Of a stretch of 64,000 nt of DNA, positions 1 to 64,000 are shown piece after piece; position 1 is the first letter of the stretch, and each line of letters starts with the position of its first letter. Origin of the DNA: Amblyomma americanum. Its lineage: Eukaryota > Arthropoda > Arachnida > Ixodida > Ixodidae. A model generated the notes under the pieces. That model saw only the letters and a list, made by a program, of their open reading frames with translations. It was not told the origin of the DNA and did no database searches. A program made the position numbers and the translations under genes. The stretch spans positions 114,307,634 to 114,371,633 of the forward strand of contig NC_135498.1 of the NCBI RefSeq assembly GCF_052857255.1. The letters run 5' to 3'.

Positions 1-1100
1 CCTTAAAGCTGCCTTAATGAAGAGATTTGAAGACCACGTATTTATTTGTATCATGCGCCACCAAATGAAAGTGCTTGCACTTTTTCAATTGGAATAAGTT
101 TGAATTTAAAACGCCGCTGCGCTAGCTCCGCTCACTTTGTACCCAGAATCGTCGGTGAAAACTCGAAGATGGCGCGCATATTTTGTTTCAAAATTCTCCA
201 GGAGGAGGCGCGCTCTTACCAGAAGAGTTATCCGCCTAGCGTGAGCACCAGGAATGGTCAAGGTACAGTCGCGACTTTCAAATGACCAAGGTGGGTTTAA
301 CCGCTGATGCGAATTCGAAGGTTAGTTCCTACAGGACAAAGTTAGGTATCCAGTCAGCCCGGCACTCAGAGCTCTTTCGAAGCCTCTGTAAAAGAGTTCC
401 CCTGGCTCCAAGCTCTCTCACGCGACCAAGTTGCATTGACACTTTGGTTACCGAAAGAAAATGGGCACTTTCACGGTGATTTGTGTGAAAATTTTAATCA
501 GTGGCAGATTTGAAAACATTGCTGCATTGCAGCATAATATAGTGCACATAAAAGGACTCGCTGTTCGTAACGACAAACCTGGGTATCTATTGCTTACCAA
601 GAAAAGCTTATGTTTGACTGGCAGAATTTGAGAGGCTCGCATTTGAATTCACAAAAATAATAAGTATTCTAAGACGGTCGTGTATTGAAGGCACTGGGAC
701 CTCAGGAGCAGGGATGACAACAGTCCGTTGTCAGCCAGGTGGAACACACAGCACGCGCAGCCACGGCAATGCCGCCACTAAACAGAATGTTTGAATCCGT
801 CTTTACAGTATATTCAGTGAACAAATAGAATAAAAATTCTGGATCATATGAATTATGCGTAGCTCTTTAGAAAATAAGTATTCAAAGTTAGGAAACATTT
901 CATGCTAAACTTTGTAATGAGTGAAATAAAACTCAACTGCTCACGCGAATCGCTTCAGGCGACATCGCAGTGCAGTAGTTCTCCGGTACATTTTGAGAGG
1001 TTTGGAAGGGCACAATTTATTTGGACATGGCGAAAACGAAAGTTAGAGGTGGTTTAGAAGAACTTTTAATTGGGGTTAAATGGCGCACACTAATTTAAAG
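1..1100. other. No gene recognised
   Basis: I see no coding signature, RNA gene or named repeat here. The short open frames have no domain, splice or composition support. Confidence 0.5.
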
Positions 1101-1296
1101 TGAGTGAGTGAGTGAGTGAGTAATAACTTTATTGAGTTCCGGCAGGGTTTAGCGCGACCGGGTGCAATTCTCCCACGCGGGGACGTCAAGTTCTTGTCTC
1201 TTCGCCGCCTCGAGGGCCTGCTGGATGGCCCAGAGTTGGTCGCTGAGGCTTGAGCTGCGCAGAGCGGCGGACCTCTTCACGAGAGGGTTTCGTGAT
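1101..1296 (-). mobile_element. LINE 3' end with (TGAG)n tail
   Basis: On the minus strand the last ~45 codons of a LINE ORF2 are readable (LSDQLWAIQQALEAAK, then DVPAWENC). A stop, an AATAAA-like signal and a short tetranucleotide tail (1101-1120) follow. This C terminus is typical of tick I- or R1-like LINEs. The element is strongly 5'-truncated and abuts the MITE at 1299. Confidence 0.65.
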
Positions 1297-1298
1297 TA

Positions 1299-1995
1299 GA
1301 CAGTTTTAGCTGTGCGTACGCAAGTGCTTGCGTACGCAAAGCGCTACGGCGCTGCGTGCGGTACACTGTCCGCTCCGAAGTATAGTTTTAGCTGGCCATG
1401 CCGTAGCGTCCTTCAGGCGCACGTAGCGCCATCTAGTGATAAGACGTCAAAGCACATCAACGCTCGGTTGAAGGAAATTTCATCCGTGATTACTGATAAC
1501 TACTGTGAGTGCATTGTGAGCCTTTTTTTGTTCCAAAAAGAAAAACTATGCAAACCGAAGAAAATGTAAGAACTGGCTAAAAGCCAGAAAACTGCTTCGC
1601 CAGGTGTCGTTGCTACGAGGAAAACACTGCATATAGTTAGGCCTAGTAGCTTGAAAATCACCAAATTATCTGAAAAACAGGGGCTAGTTATCGCTTATAC
1701 CGCTTTGTGTGGGCAAGAGTAGGCGAAATAAAAGCGAACCGCTACCATTTGAGCGAGCTATTGCGCCGGAGAATCCAGCGGCGACATGTATTTATTCCGA
1801 AGCGGGCGAGCAGGGCGCCGCCATCTTGTCAAAGTTAGCGTACGCAAGCCACGCAAGCGCCGCAACGCAAAGTCCGCTGGCTAGCGTACGCACGCAAGAC
1901 GCAGGGCTTGCGCTTGCGTTCTGCGCATGCGCACTACCGTCCCCGCAAACTCCTTGCGTACGCTAAGCCGTTGCGTGCGCACAGCTAAAACTGTC
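1299..1995. mobile_element. MITE with terminal inverted repeats and TA target site
   Basis: GACAGTTTTAGCTGTGCG at 1299 is repeated in inverse orientation ending at 1995 (one mismatch over about 25 bp). Both ends are flanked by TA (1297-1298, 1996-1997). Sub-terminal CGTACGCAAG motifs recur internally and form a perfect 11-bp stem at 1314-1337. No transposase is visible. TA duplication suggests Tc1/mariner-type mobilisation. Confidence 0.75.
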
Positions 1996-2188
1996 TATTA
2001 ACTCCGGTTGGTTGTGCCTTTCACTACCAGAGTATGTGTTTAAGTGTGGCTGCGTCCGTCTCGCCAACCTTGCAGGTGTTCGTGTTATATATTTCGGAGT
2101 AGAGCCTGTTGTATTGCAGCGCGGTCGGGTACGTGTTCGTTTTCGATTGCCTCCAGACGAATGCTTGTGCTCGACATAGTGTGCTCGA

Positions 2189-2358
<170 letters not shown>

Positions 2359-2395
2359 CCATTATTTTTAGTCTCGCCGCCGGTTGCTTGAATCA

Positions 2396-2772
2396 TATTG
2401 CCGCGAATATTTGCAGTGTTTGTTCGTTTTTCAAATCTGCCGCCACATCACTTATCGCTTTGTTTGCGACGCAAGACGAGACTAGATTTATCTCGATTGA
2501 TCGCAGCCACGCAGAGCTGATTCTACGTTCTTCCGGAATGTTCTAGTAACTTAGCGCTCTTTATCTCGAAAGTTCGCTATCAGCTTTAAATTGAGCATGG
2601 CCGACAGCGGCCGGCATTCTGTTCGACGACCGCCGAGCACGCTTGTAGCTTCGCCGCCGCCGAGTGATTAAGTCCATTTCGGGTGCAAGTCAGCCGAATA
2701 AACAGTTTTATTTTAGAAGACTCTTTCGTCCGTCTTCATCGCCGCTTCGACTGCCGTGACCACTACGTGACA
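2396..2772 (+). repeat. 5' LTR of gypsy A (left edge uncertain)
   Basis: It matches 5643-6017 closely, with about 20 differences by eye. It ends in ACGTGACA and carries AATAAA at 2697-2702. The homology fades at the left where the CA microsatellite begins, so the true start may be lost. Confidence 0.8.
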
Positions 2773-2774
2773 TC

Positions 2775-2790
2775 TGGTGGAGGTGCTGGG
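2775..2790 (+). promoter_or_regulatory. Primer-binding site of gypsy A
   Basis: TGGTGGAGGTGCTGGG starts two bases after the LTR and recurs at the same place in element D. I could not assign the primer tRNA. Confidence 0.6.
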
Positions 2791-2979
2791 TAGCCTTCCT
2801 TGTTCCGGACGCCCCCTTCAAGTCGTGAAGCCAGCCCTGAGCGCTTCGCACCCGAGGACGAGCCAGCAGCTCAGCGAGCCAGCCGACCTCTCCAGGGAGA
2901 GGAGCCTGAGTTCGGGAATCTGCCGGACCGCACAAGGCAGCGAAAAGACGCGGCTACGAGCACCGCAACCTAGCCGAAG

Positions 2980-4153
2980 ATGTCGACACCGATCATACTG
3001 CAGCAGCCGCGGGTGCTGCCAACTTTCAATGGATCCCTAGGCGAAGACCCGGAAGAATGGTTGGATCAATTTGAGCGCGCGGCGTCATTCAACAAGTGGG
3101 ATGATGCGGCAAAAATTGGACACGTGTTCTTCTCATTGGATGGCTCCGCACGCACGTGGCACGAAAGCTACGAGTCGTCCGTTACGACATGGGAGCTATT
3201 CAAGAGAGAACTATTGAAGGTATTCACCAGTGTCGTGAGGAAAGAAAGTGCCGAACGACTCCTCGAGTCCAGGATCCAGCTTCCGAATGAGCCCGTCCGC
3301 GGTTGCATCGAGGAGATGAAGCGCCTATTTCGCCGCGCCGACCCCGGGATGACCGAGGAAAAGAAACTTCAGTTTTTAATGCGTGGCGTAAAAGAACAAC
3401 TCTTTGCAAGCCTCGTCCGCCAGCTGCCAATAACAGTCGAGGAATTCATGCAAGACGCCTGCACGATTGAGAAGACCCTCGACGTCTGAGCTCGGCAGTA
3501 CAATCGTCCTTCCTCTGCCTGTGCAATCCGTTCGGACACGCCGGCCACCACCAGCGACAGCTTGCGGGAAGGTATCCGCGAAATCGTCCGAGAGGAGCTA
3601 CGCCGATTACTGCCATTCTCCCCACAGCCACAAGCAGCGACTCTGATAGACGTGGTACGGGAAGACGTGCAACAGGCACTTGGCACCCCGACGGCCACAG
3701 AACCCCAGGCCATGACCTACGCCGCTGCAGTGAGGACTGCCCAGCTCCAACGACAACACCCACGTCCTCCCCGAGATAAGCCACTTGTTCCACAACGCCG
3801 CCTCCCAGTCCCCGCCCGCCCAGCCTATGACCGACGCTCAAGCCCCAGGAAATGCGACGCCTGGAGAACTTCCGACAACCGGCCGTTGTGCTTCCATTGC
3901 GGTGAGGCCGGCCATATTCTTCGTCAGTGCCCGTACCGACGTATCGGTCTTCGAAGATTTGCCATTAATGCCCCACGACCATGCTTCGGGCAACGTCCGC
4001 AAGGAAATCGACGAGTACCTGCGTCGAGAAGAATACACGCCGAACCGCTTTTCGCGCTCACTATCGCCGTCAACCTCGCGCTTTGCGTCGCCACACCGCA
4101 GCTACGCAGCCGCGGTACGAGGAAGGTCTCCCAGCCACCGTAGGGGAAACTGA
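2980..4153 (+). pseudogene. Gag of gypsy A, one stop and one frameshift
   Basis: The first frame (2980-3489) is a retrotransposon Gag capsid domain with the usual tick motifs (FNGSLGEDPEEWLDQFERAA near the start; [12 protein letters not shown] later). TGA at 3487 breaks it. The same frame continues to a CCHC zinc knuckle (CFHCGEAGHILRQC, about 3890-3935), then a one-base loss near 3990 moves the basic C terminus to another frame that ends at 4153. Gag would bind and package the element RNA. Confidence 0.85.
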
Positions 4154-4349
4154 AGGCAGCAACCTCTGGAGGTGAGGTTGCTCAAGAGTGAAACGCCGAA
4201 TATCCTCCACCTACCACGCCCCATAAAGACGCTGCACTCGCGACGCCGCATGAAGAACCGGCACTCGCTGCACCGACGCCGCACACAATGAGAACCCCGA
4301 CCACGACGCAGGCTGCCTTGAAAACGACGCCGCCACCCAGAAGAGCTTC

Positions 4350-4880
4350 GACCACACGACCTCTATGGACCTCAAGAGCGGCTAGTGGCAAATTGAGGTC
4401 GACGAAAGAGATCGCGAGAAGACAGCATTCATCACTCCGGATGGGCTGTATGAGTTCAAGGTGATGCCATTTGGTCTCTGTTCCGCACCAGCGACGTTTC
4501 AGCAAGTAATGGATACAGTGCTGGCAGGCCTGAAGTGGCAAATTTGTCTGGTATATTTAGATGACGTCGTTGTCTTCGCCTCGAAATTTGAAGAGCACCT
4601 CAAAAGACTTCGAACTGTACTAGATGCAATCAAGTCGTCTGGCGTAACCTTGAAAGCAGAGAAATGCCACGTTGCTTACGAAGAGCTGCTGTTTCTAGGC
4701 CATATCGTTAGCAAGGAAGGAGTACGCCCAGAACCGCAGAAAACAGCTGCTATTGAAGTTTCCACCGCCGGCCGATAAGAAAGCAGTGCGCAGATTTCTC
4801 GGACTCTGCGCATTCTACCGACGATTTGTGAAAAACTATTCGCGCATCGCCGATCCTTGCACGAAGCAACTGGTGCAGAA
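4350..4880 (+). pseudogene. Reverse transcriptase fragment of gypsy A
   Basis: The palm domain is clear: LYEFKVMPFGLCSAPATFQQ and a YLDD catalytic box at 4554-4565. TAG at 4383-4385 replaces a conserved tyrosine. A one-base shift near 4758 precedes FLGLCAFYRRFVKNY. The sequence stops being pol near 4880. The junction upstream (about 4340) shows that protease and the RT fingers were deleted. Confidence 0.85.
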
Positions 4881-5204
4881 ATGCATTTTGACCGATTTTC
4901 CATAAAGCCCTCGCATTCTACATCCTCAATCTTTTTCCCTTCTGGAATCATCAGAATAACATGTATAAGCTATCCCCTTATAAACGCTGCCATATGCGTT
5001 ATGCGTTTTCAAAGACATTGCTGGTCTTTTCTATGTTATCGGTCGGAAAATTATGGCACTTGAAATTTTCTAAAAACCGTAACCATATACTCTCTTGGAA
5101 GCAAATTTAATTAACAATAATTAAGGCATACGACACTATGTTTCCAGCGATCGCTATGAAACCATGTAGTGTAAGCTCCATTGCGATCGTATCGATGGAC
5201 TCTC

Positions 5205-5448
5205 AGTATTTGAGGCCGCCGTAAGAGAAGGGATGAAGGAGGCTGTTAAAGAAAAAAAAAGGTGCCATAGCGGAGGGCTTCGGAATAATTTAGAACACCT
5301 GGGGATCTCTAACGTGCTCTGACATCGCACAGCACACGGGCGCCTTCTGCGTTTCTACTGCATCGAAACGCAGCCGCCGTGGTCGCGTTCGAGCCCGGGT
5401 ACTGCGGCTCAGTGGTAGAGCGTCCCAACCACTGAGCCACCGCGGCGG
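5205..5448 (-). mobile_element. tRNA-derived SINE, Ruka type
   Basis: Read on the minus strand it has the GGTGGCTCAGTGGTT A-box region, a B-box-like GGCTCGAACG at about 5387-5396 and the usual body (GTCAGAGCACGTTAGAGATCC). It lies inside gypsy A, so it is younger than that element. Confidence 0.75.
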
Positions 5449-5642
5449 GTAAAGTATGAAACGCAACGAGCTTTGAGTGAATATGTTAATTTTTGCGCTT
5501 CATATTTGTGGCCGAGACATGCATTATAGCATGTCGCGGTAATACAATTGGCAGCTAGATGTATGGGTGAAATATTCTTCATTAGGGACCTCCGACGTCT
5601 TGCGTTGCGTATCACCGAGGCCGACTGCTTCATTTTGTATTT

Positions 5643-6017
5643 ATACTGCCGCCAATATTTGCAGTGTTCGTTTTTCAAATCTGCCGCGACACCACCTTAT
5701 CGCTTTGTTTGCGACGCAAGACGCGACTAGATTTATCTCGATTGATCGCAGCCAGGCAGAGCTGATTCTACGTTGTTCCGGAATGTTATAGTAACTTTGC
5801 GCTCTTTATCTCGAAAGTTCGCTATCAGCTTTAAATTGAGCATGGCCGAAAGCGGCCGGCATTCTGTTCGACGACCGCCGAGCACGCTTGTAGCTTCGCC
5901 GCCGCCGAGTGATTCAGTCCATTTTGGGTGCAAGTCAGTCCAATGAACTGTTTTATTTTAGAAGACCCTTTCGTCCGTCTTCATCGCTGCTTCGACTGCC
6001 GTCACCACTACGTGACA
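5643..6017 (+). repeat. 3' LTR of gypsy A (left edge uncertain)
   Basis: Direct repeat of 2396-2772, ending in the same ACGTGACA. The polyadenylation hexamer is mutated to AATGAA. Confidence 0.8.
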
Positions 6018-7807
6018 ATGTCGATAGATGCTCGTCTCTAACTTTCTCTAGACGGGAATTAATGGCGCGTACAAAGACGAATACAGGTGGAGAACGACGC
6101 AGGACAAGTGTTTCTGTTCGTCTTTTTAAGCGCTGTTGTCCCCTGTCACAAATAGTGTAAAGACTGGGCGAGAGACAGGCTTACGAGCTTCAATGGCTTA
6201 ATCAATCGGCGCCAAGACACAAAACTGCACTGACACGTACACACATATACTATTATTTGTCGCGGCGCCGATTGCTTGAAACATGTCGAACCAACTTGCG
6301 CAACAGCACGTTCTATACCTGTTGATAGTCAGAGCTGTGCGGAACAGTAAACTCTGTCCAAACTGAAATCCGACCAATGAATATCATTTTTAAGACAAAG
6401 CTGTGACTTGCATCTACAATTACAGTGTCGATGCTGCTGTATCACGAAAACACAATGTTTGCTGACCAGTGTTAACGTTAGCGTGAGGCCAGATCGCCAT
6501 ATTGGGCGCGATTATCGCCATGATCGCCCTATGTTGACAGGTTTCTCTAGAAGATTAAAAATACTCCCTTATAAGGCTGGCAAGAAAAAACGTGTCCGAA
6601 AAGAAGTATTCTTTTCTAATATACTGGACCGAGTTAATTGTCCCCAAGTGGCCCGGATCGCGCAGAATTTGGCATATTTAGTCATCGTTCAAGTTCAACG
6701 TTTAGAATGTGCGGTGTAAAGAAAGATTTTATAAACTGTGTGAAGCCTCAAGGCGACTACGTTTCGGCATTGACTAATGAAGACCTTGAACGTTCGTGGC
6801 CGCCTACAGAACTCCACGGGATCACCTATGACACTTGCGGTGAAAATTTCTAGACAATCCAACTGTGCGGCACATGAGAAAATGAAGTTGTTACATTGTA
6901 TACCTCACCAAGAGAGGCGAGAAAAGGTAAAAGAGTGAGAAGGGATAATTTTCACATTTTTCACCCGTAGTTCTAGTGATCACTTCAGGCATGACTTAGA
7001 GATGCGACAGTCAAGTCCAGAACACGGTGCCACTGGAGACTGGAGTGAAGAAGAGCGAGAAAAAAGCGCACGCGACTAAATGGCGAGTGCAAGTGCTGCC
7101 ATTGTCAATCTTAATTCACGCATAACACTAGTTCTACTGGAAAGAGGACACTGCCGCGCTGTTGCACATAAAGACCCTCACTCAGCGGATAGCTAACCCT
7201 TTACCGAAAGATGGGTCTGTCGTACTATCAAGGCTAATTGTTGGTATTGGTAGCCGCAAAGCAAAACACACATATCGTGTGCATATCTTGAGATGTGGAG
7301 CATCCTGCAATTTTTTACAAATGCAGTGCCATTGCCATTGCAATACCTGCCATAACAACGTTAAAGCGCGCAGGGTATAAAACACTTCTATGAGGCACAA
7401 TGCGCGATACAGCACTTTCCGTGCTTGAACTGCTTCCTAACCGCACTCGAATGCAACAATCTCAGATAGACGAGTGGATAGATGGTCATGTGTTCCCAAT
7501 TCTCGCAAGAAATTTCGTATTTAACTTTGAAGAACGCCCCCGGCTCTCCTTGGACTCCTCGGCAACTCGTCGCCTCAAGCCCTGTTCCGGTTCTCGTCGT
7601 TGTTTCCTGGCTGTAGCATAGCCAGATTGGTTTTCACGGGTTGTGTGGGGCGCTTTCACTGGCTCGCAATGTCTTGTACACGTGTCTCTGGGTCCCTTCC
7701 ACATTGTCGCTACTATTCAGCAGGCCGCCTCCTTTCGTATGACATGAAAGCTCGCTTCTCTGATGGAATTCATAGTTTACGCGTTCTAACCGTATTAAAT
7801 GTTGAAA
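6018..7807. other. No gene recognised; short inverted repeat
   Basis: The only structure I see is a perfect 11-bp inverted pair, CAATCGGCGCC (6203-6213) and its complement (6264-6274), flanking a CA-rich loop. The right part resembles the sequence next to the CA tract at 2360-2400. Open frames here lack support. Confidence 0.4.
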
Positions 7808-7923
7808 GAACGAAACAACGCAACTAAAACGAGCGACCAGGCAAAGGAAAGGCACGCACTGTCCCGGCTCTTGTGCGGGTCTTTTTTTCCCTGTTTCTTT
7901 GTTTTAGTTGCGCTGTTTCGTTC
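7808..7923. repeat. Hairpin-forming inverted repeat, 23-bp arms
   Basis: The arms at 7808-7830 and 7901-7923 (GAACGAAACA/GCGCAACTAAAAC pattern) match with one mismatch around a 70-bp spacer. This could be a fold-back MITE. Confidence 0.7.
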
Positions 7924-8413
7924 CTTAAAGGTGCAGTGGAGCTGGCCTACTGTGCTATGAAGTTACCTTATTATTGTGACTAGTTAGAGCGCATTTTTGG
8001 TGCCCACACTGCAAGTGCGGGCTCAGACACTTCTTCCTTTTATTCTATTTGCCGTTTTGCTGATTGTGCAGGCTCATTGTGCCACCTCTTTCATACTGAT
8101 GTAGACGCCTACCACAAATGGCCAGAAATACGGGCTGACTTCTCCTCCTGGCGTTTTACGCTGCACCCACTACGAGAAGCTTTAGATTTGCGTTTTGATA
8201 GGCAATGCACGTGTCAGTGAGAGTAAGCGGTGCAGCTCTTCTAACTTTCACTAGTGCGAGTTCTTAGCCCCAAAGCAAGGCTATATTGCTTATTTGATGC
8301 AGAGCCACATGCCTATATGACCATTTATTACGTGAACACGATTCTATGTTCGGAACTTAGCATATAAATCTTAGGCGAAATAAAATCTAGCAGTTGTTTT
8401 TGGTATATATGTC

Positions 8414-8419
8414 TTTATT
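8414..8419 (-). other. Polyadenylation signal for the minus-strand exon
   Basis: AATAAA on the minus strand, 26 nt after the stop at 8446. Confidence 0.5.
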
Positions 8420-8445
8420 TACCCATTGAAGTGCTGGGCAGCAAA

Positions 8446-8613
8446 TTAAATGGTGTCGTAGCTGCCAGACCGGCGATTACGCTTGAGGAAAGCCTTGCAG
8501 AAGGAGCGGTAAACGGTGTATTTCCGTCCAGGGCAATTCCGCAAGTATACATCTCTGCAATCATCGGGAACTAGGCCGTCCATGGTGTATGTTTTTTTAC
8601 AGAAGCATGCATT
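8446..8613 (-). CDS. Terminal exon of a cysteine-rich secreted peptide gene
   Basis: On the minus strand a strong acceptor (GGTTTTTTTCTGCAG) precedes 55 codons and TAA. AATAAA follows 26 nt later (complement of 8414-8419). The peptide starts NACFCKKTYTMDG and carries five cysteines (C-x-C-x13-C-x7-C-x10-C), then a basic tail. This looks like the last exon of a tick secreted peptide (salivary or antimicrobial), but I cannot name the family. It does not match the class A evasin spacing. The upstream exons, which should lie at higher coordinates, were not found. Confidence 0.5.
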   Translation of the reverse strand, partial: NACFCKKTYTMDGLVPDDCRDVYLRNCPGRKYTVYRSFCKAFLKRNRRSGSYDTI

Positions 8614-8639
8614 CTGCAGAAAAAAACCGCATGACAATA

Positions 8640-9359
8640 ATAATAAAAATATTTAAGAAATAATATAAACAATAATAATGCTTTGTTTAGGCCGTACAAA
8701 TACATGACGCCGGAGGCCAGCAGTAAAGGCGGTCACAGTCGACAGCTTGACCAAACCGCTGGCCCCCTGAAACAATTGACAGCATGACACAAGCAAAGAA
8801 ACGATGTCTTTCTTAACTGACAGAAAACAAGATACATAACCTGAATGCATTATTAGTTTCGTTCTCACAAAATAATTACTATGAAAATATACAGAAGTGT
8901 GTTGATATCAAGTCGGCTACTTCACTTTCGAGGCTTGAATGAATATTGTAAAGTAGTTACACTCGCAATGTTGGTACTAAAGTAAAATATCACATGAACA
9001 AGAATCAGAGGACGCCAGGAAAATGGTCACTCCAGTTTAAGTTCGCTCATGTTGCCAAGGCAACAAGAAGTTCGCTCAGCGGAAATAGGCACGAAGCAAC
9101 CTATTTTGGTGAACAGTTTTAAGAAACGAGTGATTCTCAAAATATACTTATTTCACAACACGTAAATTTCCTTTTATTGACTCAATGTTTTGCGTTTCTC
9201 ATAAAATGGAGCATTTTATTGCAGTATCAAGGCTTTTAGTATTGCCGCCTTAGTGAGCAAAATGAGCTGCAGTTTGCTTTTAACCCTTTATATACTGTCG
9301 ATCCCACTTACAACGAACCTGACGGTCGCGTGGATTGCGTTCGTAGTCCCCAAGGTTCA
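8640..9359. other. No gene recognised, A/T-rich
   Basis: An ATAA-rich stretch at 8636-8690 is followed by ordinary sequence. An upstream exon of the minus-strand gene may hide here but none stands out. Confidence 0.4.
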
Positions 9360-9680
9360 CCCCCCGCGGTGGCTCAGTGGTTAGGGCGCTCGGCTACTGA
9401 TGCGGAGTTCCGGGTTCGAACCCGACCGCGGCGGCCGCGTTTCGATAGAGGCGAAACGCTAAGACACCCGTGCGCTGTGCGATGTCAGTGCACGTTAAAT
9501 ATAGATCCCCAGGTGGTCGAAATTATTCGGAAGCCCTACATTGCGGCACCTCTTCCTTCGTGCCTTCGCTCAGTTCCTCCTTTATTCTTCCCTTACGGCG
9601 TGGTTCGGGTGTCCGCCGAGATGCGAGACAGATACTCACCTATTTCCTTTCCCCCAAAACCAATTTTCATTTTTATTTCA
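9360..9680 (+). mobile_element. Full-length Ruka-type SINE
   Basis: It begins with a tRNA-like head: GTGGCTCAGTGGTTAGGGCG as A box and GGTTCGAACCC as B box (about 9413-9423). The conserved body follows (GTCAGTGCACGTTAAA, then GGTGGTCGAAATTATTCGG). It ends near the CCCCCAAAACCAATTTTC tail. Pol III transcription from the internal boxes is expected. Confidence 0.9.
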
Positions 9681-9760
9681 AGGTTCATAGTAAGTGGACC
9701 TCTGGCTTTACAGCCATATGTAGGAGCAAGGCAGCCATGTGGGCTAGTTGGTTGTGCATT

Positions 9761-9861
9761 TTGGTTTGAATAACGCACTACAAACTAACAAAACGACACC
9801 GCAACGAAGGACACAGGTTCCGGTGTCGTTTTGTAAGTGTGTACCGCGTTATTCAAACCAA
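9761..9861. repeat. Hairpin with 41-bp arms
   Basis: Arms 9761-9801 and 9821-9861 match at about 36 of 41 positions in inverse orientation (TTGGTTTGAATAACGC outside, AAAACGACACCG inside). The loop is 19 bp. It has the look of a fold-back element. Confidence 0.75.
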
Positions 9862-10306
9862 TATGTACGAGGTCTAACGAAACTCGCCTTCATATCTTAC
9901 TTCAGTTGTCATGAGCATCAGCTTCAGGAAAGAAGACCATATCACGGCGCTTTGCAAGCCTTCAAGAGCGGTCATGGGTAATATTCTTTGACAAGGCCCA
10001 AGTGCCACAAATTAAGCTGCATTATGAAGAGAATATTACTAATTGTGGTTGAAGCGTTCATGACAAATTGCGGAAACTATGGCTGAGCGGCAAATTATTT
10101 AAACGTCTTCAGCGGTGTATTGCCTGTATTCATGAAAATTTATATTTAAAAAGAAGGATAATTTTCCTGTATATATAAAGACCCCCTCAGGTAATTTTAT
10201 TTAGAAGGGTGCATGCTGCTCAAAAATCCCAAGTTTATACCTTAGACGAAATTCTTCGAAGGCCACAGTGGTCTAAAAGTGAAATTATTCCACATGGTCG
10301 CGCGAC

Positions 10307-11899
10307 ACTCGTTTCCAAAATAACGTTCAGCAAGGCGGTAATTTGGTCGAGTTGATAAGTGTTCATTATTGCTCACAGCGCAACACAAACAGAACACAAG
10401 ACGAAGGACTAGCACAAACAGGCGCTGACTATCAACTGGTTTTTTATTGAAGAACGAAAAGCGTATAAATACAAACACTGAACTACTTATCAATCAACAA
10501 AAAGTTATCTGGAAGGCACGTGGGAGGTTAGATAGCTCAATTCCCTCTCGGATAACGTAATAGAAGGGCTGCTGATACATTTTGCCCCTTTTGTGGTAAA
10601 TATAAAAAGCTTCGATAACTTCGCGTGTTAATTTATTGTTATGTCGAAACAGGATGCGCGTGTTCTTGTAATCAGGAACACATTGGCATTTTTTGCACTG
10701 GAAAGACACCTGGGCAAGGGGGTCCCCTTTAGCTCTACTTTCTGCATGATCCTTTTCATGCCTGCATTGGCATTGCCTGCTGTGGGAGCCTGTGTGAGAC
10801 AGGGGGTCATTTTTTCTGGTGTTTTCATGCTCCATCAAGCGTTTGTTAACGCACCTGCCAGTCTGGCCAATGTACATGGCAGCGCAAGAGAAGGGGACCT
10901 GGTATACCACCCCTATCTCCCAAGGTATAGATGGCGACACATGACGCACTTTACAATCATCCCTCTTGCTCTTGCCGTAGTGCCTCTCATTCACCTGTTT
11001 GCATATTGCGCTAAGTTTTCTAGGTTCAGAAAAGACGACATCAACGTCGTATCTGCCCGCAACTTTTTTCAGCCCATGTGACAAGCAGTGTGCATACGGG
11101 ACCACAGCCGGCTTTTTCTTTTTGGCTTCTTTCGGCTGAGCGCCATTCTTGAGCTGCCTAAGAAGTTTCTCCGCTGCCCTGGAAATGAGTTGATCTGGGT
11201 ACCCGTTCACACGTAACCTGCATGTTTGCGCCAAAATGCTCTCTCGCGTCCTTTCATGGCAAGATTTCCTGAGAGCTGATTGCAGGCAAGATGCAGCAAT
11301 GCCCTCCTTTATGAGCTTAGAATGGCCAGACCGGAAGTTTAGCAATGGTTTGGCAGTCCTCGGGCGATACCACCAACACAAGTGTTTTTTTCCCCCCACA
11401 CAGTGCCAAATCCAAAAACTGCAGTTCTTTGTTGCTGGGAACCTCAGTTGTGAACTCCAGCCCACGTCCGCATTCCTTAAAAGTCTTCAGAACGTCGACT
11501 AGACTTCTAGGCAAACTGCCTGTTCGGGTGAGCACCAAGTAATCGTCGACATACCGAAAAATTCTGACAACTACCCCATCGAATGCCTTTTCAATTTCCC
11601 TATCAATCCTGCTTAAAAAGATGTCGGCTAACACAGGTGCCACCCTGGAGCCTATGCAAACCCCCGACGCTTGCACAAAAGCCTTTCACTCCCAATCAAC
11701 TACTGTTGCAGAGAGATACCTCCCACGTGCCTTCCAGATAACTTTTTGTTGATTGAAAAGTAGTTCAGTGTTTGTATTTATACGCTTTTCGTTCTTCAAT
11801 AAAAAACCACTTGATAGTCAGCGCCTGTTTGTGCTAGTCCTTCGTCTTGTGTCCCGTTCGTGTTGCGCTGTGAGCGAAAATGAACTCGTTTCCAAAATA
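10307..11899 (-). mobile_element. Penelope-like element copy 1 with inverted terminal copies and target duplication
   Basis: ACTCGTTTCCAAAATA occurs at 10307-10322 and again at 11884-11899, a 16-bp target duplication. Between them the minus-strand RT/endonuclease frame is bounded by about 150 bp (10374-10533) and its inverted copy (11722-11872). The inverted copy includes the last codons of the ORF and the 3' UTR. Inverted terminal copies are a known arrangement of Penelope elements. Confidence 0.85.
10494..11700 (-). pseudogene. Penelope RT/GIY-YIG endonuclease, 5'-truncated and frameshifted
   Basis: On the minus strand, 11676-11317 encodes the RT palm (ASGVCIGSRVAPVLADIFL, YVDD at 11542-11553). 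A one-base shift at the G/A run near 11390-11400 moves reading to the frame that ends at 10494. That frame has the linker, then the GIY-YIG domain ([20 protein letters not shown]) and cysteine/histidine clusters (CQCRHEKDH, CKKCQC). The RT fingers are missing. Confidence 0.85.
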
Positions 11900-13099
11900 T
11901 CGTGGTCGACCGTCAGTTGCAGTTCTTTAACATCAGCTACGTCTGTCCTGCTGGCAAACTCCGGAGCGGCTTTTCTCAATCGGTTATTCACTGCTCTTGG
12001 GCTAGCATAGAATCAATGAACGTATTTTCGTTCTTTATAATAGTTTGATCGATTCTTGTCTGTGCTGCATCAGGATAATCATTTGTCTTGATACAAGGCG
12101 CCACCTCTAGGAGGCTATGACACCTTTGAAGGCGAAGAGGTACCATATGAGGTGCGGACAGGTGGAGGGATCGCGATGTTCCATAGGCGCACGTAAACTG
12201 AGTGGACCGGCCAGTACTGAGCTCGGGAGCCAATTTCGACTGCATGCCTAGGGGATTTTATTTCCCACAAACCCAACGACAATTTCCTGCGCAGTAGCAT
12301 AACTTTAGCTCTACATTTCGTGTATCAGTGGTGGCCAGCGCCATCGCCGTAAAAATCTAGGACTAAGGATCGGCCGTACAGAATCATTGTATATGCCATG
12401 CTTTCAACTTTAGCGATTCTGTTTAGTTCGCGCCACGACCATAACTAAGACTCTAGAGCCATCTTCCCAGTTAGAAGAAGGCATGTGGCCGGCGGCGCGG
12501 CCTGTTCGCGGAGACTCGGCGATCGCTTCCGGACAGAGCCACTTGCATGGTTCACGTCAACGTGCCCTACGGTGCCCTTTTGCTCTGGCCGAGCTTGCTG
12601 ACGGTCTCCCGAGGCCTTGTCACGTGAGAAACGTAGGGGCAATGTGACGGCCTGGAGAAGATTTTATCCACGTTTTCGGAAAGCATCGCAGACCTCTGCT
12701 ACATTCCTCTGCTCCTAGATATATGGTGTGACAGGAAAAATATGTGCCTGAGACTCTTGATCTCTGCATTGCATTTCTGCTTCTATTAGAAGGACATCAA
12801 GCCAATAACCCAAAATAAAACGCTACACGATCACCAAGGGCTGCTGTGTAGTATTTCTAAAGGCGGAAAGCTACAAAATTATGCAAGCAGCGCTGTAATA
12901 TTGAGAAGTATGCAGTTTTCGTGGAAATTTCCTAAATGTGTAACTTGCCTTGAATCACAACTTTAAATGCTTCTGGGGTGTTAGCTGAACGGAAAGTTAC
13001 AAAGTACAGGCTCATTTGCTGGAAGAAGACGTTCACACCCTACAGTAGCGCTCTGGGAACGAGGAAACTGCATTTTGAGGAAACTGCAATGTGATTGTT
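11900..13099. other. No gene recognised
   Basis: A GC-rich block lies at 12440-12660; the remainder is ordinary. No domain, RNA or repeat boundary could be supported. Confidence 0.4.
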
Positions 13100-14000
13100 C
13101 AGGACTGAGTGCGCGCCTGTGCTGCTTGTCAACGAGCCAAGGTTTACCGCTGCCCCCTGCCCTCTGCCACTTTTTTTTTTCACGTGACGGCCGCTTTGAC
13201 ACGGCCCACATTGACCTGGTGGGAGCCCTCCCTCCTTGTCAAGGTCAACGCTACTTCCATGCGCGGACAGGTACACGCATTGGCCCACCGCTTTTCGATA
13301 TCTCGGCCTCCACTGTCGCTTCTGCTTCTCTGTCCTCCTGGATGGCCCAATTTGGCTGTTTGTCTACCATTTTCACGAACCGTGGTCGACAGTTCGCATT
13401 GTCCCACTTCGCTGAACTTCTTCACCTTCTCGGCACGACTCTCCTGCGCACGAGCGCCTACCACCCCCAGAGCAATGGCCTGGTCGAACGATTTCACATT
13501 CACCTCAAGGACGCCCTCACCACCCATGCATCGCCATCGCAGTGAGTTCAGGGCTTGCCTCTCACCTTATTGGGCTTACACTATGCCTTCAAAAAAGACC
13601 TCTGCTGTTGCCCGGCAGAGCTTGTTTATGGCACTTCCCCACGCCTCCCGACTGACTTATTCGACCCTCCACCCTGCCCTACCCACCCCACCGACAACGT
13701 ACAGCGTCTTCGTGAAGTATTCCGCAACCATCGACCTCATCCGCCGTGCCCTGGGCCCACTCGCCAAACTCACATCTCCTCGGACCTCAGGACGGCTAAC
13801 CATGTTTTTGTGCGGCACGACTCTCACCGCCTCGCCAACTCTTACGGCCGCAATACCTCGGGCCGTTTCGTGTTCTGGGTCGCCCTACCAACTCATTCAT
13901 CACAGATATGTACGGCTTGCCCGATGCCTTGAAACGGCTGAAGTCTGCCTCAACGACTGCGCCAATTGTCGGCGCCAATATCTAGGCACCACGCAGCGTG
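13100..14000 (+). pseudogene. Gypsy integrase remnant (element B)
   Basis: The zinc-finger end (ACAACQRAKVYR) near 13110 is followed, after a frameshift, by the core: FDTAHIDLVGALPPCQGQRY (Asp of the DDE triad), FTNRGRQF (normally TDRG, here Asn for Asp), then SAYHPQSNGLVERF (Glu). TGA at 13543 replaces a Trp, and the same frame continues through LVYGTSPRLPTDLFDPPPCP to about 13800. The catalytic triad is damaged. No gag, RT or LTR of this copy is visible. Confidence 0.8.
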
Positions 14001-14046
14001 CACTGACACCCGGTATACCTCTCACTCGTTGCTCTGCTCCGCTCTT

Positions 14047-14070
14047 GGGAGGGGGGGGGGGGGGGGGGGG
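14047..14070 (+). repeat. Poly-G tract after the integrase remnant
   Basis: A run of about 20 G follows the integrase remnant. It may be an expanded polypurine tract at the edge of a lost 3' LTR; the LTR itself is not recognisable. Confidence 0.6.
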
Positions 14071-14289
14071 TCTTAGAAGCGCCCTCAGATAACCGTAACA
14101 GATAGCTGTTCTTCGACTGGTTCGAGTGCTTCTCCCCGATGGCGGTCTACAACAGAAAACCGTACGATACTGGGACGATAATTCTGAAAACTCATAAATG
14201 AAGGCTCTGAACCTAAAAGCTTTCGTTTTTGCTATGCTAGAGGTCCGTGTATTTTGTCATGTCAATGCGCGAGAAAGAACAACAGGTGG

Positions 14290-14375
14290 GCATAATTATT
14301 AGGAGCCCTCCACTACGCCACCACTCATAGCTGGGGTCGCTTTCGGAGATAAACCACATCAACCAAGCATAATTA
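14290..14375 (+). mobile_element. SINE 3' fragment
   Basis: AATTATTAGGAGCCCTCCAC and a AAACCACATCAACCAA tail resemble the 3' half of the tick SINEs in this window. The head is absent. Confidence 0.5.
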
Positions 14376-15060
14376 TAGTTTATTTCATCCAACCCTTTGG
14401 CTTGTTTTTATATATTTATTGTTTTTTACCTTCATTCACTTTTATCTTTTGGTCTGTACCTCGAGGAATCAAATATCAGGTACCTCTGGCTCTCGCAATT
14501 CGTTGCCCCCATTATTTTGCATTTTTCCTCCTTTTTTGTTTTTCTGGGGATTCTCTGACACGAAGAAAGCCTCTCTGTGCCGTTCCTTCGCTCTCCTTTG
14601 GTGTCCTCTCTCTGTTCTCTAAATTTTTTTGCTTTCACTTGTCTCGTTAGGCCACGCTACTCGATAGCTTTATCTCAGTTTTCTAGTTCATCCGACCCGC
14701 ACCTAACATGGCACCTGCTGCAGCTGCCCTTACCTGCACATAGTTTTTCAAGTCCACCTTCCCAATCTCTCCACTCTTCCCAGCCCCGATTTCGTTCTGC
14801 TGGGCTGGCGCATTTATTCACCACAGTTTTGCAGGTAAACCAGCCTAGTCCTGTTTAGGAACCATTCTGCCTGGAAAACAGATTGTCAGGTTCACGTTCC
14901 CCTTTCGCACATCAAACACTTCTTCCCCTCACGGGGGCAATTCCTCCTCTTAACGAACGCCCCATTTAATTTCCGCCAGTAATGAACGCTTCACCCAGAC
15001 GACCGCGTGTACTCTTGTCGAAACATTGGCTACGCTCCCACTTCAACCATAGTTCACTTT
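14376..15060. other. Pyrimidine-rich DNA, no gene recognised
   Basis: Mostly T/C-rich sequence with no domain or splice evidence. Confidence 0.4.
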
Positions 15061-15116
15061 GTTTTGAGCTGTCTTGAAAAATCACTTGGCAGTTCATGTG
15101 GCCCAGACGATTTTCG

Positions 15117-15385
15117 CACACTCAGCAACAGAGGGGCCGAACGGTTCTGGCGCGCTTATAAAACAGCGCTTCCGATGCTCCAGCATTCACCTCATCACTA
15201 GCGCGCCCCCCGTTCCTTTCATCAAGCCCGAATCTGGCCTACCGACCACCACCAGATTACACCACTATTCCGTCACCTCAAGACAGCTAGAAAAAAAGTC
15301 CTGCATCGACAGCAGCGCTCACACACACTCAGCAGCAACGGTTCCGAACTGTTCTGGCGTGTTTCTAAAACAGCGCTTCCCATGT
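15117..15385 (+). repeat. Direct repeat in LINE 5' region
   Basis: 15117-15179 and 15324-15385 share CACACTCAGCA, GTTCTGGCG and AAAACAGCGCTTCC in the same order. They resemble the monomer promoters of some LINEs. Confidence 0.6.
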
Positions 15386-15481
15386 TTGCGTGTTGGTTAC
15401 TTTTAACTTGTATTTATCCTGTGTGAAGCTGCCGGCGCTGCTGAGTTAGCTTCGGTCTTTATGCGGCTAGAAACCATCAAC

Positions 15482-16503
15482 ATGTCAGACTGTCTTGCTT
15501 GTAACAGATTTTTTCTCGGCGACGAAATTTATCTTTCGTGCTCTGAATGCAAGTTTAGTTATCACGTGCGTGCTTTTTCGGGGGTTACGAAAAAAGCGCA
15601 CCGCAAAAAATTGAAAGCCGCCTTCAATGGTTGGAAGTGTGCCACTTCCAAAACGGGCAAGACCCGAAGCGGTCAGAATTCTGCAAACGATGACGATATC
15701 GCTGAACTTGACCTTTCATGAAAAATTTGAAAACTGATGATGATAGATATTTATGACGCAAGGGCAACTGTGGCCAAAGAGCATGGCGCAAGGTGTTTTC
15801 GATTACTCAAAGTGGGGTTAAAGACCCATTTCGCTAGCATTTCGCCCTAAAGAAGACGAGCACCAGGCAGGGGAAAGCTTGTACCCATTGTATCAGCGGT
15901 GGGCAACCGGCGGCAATGGGCATCAGACCCCGAACCTCCCGCATACGAGAAATTTCAAAAATAAACCAGGAACTTTCCGTTTTCCTTGAAATGAAAGTCA
16001 AAATAGCAACTCTTGAAGAAATTAAAGAGACTCTGACAAGCGCTAGAGTTCAAGAGGGAATGCAAGAAACTGCCACAAAATGTGATTAGATAATTATTCA
16101 GATGAAACAGCCAAACGCAAACGTTGCAGGCTTTCGTGAGCACGTAGAAAAACTTGACGTCAAGGTAAATGAGCAAGAAATCGACAAGATTCGGCAATAG
16201 CTGAACGATGGTTTATGGTTTATCGGGGTTTAATGCTGCAAAGCAAGTCAGGCTATGAGGGACGCCGTTGTGAAGGGCTCCGGAAATTTCGACCACCAGG
16301 GGTTGCTTAACGTGCACTGAACAGTTGAATGACCACGATCAGTGTGGCAGATGGGTAAATTTAGAAGTGCATGGTCTGCCCCAACATAAAAGTGCAAACC
16401 TGCTAGATAAGCTTAAAAGCATCGTAGATGAGCTGAATCTTCGACGCCTTTCTAGGCAAGACATTGAACCCGTCGAGCGCAACTACTGCCGTAAGCAACC
16501 GAT
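15482..16503 (+). pseudogene. LINE ORF1 with PHD-like finger and coiled coil, broken
   Basis: ATG at 15482 starts a cysteine-rich PHD-like module (CLACNRFFLGD, CSECKFSYHV, WKCATS) with the last cysteine lost. After stops, a coiled-coil-like frame is readable at about 15985-16200 (FLEMKVKIATLEEIKE). After the SINE the frame resumes with VNLEVHGLPQHK and LDKLKSIVDEL, the standard end of CR1-type ORF1. ORF1p would bind LINE RNA. Confidence 0.65.
16207..16322 (-). mobile_element. SINE fragment inside LINE ORF1
   Basis: TGGTTTATGGTTTATCGGGG and AGGCTATGAGGGACGCCGTT match the 3' half of the SINE at 55269-55504 in the same orientation. The tRNA head is missing. Confidence 0.75.
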
Positions 16504-16762
16504 GTAATCACGTGATTTTTAACGTCAGCATATGCCGTGAGCAAGCTCATAACACCAATTTGTGTTACCGGAACATGAGGTGCAAAGCGGTTGCCTTTTC
16601 AACTTTTGGATATATAGTCAGCATTTTTCCACAACAGAAGAAATAAATAAAAGGGAAGTTCCTAACCGCTGCCTTCTGCCCTTTACTAACGATGTCTCAA
16701 GCAGAGCGACGGTTTTTGCCGAAACCTTTATTTTATATTCACTTTTTGGTTTGCTCTGTTCC

Positions 16763-16770
16763 TATATAAA
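16763..16770 (+). promoter_or_regulatory. TATA box of the evasin-like gene
   Basis: A TATATAAA stands 57 nt before the start codon of exon 1. Transcription starting about 30 nt downstream would give a 5' UTR of about 30 nt, normal for small tick salivary genes. The start site is inferred, not seen. Confidence 0.6.
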
Positions 16771-16826
16771 TGCCAGCATCCGCAAATAGCCTTTTCACAA
16801 GACCAGATATCCTCGAAGAAAGCGCC

Positions 16827-16869
16827 ATGATACGTCTTTTCTCTGCAGCCAGCTTACTTCTGCTGTTTT
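16827..16869 (+). CDS. Exon 1 of evasin-like gene: signal peptide
   Basis: The ATG at 16827 sits in a good context (gcgccATGa). Fourteen codons follow with a leucine-rich core (SAASLLLLF) and one overhanging T, so the exon ends in phase 1. The donor GTGAGT is at 16870-16875. Reading through the donor meets a stop after five codons, which supports splicing. Intron 1 runs about 21.6 kb and holds elements E, Penelope 2, gypsy C and several smaller repeats. Confidence 0.75.
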
Positions 16870-17775
16870 GTGAGTACTTTGTCTAAAACAAATTTATACG
16901 TATTCTAGAACTTCAGCACTACCGCCCTTTTAAATTGTGTGAACAAAATGTGAATTTCTGCGGTTACTGTTTAAACAAATGTATGATTTTAGTACGACGC
17001 TAATTTAATTTCAACTCTTACAGCTTGCCTTCATTTAGGACATATGTTTTAGAGGAACAGAAGGCGATTTCGCTTTTAGAGACGATTAGAAGGAACACAA
17101 ATATACACTGTCACTGTTAAGGGCTTCGGCTGGAAGCTAGAACTGCATCAGTGCTTCTGGCATGAAACCTTGTTTCCCCACCTAAATTTTTCCAAACCTC
17201 ATGAAACATGTGCCGATGAAATCCCACGGGCCAACTACCTGGGAGCGGTCAGAGTGATTTACCTTTGCCAGTGGTGCATACCTTGGAGGTAGAACGCCTC
17301 TATGAAGACCCTCAGGAGGATTCTTAGTGTCAGTTCTGGGCATCCCACCGCTGCCACTACTGTTAGAACTGGGGCATCTCTGCCTACTGCCATTGTTGCG
17401 TAAAGCTGGGCGACGAAAAGAAAAGGCGACGGTGAGTCAACAAAACGCCTATGTACGGCATAAAAGATGGCGCTACGTTATCGGCACTGCGGCCGAGAGC
17501 ACAACGGGCTCACATAAAGGACACGGCGCCGGCAGAGCATCTCTCTCGCTAGATAAATCCGTCTGCTCGTCTGCTGCTTCCGTTCGGCGCAGCTCGACTT
17601 TATAGCGTCCGCTGACCGCTGGAGCAGCTTGCCGTTCAAACCCTCCAATCATGTCACGGCACAGGTCACAAACTCAAGTTGACGAATGGACGAGAGGAGC
17701 TCGGCCGTTCAAACTTTGCAGTCGGAAAAGGGCTGCCGGCAAAGCATCGGTTGCGTCTCGAGCAGGCACTTGCCG

Positions 17776-17806
<31 letters not shown>

Positions 17807-20800
17807 CCGCCGGGCGAGCCTTGATGAATCATGCTGACATGTCCGAGAGTCCGGGCTTGCGTTGCGCAATGGCCGGCGCACAGCTATGGAATCCACAGAT
17901 GCCAGTGGAATGCGTGCTCTGACATAACAGCACCCCCGCCGCCAGATAATGCGGGGTACGCCAAGCGCCTCTTAAGTTCTCGTCCGGTGTTCAGGCAGAG
18001 GTGGCACCACGCTCCCTTCTGTGAACAGGTCCCGCTCGTCCGGCCTGGATCACTGCTCCGCTGCCTTGCCGCCCAGGTGTCTCGACCTGCTTCGCTCGGT
18101 TCTTCTGACGGCCTTGCTTCTCAGCATCGGTCTTTGATCGTTCGGCATCGCATCTCGCCAACAGGTAACCCACAACAGGTAACCCCAACACGAGCAAGTG
18201 GCCTCTTTTACCTGTCAAAACACAAGACTTCAAAGTAACCAAAATTCCTGGCAATAGTTCTGCCCCTGTTTTTGCTCCCTCTTCAAAAAGAGGCACATGT
18301 TCGGTACAGGACACTTAAAATCAGAACTCAAAATGTCAAGCATATGCAACAAACGAAACGAAATGGATCTAAAGTAAATGTGGTACAAAATACACAAAAT
18401 TTGGTACAAAATAAATCGCTCAGGCAGAAAACCACTCAGCCTAGGCTACAAATAAGAACATCAATTCTGCCCCGAACTACTAGCGAACTTCGTAACTGTT
18501 CGCGAAGTGACAAAATGCAGGTCACCAAGAGGTCGTTCGCGTTTAACGCGCTTCTAACGAACGGTAAACGCCATAGGCTACCGCGGGAGTCTTTATAGCG
18601 GGGATGTCTGCACCCTTCTCTGTAGCTGCGCTTTTTTCTTTCACAGTACTTGTTCGTCCAGCTTTTACGGGAGAAACAAGACGAGAACGATTTGCTTTCT
18701 CTGACTGACGACTCGTCGCTTCCCTTACGCTTCGCGTGCCGGTCGCGACTTTCTATTGCGAGCGCGTAACTCTTCTGATGGGACAGTCCTTTCTTTTTCT
18801 TTGTTCGTGGTTGTAAGTGAGACATTCCACGAGTGTTTAGTTCCTTGCGCACCCATTTTTCGTTTCGGTCGATGTGAGGTTCGCCTCTATCTTGCCTTTT
18901 GATTTCATTTGTACTGAACAGCATTATCTCAACTCGCGGCTTTCCATCGCGATACCTATGCTTGACCGTGAGCTTAGACGGTTTCTTCTTGCCAGTTACC
19001 TTGTTGCCCTGTGACTAAACGCCGCACAATATTGGGCTTTATGCGCATTACACGCGTTTTCTCTGTGCGCGCGTTCAGCTTCCTGTGGAACCATGGTTTC
19101 TTACATGACAGTGGTGGAAAGTTAGAACCTGCATGACAGGAAGGGTCTTCGTGCGTCATGCTCTGCGTGCGCTCGCGGCAATATTCACCTCGTCACTCTT
19201 CATAATTTTTCGCCTCCCGGGTGGCGCTCTATTGTATATCGGTTTGCTGCCTTGATACTCTTTCCCGCGCAAATGCATGTATGCTTTCTTTTTGCAGTTT
19301 ATCTTACTGCCCAGACTCGCCTGCCACGGCATACTTCTTCGCTTCGCATGAGTGATGGCGATGCCTCGCACATGTCTTAAGTTCTAATTCTGACGCTAGT
19401 TTAAGGCTGAAAACGTGAGTGACGTTGCTGCTATCATTTTGCAAGTGACGCTGATGCTTGCAATAGTGACACGCCGTTTTGGTGCGATTGCCCTTTCTTC
19501 CTTTTCGACGGCACCACTCTTTCTAACGCCTGTGTACCTAATTTCGGTGGCAACACTCTCGCACTAGCTGCTGGTCCTTCGTTCGAAGGACGTGCTGCTT
19601 CCGTAGCCCAGGTCACCTAGGTTCCTGTTCTCTGACAATACCACTCTAATTGTCAGACGATTCACCTGGCTCTGGCTTGTATTTGATGCCTTTACTGACA
19701 TCCTCAAAACCGCGTTCTTCCTCCTCAGAGCCTCTGAGTGCACATTCGTCCTCATCCATCTCGGATGAAATGACGTCTACAACCGCCATGTCCCCTGGAT
19801 AGTCCTGTGCCCCTCTGTCGTCCAAACCTTCGCTTCTTGAGGCGTTGACGAAGCAGTGTTCTCTCCTGACACGAGTGCTGCTAGGCAGCTGTCGTCACGT
19901 CTCTGACGTGTTTAAGCCGACTGTAAGTGGCGGCCGGCCTTGCACTCAGTTGAGGTGTTGCCGCCATTGCAGCTGCTTTTGGACAGTGAATAAGCTCGCA
20001 GCGGTGCGAAAGCACAAGACTCGTTTTGGGTCGCTGACTGCAAGCACTAATGTATAACTCAGCGTCCGCAAACTTCACATGCGTCTGCTTCCGTTAACTG
20101 AGAGTATCAGGTTTTTGCATACCTGTTGAACGCGATGCAGAACATGGTGTGCCATCCTCTGACTTTGCTTGCGTCGGCACTGTCCTTTTCATTGATGTCC
20201 AGGCGGACTTCCTCTCTGCTACGTTCTGCAAGTTCTCCTGCTTTTGACGCGCGAAGAGATCCACTTTCTGATACCTCCGCTGCCATCTCAATAGGCGAGA
20301 CCGCTGTTAAAGCATCTTCCGATGCTATGGTGACCTTATCTGAAGGTACACAGGTTTCCTGAGTTGGTGAATTCGGGGCACCTTCCACTTTTACTGTAGC
20401 AGTTACATCTGCCAAGTACCAACTACCTTCCTTTGTGCCGCCCTGGCAGGCCTGTTCTACTGCTACGCACTCTACCTCCTTGTCACGATCATCCGAGCCT
20501 TACGCATCGCTCAACGGTGGCAATGTTACCATCTCGTTGCCTGTAGCGTTGAAGCTACTTTCGGTTACGTCAACAGTGACCTCTACGCTTCCCCCAGAGT
20601 TCTTGATCTGAGGATCTATCGACGCTGTATCCAAGCTACATTGCTCTTCCGCTTTTCCGAGTGGTGTTTTCCTCTACGGTGCCAGGCCAAGTTTCTGCGA
20701 AAGCTTCTGCGCTCGAGATCGCGTAAGGGCCATGCATGCCACACCGGCAAAGATCGATTTTGCTTTATTTCTCAGAAGCTGCTCTGAGCTCTTTAAACAG

Positions 20801-23800
20801 AGATAAGGAAAATGATCGGGGAGAGCGGTAGACACGGCCGCCATGGCGTTGAGCTGACCAAAAGAGCCCTCAGTGATCACCGTAGCGATCGGTAAGCGAC
20901 CACATTGCTTCCCGGCACTTGCTTTATCCAGGCGCATTCTCCTTTAAATCGTTCGGTGAGACCAAAGACGGGTGGAAAACGTTTATAGTGGCTGCAGAGT
21001 CTCGAAGGCACTTTTTGCCTTTCACACTAATCTCCTGCATATATGTATATGATTATAGCAACCGCATACTCTTGTGTTTCCCGAATAGTTGCAAAAGCGA
21101 CCTTTTATTTACAGTTTGCCGTGATATGCCCTTCCTTTTTGCAGTCATTGCAGGTCGAAGGCTTGAGTGACTCAAATGCACGTGCGGCATCCGCGCGCTC
21201 TTTTAGAGCAGTCTCATTTGAAGGACACGGATATTTTAGAAAATGGCAACGCGCGAACAGTTTCCCTTCAATCGGCTTCCTTAGAGAAGCCTTCTTAGTT
21301 TCCGCTTTTTCGATGCGTAATACCCTGCTGTGCAAGTTTCGGCTAGTCTAGTATTCCTCAGCCAGATCGGCTGCCTTGTTAAGGTTTGCCTCCATAAGCC
21401 TATCCTGTAGCCGCAGCGTTACATCGTCGTGGATGGAGCGGTAGAATTGCTCCAGTGCAATCCACTGTACCACCTGATCCTTGTCGTTATAAACTTCCTC
21501 ATCCTTGAGCCATTCACCTAGGTCGGCTTACACACACCCTAAAATTAATCAAAGCATCGGCGACGCAAGTGTCGCGCATTATAACCAGGGTCTCCAGAAG
21601 GAGGCACGGCCTGCGGGAAAATGACACTTTAACACTCGTCAGAAGCCTGCAGAATAACATACAGCCTCGCATACTACAACTGCACTAAGAGAGAAATACT
21701 TCAGGCAGACACAATAATAAGGAAAGCATATAAGTTAGCGCTCCACCAATCGCAAGCAACCTCAACGGCGAAACTCTTAGCCTTGGGTTTGCATAACACC
21801 TTAAAAGAGCTGAGAGAAGCCCAACTTGCGGCGCAGCTACAAAGGCTAAAACAAACCAAAGCTGGGATAGCGCTCCTAAATAGGTGTGGCTACGAAGGTG
21901 CGCTGCAAGAAACCAGAAGAACAGAGCGGATACCTGGCGAATATCGCAACACACTCAGGATAGCCCCGATACAGAAAAACATGGATCCAAACCTGCATAA
22001 AGGACGCAGGGAAGCTGGGGCAAAATACTTTCAACAAATCCTAGCCGAAAAAGAAAACACACTCTACACAGACGCGGCTGCGTACCCGAGAGATTCTCGA
22101 GAAATCAGAAACAGAATGGTAGCAACGGCAATAAACTTTGCACACAGGGAAACAGCCAGCGCATCATTCAAGGACTGTGCGGCCGAGGAAGCCGAAGAGG
22201 CTGCCACCGCCCTGGCGGCGGCGGAGGGCTACCGGATCCGAAGGTCTCTAACTATATTAACAGACTCGCAAGCAGCATGCCGAAATTACATGAATGGCAA
22301 AATAGGACGGAAAGCTCTACATATCCTTAAATCGGCCAAAATGCCGCAAACCGAGGAACAACAACTGCAACACGTAATCATGTGGGTACCAGGACACACC
22401 GGGATCGCCGGGAACGTAGAGGCTGATAGGATTGCTCGTGAGCGCACAAACCGAGCCTCCACTCAAACTGACCTCGACAACCCAGCAGCAGACCCGGTAC
22501 CCCTGAGCTACTCAGACATTCTAAACTATCACAGCGGAACGCGACTCAAATATCCGCCACCCCATAACAGCCTACACCAACAAGATGCAGTAGGCTGGAG
22601 GCTGCTGCAAACGGGGACTTTCCCCAATCTAAATACCTTAAGTAAAATCTACCCCACGCAATACATCAGCAAATGTCCGTGGTGTGGAGAAAAACACACG
22701 TTAATGCACATAACGTAAGTGTGTCAGAAAAACATGGATCTAGCTGCAATAAACAAAAACTCGAGTGCGGAAAAGTGGGAGGGGATGATCTCCAGCGAGG
22801 ACCCGGCCGTCCAGCGCGGATTGGTGCGGAGAGCCTACATGGCGGCATACCTCAGTGGAGCCCTGGACCAGGGGCCCCAACCCTGTTAAGATGGGCTGCA
22901 ATAACTCATCGGAAGATGAAGAAGACAGCCCGCGACCGCTAATAACATATTTTAATATAAAATATAAATAAAGTTTTTCCTCCTCCGCCTTCAGCTTAAA
23001 CGCGAAGTCAATGTGTGACTCACTGCGTTTTTTTGCGTACTGGAATCTTTGCCGGAATGCCTAAGATGACAGATTATGCTTCCTTAATAGGGCCTCTTTC
23101 ACCTCTTCGTAGCTCTCGAACGGCTTCTTCGACAAGCACGTTATCACCTCAGATGCTTCCCAGAGAAGCACAGCTAGCCAATTCTGTGTTCACAGAGCCC
23201 GCTCAATGGCATTTCTTTCGCAAACATGCTCAAATTTTATGAGATGTTTTTCCATGTCCTCGCCATTACGAACGGCGGCAGTTGGTCTCGAATTCTTAGG
23301 GCGTTAGCCTGCAGCGTTGTTGAAGCTAGGCCAGGCGCCAGTGAGTTTTACCTCTGCGCCAACTCTCCCATTTTAAGGCGAAAGCCTTTAATGGCTCATG
23401 CTGCGTCCGTCCGTCCTTTGGTCCGTCTGTTACGCTCTTGAAAGATGGTCTCCGATTTCACCTGCGCGAGCTAGCGCGGGCGGATTTTCTCGGAGGCCAC
23501 GTTGCGCCATTGGTAGTTCAGTGTGCTTGGGCGAGGTGGCGCCACCGACGCGCGCACCGCGCCTGTGCCAGACGCCTCTCAGCTGTCGACCGAGTTAAGT
23601 GCCGCGCAGCCTCCCTCCTAGCGCTCGCTTCAATGGAGTCTCACAATGCGGAAAACTCAGGCTCTTAATTAAGATCTTAACCACACATGAGCGACACAGC
23701 GGCAACACCCCACTAACGGCTATCGCCTCACTGCACTTTAGGCTAATAAAGTGCCCCCATGAATTTTTTCTCTCGTGCTCTCTGGCGCCCCTTTCTGTCT

Positions 23801-26800
23801 GCCTCTTCACGGCGTTCTTTGGCCTCCTCGCGCTCAAGGCGTTCTGTGATCTGAGCCAAGGCCTCATTGGCTTCCTCAGCCGTTGCGCCTTCCACACGTA
23901 TGACCTCAAGAATCGCATGCTATCCTTTTGCGGGGCCCAAAGCAATGCCCAAGTAGTCACAAATTTCGGCGAGTTACTCCCTTTTAAGATTCTCCATCGT
24001 TCTCACTAATCTCTTGCTCTTTGCCGTTGCTAGAATTCCCTTGCCGTGCACGGCTATCGATGAACTAGTAGGACACGCGCAAGCAATTCTTTCCATTAAC
24101 GCCTTGTTTACTTCCTCAGCACCAGCTGTGGCTTAAAAGCACTGCTACGAGGTTCGAAACAATAAACCTTTCTCCAGTGCTTCACACAGCCCTACTCTAG
24201 GCTACAATAACGTGTGTTGGAGAAGTATGGCGAATTGAGGTCAAATCGTCAAGCACTCACCGCGCCGAGGTAGCTGACGCCGGTCGATCCTGCAGCTGCC
24301 ATCCACTCTTAGGTCTGTGCATTCCAACGCTGCCACCACTGTTACGACTGGGGCATCTGAGCCTGCTGCCACTCTTGCACAGGGCTGAGCGACGAAACAG
24401 AAAGGTGACGTTGAGTCAGCGAAACATTTGTGGACAGTATAAACAATGGCGTTAAATTATCGGCACTGGGGCCGAGAGCCCAGCGGGCTCACACAAAGGG
24501 ACACGGTGGCGGCAACTATGGGAGCCACCTAAGCCCCCCGCACACTCACTGAATAAAAAAAAAAACCTGTGGCGAGGCTTGAATTCAACCAGGTCTTTTG
24601 GCGTTTTGAGGTGGAGACTCTACCACTCCGCCACGACCGCTCGACCTTTAAAGGGACACGGAGGAGAAATTGAAGCTGGCTTGCATCCACAGAATAGCAG
24701 CTCCTGATCACAAAAACGCCGCTCTTCCTGAAAACAAAGCTCTTGTAATGTAGAAAATAGCAAGAACCAAAATACAGGTATTGCCACCACAGGCCAATCT
24801 CGCAAGTACAAGCGTGATGCCTTCCTAGGACAAGAGGCGCCACCTTTGAGGAATTTTCCTTACTTCATGAAATCACGAATCTCTGAGGCTGGCAAAAGAA
24901 GTTTGCGCACCGCACCTCTAGCCGTCAGAAATCACGGAGTCTGCGTTTACGTCACGGTTCACGTCACTCCGTTCTGTGTCGTCATAAGAGTTGCCGTGAC
25001 GTCATAAGAGTTCCTTGAGTTTGAATCACGGCGGCGGGAAAAACTTTTTCAACTTCGAATCCAAGTTTCTTTGAAATAAATGCATCTTTCGCGCCCAGAC
25101 AAGCGACAACAGTAATGAAATGCCGAAATATCAGATTTTGCTAACAAAAAAAATTGACAGAGTTCTCCTCAGTGTCCCTTTAACCATCAATAAAGGCGCA
25201 TGTTGTGAATGCACTCTTCCGATGAAGAAGTCGACGCGCTTTCGCTACGTTTATCCTAGCCTAACATAACTAGGCCATCAGCAATTTTTTAGCCCCGATG
25301 ACTGTTGCCGCAGCCAGGCGTTCAAACCCTCCAATCAGTTCACAGTTCGAATTTCACGAATCGACGAGAGAAGCTCGGTCGTTCGAAGTTTGGAGCCGGG
25401 AAAAAGCTCCCGCGAAGCGTCGGTTGGAGATCGAGACGATGCTTGCGAGGGGGGAGGGGGAGGAAGCCGCCTGCCCTGAATCATGCTGCAAGCCGCGACA
25501 TGTCCAAGAGTCCGGGCTTGCGTTGCGAAATGGCGGGAGCAATGCGCTTGCTTCCACGGAGGCCAGCGGTATGCGTGCCCGGGCATAACACTAGTTAGAA
25601 GTGACTGTTTACAGTGAGTGAATGTGAAAGAGGAAGAGTAGCAGATTTAGTTAGAAAGGTGAGAAGTAGACACTTCGGATCATTATTTCTCCTGTAACAC
25701 TCAAGCGCACAACAGGAAAAAGAAGAGGGCCCTGATAGGTAATAATGTGGATATAAGAGGCCTCGCCAGTCTTCCATGAAATCACCAACTAGTGTCATCT
25801 GTCGGTTGCCAGTGGCTCACACTGTGTTACTGATTATAAAAGTCTGTGTTTGAGAGAAAAACATGGAGTGCAGCCAGATGCACCGCAAAGAAGCGGATTT
25901 TCATGATGTTGATATGTGTGTCAAGGCTCATAAATTGGAAAGTTGATTTTCAGATGCCGGCATGGTAATTACAGTTAAAGACACGGACACACAGAGATGC
26001 CACAGGAGACACACTAGACACACTAGACTTGCAACTAGAATTTTTTTGCGGGCAGGGAATATTTATGCACTGATTTTTCCTTTTTCCTTTGTGCTCCATT
26101 GCTGTCACCTATCAGCTGCTGTCGCGTCAAGTGATGATAATGAAAGAGAAATCACCAAAAGCACATCCGAAGGTTAAATACGGGATCAGAGTTACATGCC
26201 AACATGAGTGAACCTCATAAAAGCAATATTGAAAAAACAATAATAATAATGGGACATGTGAAGAGACGGCAACAGGTTCTAAAATTCTGGCTGAGGAAAA
26301 GATAACGAAGTTAAAAGCACGATATAGCTGAAAGGCCATAAATTTATGACGCGATAGTGGGTTTAAATGTTCATTTGAGAGACAAGTGTAAAAGCTAACA
26401 GCAATGGAAATTGTCAACTAACTTAAGGTGGGCTTGGTGAAACATGCCTAGTCAGACAGCTGAAAGATGTAGTACCAGTAAAAAAAATAATGGTGTCTTC
26501 GACTGGTCGCTCCCGCGATCAGGTTAAGATCTGGCAGAGTGGGAGCCGCTCTCGCTCCGAGCGCATACCGAGACTAGTCAAGCCGAATGGTCAGCGAGTT
26601 TTTAGAGAGGAAGCGCTGGAGGCAGAAGGGGGACGTAACTTCCGGAACCACTACACGGCACCGCTGCTGATGTCAACAGTAGCCGCACGTAAGGTCCCTT
26701 GATTACCTTTAGCCGCACATAGTTTGCATCGCGGTCGCCGCTGAGCCTGTATCGATCGCTACCCCGGCTTTCCGTCCCACGGGGCGCTCATTTTTCGAAC

Positions 26801-29800
26801 ATCGCCTTGTGGATAGCACTGTCGTCCTCGTCTGAGCTGCTGCTGGAATCGCTGTTGTCATGCGACAGAAACACATACCGCGTCCCTAGCGTAGTTATCC
26901 GGCGTCTCTTGAATATTTTGCCTCACACAGCGCGGCACTCAGAAACACAACACAGCAAGGACGCTACTACTGCGTCAAAAGCGTACACTTGCTTCTGCCT
27001 ACGCGCAGGGGACGCCGAGGCCTCGCACCGCTTTCGCGAAATAGCGGGAGTGGCTCTGTCATGTGGACTCATCTCGGAGCCCCTCCGACTTTTTTCTCGG
27101 AGCGCGTCAGAGCGCTCTGAGATGGAGGCGAGCTCTCAGAAAGAACCAGCCGAATGTAGTCAGAGCGGCCGGTTTCGACCAGCCGAATGTGCGGTCGCCT
27201 TTCAGAGCGCTCTAGAGCGATTTAAAGCGACCAGTCGAAGACACTATAACATAAAAAGAAAAAAAAACGGTACCGAGTAGCAAATACGCTGTTTAAACAG
27301 TTAATATATGTAATGAAATGAGAGTGGGAGGAGTTACAACGAAAGAATTCCACAAGGTATACAGAGCATCAAGCCAAAAGGCAAAAGTGAAGCATAAAAA
27401 GAGTGAAGGCTACGAAAGAGATTCAAAATATGGTGAAATAAAGCGACAAGACAGAAGAAAAAAATTAATCCTACGCTGTTTACTGCTAAAATCTTCGCAA
27501 CCTAGAGGATTGAATAAGATACGTACTTAATGAATTGTTCAGCAAGGCGGAAATTTGGGCGAGTTGGTAAGTGTTCATTTTCGCTCTCAGCGCAACACGA
27601 ACGGGACACAAGACGAAGGACTAGCACAAACAGACGCTGACTATCAACTGGTTTTTTATTGAAGAACGAAAAGCGTATAAATACAAACAGTCAACTACTT
27701 ATCAATCAACAAAACATATCTGGAAGGCACGTGGGAGGTCAGATAGCTCAATTCCCTCTCGGATAACGTTATGGAAGGGCAGCTGATACATGTGCCGTTG
27801 TGGTAAATATAAAAAGCTTCCATTACCTCGCGTGTTAGTTTATTGTTATGTCGGAACAGGATGCGTGTGTTCCTGTAATCGGGAACACATTGGCACTTTT
27901 TGCACTGGAAAGACGCCTGGGCAAGGGGGTCCCCTTTCGCTCTTCTTTCTGCATGATCCTTTTTATGCCTGCATTGGCATTGCCTGATGTGGGAGCCTGT
28001 GTGAGACAGGCGGTCATTTTTCCTGGTGTTTTCATGCTCCATCAAGCGTTTGTTAACGCACCTGCCAGTCTGGCCAATGTACATGGCACCGCAGGAGAAG
28101 GGGACCTGGTATACCACCCCTACCTCGCAAGGTATAGATGGCGACACATGACGCACCTGACAAGCATCCCTCTTGCTCTTGCCGTAGAGCCTCTGATTGA
28201 CCTGTTTGCACATTGCGCTACGTTTTCTAGGTGCAGAAGAGACGACTTCAACGTCGTATCTGCCCGCAACATTTTTCAGCCCATGTGACAAGCAGTGTGC
28301 ATACGGGACCACAGCCGGCTTTTTCTTCTTTTTGGCTTCTTTCGGCTGAGCCCCATTCTTGAGCTGCCTAAGAAGTTTCTCCGCTGCCCTGGAAATGAGT
28401 TGATTTGGGTACCCGTTCACACGTAACCTGCCTGTTTGTGCCAAAATGCTCTCTGGCGTCCTTTCATGGCAAGATTTCCTGAGAGCTGATTGCAGGCAAG
28501 ATGCGGCAATGCCCTCCTTTATGAGCTTAGAATGGCCAGACCGGAAGTTTAGCAACGGTTTGGCAGTCCTCGGGCGATACCACCAACACAAATGTGTTTT
28601 TCCCCCCACACAGTGCCAAATCCAAAAACTGCAGTTCTTTGTTGCTGGGAACCTCAGTTGTGAACTCCAGCCCACGTCCGCATTCCTTAAAAGTCTTCAG
28701 AACGTCGACCAGACTTCTAGGCAAACTGCCTGTTCGGGTGAGCACCAAGTAATCGTCGATATACCGAAAAATTCGGACAACTACCCCATCCAATGCCTTT
28801 TCAATTTCCCTATCAAGCCTGCTTAATAATGTATTAATGTAATTAATGTATTTGCTCTATTTTTCGTTTTTGTTTACTATATGTACGTGCTGCAGAATAA
28901 GCCTTCAAAAATTCCTTCCGCAACCCCACCGAATAGCTACGACAGCAGCAGGAAATAAGTTTTGTAAGCATTACAAAATTCCTGGGCAATTTTGATATGG
29001 CCAGCGGCATGTAGAACGAGCTGAAGCTGAATTGTCCCGCGAACACAGCTGAAGAAGAGACCAGGACACCGCAGGAAATCAAGGCAGCAGCGAATTTCGC
29101 GCTATGTTCAAAAGAAAGTGAACCAGCAATCACAAACAAGCTTTTCAACCAGAAGCGTTGTGATTTTTTGGGATTTACAGGGTGTACTCTGATTCTATAA
29201 TGCACTGTCTCAGTACCATAAGAAGAGCAGCAGCCCGAAGAGACCGCATGCGTACATTCAGGGCGTTCTGTGCGCTGTTGAACCCGTTTGCTGCCCTCTT
29301 GCACCTATGACGTCATACTCGATGCTTCGGCTTGGCTCTTGTCTTAGCACCCCACCGTTATCGACTGGGCCCACGCCGAAGTTGAGTTTTCTACTTTACC
29401 CGAGCTCTCCCTGGCCGCCGAGGCGCCTGCGTGTGGGAAGCTACATGTTACCGCATCACCTGACGTGCCTGCGCGCTCTCCTGTCGTCGTCACCCTCTCT
29501 TGAGACACTGCACCTGATTCCGCCATCCTGTTTACCCCCCTCCGATTTTTTTGCTTCACCGAATTATCTTCCCTTGCCATTTGCTGTGCTCACTGTGAGT
29601 CACCATGACACAGGAATGACAGTTTATAATACGTTTTCCTTCCATATTTCCTTGCTTGCTGGTACTTGCAGAGGACGCGCCGACCCCGTCGACTCTGAAC
29701 TTATAGCCCCGTTTCCCGCTACGTATATTGAACCGATGCTGAATGCCATCAGCACTTCTCGCCTTGCTTGCGATTCCATCACTACATCCACCTTCGCGAA

Positions 29801-32800
29801 AGCTATCTTTGCCGCCCTGGATCGTCCTCGACAGACCCAGCTCCTTACGCTGTTGAACACCTTTCGTCCCTCCTTTAAATGTAGCAAACCCACTTGATCC
29901 GCTGCGCGACTGTTATTCATGCGAACAACATCGATGCCTATGATTCATTGCGCCAATGTCCTTACCACGCTACCCCCCACAAGAATCGGGTCATCTAGGA
30001 GCTAGTCGACGACATGCTACCGCGCCATGTCATTTAGCTGTCCGCATGACCTTGCGCTTCACAGGTCTTCCGGGTAAAGAAGACGGGTCTATTCGTTTTT
30101 TCACTTGATAACTGCCGGCTAAACGAGATCGCGTTTAATGAAGTTTACCCGCTTCTTAGGATTGACAAAGCTTTTGTCTAACTCTACGAAGTGGAACTAT
30201 CTTCGTTGGATTTGTGCTCCGAATATCGACAGTTTCCAATGGCTGGCTCTACCGCCAAAAACCCGCCTTTTAGACACCGGACGGCTTATTGGAATTCAGC
30301 GCCATGCCGTTCAGACTGTGCAACACACCGGCGGCACCTGAACGCATGATGGACATCGTTTTGTGTGACTTGAAGAGAAAAACCTACCTCTGTGGTCGCG
30401 ATAACGTCTTAGTCTTCTCCTCTGACTTTATGCGACGCATCTGACCCGCGTCTAGACTGTTTTAAAAATCCTTTCCGACGCTGGCCTACAACTCAATTTC
30501 AAGACGTATTGCTTTGCCGCACGCCAGTTGACTATTTTGGCCCATTTAGCATCCGAAGATGGCGTCCTTCCTCTGTCATCCAAAATGTGTTCTGTCGCAG
30601 CTTTTATGAAGCCGAAGACTGCGAGACAACTTCGCAAATTTATTTGCATGTGTTCTTATTTACGTCACTTCGTCCGGAATTTCGCGTCCATCGTTGCACC
30701 CATTACTCGACCTCTCAAAACGGATACCGCGATTTCTTGCTGATCTTACGAGCACTACAAGGCCTTTACCACCTTTATAGCTTTTCTCCCCTATCCGCCC
30801 ATACTGCGACATTTTGACCGTAGCGCTCTACTGAGGTGCACACAGATGCCGTCGGTGAAGGCCTCGGAGCAGTGTTCGTTCAACGTGATTCCGGGGTTTA
30901 CGAATACGTCGTCGCATACGCAATTCGAACTCTTTCAAGAATGGAGTCCAGCTACACTGACCTGGAAAAAGTGTGGTAATCGCCTGGACACTTAAAACAT
31001 TTCGCCCCTATACTTGTACGGTCAACTGGTCGACGTCGTCATGAACCATCACACATTCTGCTGGTTATAACCATTGAAGTATCTCTTCGGACTACTCGGT
31101 GGCTTGGCGTTGCGCTCCAAGAATTTGACATCTAAGTTGTCTTTTGCTCCGGCCGCTAGCATGCCGACGCAGACGCTCTTTCCCACCCTTCTTTGCCGCC
31201 CACGACCAGCTCCGCGAAATCTTCATGCTCGTTAGTTTACTGTCTTCCATTTCTATGTGACGCGAAGAGCGTAAAGATCTCTGGATCGCGTCTCTTCTCT
31301 CTATTCTGTCGCAGCCTTCGCTGCAATGTGCTCCACGAGCGCTGCGTAGACATGAGCTTCATTTTGCTATTCGGTATAACATTTTCCACCGCCCCAACTA
31401 CCTCGCGACGGGGAGAAATGGCAACTATAGTTGTTCCCTGTCCTGTACGTGCGAAGTGTGGGCCTTTTACCACACTAAATCTGAATTGCGCACGAACGGC
31501 TTCGCCTGCCTTCTATAGTGGCGAGGCGTGAAGCCTACTCCTTCGTTCAGAAATACGTCCTCTCGCCTGCCGTTCTTCTCTTCCGCTGGAGCCAATCCGC
31601 TGTCCCGCCCGACCCTTTGAAAGTGTAGGCATCGACTTTTATGGACCCTTTCTTTGCACTGCCGTCAGCAATCGCTGAATAAATGAGCTGTTGATCATCT
31701 GACCCGCCACGCCGAAACCGCTGAACTGCCGACCGCCGAGGCTGATGATTTGGCGTCTTTCACCACCATCTCTTCTCACCCTCCGCCAACTCTTACCATG
31801 ACGCAGTTCCTGCGTGTCACAGGAACGTGTGGGCGATAGAAGGCGAGTCATTCTGTTCGGAGTTGTCCAAGCACTGCTCGCAAGCTGTCAGACTCTCCAC
31901 CGCACACCATTGCCTACCGCCCTCAAACTATCGGTCTTATCGCGGGGTTCAAGTGCCCCCTTGGTGACAAGAAATCTGTGTATATTGAATCTGAGCACGC
32001 AATCTGGGACAGCTTCCTTCCATTCGTTAGAATCGCGTGCAGCACGGCCATGCAGATCAGCACAGGATTTTCATTGTTCTTCCTCCACGTGGACGTAAGT
32101 CGTCGCCTACGTTGTATATGATCCTCTCATACCGCCCTGCTAGCTCCGAAGGTGCCCCAGTTTCACAGGCCGCATAACCCACTGAAAAATGCCGCCGACT
32201 TGCTCTATCAATCACAATTCGCTCCAAACCTTGACCTGGTCTTTTCTTCAACACGGCTCTCTTGTTTGGCGGTGGGATCCTGAAACACATCCGCATTTGT
32301 TCCAGAAACTCCTTGCCTACTTCCAAGGCCTGTACTGCGTGATTCAGCAAACCACTCCTGTTTACTATGCCGTTGAGCCCTTTAGGCCTTCTACCGATCT
32401 TCGCCACCGTGGGCTTGAGATTGTTCGTGCTCACGGCCAAAAGAGGAGTTACGACCCGACCATCTAGTCCTCCCCTGGAGTTCCCGAAAGGCTTCCTCTT
32501 TGCTGAGGGAGTGATTATAGTAACGAGAATGACCGAGCAACATCCCTGAACTCTGAAAAATCAACGGATTCGAAACAGCACTCGAATGGCAAGTGTGTGT
32601 GCGTGCTTCTCCAGTACACGTGGAGAACTCATACGCTCACGCAAATGACTTGTGTGCCCACGAACACAGAGCAAGAATCTTGTCACCTATGTACGTACGT
32701 AAAGAAATAAATAGAAATCAACAAATATCTTCGGCGGAGAGTCGAACCAACGGCGGCACGGACAGACCCGCATCGCTTGCCACTGCACGAAAGCACTATG

Positions 32801-35800
32801 CTATTGCCACAGCCGGTCCCGCTTCATGTTAAACTGCAACACACTCTGGCGCTGTGCATTGCACATTGTCACCGTCCATCGAGGGTGCGAAGAGATCAGA
32901 TCAGCTTAACCTCGAACAGAGCTTGACCTGATTTTAATGTCGTTGCCAGACGTGCCAAAGATCCAGCATAGCAAAACCACCAGCCCACCAGGCTAAACAG
33001 ATGCTTTTGCACGTTTACTCGCTTCAGCTGTGTTAAAACCCAACTGCTTGTTTATAGAGAAAGAATAGCAGCTTCGAAAATTTAATTTCCTTAAAATAGG
33101 GCAAGCAAACCAACTGCAAAACCTTAATTCCCTTTTTTTTTCTCAATCAGCCTTCTCTGTTTATTCGTTAACGGTGTCATTTTTTTCTTTTTATATGCAA
33201 CTCGCCTATTGTGTCCATCGCGGGGCTGGGATATTCTCAAGAAAGCAAGCAAAAGCTCGCGGTACAGCATATTACTTATTTCCACTGTTTGCCCCCCAAA
33301 GTTATCTCTGCCCTTTGTTCTATGTGACATTAAATTCTGACACACTTGTTTGCTGCATTTTTGTTCTTTTGTTAATGGGGTATGGTTTTTGAAATGGGCT
33401 GTGGCCGAAACGCCCTCGAGAGTGCAGAAATGCGCATGCGTGTGCATCTGTGCGTTTATTCGGGCGTTTAGTGAAGAGAGAGTGCTGACAATAGACATGT
33501 CTGGATTCTGACTCTTCCTACGTGTCTATACTTGCCTGTGTGTGTTAGTGTTTTGGTCTGTAGACTACATTTCGGCAAGAAGAGACCACGCTTTCAAAAT
33601 AAAGAAATAAAATGCAGAACAGATTTACTAGAGGTGTCATTTTTCCAAAAGCAATAAATGAGAGGAAAAAAGATGCCTCAAGAAGTCGTGTCCACTATAG
33701 TGAACGAAGACTGCCTCATTGCTCTGACATTTTTTTCTTTTGTCTGATGGTTTGAAATTATGCATAATTTCTACTCCCTGCACTGTGTTCTTGTACCTAT
33801 GACTTTGTTTTACTGGTTATCTATTAATTTCTCCCCACCCTCACGGTAATGCCAATTGGCGCTGTGGCAAAGTGATAAATAAAAAAATAAACTGCCCACG
33901 TCTACACGTGCAAGTGGTACAGGATTTTTACTGATCGTACTTTGAACTTTTATTTCTTTTCGCCTTGTTGCTCCTCACTTAGTACATATTAATCGGAGTG
34001 TACTAAGTGTGGAGATTTGTAGCACCATCTCTACAATGCCTACAAATTGTAGCGTTTAACGATGACTGAATGCTCTGATGATATTTCTTCTCAGTCGAAA
34101 CGTCAGTTAAACCAACGAGTTTGGCTTTCATGGCGCGTCTCCGAGGAGGCACTTTTCCCGTCTGGCCAGTATCTGGCATACCAAAAGTGCAACGTAAACA
34201 CTGAGTGGAAAGGCTCCCAGTGAAGTTTTAATAATAGAGAGACGGGCAGTGGCCTGGGCTGGTAGGAATTTGACAAGGTTAGGGAGAGACAGACATTCGT
34301 TCAAACAATAATTAGAGGTAGTTTCGTGCACAGCGAACTTTATGTAAGAACAAGTGCCATCTGTGTCTCGAAACTACATAAAGGGCAAAACCCTCTTCCA
34401 TGTAATTATCACATCCCACATCCTTCTAAATGTCAGGCAAAAATGCCTAACAGTGAAGAGCCCGCTTTGCGCAGAGTATATTTTCCTTCTCGTCCTCATT
34501 CCTAGCGGATGCTAAAACGTCCACATTTCATGGCGGTTTCTGATAGGCAGACTTTTCCGATCCCACTACTTCAGCGCTACTTGTCCGGCTTACTGGCTGT
34601 GATTGTTCTGTTTGGGTTGTAGGTATCGAGGCGCCTTCATGGAGGGGACTGGCCTTTTGTGGGTGGCACCTCCGAAGCTTTAGGGATTAATGAAACAACA
34701 GGCACCGGAGCTGTACCGAGGAACAGCTTTGTGTCGACGTTGCTTCACTGCATTTCGTGCCCATTTTTTATTTCCGTTGAACTGAAACTTAAGAGAACTA
34801 ATGGCGTTTTCCTGACTGCGCGCTTGAGAAACAATAGCGATTAGATTTTGCACCTCACAACTTCTTAGGAAGTAATTTATGTACTGGCAGCATTAGGCAC
34901 AGCATATAGGCGAAATACCACTCCTGCATAAATAGCGGAAAAACATAGCTTGAAATTCAGTTTTACTGTAAAAAGAGATGGACTGCGTTCAAATAAAAAT
35001 GGGGTTGATGCCTTTTGCAAAAAATTAACCTTCAACAGCGAAAAGCTGCAATAGCCAGCCCATACATGATAACAGTCTGTAATCATTCGCCTGGAGCGTT
35101 AACGAGCGCCGGCCAAGTGCCGCAGGCGAAGGTGTTGTTAGCAGACGCAAGCCCACGATTGAGAGAACACAGAGACCTTCGTAAATGCCCCTGTCTTCCG
35201 GACGCGTGTGTCGGTAATCGCGCCGAGCTGAGACAGAAACCACAACGACGAGCGTTGACTATATTCTTTGGTGCGCGGTCGTTATTGCTCATAGGAGACA
35301 TACCTTTCGATCTTCAGGGCGCTTTTGTTAACATTTACACACTTTTATTTTAAAAGCTTTTATAGATTCGTCGGTGCGGTATGTGCAAGTAGATTGTACG
35401 GCAAGTCGAACATTATGTAGTACGTCATTGAGCTCAGTTTTTTAAGGACTGATTCAATAAAAGTAAGTAAGAAATTTTTTATTCTTTATTTTAGGGGGAA
35501 GATTTTATTGAGAAACTGTAGAACGTGAGCATCGAAAGTCAGCTCAGTTTACAAATTTTCTTGACAAACAATGTGCATCACAACACTGAACCTCAAAGAC
35601 ACGCCTCTGAAAGCAGTTTATTTGGCTTAACGGCGTTGTATGTTTTTAAAATAGCATTTCTGGCATTTATAACACATCAAATGCAGGCGCCGTTTGTGTA
35701 ATTTATGATTTAGAGACCGTTTTGGTGATTTCGGTGACGATGCTACGCGTAGCGGCCCCATTTTATCAATATGAACGCCGGAAAGGCACCACGACGACGT

Positions 35801-38800
35801 TTGAAATCTGTAGTTATAAGGTCAAAAACTTCGAACCACATTGCTCATGAAGAAAAAAAAAACTGTTCACATCGTCGTTAATGGCGGCCTTCTTTTCACT
35901 TCAAAATCTTGTCCCCTAAAGTGAAAAATAAAAAGTTAGAATACATAGCTTTAGTCTTTTAATCGTCTAATTATTCAGCAATATCACCTATATAGTCCGC
36001 CTTGCTGTGTAATCATCCTCCGAGAACCGCACCGACCTATCTCTCACGCTTCCTAAAATTAAAATATGTAAACTTAAAAAATAATCTATAGGGTTATCAG
36101 TGCCGAAAACATACTGTCAAAACTGCAATAGCGTCTCGACAGTAATTGAAGATGCAACACCGTGTGAACTGCCTAAACCGCAATGTCGTGTGAATTATCC
36201 ACCGCCACTTTACAACATTTAAGCCTCCAAGTAGATGAGGAGGAAGGCGAAGGAGAAGTTTAGAAGAAAAAGGAGCAATCACGAAGCGAGGTTGGCTCGC
36301 ACTGAGCGCTTGGCGATCTGCAAGTAGAGTGCGCCGGTGCCGACTTCTGCCAGCACCATCATTGCAGCCGAATATGCAGTCGCTCATCGCTGGCACCAGA
36401 CGGAGCAAAGCCGGCACAGGAAGGCCGCCCTTCCCGGTAACGTCGGAAGCGACAGCCAGCAGAGGTTCTGTTGGCGCCTGGCATATCGACGGCCACGGCA
36501 ACTAATTATTGAGCGTCGCAGTGTCCGCCTCCTCTCGCTTTGCATAAACAGCCGATAGACGACGAGATTTGCGGCTGTATAACAGTTCCAGTTCTCCTGC
36601 CAGTATAAGCAATTTTTTGCCATTAGCGTAACTGTTTGTACTATATCTAGGTAGTAAAGTCAGAAAATGAAGTACATGCTTTGTGACCATCGCTTGTTTT
36701 CGCAAGCTAGCTGGGATGTACCGAACGAATAATTTCCGCGAGACCTCAGAGCTTGGTTCCACCAGCCTTAAGAGTTATCGACGGTAATAGATTTTTTTAC
36801 AGTATTGAAGTGATCAGATTTAACGAGTTGCAAGCAAAAAAAAATGCTATGTTCTCAATGCTATGTTTTTCGCAGCAATAAAAGATAAAAGATAAAAGCA
36901 CAGTTCACACTAAGCAAACTAGTTTATAGCCCGAAAAAACTACGCCAAAGATTTGCAGTGAGAACAATGAACTACTTTCGCGCGTTTTGAACAATGTACT
37001 AAATTCGGTGATAGCCTGTTGACTTTGCTCGTGTGCAGAATGTGAGAAGTGCATGTTGTAAGCCGTGACCGTATTTAGGCGATTTAGAACACTTTTGCGG
37101 TTGTGAGATTGTAGGAGCCGCCTTGAAATTAATAAATTTTTCCTTTATATAGATTGGTAAGCAGGTTCGGTTGATCACCAGGGCGATGTGAGCCGTCACT
37201 ACCTTTTCAGTGTTCGGCCTATTTATTTAGTACTCACGGCACATTTTTCAGTAGATTTCAGCGAGAGGGGAAGTATGCCAGATTTAACACTTCGCAAATT
37301 TGCAGGCACAATGGGTGGACCGCAGTGAAGCCTTTATGGCGAAGGCCCTCTAAGAAGTTGTATTCTGAGTCTCAAACCAAGTGAGGGTCAGATGTCACTC
37401 CTAAAACGATGTTGGATCTTCGCGGTGTCATGGAAAGAGGGATGCGATATAGAATTTGCTCTTTAAGAAGTTGTTTACTGTTAGCTCTCTTTTTAAGTTC
37501 GATGAGAAGGCTTCTAAATGATATGACCTTTGCCATTTAGCTTTTTTAAATGGTACTCGGTCCTCCTTTTCATCTTTGATACACTTCAATATCAGTGATC
37601 AAGAATAACTAGGTAATTGGCTAGATAATTCCCACTCACTGAGTGTGAAAAGTTAGCAACAGAATAGTGTAGAAGGATACATTTTAAAGTAGGCTGGAAT
37701 TGCTGCTTAATATACTTTGCTACGAGGCTTCTTCAGGGATCAATGATTTTTTCTGATCAAGATATATATATACATTATGGATCGACTACAGGCTCAAAAC
37801 AGCACTTCTGCTTCGCCCTCATAGACAGTAAACAGACAGCGATGTCTCGCCAGTTGGGCAGACCGGCATCTCGTCGGCCGTGATTTTTCCAAGATCGCAG
37901 CAGTCGCCATATGTAACTGTTTTTCTTATTCTACCTTACATCCTCTCAACGATGTGTGGTTAACAGCCTCTGCATGGGGCTTTGAATCCGTGGTGACACC
38001 AGGCGTCAACACTTTGTCGGTCAGACGTCCTCTCGCGACATTCTAAATGTTATACTCGCTGCAGTGGCTCGTGGCTATGTTGCTGAGCTATTCAGTCGGA
38101 GTACCTGGGTTCGAACCCGGACGTGGCGACCGCGTTTCGACGGAGGTGCAAGGCAAAAGGAGCCCGTGCTCGGGGCGATGTCAGTGCACGGTAAAGACCC
38201 CGGATGGTCGAAATTATTACAGAGCCTTGCACTACGCCACCTCCTTTTCTCTTTCTTTCACTCGCACCTTCCTGTCTAGCCTCTAGGCGTGGTTGAGCCC
38301 CCCCCCCCCCTTCCCCCTCCTAGGAAGTGAGTTAGATACTGCGCTTTTCAAGTCCTCAAAACCAGTTTTCGTTTTTTCTAGTTTCTACGATTATTGTGAC
38401 ACGCGCGAAGGTCATTGCCCCGAAGTGGGACGCATGCTTGTATGGAGGTCGCAGGGGAGAGCTCTGGATTGGTTTAATTTCTATAAGACGAATACGTTAT
38501 CTTTCAGGTTCAAAGAGTTCTGCAAATCAACGCGAGAGAGGTAAGATAAAAATTATCCTCATTCTCTATGAGTTCCTGCAAGTAATGGCTTCACCGGCAC
38601 ATCATCGTGCTAACTTTTTTGTCTTTTTTACTATCCTTTTACTATCCTTCGCGACTAAGCCGCGTTAGCTTAAAGGTTCTGTGCGTTATCGAAAAAATTA
38701 TATTTGGCGAACAATGTTCACTTCCTTGGTTTACTGTTCTCTCCTTCGACTTTTATGAGCTCTTGTACAGAAAAAGGATTCTTTAAACAGGCACTTTTCG

Positions 38801-41800
38801 CACCTGCTGCAATATTTATTGCGGTGCACTAAAAACTTCATCGCAAAAAATATGTCGTCGCTTGTCGTCGCTCATACAATTCGCTCATTGGCTGGATGGA
38901 AGTGGCATCACCATAAAGGATAATTGCTATGGGCTAAAGGGCAGTGACGTCTCAGACTGTGAGCGGCACTTCTGGTAAAATCATTAGCAGGTTCCAATGC
39001 CACCGCATTCCCAACAAATAATGCGTTGCTGAGAATTCTTCATGTTATCTAAAATACTCTGTCTCCTCTTTTTCTTGCCTGGATCCTTCAACTTTTCCCT
39101 AGGCCACAGACTAGTGCCTGTGTCTTCGAGAAACGGGCGCGCACCGAGAGGAACCTAATATGTAAACCTAAACATCCGTTTTTCCTGTTACCATCGTATT
39201 ATAAACGGCGCATATTAAAACACGTAATCTTCCGCAGCGAAAGCTCCACTTCTTGCGTACAAACCTTGAAGGTCGTAATACGGCACAGATATCACCTTGA
39301 AGCGGCCTAAATTATTAAAGAACAGAAGAAAATTGCTGTGTAGGTGCAAAGCAGACCTGGGCATCCGGCATGTTCACGGGGACGCTTCCACTCTGTCGCG
39401 ACTGTTCAAATGTTGGAAACGAATGAAGGCGCGTCTAGTGAACGCACAGGTGTATTAGAAACGTGTCTTCGAGATATGTGCTCAGACATGCACAGATAAT
39501 TTAATTATGAGCGTGTACAGTACAGTTTTCCCAATTTAGCGAGTAGCGAAGTATGATTCTGGTGAATTTCAATCGTGCATGGCGTGCAGTCGTAGCGGCA
39601 TCATGCGGCATCCACTGAAACCCAACACGCATTATACGGCGATGGTCCAGCATAAGGTGCGCGTCTAGTGAGTGCAGAGATGTGTTAAAAACGTGTCATA
39701 GAGTTAGCAATTGAGGAGTTCATGAATAATGTAATTATGAGCGTGTAAATTACAGTTGTTTCAATTAAGCGTTGTTGTCCGGAACGTACTCAACATCACA
39801 AAAAGCCAAGACGCGTCTAGTTGCACGATGCACCGCAAGTTTCGCTCTCTAACAGGGTTCAACAGGAATTAAACCACAGCTAATTTTTTCGTGAATGCAA
39901 GTTTTTATTTCTTGCTTTTTATGAAATGAAATGCCAGAATAAAATTATGATACTGTCTATTGAATTAGGATTTCAGTCTTGTACGGCGCGGATATCTGCG
40001 AGGTGAGCGAGATACATTTAGATGCCAACTTTATTTACCAAGACACGAAAATACGTCAACTCACTGTTTTTGAAGCACACTAATTTGTTTTGAAAAAAGC
40101 TCCGTCGAGTTGAGGATGATGATTGAAACATTTTAATTGCAACGCAGAAAAACACGAATATAATACGAATTCGCAAAGAAGCCTGCAGGAGCTCCATCAG
40201 GGGAAGGACAGAATAGGCAGCCATAAGGATACTTAAAGACATCCATGAAGCCGAAAGGCAAGCAGAAACTCAAGCAAACACCAGGCCTTCAGTCCGCGGA
40301 GAGGAACCAAGACGCCCGGACCCTAACACATGACCAAGCGCAGCTGTAGTAAAAACCCGTGAACCAGATACAGATCCTACGTAAATATTGTGGCCAAGGC
40401 AAAAAAGAATACACGCTACCGAATGAAGAAATAGACACGGAACAGTAAACAACACTGTGAAGAAAAGAAACTCTTCGAGGAGGCTCAGTGGATTTGGCGT
40501 TGTGCCTCTGATCCATAGGTGGCGGTTTTAATGCCGGCCGCGGCAGCCGTGCTTCAATGAAGGCGAAATACAAAAACGACTCTGTGCGTTACAACATTAG
40601 TTCATGCTAAAGAACCCCACGTGGTGTAAATTATCCCGTACCGTTCACTACGGCAGCCCTCACAGTTCTATGTTTCTTCGGATATTAGACTATATATCAT
40701 TTTATTTGAAGGAAAAAGCTTAATTATGATATCTTAGCGGTACGATTGACAAATTCAGAGAATTAGTGATGCCTGCTCGGTTTTTAAGCGTCTTTCGTTT
40801 TCCCCTCTTCACTGCAGGATGCAACTCAAGAAACTGCATGAAATACAGCCTTATGACTGAAGCAGGCCAGGTTTGTTTACTTCTCTATCTTTTTTTTGCA
40901 GCTAGTCTATGACCACAAAAAGCGAGTAACCGATTGCAGAGCAAATGTCGTGAGCGACAATAAAGAGCAAGCAATATTTCCTAGGATTTGAAAGGAGCGT
41001 TTTGAAGAACTACCTGCTAGTGAAACGATCATATATTTTGCTACTGCTCTGAACTAATCTCAGCCGGGCATCTCTGCGACTATTCCTGAGCGTAATAGTA
41101 AAATAGCGCGAATTATTCTTTCTTTAGGAAGCCATCCACATTTGAGAACGAGTTATCACAGCGTAGAATGGAAAAAGTAATCAAGGAAGACAAGCCCAGT
41201 CAAAATGTTTCCGTCACTGTATTACCTATGGCCTCAAATTTGGTCGAGTATCCTCCTCTTGAAGTATTTCTCATCAATTCTAACATTCAGAAGGCCACAA
41301 GTAAGGCTCGTTCACACTTGTGCATTTGGCTGCGATAGCCGGTGAAATCTACCGTCACCGCTGCAAAGCTGCCCTGTTCACAGCTGCCGACCACCACGTC
41401 GCCAGTCGCGGCGTACCTAGATATGGCAAGAAAAGAGCAGATATCGACGTTGTCTACGTACCACAATAGTATGCACGCTAACGCAAGCAAAACACTGGTA
41501 TTTTGCGGCGCGTTACCACATTTCTCGAATTCCCTCGTTTACTTCTGGGTGTGAAAGCAGAGAAGTGTAGCAGCAGCAGCGGCCTTGCGCGGCAGCAGCA
41601 TCACCAGTTGTCGAAGATTATGACGCCGAAGTGCGGTCGAATTGAGCTCGCTCCTCGTGACGGTGTCACGCGACGTTCGGCTTCCCAGCTATCAGACGTT
41701 CTAGCACTTCAGCCATTAAATCCAAAATTTCTTTCATCGTGCCGGCCTCGTACTGATTGGTGCCACAGACGCAACGATGAGCTCAGCGTAGTGAGGGCTT

Positions 41801-44800
41801 CGAAAATCGGCACTCTAAATAGAAAAAATAAAGCAAATTTATCACTTATAAGTTTTCTTATAGGAGAGATGAGACGAAGCGAAAGACAGGTGTCCCATTT
41901 ATGGCCAGTGAACTCACTGAAAAAGGCAGCAACGAGGACGCATTCAGTGCGAAGCGAGGGATCGTGCTTCACAGAACAGAGTGCGAATGGAACTGGCCAC
42001 CGGGCGAAAGGCTGTGCGAATGCAACTTCCTTTTCGCCGTCCTATTAGCCGGTGGGAATCGGCAGAATTTTTACGGTGACAGAAATCGATCTTGTACCTA
42101 TCAGGATTTTCGCTGCACATTTTGGAGGAGTCTCTTCCGCGACGACTGCTTTCGCTAATTCTCGCCGGCAAATACCCACGTGTGAACGCGGAATTAATCT
42201 ACTGTAAGCGTTTAAGTTTTGCCATATTAGTTCAAACATTAATATTGCCACACTGCTCACATTCTGCGAGCGCCGCCATGCGGCTGAATGGCATGGCTGG
42301 GATCGTATGGAAGCGAAGAAGACGACATTCCCGCTCGTACGCGCGTTGCTGTTCTTGTTGGCCATTCGAATAAAAACCCCTTTTGTGTCACCCTATATTT
42401 TTCGGCGACATTTTGGTGGAGGTGCTGGGTTTCGTGCCATGAACGCTGACCCCAAGGACAATTCTGATGATCATCAGCGCCGCTTGGACACAACACCCGT
42501 CCACAAAGCGAGCCGCCGCCTGCGAGGCCTGCAACCTGAGTGTCAGCCACTGACGAAGTCGGTGCGTACCATGACGTCTACTACAGGCAGTCGGACAGGT
42601 CAGCCTTACGGCACTGTCCCACCGGTTGTAGTCCTCACACCTCGCTCGCTGCCAACCTTCCACGGCGATCGGTGCGAGGATGTCGAGGACTGGTTGTCCG
42701 GCTTTGACCGTGTGGCCAGTTTTAACCAGTGGGACGACGACCGAAAACTACGAAACGTGTATTTCGCGTTCCAAGACTCGACGAAGACATGGTTCTAGAA
42801 CCATGAGGCATCCTTTCCCAGCTGGGAAGTGTTCCGTCGTGAGTTGCTCGCTACCTTCAGCACCAACGCACGCAGAGAAAACGCCGAAATCGCCCTTCGC
42901 TCCAGGTCACAGCAGTAGAACGAAAGCGTGACCATGTTTGTCGAAGATATGGCGCGTCTCTTCAGTCGGGCTGACCCTGTCATGCCCGAGGATACGAAGG
43001 TGCGCCACCTCATGCGTGGTGTGAAGGAGCAGCTCTTCGCTGGCCTCATGCGCGACCCTCCAAGAACCGTCGCTGATTTCACCAAAGAAGCCACGGCCAT
43101 GGAACATTCCTCGCAGGAACGCAGTGTGCAGTACGGTCGTCTGGGCAGTGTTGCGGCCACCAACTATTGTGCGTCACTGCCAGTCGCCGGAGACAAGGCG
43201 CTTCTAGAGCTTGTGCGGAGTGTGGTTCGAGGTGAACTGCGCAACCTCCGCTTAGATGCTCCACCTGCCAGTGTTGCAGCTGTAGCCGATGCTGTCCGTC
43301 ACGGAATTCGGCGAGTGGTCCAGCCACCTCCGGCACCACCGCCGGAGCCGTACATCATGAGCTACAGTGCAGCCCTGCGGAGACCTGCGCCGGTGCCACA
43401 GGCATTCCGCCCTGCTACCGAACCAACGCAGGGATACCTTCCCTCCGTCATGCTGCGTGACCCTGTTAGAAAAGCGGACGTGGGGCGCACACCCAACAAC
43501 CGGCCACTATGCTAGCACTGCGGGGAGCCTGGTCATGTCATCCGCAACTGCCTATACCGGCGGATGGGATTAAGAGGATTTCCACCGAGCGCACCTCGAC
43601 CACGCTATGGTAAGAGACCACGAAGACATTCAGCAGTACCAGGCAGATCATGTGCTGCCCTCACCGCCTCCACGACGTCAGTCTAGGTCGCTGTCTCCAA
43701 GACGGGTTCCCAGTCACGCATCATCCACTGGCCAATTCAGACGCACGTCCCCCCTCCGCGAAAACTGAAGACGGCGGCCTCCGGGGGTAGGACCGCCGCT
43801 GCCGCACAGAGTGAACAGCCTCCATGCGACGGTTCTATGCGACGACCCGAACTTCGACGACCCCAGCCGCCGGCCTCAAAGACGATCTCACCGCCGACCG
43901 CAACGACGATGCCACCACCGACCCCACCGACGACCGCGTCGACGACCACGCCGATGACCTCACCGACGACCCCATCGACGACGCCACCAAACACCTCACC
44001 GACGAATTGTCAAAGAATTGTTTCCGCCGCCGAAATTCTTCTTGCCGCTGATGGCTATGACGTGTCAGCACTCGTGGGTACTGGAGCTGACTTTTCGGTC
44101 TTGAGCGGGCACCTAGCCAAGACCCTCAGAAAGGTTCTAACACCTTGGCATGGGCCGCAGATACCACAGCTGGTTGCCATGTGGTGACGCCGGTTGGCGT
44201 CTGCACCTGCAGGTGCAACTTTCACTGGCTCCTGGCTCCTTCGCTGTGCTACGAGAGTGTTCCAAAGAACTGATTCTCGGCATGGACTTCCTTAAAGAGT
44301 ATGGCGCGGTCGTCAGCCTGCATGAGCTATTGTTATCGTTTTCGACACAGCGAGCCGTTGCTACAGACCTCGAGCCACACAGAGCAGCACTACGCATCTC
44401 TGACGACCACGCAACGATTCCGCCAGAGCAAGCAATTTTGTCACAATCAAGTGTGATACAAGCTTCGGTACTCGGGCCATTGCCGAAGCGAACATGTCGC
44501 TGCTACTGTCTCGGCAAGTTTGCATAGCTCGCGCCCTTGTCGACCTTGTTCACACGCGTACCGAGCTCTTAGTGACCGACGTTAGTAGCGAACCCCAACA
44601 TTTGACGAAAAACACAGTGATTGCACATTTTGGAGAACTTGGCGAGCGTGCGGTCTAATGTGCCTTATCCACAACGAACCCCGGAACAGCGGAACAGGAC
44701 ACGGCACCGGCCATTACGATCGACGTGAATCCTGATCTTCTGATCACTCAGAAACTCCGCGTGGAAAGCCTTATTGACTCTTTCCGCGACTGCTTTGCGT

Positions 44801-47800
44801 CAACCTGTAAGGTTCTTCAGACGCCAATAACTAAGCACCGCATTATCGTCGATAGTGACCAGAGACCACTATGTCAGCGTCCTTATCGTGTTTCGTCGAA
44901 GGAACGTGATGCCATCCACCGCCAAGTTGCCGAAATGCTCCGCGACGACGTCATACAACCATCGACGAGTCCCTGGGCATCACCTGGTGTTCTCGTCGCA
45001 AAGAAAGATGGCAGCATACGGTTCTGCGTGGATTATCGACGTCTGAACAACGTTACCTAAATGGATGTATATCCACTGCCGCGCATTGATGACTCATTAG
45101 ATCGCCTCCGCCATGCTACCTACTTTTCGTCACTCGACCTGCGTAGCTGTTATTGGCAAATCGAGGTCGATGAACGTGACTGAGAAAAGACCGCCTTCGT
45201 TACTCCTTACGGATTGTACGAATTTAACGTGCTTCCTTTCGGCTTGTATTCAGCCCCTGCAACGTTCCAACGTATGATGGACACCGTACTGACTGACCTG
45301 AAGTGGCAGTCCTGCCTTGTGTACCTCGACGACGTCGTGATTTTCTCCGACATGTTCGAGGAGTACCTGAAACATTTGCGTGCTGTTTTTGAGGCCATTT
45401 GTTCTGCAGGTCTGTCTCTGAAGCCTGAAAAGTGCCACATCGCATTTAGGGAGCTCAAGTTTCTTGGCCATATTGTGAGCGCTCAGGGCGTTAGCCCTGA
45501 CCCATAAAAGACGGCCGCCGTTGCTGCATTTCCCCAGCCAACAGATAAACGAAGCTTGTGGCGTTTTCTGGGGCGTTGCGCCTAATATCAGAGGTTGGTT
45601 GAAAACTTCCCCAAGCTCTCAGAGCCGCTGACTCGCCTGAAAAATGACTCCGAACCCTTCTTCTGGGGCCAGGATCAGGAAACAGCTTTCAAAGAACTTA
45701 AGGCCCGCCTCCAATCTACGCTTATCTTTGGCCACTTCAACGAGAAAGCCGCGACGGAAATGGACAGATGCCAGCAATGTTGGCCTAGGTGCGGTGCTTT
45801 TGAAGTGGCAAGACGGTGTGGAACGCGTGCTGGCATACGCAAGTCGCACTTTGTCCCGTGACGAAATGAATTATTCCACCACGTGAAAGGATTGTGTCGC
45901 TGTTGTGTGGGCAATCACCAATTTCGTACCCTGCCTGTACGGCCATCCGTTTCGAGTCATCAGCGATCATCACTCCTTGTGTTGGCTTGCGAACCACTAA
46001 GATCCATCGGGGCGCCTTGCACGGTGGAGCCTTCGGTTGCGAAAGTTCGACGTCACTATCGTGTATAAGTCGGGTCAGCAACATAGCGATGCAGACTGTC
46101 TCTCCCGAGCTCCTCTTCCGTGCCCACCAGATGAGCCCGACGACGATCCTGCTTTCCTCGACACTGTCACCACATCCGAGCTTGCCCGCCACCAAAGGGC
46201 CGACTGCGAACTGCTTCCTCTAATTGAGTACCTCGAAGGAACCACTCCGTCTCTGCCCAGACTGTTCTCTCGAGGACTTTCATCGTTTTGTTTAATAGAT
46301 GGAGTCCTCTACAAGGAAAACTACGGCCCGACCGAAACTGCGTATCTCCTCGTTGTCCGAACCGTGTTTCGTCAGGTAGTTCTCGCTGCATGCCACGACG
46401 ACCTTTCTTCTGGCCACCTTTATTTTTCCAGAACATTGGGACGCCTCCGCCACAGGTACTACTGGCCTCGGCTTGCTGCGGTCGTCCAACGCTACGTTAG
46501 AACCTGTCGTGAGTGTCAACGACGGAAGATACCGCCGACAAAACCGGCCGGCCTTCTGAAGCCAATTGATCCACCGCAAATCGCATTTCAGCAATTCGGC
46601 ATGGAGGAAAAACGCTAAGGTGCCCGTGTGCTGTGCGATGTCAGTGCACGTTAAAGATCCCCAGGTGGTCGAAATTATTCCGGAGCCCTCCACTACGGCA
46701 CCTCTTCTTCCTTTCTTCTCTCACTTCCTCCTTTATCCCTTCCCTTACGGCGCGGTTCAGGTGTCCAACGATATATGAGACAGATACTGCGCCATTTCTT
46801 TTTCCCCCAAAACCAATTATTATTCGGCATGGACTTACTGGGCCCACTCCCAGTGTCCTCCATCGGTAACCGGTATATTGTTGTTGCCACGGACTACCTC
46901 AGCCGTTATTGTGAAACCAATGCTCTTCCCCGTGGCACCGCGGCTGAAATTGCACAGTTCTTTGTTCGCCACATTGTGCTTCGCCACGGCGCCCCCGCGG
47001 ATGTATTAACTGACCGGGGAACCGTGTTTACCTCGGCTCTTATACATGAGGTCCTGCGTCTCAGTGGCACCAGTCATAGAAACACGACTGCTTACCATCC
47101 TCAAATGAGTGGTCTGACTGAGAGGCTGAACAAGACCATTGCAGATACGATGTCTATGTATGTCGACGCTGACCATCGCAACTGGGATGGAATACTCCCT
47201 TACGTCAAGTTTGCGTACAACACCGCCCTCCAAGAAAAGACGCGCTTCTCTCCCTTCCGTTTGGTGTATGGCCGGGACGCCCTGACTATGCTGGACGCCA
47301 TGCTGCTCGCAGATTGTGCCCCTTCGTCTGTCACCGGCGCTGACCAATTCATTCGTGATGCAGAAGCCGCTCGCCACCTTGCTAGACAACGGATTCGACA
47401 CCAGCAGAAAACTGACGCCCGGCGTTACAACCTCCATCACAGCGAGTTGATTTACCAACCCGGCGAGCACGTCTGGGTATGGAGCCCTATACGTTTCGGC
47501 AGGCGCTCTGAAAAGCTTCTACGCCGTTACTTCGACCCCTACGAAGTGCTACGTCAACCCAGCGAGGTCAACTGTGAAGTGTTCCCTCAAGGAATCGCCC
47601 GCTCTTCTCGGCAGCCCAAGTCTGAAGTCTTCCACGTGGCCCGCATGAAACCGTATTGCGCCCGTTAACCATTGTCGGAGTTCACATTCAGTGCCGCCGC
47701 CACACGCAGCTTCGCATTTTCGGTGCCTAAATTCTGTTTTCCCCCTTGCCGGAGGCATCTAGGCGATGCCTCTTGAAAGGAGGGTGGCAATGCCACACTG

Positions 47801-50800
47801 CTCACATTCTGCGAGCGCCGCCATGGGCCGAACGGCATGGCTGGGCTCGTCTGGAAGCGAAGACGACGACGTTCCCGCTCGGACGCGCGCTGCTGGTGTT
47901 CTTGGCGTTCGGATTAAAAGCCCCCTTTCGTGTCGCCCTACGTTTGTCGGCAACAATATTAAGTATTTTCTTAAGGTGATCACGACTAGTTCCAAGCAGC
48001 CTTCTTGTCGCGTGGCCTATTTATTCCTTAATAATAATTACAGTTGCAGGTTATCGCCAAGCGCCCACGTGAAGTAGCTTCTCTGCACTGTGTTGTCACC
48101 AAGTGAAATACAATCACCGCGAAATGTAGCGGGACGTTCCCTAGCTCTAAGGACCTCCTCAAAAGGACTGCATGCAAAAATATGGTGCTAAAAGGTGCGT
48201 TTAGTGACCTAAATTAAATTCTGATTACCGACGTGAACGGAAGTGAGATTATTTGTGAACGGAAGAGGCTTTCCCCACTTTTCGTGTTTATTTGGGCGCG
48301 GACGCAACAAATTTCTAAATACGAACAACAATAATCAAAGCATGTTTGCGACAATGAAGTCCACCTGAACAGCACAGTCTAGCAACTTTTGGTCCTTTGT
48401 GGAGAATGGTACAGACTTTTATGGAGGCGAAACGCGGGAGGGTTTAGTGGCAGCACTGTCTAAGATAGGAAGAATGATATCAGCATCAGGTTATCGAACG
48501 AGCAAGGCGAGCAGATTACAGTAATTGGGTCACGGACTAGGGACACCATATTCTTTTTCCTCAACATCTGCCTGTACTACAATAAATATTTTCGTCGTCA
48601 TTTCTTTCATCCGCTTACGGAGGTGGTGGTAAAAAGTTGACAAGCTTTTTTAATGCTCAAAAAGATAGATTGAAAGTCCGAAGAAACCGCTACATGACCT
48701 GTATCCTAAATCCATGGACCGCACGACGAGGCGCTGTCTCGCGCCCGCTTTACCAGAAACCTTTTGGGACTCTAGTGTGGAGCAGCTGAGGAGGGCAGTC
48801 TCCCATGCCTCTCGGGTAGGGGTAGGAGAAGGGGGAAGGTGATGGTTCTGAGTGCATGGTCACATCATGTGAAAGAGATCGCAGATCTTGCCATAGAGCT
48901 GGCAACGCCCATCTATGTTGGGATGAACGTGTTTCACTACGGCAGGACAAAGGACAGTTCTTGTCTGCAGGCGCCGCAGAGCCCGCTCCTCCGCCTCTCC
49001 CCGGCCCCTTTCAGGGGGCCGGGTAGAGGCGGTGGCTGTCGCAATAATGAATTAAAAAGAACAGCAGAAGCCGTTGACGAGCTTCTGAGCCAGGAGAGCT
49101 AGGATGAGGAGCCCAGTGTGTACACGCTCGGGCGGCCGCATCAGCGTCCTCATTGCCTCGTAGACCCTGGTAGCCAGGAGCCCATATTATGTTTGTCTCA
49201 GTTGAGTTGGTTTATGGTTGTATGAGTTGGGGCCCGTCGTAGAATTTGGGAGGCAAGAAATGATATTTCTTTTTCCATATAGCGGTCACAGGCCCGGCGA
49301 GAGTGTGTGAAAACCGTTCTCGACCTTGAATCCGCGGCAGCGAAAGATATTGCAACTTCCTCAGCTCGCGTTGAAGTTCGGGCCCGAAAGGATAGACTAT
49401 CGATATTCATTCCCTGATGGACTACGACAGCACTCTAGGTTCTGGCTGATAGCATATGGAAGACAAAAACTACAGTTGGGAAGGCGACCGGGATGGGACA
49501 AATTCGATTCATTTCTATGTTTTTCGGCTAATTCATACGGCCTTTGTGTGCTAATCTTCGGCATCGTTAATAATCCAGCCAGTCACCACATTGATTGCGC
49601 GAACTCTCTTCAAGTCTCCAAAATAACACTATACCTGTGGAAAGCATGCAGTGGTGCTAACTTTGCTCCGACGTTTCCGACGTGCGATTTTGTTCGATAG
49701 TGATTTCATTTAAAAATTAAATTACGAGCATTGCTACGAAACATAGGAAGTTTTATGGAATCCTTAGAAAGTTCATAACACATTCAGATAACAGACAGAA
49801 AACACATTCCATGAAAGCGAAGGAAGGACTTGTCATCTCCCAATTTCAGGACAATTTAAAGGTGCATCAAAATATGACGCTCCCGGGCTGCTGGATAGAA
49901 GCAAGTGGCTGATAGAGCTTGTGTTTAGATGCAACTGCGGGCACACATTTTCATAACAAAGAATTAGTGTGCACGACAGTTGTGTTCTACGCCAAGAAAC
50001 GAATGAATTGCAACTTTAATATTTACTTGTGAAAAACTTCAGCATACTTACAGCGAAAAAGGAGTTTCTAGCGCATTCGCTGTGCATGCGTTACTGGCTG
50101 TCACTTGTGTTTTTCAGATTACCGTTGGGTGCACAGCAAAATGTGGAGATGTTTGGACAAAGGCACATACAGATGGCGAGCAATGCATTGTGAGTGACAA
50201 AGCTGTTTTGTTAAGTTAACACTAAACTAATAGCTGTGATATAGTTTAGACATTTGATATTTAATTTTCATACGCACACGTGCCTCTGAGCGACGTCGCA
50301 CTGAACACGTCCAATTCGTTATGAACCACTTGAAGTTCTTTAACGTGTAGTGATGTCGCCGATGACGTGGTAAGTTTGGCATTTTACCACTAGCAAAGCG
50401 CCGCCGCTGCGCGCAGGACTAAAGCCTTTGAGATTGCTAGTAACAGCATGTTGTAAGAATGATAGGTTTTTTGGGGAATAAGCCGTTTCTTGAGACAACG
50501 CGACGGCCAGGACGGTTAGAATTGTGCACTTTCGGGGAGCAGTAAATCCGCCCAGGGACTGGTCTATCCGGCTCATTTGCTTTAAGCATAAACTGAGATA
50601 TCTTTTGCTATTGAAGAAGGAATTCTGCTGATTGTTAATTTCGGTTCAAAAGCGTCGTATATACTCGCTTGTGAGTTGAATGTAAAAACTTTAATTTTTG
50701 AATTGCCGTAAATCTTCTCTGAAGTATAACGCCGCCTTTTTCTGTAGGCTAGATGATTATGTCGGACAACTGAATTTAAAAGTAGATGGCTTGGCGTTCT

Positions 50801-53800
50801 TTCCACAAAGGGTAGTAATTGACTCCCTTCGGCTTTGATTTTTGTTCTGAATATCATTCCAGAATATCATTTTGAACGGCGGCGGTGTATATATATATAG
50901 ACGTTTATCTCCATGTTCGTTTGGTGTCCATGATTTGTCGGATATGTCCCGCGCATGTTCATCTCAATATCAGTTTCGCGTGTTTAAAAATATGCAGTCG
51001 TAGGTTCGTTGCGAAGTTACCTATAGATCCTGGGGTAATTGAAGCTCTTTGAAATACACCGCTGTAAGGCAGACGGTTAAACATTAAGACAGAAACTTTC
51101 GTTCCGAAGGAATAATTCACAACGTTGTCAGTCTTGATGGAAGGGCGGCTGGCAGTAGGCATGCAGAATTTATCAAGTAGTAGTGTATCTTATATTCTAG
51201 ATGGTGGTAAGGAACAGCGCGCCTGTAATACATCGTCCTGCCTGAGTTTACGTATTGCCCGTACGTTTATTTCTTTCCTGCCACGTTGTTCTAATAATTT
51301 TAGCTTAATAATGTCTGCCGGTTTTGAAATTAGAGCAGTGTTCAATTTTGTACGATTGGAGAGTGTTTCCGTGACTGTGCCGTATAATTAGGCTTACAGG
51401 ACGCAGTGAAATGTGACGCAGCATTAGTTTTCACTCAGTCTCCAGGCCAATGTTAAAGTTGTTATGCCCCGATTGTGTTGTAACTGCAAACTCTTAGGTA
51501 GTTTTTTCCGGCTCAGAGTATCGGGTAAGTTGCGCTGCGTGAGATTAATATTTCATACGTTTTTCGAAGTCTTCTTGGACATTTAAAAAAGAGCGTAGGC
51601 TTTTGGGCAGCGGGACGTACCTGTGGTGCAAACGATTGATTCAGTCGCCGAGCTGTGTTGGGGCGTAGCGAGCCGCGTTGATGCAGGCTAACACTGTATA
51701 CACACACCGGGTGTTTCACCTCAGATGATCTGCAGTTTCAACGTGATTGCGTTATAGGCCCCATTGTCCAGAAAATCCGGTGTCGGCTTTGTTGGCGTCG
51801 GTGTTCTGAGTGGAAAATCACGCGCATGACTCTGGCAGGTTGTTTCCAGAGAGCAGCCTAGGAGGCAGGTGGGCCATATAGGCCACATAGGTCACGAGAC
51901 CATGAGGCGTCATCACGACCTACTCACCGGATAGCGGTAAAACTGTCCTCCATGGCAGGTGGCAATTAATTATTGATTGGTTGCTCGGGACGTGCAACCT
52001 ACGTTGCACAAAGCCCACCGCTTGGTGCACATGCCATTGCAGGGCAGTGGCACATCACTTAACAGCTGCAACGCAGCACCAGGAGAGGTAAGAGAACTCC
52101 ATGGCATCTATGAATTTGAATGTAAGGAGGGTGTATTAACCCAATACGCTACCGCTACCGCTACCGCACTGTGACGCTACCACGTCATACCCTTAAGGCG
52201 GAGCTTAAGTGCCAACTTAAATTTTTAAAATAAGCTTTGGGAGTTACTAGAGCGCTTTTTTCGGCATAGCACTTTTAGAGGTACTGAACATCAGACTAGA
52301 TTTTGGATGTAGGAACAAATAAACTGGTCAACTATCACTGAAGAGTTAACTTTTCAGTTATTACTGTTAATTTCCTTATTAAATAAGAGACGTTTAGCCG
52401 ACCTTTAGTAACATCCATGTTAGTTTTCAGAATTTGGACAACGTGGTTTCCCTCTGCGCTGTGACCTAATTTTGGTATTTAGACAAGTTACGTTTAACCA
52501 CAATGTTTGCTTTTGTCTGCAAGTTTCTCAAAAGGTTCATGTATTTTGGTGCGATCTTACCAGACTGTTGGGCCGTAGCGCCGAGGCTACCTGCGTTTTA
52601 GAAATTCTTAGAAATGATACGGATAATAATTTCGTTGGGCACACGCCGCTCATTAAATAAGGAGACTAAGAGTAAGAGTTAAAATTTAACAACTGATTAT
52701 TAGTAACAAGCCTACTGGTCAGCGCGTGTTAGCTGAATTTTGATGCGCGGCACTGCTGAAAATGCTGTGGCGAAAAGAGTACTGTTTCTAAATGAAAAGA
52801 CCTGTTTAAAAAAATTCAGAACATCATAGGTGAAACACCCGGTATATCTTTGCTCTGCAGCAGGCTGCGAACCTACATTCGCAAGGGGTATGGCTCGCTT
52901 CGGAAAAAACTGGGCACTCGACTAATATGGTTTTAGTTATGGTGCCACGGTGATATTTCCTTCATACGCTGTAAAGCCTACCTGCGAATAACTCTTGACA
53001 GCAGGCCTGCGATTGATGATGTTGTCACTGGCTTTTGCGCAATACAAAGCACAGTCGTGTCACGGAACTGAGAACTTCGCCTGTAATGAAAATTTCTGGT
53101 TTTAAGAGTGTGGTGTTGGTAGCCCCCTACTTTCTTTGACCACTGCTGAATTCTCATTTAAATTTAAGTCTGCTCTATGTGAAAGCTATGTATTTGCATT
53201 TATCTGAATTTTTGTTGTTGTGTAAGACCAACCACACCCAAGAACAGATAGTAAAATTATGAAATGCCATTTCAAAAGGAATTCATTTTAAAACACCTAG
53301 ACCTGCCCGTACTATTCACTCCGAGCAGAGGTTACAGGGCGAGAGCGCTACCCACAGAAACTCATGTAAGGAATAATTCTGGAATATTTTTTCTCGTCTC
53401 GGAGACTATGCGTGGAAGAGGATATTTCTTAACAATTGAAAGTTTTTGAGAACAGTGCGACTAAGAATGGGACATGCTTTCGAAGCTATTGCTTTATAAT
53501 ACGACGCTGAATGTGCGGCATTTCAAAGCTGCTTTTTCAAATGCAGCGATGAATGTATGTTGTTAACCTGGAGATTCCCGAAACGGGCGGATTTTCCTGT
53601 ATATTTTTTTTTGCCGAATCGCCACAAAAGCAAATATGGCCCTGGTTTCAGCCATGGGCAAGTTAACATTTTCCGATAAGTCTTGGACCAACTGACATGA
53701 TGAAACTTGCGTATATAAATTCAGGAAAACCCAGTTGGAGTCTGCTGTAACACCAGCTGGAATGCAGTAAATATTCTGGTGTGTACATGTCACAGATTTT

Positions 53801-55976
53801 AAAACCCGTCTGAATAAAATATTAATTTTGAAATTTTTCTTCGCATAAAATCTCGGAGCCTCGTTCTGGCAGAAAGAAGTATAAGTTAGCAAGGTAGCTT
53901 TGATTCTTCACGGCAGAAGCCCTAAAGTCGAAAACGCAAGAAGAATGACCCCGCTTGAGTCATGTAGTCCACAATGCGTCGTTCTCTTTTGCGCTTCATG
54001 TTTTCTAAACGTGTAGTGTTTTTAAAACAACTTTCAATTTTTAATCTTTTAACTTTTTACAAGCATTTTGTATTTCACTACTAAAATAATGGGAACTTTG
54101 TTGCACGAATGTTGTTGCCGTATGGCTGCAATTGTATCGGGATTATTTTCGGATCATATCGTACATACGCAGCATTTTGACCTTCCGGATTCGGGGACAG
54201 TGTGAACGACCTGTATCAGATTTCCAGGGAGGATTGTGAGAGCGTCTGGCAAAATCCTCCGACACCAATTACATAGAGCAAGCATTAATTGACTGGTTGA
54301 AAACACCATACTGACCCAAGTCTCTTAGAACATGTGAGTGGCCCCCCAAGACCTGCAGTTCACCAGTTACCGCTCTTGCGTTGACCCTTCCCAGGAGCCA
54401 GTGTTAGCGGTCAGGGTCATTGCTGCGCAGAATAGTCTCCCATTGCTCCTCCAACGAGTTTTGAAAGCAAGTAGACAGTCCAAACAATGGCGATGGTTTA
54501 GCTCTGGTTAAACCCGGAGTGGCGCGATAACTACAGCTGGCCGGGTGGAACTTGCTCAGTGGAACAGCGAAGTCAGCCTTTCGCCGCTCTGTTTCGCTGG
54601 GAGTTCCTTCTTCATCTTTGTCCCACTTGACACAGCGCATGCGCATAACTGTTGCGGCTCGGTTTCGCCGGCGCGCCGCGCCGCCAGCAGCAGCAGCTGT
54701 TCCGCACCACGTGGCTTGTCACGTGAACAACCACGTGATCGGCCACGGCGCCGCGCCGCCGTCAGCTGCTCCGCACACGTGACCAACCGCATGACAGCAT
54801 GACGGCGCAGCCACGGGGTGGCGGCGCCGCCACGCTGAAGGCTACAAATGCTACCGTAATGTAGCTATCGCTACAATATAATCAGTGGTATGGTGCTTTA
54901 GGGTAGTTTGTGTGAGGGTAAAACCAAAACCTTTCTGCGAGGAACTAGACTCTTTCGTTATGTGGCTGTAAATATACAGCATAAGTAAGAGGAATACCAG
55001 ATTATCATGAAAGGCTGCCTTTGCGACCACTTGTGATGGCTGTGGCTGCGAAAGCAGTGTCCTCATTTCTTAATAACAGCTTTTAAAAAAATTGCAAAAA
55101 GTTTCCTACATTTGAATTATTGCGAAAGCACGGATTTATGCTACGTAGAAGGCGACGATGAGCCGGCAGTGTAATGGGACGAAGCGCTGGAGTTAGGCCA
55201 GCTGTGGACAAACAACGCGCCATTTTATAAAGCTTAAAACAACAAACAGCGGCACAGACAACAGATCGTTTGGTTTGGTTTTGTGGAGTTTAACGTCCCA
55301 AAGCAACTCAGGCTATGAGGGACGCTGTTGTGAAGGGGTCTGGAAATTTCGACCACCTGGGGTTCTTTAACGTGCACGGACATCGCACAGTGCACGGGCC
55401 TCTAGAATTTCGCTTCCATCGAAATTCGACCGCCGCAGCCGGAATCGAACCAGCGTCTTTCCGGTCAGCAGCCGAGCACCATAATCACTGAGTCACCGCG
55501 GCGGCTTACTGATAACAGAAGATATTGCTCGGAGTTGGTACCCATCAGATTAATGATTGCATGCTATTGTTCACTGTCACAGTCATATCTCGCCGCATTA
55601 TATCTCGCCTCTGTATTCTTCTTCATTTCTACTATCACCAACGCAGGAGACACGAAAAGCTGCAACCCCCGCACAGGACGTCTAGCCGCCTAAGCCATGA
55701 CCATAGCACCGCACGCATCAACTGTCGCACCTTAGCTCTGAAGTCATCATTTTTTCCGGACGCGATAGCACTATGGAATGGGCTGCCAAATACCATTGCA
55801 TCACGCACTAACCGCAAATCATTCCGGGATTAACTAAACGACCATTTTACATGAGGGCAAAAAGTTCCTACCATAATCAACTCGGCACTTTGAACAGCTG
55901 AGCATTTTTACTTATTTTTACTTTTTTTCTGTGTGATGCCTTTTTCACTATATTTTTCTCTTGTATTAATTGAGAG

Positions 55977-56070
<94 letters not shown>

Positions 56071-56529
56071 TCGTGTTTCAAACCCGTGAATTGTACTTTG
56101 CATTGTATACGCGTGACAAGATCATTTAACTGTTACATACTCTTTTTTCGTTTTGTTATTGTTCTCTTTTGTCAATTTATTCTTTCTCTTTTGACCTTGA
56201 TTTTGCTCCCCTCTTATGTAATGCCTTCGGGCCTTTAAGGGAAAAAATAAATGAAATAAATGAAATGACTTTATTCGGGTAAATATCAGCGACATGTGAG
56301 AACAATAAGAGAAAGCAGCCATAATTCCATCTATTAATTTCGTGCATCCTGGTGATTTTTATTACAGAACGTTTCCTACAAAGCTGCCAGTAAGATGAAA
56401 GAGGGCATCAAATACTTCTGCCCACTCGGTATATGCGACGGCCCTGTTTGTCAGCCAAGTGGACTTCTGTTGCGATGCTGGAGCCAAGGTTTTCAAAATC
56501 TTGGCACACTCCAAGCCCAAATGCTGTAG
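16827..56529 (+). CDS. Class A evasin-like secreted chemokine-binding protein, five-exon gene
   Basis: Predicted CDS join of 16827-16869, 38508-38540, 40818-40870, 50118-50189 and 56368-56529. The total is 363 nt: 120 residues plus TAG. Every internal boundary has AG/GT sites and junction phases 1, 1, 0, 0 keep one open frame. Exon 1 gives a hydrophobic signal peptide with a plausible cleavage after a Ser-Ser-Ala at about residue 20. The mature chain has the eight cysteines spaced x15, x3, x13, x18, x4, x4, x8. This fits the published class A evasin pattern (14-17, 3, 11-16, 17-20, 4, 4, 8). An Asp-Gly pair precedes the fourth cysteine and one N-V-S glycosylation site lies at 56368-56376. Class A evasins are tick salivary proteins that bind host CC chemokines extracellularly; that role is inferred here from the cysteine pattern only. 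One extra cysteine lies five residues before the first conserved one. Alternatives are another tick cysteine-rich salivary family or an unexpressed paralogue. Confidence 0.85.
16876..17336. other. Start of intron 1, no other feature
   Basis: A possible acceptor at 17017-17023 leads to a frame that closes after a few codons, so I do not call an exon. Confidence 0.4.
17337..17929 (-). repeat. 3' LTR of element E
   Basis: On the minus strand it begins TGTTATGTCAGAGC (17929) and matches the copy ending at 25590. The match ends at TGGGCATCCC (17337). A G-rich GCGGCGGGGGTGC lies just before it on the minus strand and may be the polypurine tract. Confidence 0.75.
17774..17800 (+). repeat. Poly-G tract inside the LTR
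   Basis: Twenty-seven G in a row where the sister LTR has a shorter broken G/A run (25449-25462). This is a local expansion. Confidence 0.9.
17930..20106 (-). other. Unidentified internal region of element E
   Basis: The best frame (18924-18436 minus, 162 codons) is rich in Lys, Arg and Ser ([20 protein letters not shown]). No family is recognised. The region may be spacer or the remains of an element-specific ORF. It occupies the place where pol would be expected. Confidence 0.4.
20107..20937 (-). pseudogene. Protease-end/linker region of element E
   Basis: The minus frame 20937-20674 ([33 protein letters not shown]) resembles the segment after protease in tick gypsy polyproteins. The frame 20415-20107 is an acidic Ser/Ala linker. 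No catalytic Asp-Ser/Thr-Gly triplet was located, so protease activity is not supported. Confidence 0.5.
21535..22985 (+). mobile_element. LINE 3' part with RNase H, inserted antisense into gag E
   Basis: 5'-truncated LINE of the I/R1-like type. It runs from the last part of RT through RNase H to the 3' UTR, with AATAAA at 22967-22972. Its boundaries interrupt one Gag reading frame of element E (KLKA before, DLGEWLK after). It is therefore younger than E. Confidence 0.8.
21690..22889 (+). pseudogene. LINE ORF2 C terminus: RNase H and zinc finger
   Basis: The frame holds all RNase H signatures in order: LYTDAAAYP, a Glu-rich helix ([18 protein letters not shown]), LTDSQAAC and [20 protein letters not shown]. 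It continues to a CCHH-like finger ([12 protein letters not shown]). TAA at 22716 interrupts it, then the same frame runs through [19 protein letters not shown] to the natural stop at 22887. The catalytic residues look intact, but the protein lacks RT. Confidence 0.8.
24554..24643 (-). mobile_element. tRNA-like SINE or tRNA pseudogene
   Basis: On the minus strand TGGCGGAGTGGTAGAG (24618-24633) resembles an A box and GGTTGAATTCAAGCC (24576-24590) a B box. A T-run (24554-24565) would terminate Pol III. A complete cloverleaf is not evident, so I do not call a functional tRNA. Confidence 0.5.
24648..25183. mobile_element. MITE flanked by TTAA
   Basis: TTAA at 24648-24651 and 25180-25183 flank inverted ends AGGGACACnGAGGAGAA (17 bp). 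TTAA duplication is the mark of piggyBac-type transposition, though these ends do not start with the usual CCC. No transposase is present. It lies within the LTR of element E. Confidence 0.7.
25591..26492. other. No gene recognised
   Basis: Ordinary intron-like sequence between element E and the next TIR element. Confidence 0.4.
26493..27244. mobile_element. DNA transposon derivative with perfect 19-bp TIRs
   Basis: GTGTCTTCGACTGGTCGCT at 26493-26511 is perfectly inverted at 27226-27244. Sub-terminal AGAGCG and CGACCAGCCGAATG motifs recur. On the minus strand near 26880-26800 a frame reads [11 protein letters not shown], which could be a remnant of a transposase or accessory protein. Flanking bases do not show a clear duplication, so the superfamily is open. 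Confidence 0.75.
27245..27535. other. No gene recognised
   Basis: A-rich sequence between two transposable elements. Confidence 0.4.
27536..28826 (-). mobile_element. Penelope-like element copy 2, 5'-truncated
   Basis: About 95% identical by eye to copy 1 across 10325-11620, in the same orientation. It lacks the inverted terminal copy at the RT side and ends abruptly in RT at 28826. Confidence 0.85.
27695..28793 (-). pseudogene. Penelope RT/GIY-YIG endonuclease, copy 2
   Basis: The RT tail with YIDDYLV in place of YVDD lies at 28793-28527 and the endonuclease frame at 28675-27695. The GIY-YIG motif ([20 protein letters not shown]) and Cys/His clusters ([15 protein letters not shown]) are intact. 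The one-base shift near 28605 equals that of copy 1. The C terminus differs by a local frame change ([15 protein letters not shown]). Confidence 0.85.
28827..29305. other. No gene recognised
   Basis: AT-rich start (TTAATG repeats at 28826-28850) then ordinary sequence. The long minus frame here has no recognisable domain. Confidence 0.4.
29306..32470 (+). pseudogene. Decayed gypsy pol (element C): protease end, RT, RNase H, integrase
   Basis: The order of a tick gypsy pol is intact but stops and shifts are dense. [20 protein letters not shown] follows a protease-end segment at 29360. RT fragments ([27 protein letters not shown]) appear at 30060-30180. The catalytic YxDD is replaced by GRDN near 30393. 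[20 protein letters not shown] (30585) is the RT end, [19 protein letters not shown] (30840) is RNase H and [13 protein letters not shown] (31165) the hinge. Integrase pieces ([20 protein letters not shown] at 31995) lead to the end near 32467. It cannot be active. Confidence 0.8.
32500..32727. other. Possible 3' LTR start of element C
   Basis: A purine stretch (GAGGGAG) and TGATTATAGTAACGAG at 32512 could be polypurine tract and LTR start. No second copy exists in the window to confirm it. Confidence 0.3.
32728..32826 (-). mobile_element. tRNA-like SINE head
   Basis: On the minus strand GGTTCGACTCTCC resembles a B box, and TGTGGCAATAGCATAG lies about where an A box should. The A-rich tail is at 32700-32725. 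A cloverleaf was not confirmed. Confidence 0.4.
32830..38062. other. Intron 1 sequence, mostly unassigned
   Basis: A CTGTGGCAAAGTGATAAATA ending at about 33885 resembles a LINE 3' tail. A GC-rich block lies at 36230-36560. A long minus frame at 33498-33124 lies over a repeat-like stretch without a domain. Nothing else is supported. Confidence 0.4.
38063..38375 (+). mobile_element. Ruka-type SINE
   Basis: The head has GGGTTCGAACCCGG (38107-38120) as B box. The body is clear (GATGTCAGTGCACGGTAAAG, GATGGTCGAAATTATTACAG). It ends with a C-run and CCTCAAAACCAGTTTTC. It lies just upstream of exon 2. Confidence 0.85.
38508..38540 (+). CDS. Exon 2 of evasin-like gene: 33-nt micro-exon
   Basis: The acceptor ends in CTTTCAG at 38501-38507 and the donor GTAAGA is at 38541-38546. 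Phase 1 in and phase 1 out: the T from exon 1 plus GT makes a Cys codon, and the final G joins GA of exon 3 to make Gly. It encodes the end of the signal peptide and a short polar N terminus of the mature chain. Joining exon 1 directly to exon 3 would make TGA, so this micro-exon is required. It lies about 130 bp after a SINE (38063-38375). Confidence 0.72.
39431..39830 (+). repeat. Degenerate direct repeat, three partial units
   Basis: GCGTCTAGTG starts at 39431 and 39661, and GCGTCTAG again at 39813. The first two units also share AACGTGTC and TAATTATGAGCGTGTA in order. Unit spacing is about 230 then 152 bp. Confidence 0.6.
40478..40690 (+). mobile_element. Degenerate SINE
   Basis: GGCTCAGTGGATTTGGCGTTG, an altered B box, then CATGCTAAAGAACCCCACG and CACTACGGCAGCC follow the order of the other SINEs. 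It is older than the copies at 9360 and 38063. Confidence 0.65.
40818..40870 (+). CDS. Exon 3 of evasin-like gene
   Basis: A strong pyrimidine tract ending in CTGCAG precedes the exon, and CAG|GTTTGT at 40868-40876 forms a somewhat weak donor. The exon starts with two nt that complete a Gly codon and ends in phase 0. Cys codons are at 40820-40822 (extra) and 40835-40837 (first conserved class A cysteine). Only this frame is open across the exon. It sits about 127 bp after a degenerate SINE. Confidence 0.75.
40877..42240. other. Intron 3 start, no gene recognised
   Basis: Contains several open frames (for example 41503-42048) without domain or splice support. Confidence 0.4.
42246..42410 (+). 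repeat. 5' LTR of gypsy D
   Basis: Starts TGCCACACTGC and ends TTTTTCGGCGACA, with AATAAA at 42369-42374. Confidence 0.9.
42414..42429 (+). promoter_or_regulatory. Primer-binding site of gypsy D
   Basis: TGGTGGAGGTGCTGGG follows the LTR after three bases, identical to the site in element A. Confidence 0.65.
42439..43768 (+). pseudogene. Gag of gypsy D, three TAG stops and a frameshift
   Basis: The Gag capsid domain reads [20 protein letters not shown] through FASxQWDD-like motifs to [23 protein letters not shown] interrupts it at 42796, 42916 and 43513. The last lies inside the zinc knuckle ([17 protein letters not shown]). A shift near 43605 moves the basic tail ([18 protein letters not shown]) to another frame ending at 43768. 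Start chosen at the first ATG after the primer site. Confidence 0.85.
43837..47668 (+). pseudogene. Pol of gypsy D: protease, RT, RNase H, integrase
   Basis: Thr/Pro-rich linker, then protease with the catalytic Asp changed to Gly (VGTGAD, codon 44077-44079). RT has YLDD at 45322-45333 and stops at 45058, 45181, 45505 and 45583. RNase H ([19 protein letters not shown]) follows a shift near 45755, with a stop at 45884. Integrase keeps its HHCC finger and the DDE residues (Asp 46832, Asp 47012, Glu 47120) and runs open to TAA at 47668, broken only by a SINE. It encoded the enzymes of reverse transcription and integration. Confidence 0.88.
46606..46821 (+). mobile_element. 5'-truncated Ruka-type SINE with 12-bp target duplication
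   Basis: ATTCGGCATGGA at 46594-46605 and 46822-46833 brackets a 216-bp SINE body lacking the tRNA head. The flanking duplication lies within the integrase codons before the first catalytic Asp. Confidence 0.93.
47791..47955 (+). repeat. 3' LTR of gypsy D
   Basis: Same 165-bp length as the 5' LTR. The preceding AAAGGAGGGTGGCAA is the polypurine tract. Confidence 0.9.
47960..48610. other. No gene recognised
   Basis: Intron 3 sequence between gypsy D and a LINE remnant. Confidence 0.4.
48615..49190 (-). mobile_element. LINE 3' remnant with RNase H end
   Basis: Minus-strand frames give the RNase H end ([16 protein letters not shown] at about 49170) and a zinc-finger region ([16 protein letters not shown] at about 48890). 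The C-terminal [14 protein letters not shown] follows. The poly-CCACC tail is near 48620. Several shifts and stops. It is the same family as 63590-64000. Confidence 0.7.
49200..50117. other. Intron 3 end, no other feature
   Basis: Nothing recognised besides the acceptor of exon 4. Confidence 0.4.
50118..50189 (+). CDS. Exon 4 of evasin-like gene
   Basis: The 72-nt exon lies between a textbook acceptor (TGTTTTTCAG) and the donor GTGAGT at 50190-50195, in phase 0 at both ends. Cys codons at 50130, 50142 and 50184 give the C-x3-C-x13-C part of the class A pattern. The first is 15 residues after the last Cys of exon 3. An Asp-Gly pair (50172-50177) precedes the third cysteine, as is common in class A evasins. 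Confidence 0.8.
50196..51705. other. Intron 4 start, no gene recognised
   Basis: An acceptor-like site at about 50862 and a frame with two cysteines do not fit the evasin pattern. A short (TA) run lies at 50888-50899. Confidence 0.4.
51706..52843. mobile_element. Mariner-like element with ACCGGGTGTTTCACCT inverted ends
   Basis: ACCGGGTGTTTCACCT at 51706 is inverted to end at 52843; homology extends to about 27 bp with three mismatches. The right flank is TA and the left CA, so a mutated TA duplication is likely. The 1.14-kb interior has no transposase frame. A short CTACCG triple occurs at 52149-52166. Confidence 0.75.
52844..55268. other. Intron 4 sequence with a GC-rich block
   Basis: GC- and CpG-rich at 54600-54840, otherwise AT-rich. 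No gene recognised. Confidence 0.4.
54708..54781. promoter_or_regulatory. Cluster of four CACGTG boxes
   Basis: Palindromic CACGTG occurs at 54708, 54720, 54732 and 54776 in a CpG-rich block. CACGTG is the binding site of bHLH-zip factors of the Myc/USF type. It could be an intronic regulatory element or part of an unrecognised repeat. Confidence 0.35.
55269..55504 (-). mobile_element. Full-length tRNA-derived SINE
   Basis: On the minus strand the head carries GCCGCCGCGGTGACTCAGTG and a B box GGTTCGATTCC (complement of 55441-55451). The body ends with GTTTAACTCCACAAAACC-like tail sequence at 55269. Confidence 0.85.
55525..56270 (+). mobile_element. CR1/L2-like LINE 3' end
   Basis: The frame to 55833 ends with [20 protein letters not shown], the standard C terminus of CR1/L2/Jockey-type ORF2. 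The 3' UTR includes a (TA)n tract. Before the tail it has CCTTCGGGCCTTTAAGGG, followed by AAATAAATGAAATAAATGAA. Confidence 0.8.
55978..56068. repeat. (TA)n microsatellite
   Basis: About 45 uninterrupted TA units inside the LINE 3' UTR, 300 bp before exon 5. Confidence 0.95.
56368..56529 (+). CDS. Exon 5 (terminal) of evasin-like gene
   Basis: The acceptor ends in ATTACAG at 56367. Fifty-three codons and TAG (56527-56529) follow in phase 0. Cys codons at 56419, 56434, 56449 and 56476 give C-x4-C-x4-C-x8-C, the C-terminal signature of class A evasins, and the first is 18 residues after the last Cys of exon 4. Tryptophan follows the last cysteine. A GTAAGA at 56389 could act as an internal donor but using it would remove the signature. 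The exon begins about 100 bp after a CR1-like LINE tail. Confidence 0.85.
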   Translation, partial: NVSYKAASKMKEGIKYFCPLGICDGPVCQPSGLLLRCWSQGFQNLGTLQAQML

Positions 56530-56677
56530 TTTTCAGAATTCGGAGCAATTCCTCACGGCGAATGGGCTCTTGGCATCTCAGTTCTAAATACATTTTACGA
56601 ACTTAGCAGTCAGCCATCTCTGGGAGGTCATTGCATTAAAACCATTTGAACTGCTCGAAATTTCACCGAGTGCTAGC

Positions 56678-56683
56678 AATAAA
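56678..56683 (+). other. Polyadenylation signal of the evasin-like gene
   Basis: AATAAA lies 149 nt after the stop codon. A weaker ATTAAA is at 56635-56640. Either could end the transcript near 56660-56705. Confidence 0.55.
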
Positions 56684-56704
56684 ATAATTACTGCAAATTA
56701 TCAT

Positions 56705-58379
56705 TTCTTGATAGCCACAAAGTGCACCAAATGTGTAAGACACTGTAGGTTAATAGGGCAATGTTTAACTCTGGAATGGAGAGCAGAGATAACTTTCTTG
56801 ATTCACCTGTAATGAATAAGAACAGCAGAAATCTACTAGAAAATGCTGTTCTGTATACAACTAAAATCATCCAGGTAAAATTCACGACAAACAAATTAAC
56901 AGCACATCACTCTAAAGTCATGCTTTCTATTATATTTAAAGTATTCTGCCGTAACACCTGCGCAGCGTTGGTGGTTCACGCCCTGTCGACCGATGAATTC
57001 GGTTCGCTTCCTCTGTGCAGTGTGACTCGAAATATTTTAGGTTACAGTTATGGAAATAATTGAAGCTCGGTTTTCTCGTGAATATGTGAAATAAGCCAAA
57101 TTATTTTTGTATGATAAGATGGCCATTGCGGTGTTCCTTTAAAATGGCTCACGCAGAACGTGGCTAGCCAATAGCGGAACGAGAATGTTTTATTTTTACT
57201 CAAATAGATTTAATATCATAACTATGAAATATTCCTGAGGCGGCTCAAGTACAAAACAAATCGTAATACCAATTGGTGACATAGTGAGAATGGAACAATA
57301 TGCAACCAAACCAAACAGCTCAATAATGCTTTTGCGCTAGCAAGGATATCTATATCTGATGTGTGCCAGTGAAGATTTCGTTGCGGTATTCTTGGAAGTG
57401 CACTTGTGGGGACTGGAGTTTCGGGTGCCCGAAAAATCAGCGGGACTTCCACCACGTCTTAGAGCGTCCACTCGATGAGGATAGCTCTAGCAGTAGTAGA
57501 CATTCTAGTAGAAGTAGTAGGTTCTAGTGGTAAGAGAACGAGTACTGCGCAGAGATTTTGCGCAAGCTATTATTGGGACAAGGCTCTGAATGCACGCGCA
57601 TTGTGCCATTGACGGAATAGTCTAAACAGCTAAATTCTAAATATTGAACAACAGAATGGCGTCATATCCGTGTTTTCTCTCAGAGATTCGGTGAGACCTT
57701 CTCATCTTAGAATTTTATTATTTGCGCTATGGGTAATAATTAAAACTACGGTTGTAGGCCAACGAGTTGAACCTGCACCGTTTTTGGAGATTTTTGATGA
57801 GCACGAGGTGTTATCTTTTCCGGCATTGGTTTGGGGCGCTTGGATAAGAAGCTTCACTTTATGTGCTCCCTCATTGTGAATGTCCTCTGAAGGTGACTTA
57901 GAGTGTTACAGATAAATAACAGCCTTTATATCGCCATAAGCACAACTACTTCATGAAACGGTAGTGGTGCTGGGCGGGACTACACAATGCACTCCATGCA
58001 GCGTTCTCTAACCGGAAGCCGCGACTTTAGGCCTGAGTTTCTATATTTGCCGGTGCACGACACAAGCCGCCGACTCAATAGCTTATCGCCCAGCGTCACT
58101 CACCACCAGGATCCATGGCAGCGACCACTAAATGCTTCGTGGAATGCGCAAATTCACACACTAATGTAAGCTTCAAAATCAGGAGGTCATGGATATATCC
58201 TACATGGACAACTTTTAAGTAGACGAATCGCTGGGGCATTATAGATGAATGGAAACGTTGAATCAGTTTGTCTACGTGACTAAGTTTACTTACCGTGCAC
58301 TTTAGTCTGTAGGGTGGAGAACGACCGTCGTTCGAGAACCGGTAGAGGTTCCTTGCGTAGTGTCGGGTTGAATTCCACT
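56705..58379. other. Downstream of the evasin-like gene, no gene recognised
   Basis: A frame at 57670-57879 (EIFDEHEVLSFPALVWG) faintly recalls Helitron-type proteins, too weak to call. A frame at 58114 begins with a C-x3-C like a THAP finger but does not continue as one. Confidence 0.35.
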
Positions 58380-58572
58380 CGCACCTCCCAGAGAGCAACA
58401 GCTGCGCTGTATTCCGAGAACTGGCTGAACCTACACTCAAGAGCGCGTGACACAGAAAACATGACACTCTCATTCACACGAGCTGATCCCACTACGAAGG
58501 AAGAAAAATATGCACCACCTCATGCTTGGCCTTCAAGAAAAACTTTTAGCCAGATTTGCTCATATATTATAT
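58380..58572 (+). pseudogene. Gypsy gag fragment
   Basis: Frames around 58480-58560 read FTRADPTTKEEK and MHHLMLGLQEKLLARFAH, matching the [19 protein letters not shown] part of the Gag proteins of elements A and D. It is out of frame internally. Confidence 0.6.
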
Positions 58573-58574
58573 CA

Positions 58575-59170
58575 GTAATAATAATGATATTGTTAATATT
58601 GTCCATGATACGAAATACATCATCTGTGCTGATCCCACCACGCTCGTTTCATTCTCAACATGCCTCAGACTTAATAAGAACCGGTAATAATGTAGAAAAA
58701 CCACACGCCTGGTCCATCAAAAACAAAAGTCGTATTATTCCAAGCCTGAAACGAAAACGGCACAGCCAGCAGACATCACACTTGTTATGGCTAACATTGA
58801 ACTAGTGAATTCAGTCAGTAGCTTAGAAATCATTTTTGACCATGTAATGTCATGGAACAGCCACACTATCACTTGTTAGTACATTATCTGCAGGTCGTTG
58901 GACTATTCCCTTAGGTATCTCCCCGTAACGTAAAATTACTGTTATAACTCTCTCTTTATGAGCCATCTGAAATCCTGCTGCCTTGTCTGGGGTACTACAC
59001 CTTCCCCAAGTACAGGTCGACTACTTGTCCCTAAGAAAATGTTTCTCCGCGAGTTATGTGATGTGCCATGGGATTCCGCTAGTGAACATTTGTTCCAAGA
59101 GCTGAACAAATTATATTTAATTACCAAACGCCATGTCCGGAGTACTGGTATGTTGCGCTCCGCAGACTAA
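58575..59170 (+). pseudogene. CR1-like LINE RT fragment
   Basis: Reads DTKYIICADPTTLVSFS, where CADP replaces the catalytic YADD, at about 58615. Then ELVNSVSSLEIIFDHVMSWN and SHLKSCCLVWGTT, MFLRELCDVPWD. These are the palm and thumb regions of CR1-type RT with stops. It is joined directly to a gypsy gag piece. Confidence 0.7.
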
Positions 59171-60689
59171 TTATGGTAAGCAACTGATTGCTTATACTCT
59201 ACCTGCTATGCTTTACACATTGACCTCAGAAAATATTGATATTTTACTTGTTGCGTTCTCCATTCTGTACAGTTATTTCGGCCGCTAATTTTAATCTTGT
59301 GGCTATTGTGCTGGTTAGTCATAAGTGTTACTCTATAATCGCTATGTTTAATCCTTGTGATATGTACATCTTTTGTGATTTATTTGAGTGTGTTTTTTGC
59401 CTATGTTGCCCATTTTGTGATATTATATCACCAATGTAGCTTACAAAATTAAACTGTTTTGTTTGCAGTCTCGTTCTCTTTTCCATTTTCATATGTATGC
59501 TTTTTATCATTGTTTTCAAAGCATTGTCAGGCCGCTAAGCTGGTGCTGCCAATAAGCGGGTTTCAGAACTTGTCAATCTGCTTCTGCAGGTTTTTTTCTC
59601 AAACCTGTTCGTTCTCAAATATATATTGCTAACGAAAAAAAAAGCACTTACTTTCTTACTTGCCCACTGAAGTAAGTCACAGTGTTCCTGATGTATTCAA
59701 ATAATATGTAGAAAATCGGGCGTTTATGATCGCCAAGTGCCAGAAATTCGATTTTTGATGTACTCCCGTGCTTTGGCAATGATTAGGCCACGTTAGTATC
59801 ACACACCCGCTGCATGGTGTGCGACGAGCTCAAGAGACTGTACTGCGCGCTGCTTTTGTCCATGGCATCCGGGAGAACGTACAACTGTCACAACGCGCAC
59901 TGTCTGTGTGCACTCCCAAACACTCTTAGAGCGTGTTGGGGTAGCTCTTGCGGTCCACTAGGTGATGTCCTTCATTCAGTGCGACAACAGCCAGAAACGA
60001 GCTACCAGATTACATAAGGAGATGGTTGTTTGGTGCCCAGCTTTCACCGGTCGGAGCCAGAGAATTTTTTAGTCAGTGGCTCAGAAACAAAACATAATTG
60101 ATATAGCAGAGAGACGGTGCAAAAAAATTTCTGCCCACTCGTCAAAAAAATGCAAAATCATATCCGAAAGAATGTAACACATGTATTAATAGCAGAGAGA
60201 CTACAGTACTAAAAGAAACAACAATGTACGACTACACGACAGAGACAGCCACAAGAAACACATTTTTTTCTCGAGAACTGCGTTATTTCATTTACCGGGT
60301 TATCACGATCAGGATTGTCGATTTAGCTATAATGTTGTTTGATTAAGCTCCTTCTGCAAGCAATTAGCTTTTTTTTACAAAATCTATCACTTAATTGAGT
60401 TTGCTGCTAGTCCAGCGAATTTTGAAAATCAGTAACTTTGAAATGTTGGGAATTTCATGGGAGGACAAACACATCTTCTGGTGATAACGTTTGATGGATA
60501 GATGCTAGGAGCGTCCCCGTTGAAACGGCGTGTTGGTAGGCGCCACCATGTCCCATAACCATTTTTCAAATATTTGTCTAACCAGTTTGAAAAAAAACTT
60601 GATGGTGTGATCTATAATATAATTATTTTTTACATATTTCAGTTCAGCTTTAGGTTTGACGAATTTTAGTCACCAACTCGTATCCTTAC
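59171..60689. other. No gene recognised
   Basis: 59171-59470 may be the LINE 3' UTR. A CGTCCCCGTTGAAACGGCGTG at 60511 resembles tick repeat sequence. Confidence 0.35.
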
Positions 60690-60879
60690 TTCACCTCTCT
60701 GCTTTTGAGCCAGCAATCTTCCAATCGCCTATTGCTAACATCTACCGCTGATTCAGTCACGTCACCTTTCTTATCTATAAGCCACAGGGTCTCAAGAAAA
60801 GTGGGTGTGTCTCTATGAATGTCTGCATGGATGTTGCTACATTCTAGTAAAATGTGCTTAATACATATATCAGAATCAG
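60690..60879 (-). pseudogene. LINE C-terminal zinc-finger fragment
   Basis: The minus frame reads CIKHILLECSNIHADIHRDT and TLWLIDKKGD, the C-terminal Cys/His region of a Jockey/R1-like LINE. It abuts the 3' end of the CR1-like LINE at about 60880. Confidence 0.5.
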
Positions 60880-61204
60880 TCTTTATTTGTTCATATATTA
60901 CGTATCTACTGTATATCATACAGAAAGAGGTCCCGAAGTCAAAGAATGTAATGGGACCTCCTAATCAAATACATCGTTTGAAACATTTAACAGCTGCTAC
61001 AGATCAGATGAATATGAGAAATTGAACAGGTACAGATGGGGTACAACTTGAAGCAGACACATGGGAGAGAAATACACCATTAAACAGCTATTACAAAAGA
61101 CCACCGAAACATACTGAAATATATATCATACTGAATTAAAACGAAGGTTAGGAGGAAGTGAAAAATACACGTAAGAAGACAAGGAAACGAATTGATCAGA
61201 ATGA

Positions 61205-63170
61205 GATCTCTTAGCTAAAAATTGCTCCTTTAAAGTGAGCTTTAAAAATGAAGGTTGAATGAGCATTCTGTAGCTCTAATGGTATATGGTGTTCCAGACA
61301 GCAACTGATGAGAAATGAATTGCCTGTTTTCTGTAATTGGTGCGTACTTAAGGTAGGACAATATTGCTATTGAGTGCAAACCGGGTTATGTTGTCGTTTA
61401 CAAGATAACGCTGTGGTATGAGAGGAAGAAAGATTGTATTGTTGAAAAGGTTTTTCATGAGAATGTCAAGAGAGTATCTAACAAGCTGCGATACGGAGAG
61501 GATGTTATGATCCTGAAGAATAAATGCTGCATCGATGAAATAAGAACTGTAGGTAAGTATACGAATGGCTTGATTTTGAATAATGTGCAATAATTTTAGA
61601 TGAACAGCATGCGTGGTTCCCCACCATACTACACAGTAACTGATGTGTGGCTGTATAAACGTGTAATATAAGGATATTAATGTGCTAATAGAAAAGTATG
61701 GACGGACATTAATAAGGATTCTCAAACCGCGTTGCATTTTCTTTTTATATTTGTTATGTGCTTAGGAAATTTTAGATTACTGTCCAAATACACTCCCAGA
61801 AATAAGGCCAAATCGCTAGCCTCTATGAGGTGTTGACCAATTGAGATAGGAGGAATGGAAAGTTTCTGGCGTTGATGCGAGCTGAAAACAACAAACTTTG
61901 TTTTGCTAGAATATATGGTCAAACTGTGTTGATTGCGCCAAGATATAAGGTTGTCCAGGTCATGATTAGGTTTTGATACGAGATTAGTAACGCTTGCATC
62001 TGAGTTATAAATTGTGATGTTGTCTGCATATAACATGCAGTTGGAGGAACCGAAGCACATTGGTAAGGTAATAATGCAAATTAAAAATAAGAGGGAACCC
62101 AGAATAGAACCTTGTGGTACGCGTTGGTTCGTGGACGCAACATCACCGTAGACATCTGAAACAGTGACAGTTTGTGATCTATTTTGCAAGTAATTTTGTA
62201 GCAATAATAACGGGGAGCCAGCAATACCAATTAATTCTAGCCTAGAGAACAAATTTGGATGATTAATGGTGTCAAAAGCTTGCGACAATTCTATAGAGAT
62301 GGCTCCTGGAAATTTTCCTCCATCAATGACAATTCCTAATTTTTCTGTAATTATTATGAAAGTAAGTTCAGTAGAATACCCAGAACAAAAACCATACTGA
62401 TAATATATTAATTTTTTTCCAAATATTTAACGAGAGGATTCAAAATTAGTGTTTCAGTAAGTTTATTGACACATTGAAGAAAGTAAATTGGATAATAATT
62501 TGCCATTAAAGAACTATCACCGATCTTAAAAACCGGGCTAGTCTTTCCACAATTAGTTCATGTAGAAAAATACTAGATTTAAACATCGGTTCACAATATG
62601 TTATAGGACGCCACTAATTAGACGTGCAATGATTTTGATATGAACAGGATGTATATTATCAAGGCCAGGACTTGTTATTTTCAAATTACGGATTATGTCA
62701 AATATTTCCTTTGGCGTGGTTGGAAAAAGAAAAAAAAATGAGTGGAGGAGGCGGCTGGATAAAGGGGGTTGGAAAGCTTCTTTAGGAGGCTTGTTGCTCT
62801 CATTAAAGAAACAATTAAAGCAAGTTGCATATTCATTTTGGTTAATGTGCTCGACACTGTTATGTTAGATTAAAGTTATTTCTTCGCGCTTATAGCTGTT
62901 CCTAAGAAAGAATTAACTAATTTCCACTTTTTCTGCATATTTTGGCCATGGCCAAAATATGCACTCATGAAATTTTTGTTCATAATAGGTCCTTTTAGCT
63001 GTTTTTAATAATTAAAACAAAGTATTAATATAACTCTTATAACGAGCAAAAAGATTTAGGTCGAAGAGCATGTTCTCGGCTAAATTTGCTTCTGTAGCTT
63101 CGCGTTCAAACCCAACCCAGTGTCGATTAAAAGAGTACGACGCCACTTTTTGAGCTATCATAGAGCGATT
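61205..63170 (-). pseudogene. ORF2 (reverse transcriptase) of the CR1-like LINE
   Basis: Linker: RSMIAQKVASYSFNRHWVGF (63150-63090). RT: TPKEIFDIIRNLKITSPGLD, YYQYGFCSGYSTELTF, SQAFDTINHPNLFSRLELIG (62288), QRVPQGSILGSLLF. The catalytic box is YADN (62019-62030 complement), with Asn for the second Asp. The thumb region LILYYTFIQPHISYC-like sequence and NTIPLELQNAHSTF end the protein near 61205. Stops and shifts cluster at 62450-62600. Confidence 0.85.
62935..62962. repeat. Perfect 28-bp palindrome
   Basis: GCATATTTTGGCCA followed directly by its reverse complement, with no spacer. It lies inside the LINE linker, where coding sequence would not be expected to be palindromic. Confidence 0.9.
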
Positions 63171-63590
63171 GGTTTTGATTTTCGTTTTCTATTTTTTATA
63201 GAGGTCTAGATTCTGTTTTGTTTCATTGAATCAATCAAACGCTTACCCTTTGCTTTTGTTGCCTGTCGTTTAGCTCTCGATTTGTTCGCTCTCATTTCCT
63301 TCATACTTACTGGATAGTTCTCTTGTCATTTTCCTCCTTTGCGAATATACATAGTTTCTGTACAAATATTTAGCCACCATACCTTCTCGCATCTTTCCAT
63401 TTGATTTCTTCAAGTGTTCTCCACCATCAGCCATTTAGTCGCCATCTAGAAGCATTCAGCCATATAGTAGCATTCAGGAATATACAGGACAGACCAAGAA
63501 ATTGTGGCCTGAGGAAAGGAATGAAGCAGGGGCTGGGTTCGGTCCCCAGTGCCACCGGGGACCCACCGGTTTTTTGTTGGTGGTGGTGGT
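63170..63590. other. No gene recognised
   Basis: May include the remnant of the LINE endonuclease linker on the minus strand. Confidence 0.35.
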
Positions 63591-64000
63591 GAAAATCATT
63601 TATTTATTTATATATACCAAGAGGTGCTCTGGGAGAGGCCGTGGGTCTCACCCCTTACAATACAAGGCGGAATCCCTCATTACGGGACCCCGTTGGTCTT
63701 GACCGCTGAGCAGGTCCGCCGAACCAGGCAGGACGTGTTGGGCTCCCGGCAGCCGATAGATAGTTCCTGGCAGCCGAGCAGAGCCGCCTCCAAGTCTTGT
63801 CGGGTAGGGGAAGGGGTGATGGTGCGGGGGAAGGAGGGGAGAGGAGAAGGATTTAACCTGCATGCCCAAACCATGTGAAAGGTGTCGGCCACCTCCACAC
63901 AGAATGAGCAGCGGCCGCGAAAAGAATCAAAGTGCTTGAGAACTGCCGGGCACAGCAGGATGTTTGTAAAGGACCCAAGGAGAGTTCATTCGCCAGCATT
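63590..64000 (-). mobile_element. I/R1-like LINE 3' end, cut by window edge
   Basis: On the minus strand CSFCVEVADTFHMVWACRLN (zinc finger) and TRQDLEAALLGCQELSI lead to the stop. Then a 3' UTR with AAATAAATAAATGA and a CACCACCACC tail near 63590. The family matches 48615-49190. The rest lies beyond 64000. Confidence 0.75.

What the first reader, a model, noticed from the sequence alone, without database searches (positions are those of the whole stretch)
16827..56529. Class A evasin-like gene spread over 40 kb of transposons
Five short plus-strand exons, each bounded by splice sites, join in one frame (43+33+53+72+162 nt = 363). The product has a signal peptide and the exact eight-cysteine spacing of class A evasins. 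TATA and AATAAA bracket it. None of the exons stands out alone; only the phases and cysteine spacing reveal the gene. Evasins are chemokine-binding proteins of tick saliva, so this is the functional core of the window.
Basis: partly seen in the sequence, partly recalled or inferred. Interest (0 to 1): 0.92.

Follow-up and report, generated by a model that had tools for sequence, protein, structure and literature searches.

The report
Lone star tick class A evasin gene
This 40-kb stretch holds a genuine five-exon tick gene, already listed without a name in the public lone star tick annotation, that belongs to the evasins, saliva proteins that bind host chemokines and so dampen inflammation at the bite; it is a real but fairly ordinary family member.

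Summary
Five plus-strand exons (16827-16869, 38508-38540, 40818-40870, 50118-50189, 56368-56529) tile a public 120-aa NCBI protein exactly: [quoted passage not shown]. It matches Pfam EVA_Class_A over the whole profile (68.3 bits, cut-off 27). Its nearest solved structures are Evasin P974 and Evasin-1. The cysteine gaps 15-3-13-18-4-4-8 fit the published Cys8 motif (PMC8569228). Spacing alone was weak evidence: 6 of 100 shuffles gave a matching exon 4-exon 5 pair. The profile and the public protein settle it. These do not make it subclass A3. Most likely function (inferred): a secreted CC-chemokine-binding protein of class A1 type. No expression or binding data were available here. It is a new, unnamed member of a known family.

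The parts
16763..16770 (+). TATA box (TATATAAA), 62-64 nt upstream of the ATG
   Evidence: sequence
16827..16869 (+). exon 1: start codon and hydrophobic core of the leader; ends in phase 1
   Evidence: residues 1-14 of P0001; donor in the top 5.3% of 3519 GT sites by a recalled consensus
16870..38507 (+). intron 1, 21,638 nt, holding an RNase H reading frame and one of two near-identical retroelement copies
38508..38540 (+). exon 2: probable end of the signal peptide and start of the mature protein; phase 1 to 1
   Evidence: residues 16-25 of P0001; best splice score among 727 open, phase-compatible candidates of 12-150 nt between exon 1 and exon 3
38541..40817 (+). intron 2, 2,277 nt
40818..40870 (+). 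exon 3: extra Cys27 and the first motif cysteine (Cys32); phase 1 to 0
   Evidence: residues 27-43 of P0001; acceptor in the top 0.1% of 3814 AG sites, donor in the top 3.1%
40871..50117 (+). intron 3, 9,247 nt, holding a Ty3/gypsy-like integrase region at 46001-47665
50118..50189 (+). exon 4: motif cysteines 2-4; phase 0 to 0
   Evidence: Pfam EVA_Class_A 17.4 bits, profile 13-36 (below cut-off on its own); residues 44-67 of P0001
50190..56367 (+). intron 4, 6,178 nt
56368..56529 (+). exon 5: motif cysteines 5-8, C-terminal tail and stop codon
   Evidence: Pfam EVA_Class_A 34 bits, cut-off 27, profile 37-73; residues 68-120 of P0001
56678..56683 (+). AATAAA polyadenylation signal, about 150 nt after the stop

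Best explanation
A genuine, intact five-exon gene of the lone star tick for a secreted class A evasin, closest in kind to subclass A1. Shown here: the exon structure, identity with NCBI LOC144121764 isoform X1, the full Pfam EVA_Class_A match and the Cys8 motif. Inferred: the signal peptide (probably cut near residue 20) is removed, four disulfides form the evasin core, and in saliva the first strand of the core pairs by backbone hydrogen bonds with the CC motif of host CC chemokines. That would cover the surfaces a chemokine needs for its receptor and so reduce leucocyte recruitment to the bite. The long introns are taken to be ordinary introns enlarged by retroelements.
For: The exon pieces tile the public 120-aa protein. 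Pfam EVA_Class_A 68.3 bits, residues 32-104 = profile 1-73, with exons 4 and 5 separately falling on adjoining profile stretches 13-36 and 37-73. PDB matches: Evasin P974 E 1.9e-4 and Evasin-1 E 6.8e-4. Cys gaps 15-3-13-18-4-4-8 against the published motif. Hydrophobic N-terminus, best 9-residue mean 2.59 at residues 7-15. TATA and AATAAA. CC-motif mechanism from passages of PMC11081419 and PMC7322545.
Against: No expression or binding evidence was seen. NCBI calls the protein uncharacterized. The structure model, made from one sequence, failed (mean pLDDT 42.4). The protein search found no relative besides the protein itself (1 hit among 7 candidates). The acidic, tyrosine-bearing N-terminus of most class A evasins (21 of 24 in PMC7322545) is missing, so chemokine binding may be weak or altered. 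Exon 3 alone gave no Pfam hit (0 of 2 pieces) and exon 4 alone no PDB hit. Exon 5 alone against the PDB was not significant (Evasin-1 E 0.31, an unrelated antibody chain 0.36, P991 2.2).
Confidence: 0.85

Rival explanations
1. A class A evasin-family gene whose product no longer binds chemokines, or works on another target: a drifting family member that keeps the fold but has lost the N-terminal recognition segment.
For: Basic N-terminus without tyrosine before the first motif cysteine; in class A1 evasins the N-terminus matters for binding (passages); no close relative found; drift of tick salivary paralogues is argued in PMC5622192 (passage).
Against: All eight motif cysteines, open exons, splice sites, TATA and poly(A) signal are in place, and class A3 evasins bind with their termini removed.
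Confidence: 0.25
2. A pseudogene or an untranscribed relic split by transposons.
For: Introns of 2.3-21.6 kb, at least two of which hold retroelement pieces.
Against: Every exon is open with usable splice sites, and the gene is in NCBI's annotation with an isoform label.
Confidence: 0.05
3. A chance chain of open pieces chosen to fit a cysteine spacing.
For: A Cys-spaced exon 4-exon 5 pair arises in 6 of 100 shuffles of one strand.
Against: Pfam 34 bits for exon 5 alone and 68.3 bits for the public protein; the predicted pieces equal an annotated protein.
Confidence: 0.01

Closest known systems
NCBI uncharacterized protein LOC144121764 isoform X1, Amblyomma americanum (P0001)
   Same: All 120 residues accounted for by the five exons and their two split codons; this is the gene itself.
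   Different: Carries no evasin name in the source; the database row gives Pfam PF19429.5.
Evasin P974 (PDB 7so0, 7s4n), class A1 (class from the passage)
   Same: Best solved match, E 1.9e-4; shares the GC-x3-C, TDG-x2-C and CPLG-x-C stretches.
   Different: Match limited to residues 45-97 of P0001. The P0001 N-terminus is basic with an extra cysteine.
Evasin-1 (PDB 3fpr), class A1
   Same: Evasin core and CPLG-x-C; E 6.8e-4 over residues 45-109.
   Different: Evasin-1 has three confirmed or potential N-glycosylation sites (passage); P0001 has one, N68.
[quoted passage not shown] the first equation is recalled, the second inferred from the code E1243)
   Same: Class A core, same tick genus, and an extra cysteine ahead of the first motif cysteine.
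   Different: EVA-ACA1001 has a Cys-x-Cys N-terminus, and A3 pairs an N-terminal cysteine with one in strand 4. P0001 has Cys-x4-Cys and no cysteine between motif Cys3 and Cys4, where P991 has one. PDB matches are weak, E 0.13 and 0.82.

Membership tests
Class A evasin (Pfam PF19429 EVA_Class_A) | Profile score above the curated cut-off of 27 bits | tested here: met
   68.3 bits, profile 1-73 of 73; exon 5 alone 34 bits; exon 4 alone 17.4 bits, below cut-off; exon 3 alone no hit
Class A evasin, Cys8 motif | C-x(14,17)-C-x(3)-C-x(11,16)-C-x(17,20)-C-x(4)-C-x(4,5)-C-x(8)-C | tested here: met
   gaps 15-3-13-18-4-4-8 against PMC8569228
Class A evasin | Signal peptide | tested here: inconclusive
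   Hydrophobic N-terminus by hydropathy only; no predictor run
Class A evasin | Acidic N-terminus with a candidate sulfotyrosine (common, not obligatory: 21 of 24 sequences) | tested here: not met
   First Tyr is residue 35, after motif Cys1 (residue 32); residues 21-31 hold three Arg and one Glu
Class A evasin | Evasin fold with four disulfides | tested here: inconclusive
   Model from one sequence, mean pLDDT 42.4; not used for a fold search
Class A evasin | Binds CC chemokines | not testable with these tools
   Needs purified protein
Subclass A1 | The eight motif cysteines, in a metastriate tick | tested here: met
   class definition from PMC8569228. One further cysteine (27) lies outside the motif beyond the presumed signal peptide. 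No tree was built
Subclass A3 | Two added cysteines, one in the N-terminus and one in strand 4 | tested here: not met
   No cysteine between motif Cys3 (52) and Cys4 (66); P991 has one there. That this is the strand-4 cysteine is inferred
Subclass A2 (Ixodes) | Lacks one cysteine pair of the motif | tested here: not met
   All eight present
Class B evasin (Cys6 knottin) | C-x(3)-C-x(6,10)-C-x(3,6)-C-x(1)-C-x(10,11)-C | tested here: not met
   The gap list holds no C-x(1)-C

The most novel reading that the evidence does not exclude
An A1-like class A evasin with a remodelled recognition end: a basic N-terminus without sulfotyrosine and an extra Cys27 that, lacking the strand-4 partner of A3 evasins, stays free or links two evasin molecules. 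That would make it a covalent dimer or give it a chemokine choice outside the described A1 and A3 modes.
Probability: 0.15. Interest if true: 0.45.

Novelty: new member of a known kind. Interest (0 to 1): 0.27.

Why it matters
It puts a family name on an unnamed gene of a tick that bites people, and gives one worked exon map for an evasin gene (five exons; intron phases 1, 1, 0, 0; 39.7 kb). The extra cysteine and the unusual N-terminus give a specific test of how far the described A1 binding mode extends. It also shows that a blind reading of raw sequence recovered a multi-exon gene exactly.

Tried and rejected
Cysteine spacing as proof: rejected, because 6 of 100 shuffles of one strand (4-kb blocks) held a matching exon 4-exon 5 pair and 10 of 100 an exon 5-type piece. 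The test used no splice scores and did not ask for exons 1-3. The second C5-C8 pattern in the window, 10763-10822 plus strand, lies opposite a retroelement reading frame and was taken as chance. Alternative exon 3 (37901-37953, cysteine also at an allowed distance): weaker splice score, no Pfam hit and not part of P0001. Alternative exon 2: the other 726 candidates scored lower. Splicing exon 1 straight to exon 3: both borders are phase 1, but the split codon would be a stop (sequence), so an exon 2 is required. Subclass A3: rejected, no strand-4 cysteine. Structure model: mean pLDDT 42.4, so no fold search was made. Whole-genome search for paralogues: not completed in eight attempts. Exon 5 alone against the PDB was not significant: best E 0.31 for Evasin-1, next to an unrelated antibody chain at 0.36.

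Full report
What was claimed. Five plus-strand exons between 16827 and 56529 were said to encode a class A evasin. The exon lengths were given but not the inner coordinates.

Checking the exons. Exon 1 (16827-16869) and exon 5 (56368-56529) have the lengths, borders and stop described. I listed AG/GT-bounded open stretches of the stated lengths between them. Of 50 candidates of 72 nt (only those with a cysteine near the end were printed), 50118-50189 has three cysteines at motif distances; its acceptor is in the top 1.2% and its donor in the top 2.6% of sites in the window. Of 57 candidates of 53 nt, 40818-40870 is the best by splice score of those lying before exon 4, with its acceptor in the top 0.1% of 3814 AG sites. 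For exon 2, 38508-38540 is the best of 727 phase-compatible open candidates of 12-150 nt. The splice consensus used for scoring is recalled, not taken from a call. Skipping exon 2 would create a stop codon at the split codon.

Is it more than chance? Spacing alone is not enough: 6 of 100 dinucleotide shuffles of one strand held a Cys-spaced exon 4-exon 5 pair. Exon 5 alone, however, matches Pfam EVA_Class_A at 34 bits (cut-off 27; E 3.6e-8; profile 37-73). Exon 4 alone matches the same family at 17.4 bits (below cut-off; profile 13-36), so the two pieces, 6 kb apart, adjoin on the profile. Exon 3 read with flanking bases gave no hit (0 of 2 pieces), nor did the alternative exon 3 (0 of 1). Exon 4 alone found nothing in the PDB, and exon 5 alone nothing significant (best E 0.31, Evasin-1).

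The public protein. A search with the exon 5 piece in a database of 5.77 billion proteins returned one protein, 100% identical over the piece: 120 aa, on a contig of 235,277,662 bases, named by NCBI 'uncharacterized protein LOC144121764 isoform X1 [Amblyomma americanum]', with Pfam PF19429.5 precomputed. The five window pieces, each read on its own, fall at residues 1-14, 16-25, 27-43, 44-67 and 68-120. Residues 15 and 26 are the split codons. The whole protein scores 68.3 bits over profile 1-73. A search with it found no other relative at E up to 10 (1 protein, itself, among 7 candidates). That search needs shared exact words, so distant evasins would be missed.

Family and subclass. The nearest solved structures are Evasin P974 (E 1.9e-4) and Evasin-1 (6.8e-4), then weakly P991 (0.13) and P1243 (0.82), with one unrelated enzyme in between (0.44). 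The Cys8 motif given in PMC8569228 (passages read) is met: 15-3-13-18-4-4-8. That paper puts class A1 in metastriate ticks, among them Amblyomma. Two cysteines lie outside the motif. Cys15 is in the hydrophobic leader. Cys27 is five positions before the first motif cysteine. A3 evasins have a fifth disulfide between the N-terminus and strand 4 (PMC10349104, passages), and EVA-ACA1001 has a Cys-x-Cys N-terminus (PMC11081419, passages). P0001 has Cys-x4-Cys and no cysteine between motif Cys3 and Cys4, so I do not file it as A3. PMC10349104 also mentions seven Rhipicephalus sequences with two added cysteines elsewhere; I did not see their positions, which are in a supplementary figure. No tree was built.

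How it most likely works. Passages of PMC7322545 and PMC11081419 describe class A evasins as pairing backbone to backbone with the CC motif of chemokines and covering surfaces that the receptor needs. I infer the same here. Against a standard A1 mode: before the first motif cysteine the presumed mature chain is basic and has no tyrosine, whereas 21 of 24 sequences in PMC7322545 have a tyrosine in an acidic setting in that region, and A1 evasins depend on this end. So weak, altered or lost binding remains possible. An AlphaFold2 model from the single sequence was too poor to use (mean pLDDT 42.4).

Surroundings. The four introns are 21,638, 2,277, 9,247 and 6,178 nt. Intron 1 holds an RNase H reading frame at 21633-22715 and one of two near-identical retroelement copies (27537-28696 against 10325-11412; 93-97% over the three reported blocks). 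Intron 3 holds a Ty3/gypsy-like integrase region (46001-47665). Three reading frames upstream of it (42208-42795, 42919-43512, 44659-45057) gave no Pfam hit. The long frames of the repeated element (10497-11486 and 27698-28696) gave no Pfam hit either, but the copy at 10.3-11.9 kb has an RVT_1 match at 11320-11685 and inverted ends, which suggests a Penelope-like element; that name is recalled. 'Spread over 40 kb of transposons' is fair in outline, but the transposon share was not measured.

Literature. A search for LOC144121764 found 0 papers. PMC13113040 (passages) reports stage-specific evasins in Amblyomma americanum salivary glands; the string LOC144 does not occur in its main text. Searches for evasin with exon, intron, splice or gene-structure terms (listings, of which one search showed 20 of 92 papers) showed no title on an evasin gene's exon structure. 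Of those papers I read passages of PMC5622192, PMC7322545, PMC8569228 and PMC13113040. This covers open-licence PMC papers only.

Verdict. It is a genuine, annotated but unnamed member of a known family, with modest sequence peculiarities at its N-terminus.

Noticed in passing
10325-11892 and 27537-28696: Two copies, 93-97% alike over the three reported blocks, of a retroelement; the first has inverted ends (10354-10528 and 11718-11892) and an RVT_1 match, as in Penelope-like elements (name recalled).
   Followed up: partly
2451-5995: LTR retroelement with 95% alike direct repeats at 2451-2750 and 5696-5995 enclosing gag, zinc-knuckle and partial RVT_1 reading frames.
   Followed up: partly
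42208-47668: Ty3/gypsy-like element in the gene's sense orientation within intron 3 (H2C2 and rve integrase domains at 46001-47665; three upstream frames gave no Pfam hit).
   Followed up: partly
9363-9433 (+) and 55431-55502 (-): Two tRNA-family matches barely above the gathering score (30 and 32.4 bits against 29), perhaps tRNA-derived SINEs.
   Followed up: no
55978-56068: Perfect TA repeat of 45.5 copies, 300 nt upstream of exon 5.
   Followed up: no
61725-62426 (-): Reverse transcriptase fragment, probably of a LINE, downstream of the gene (RVT_1 54.9 bits).
   Followed up: no
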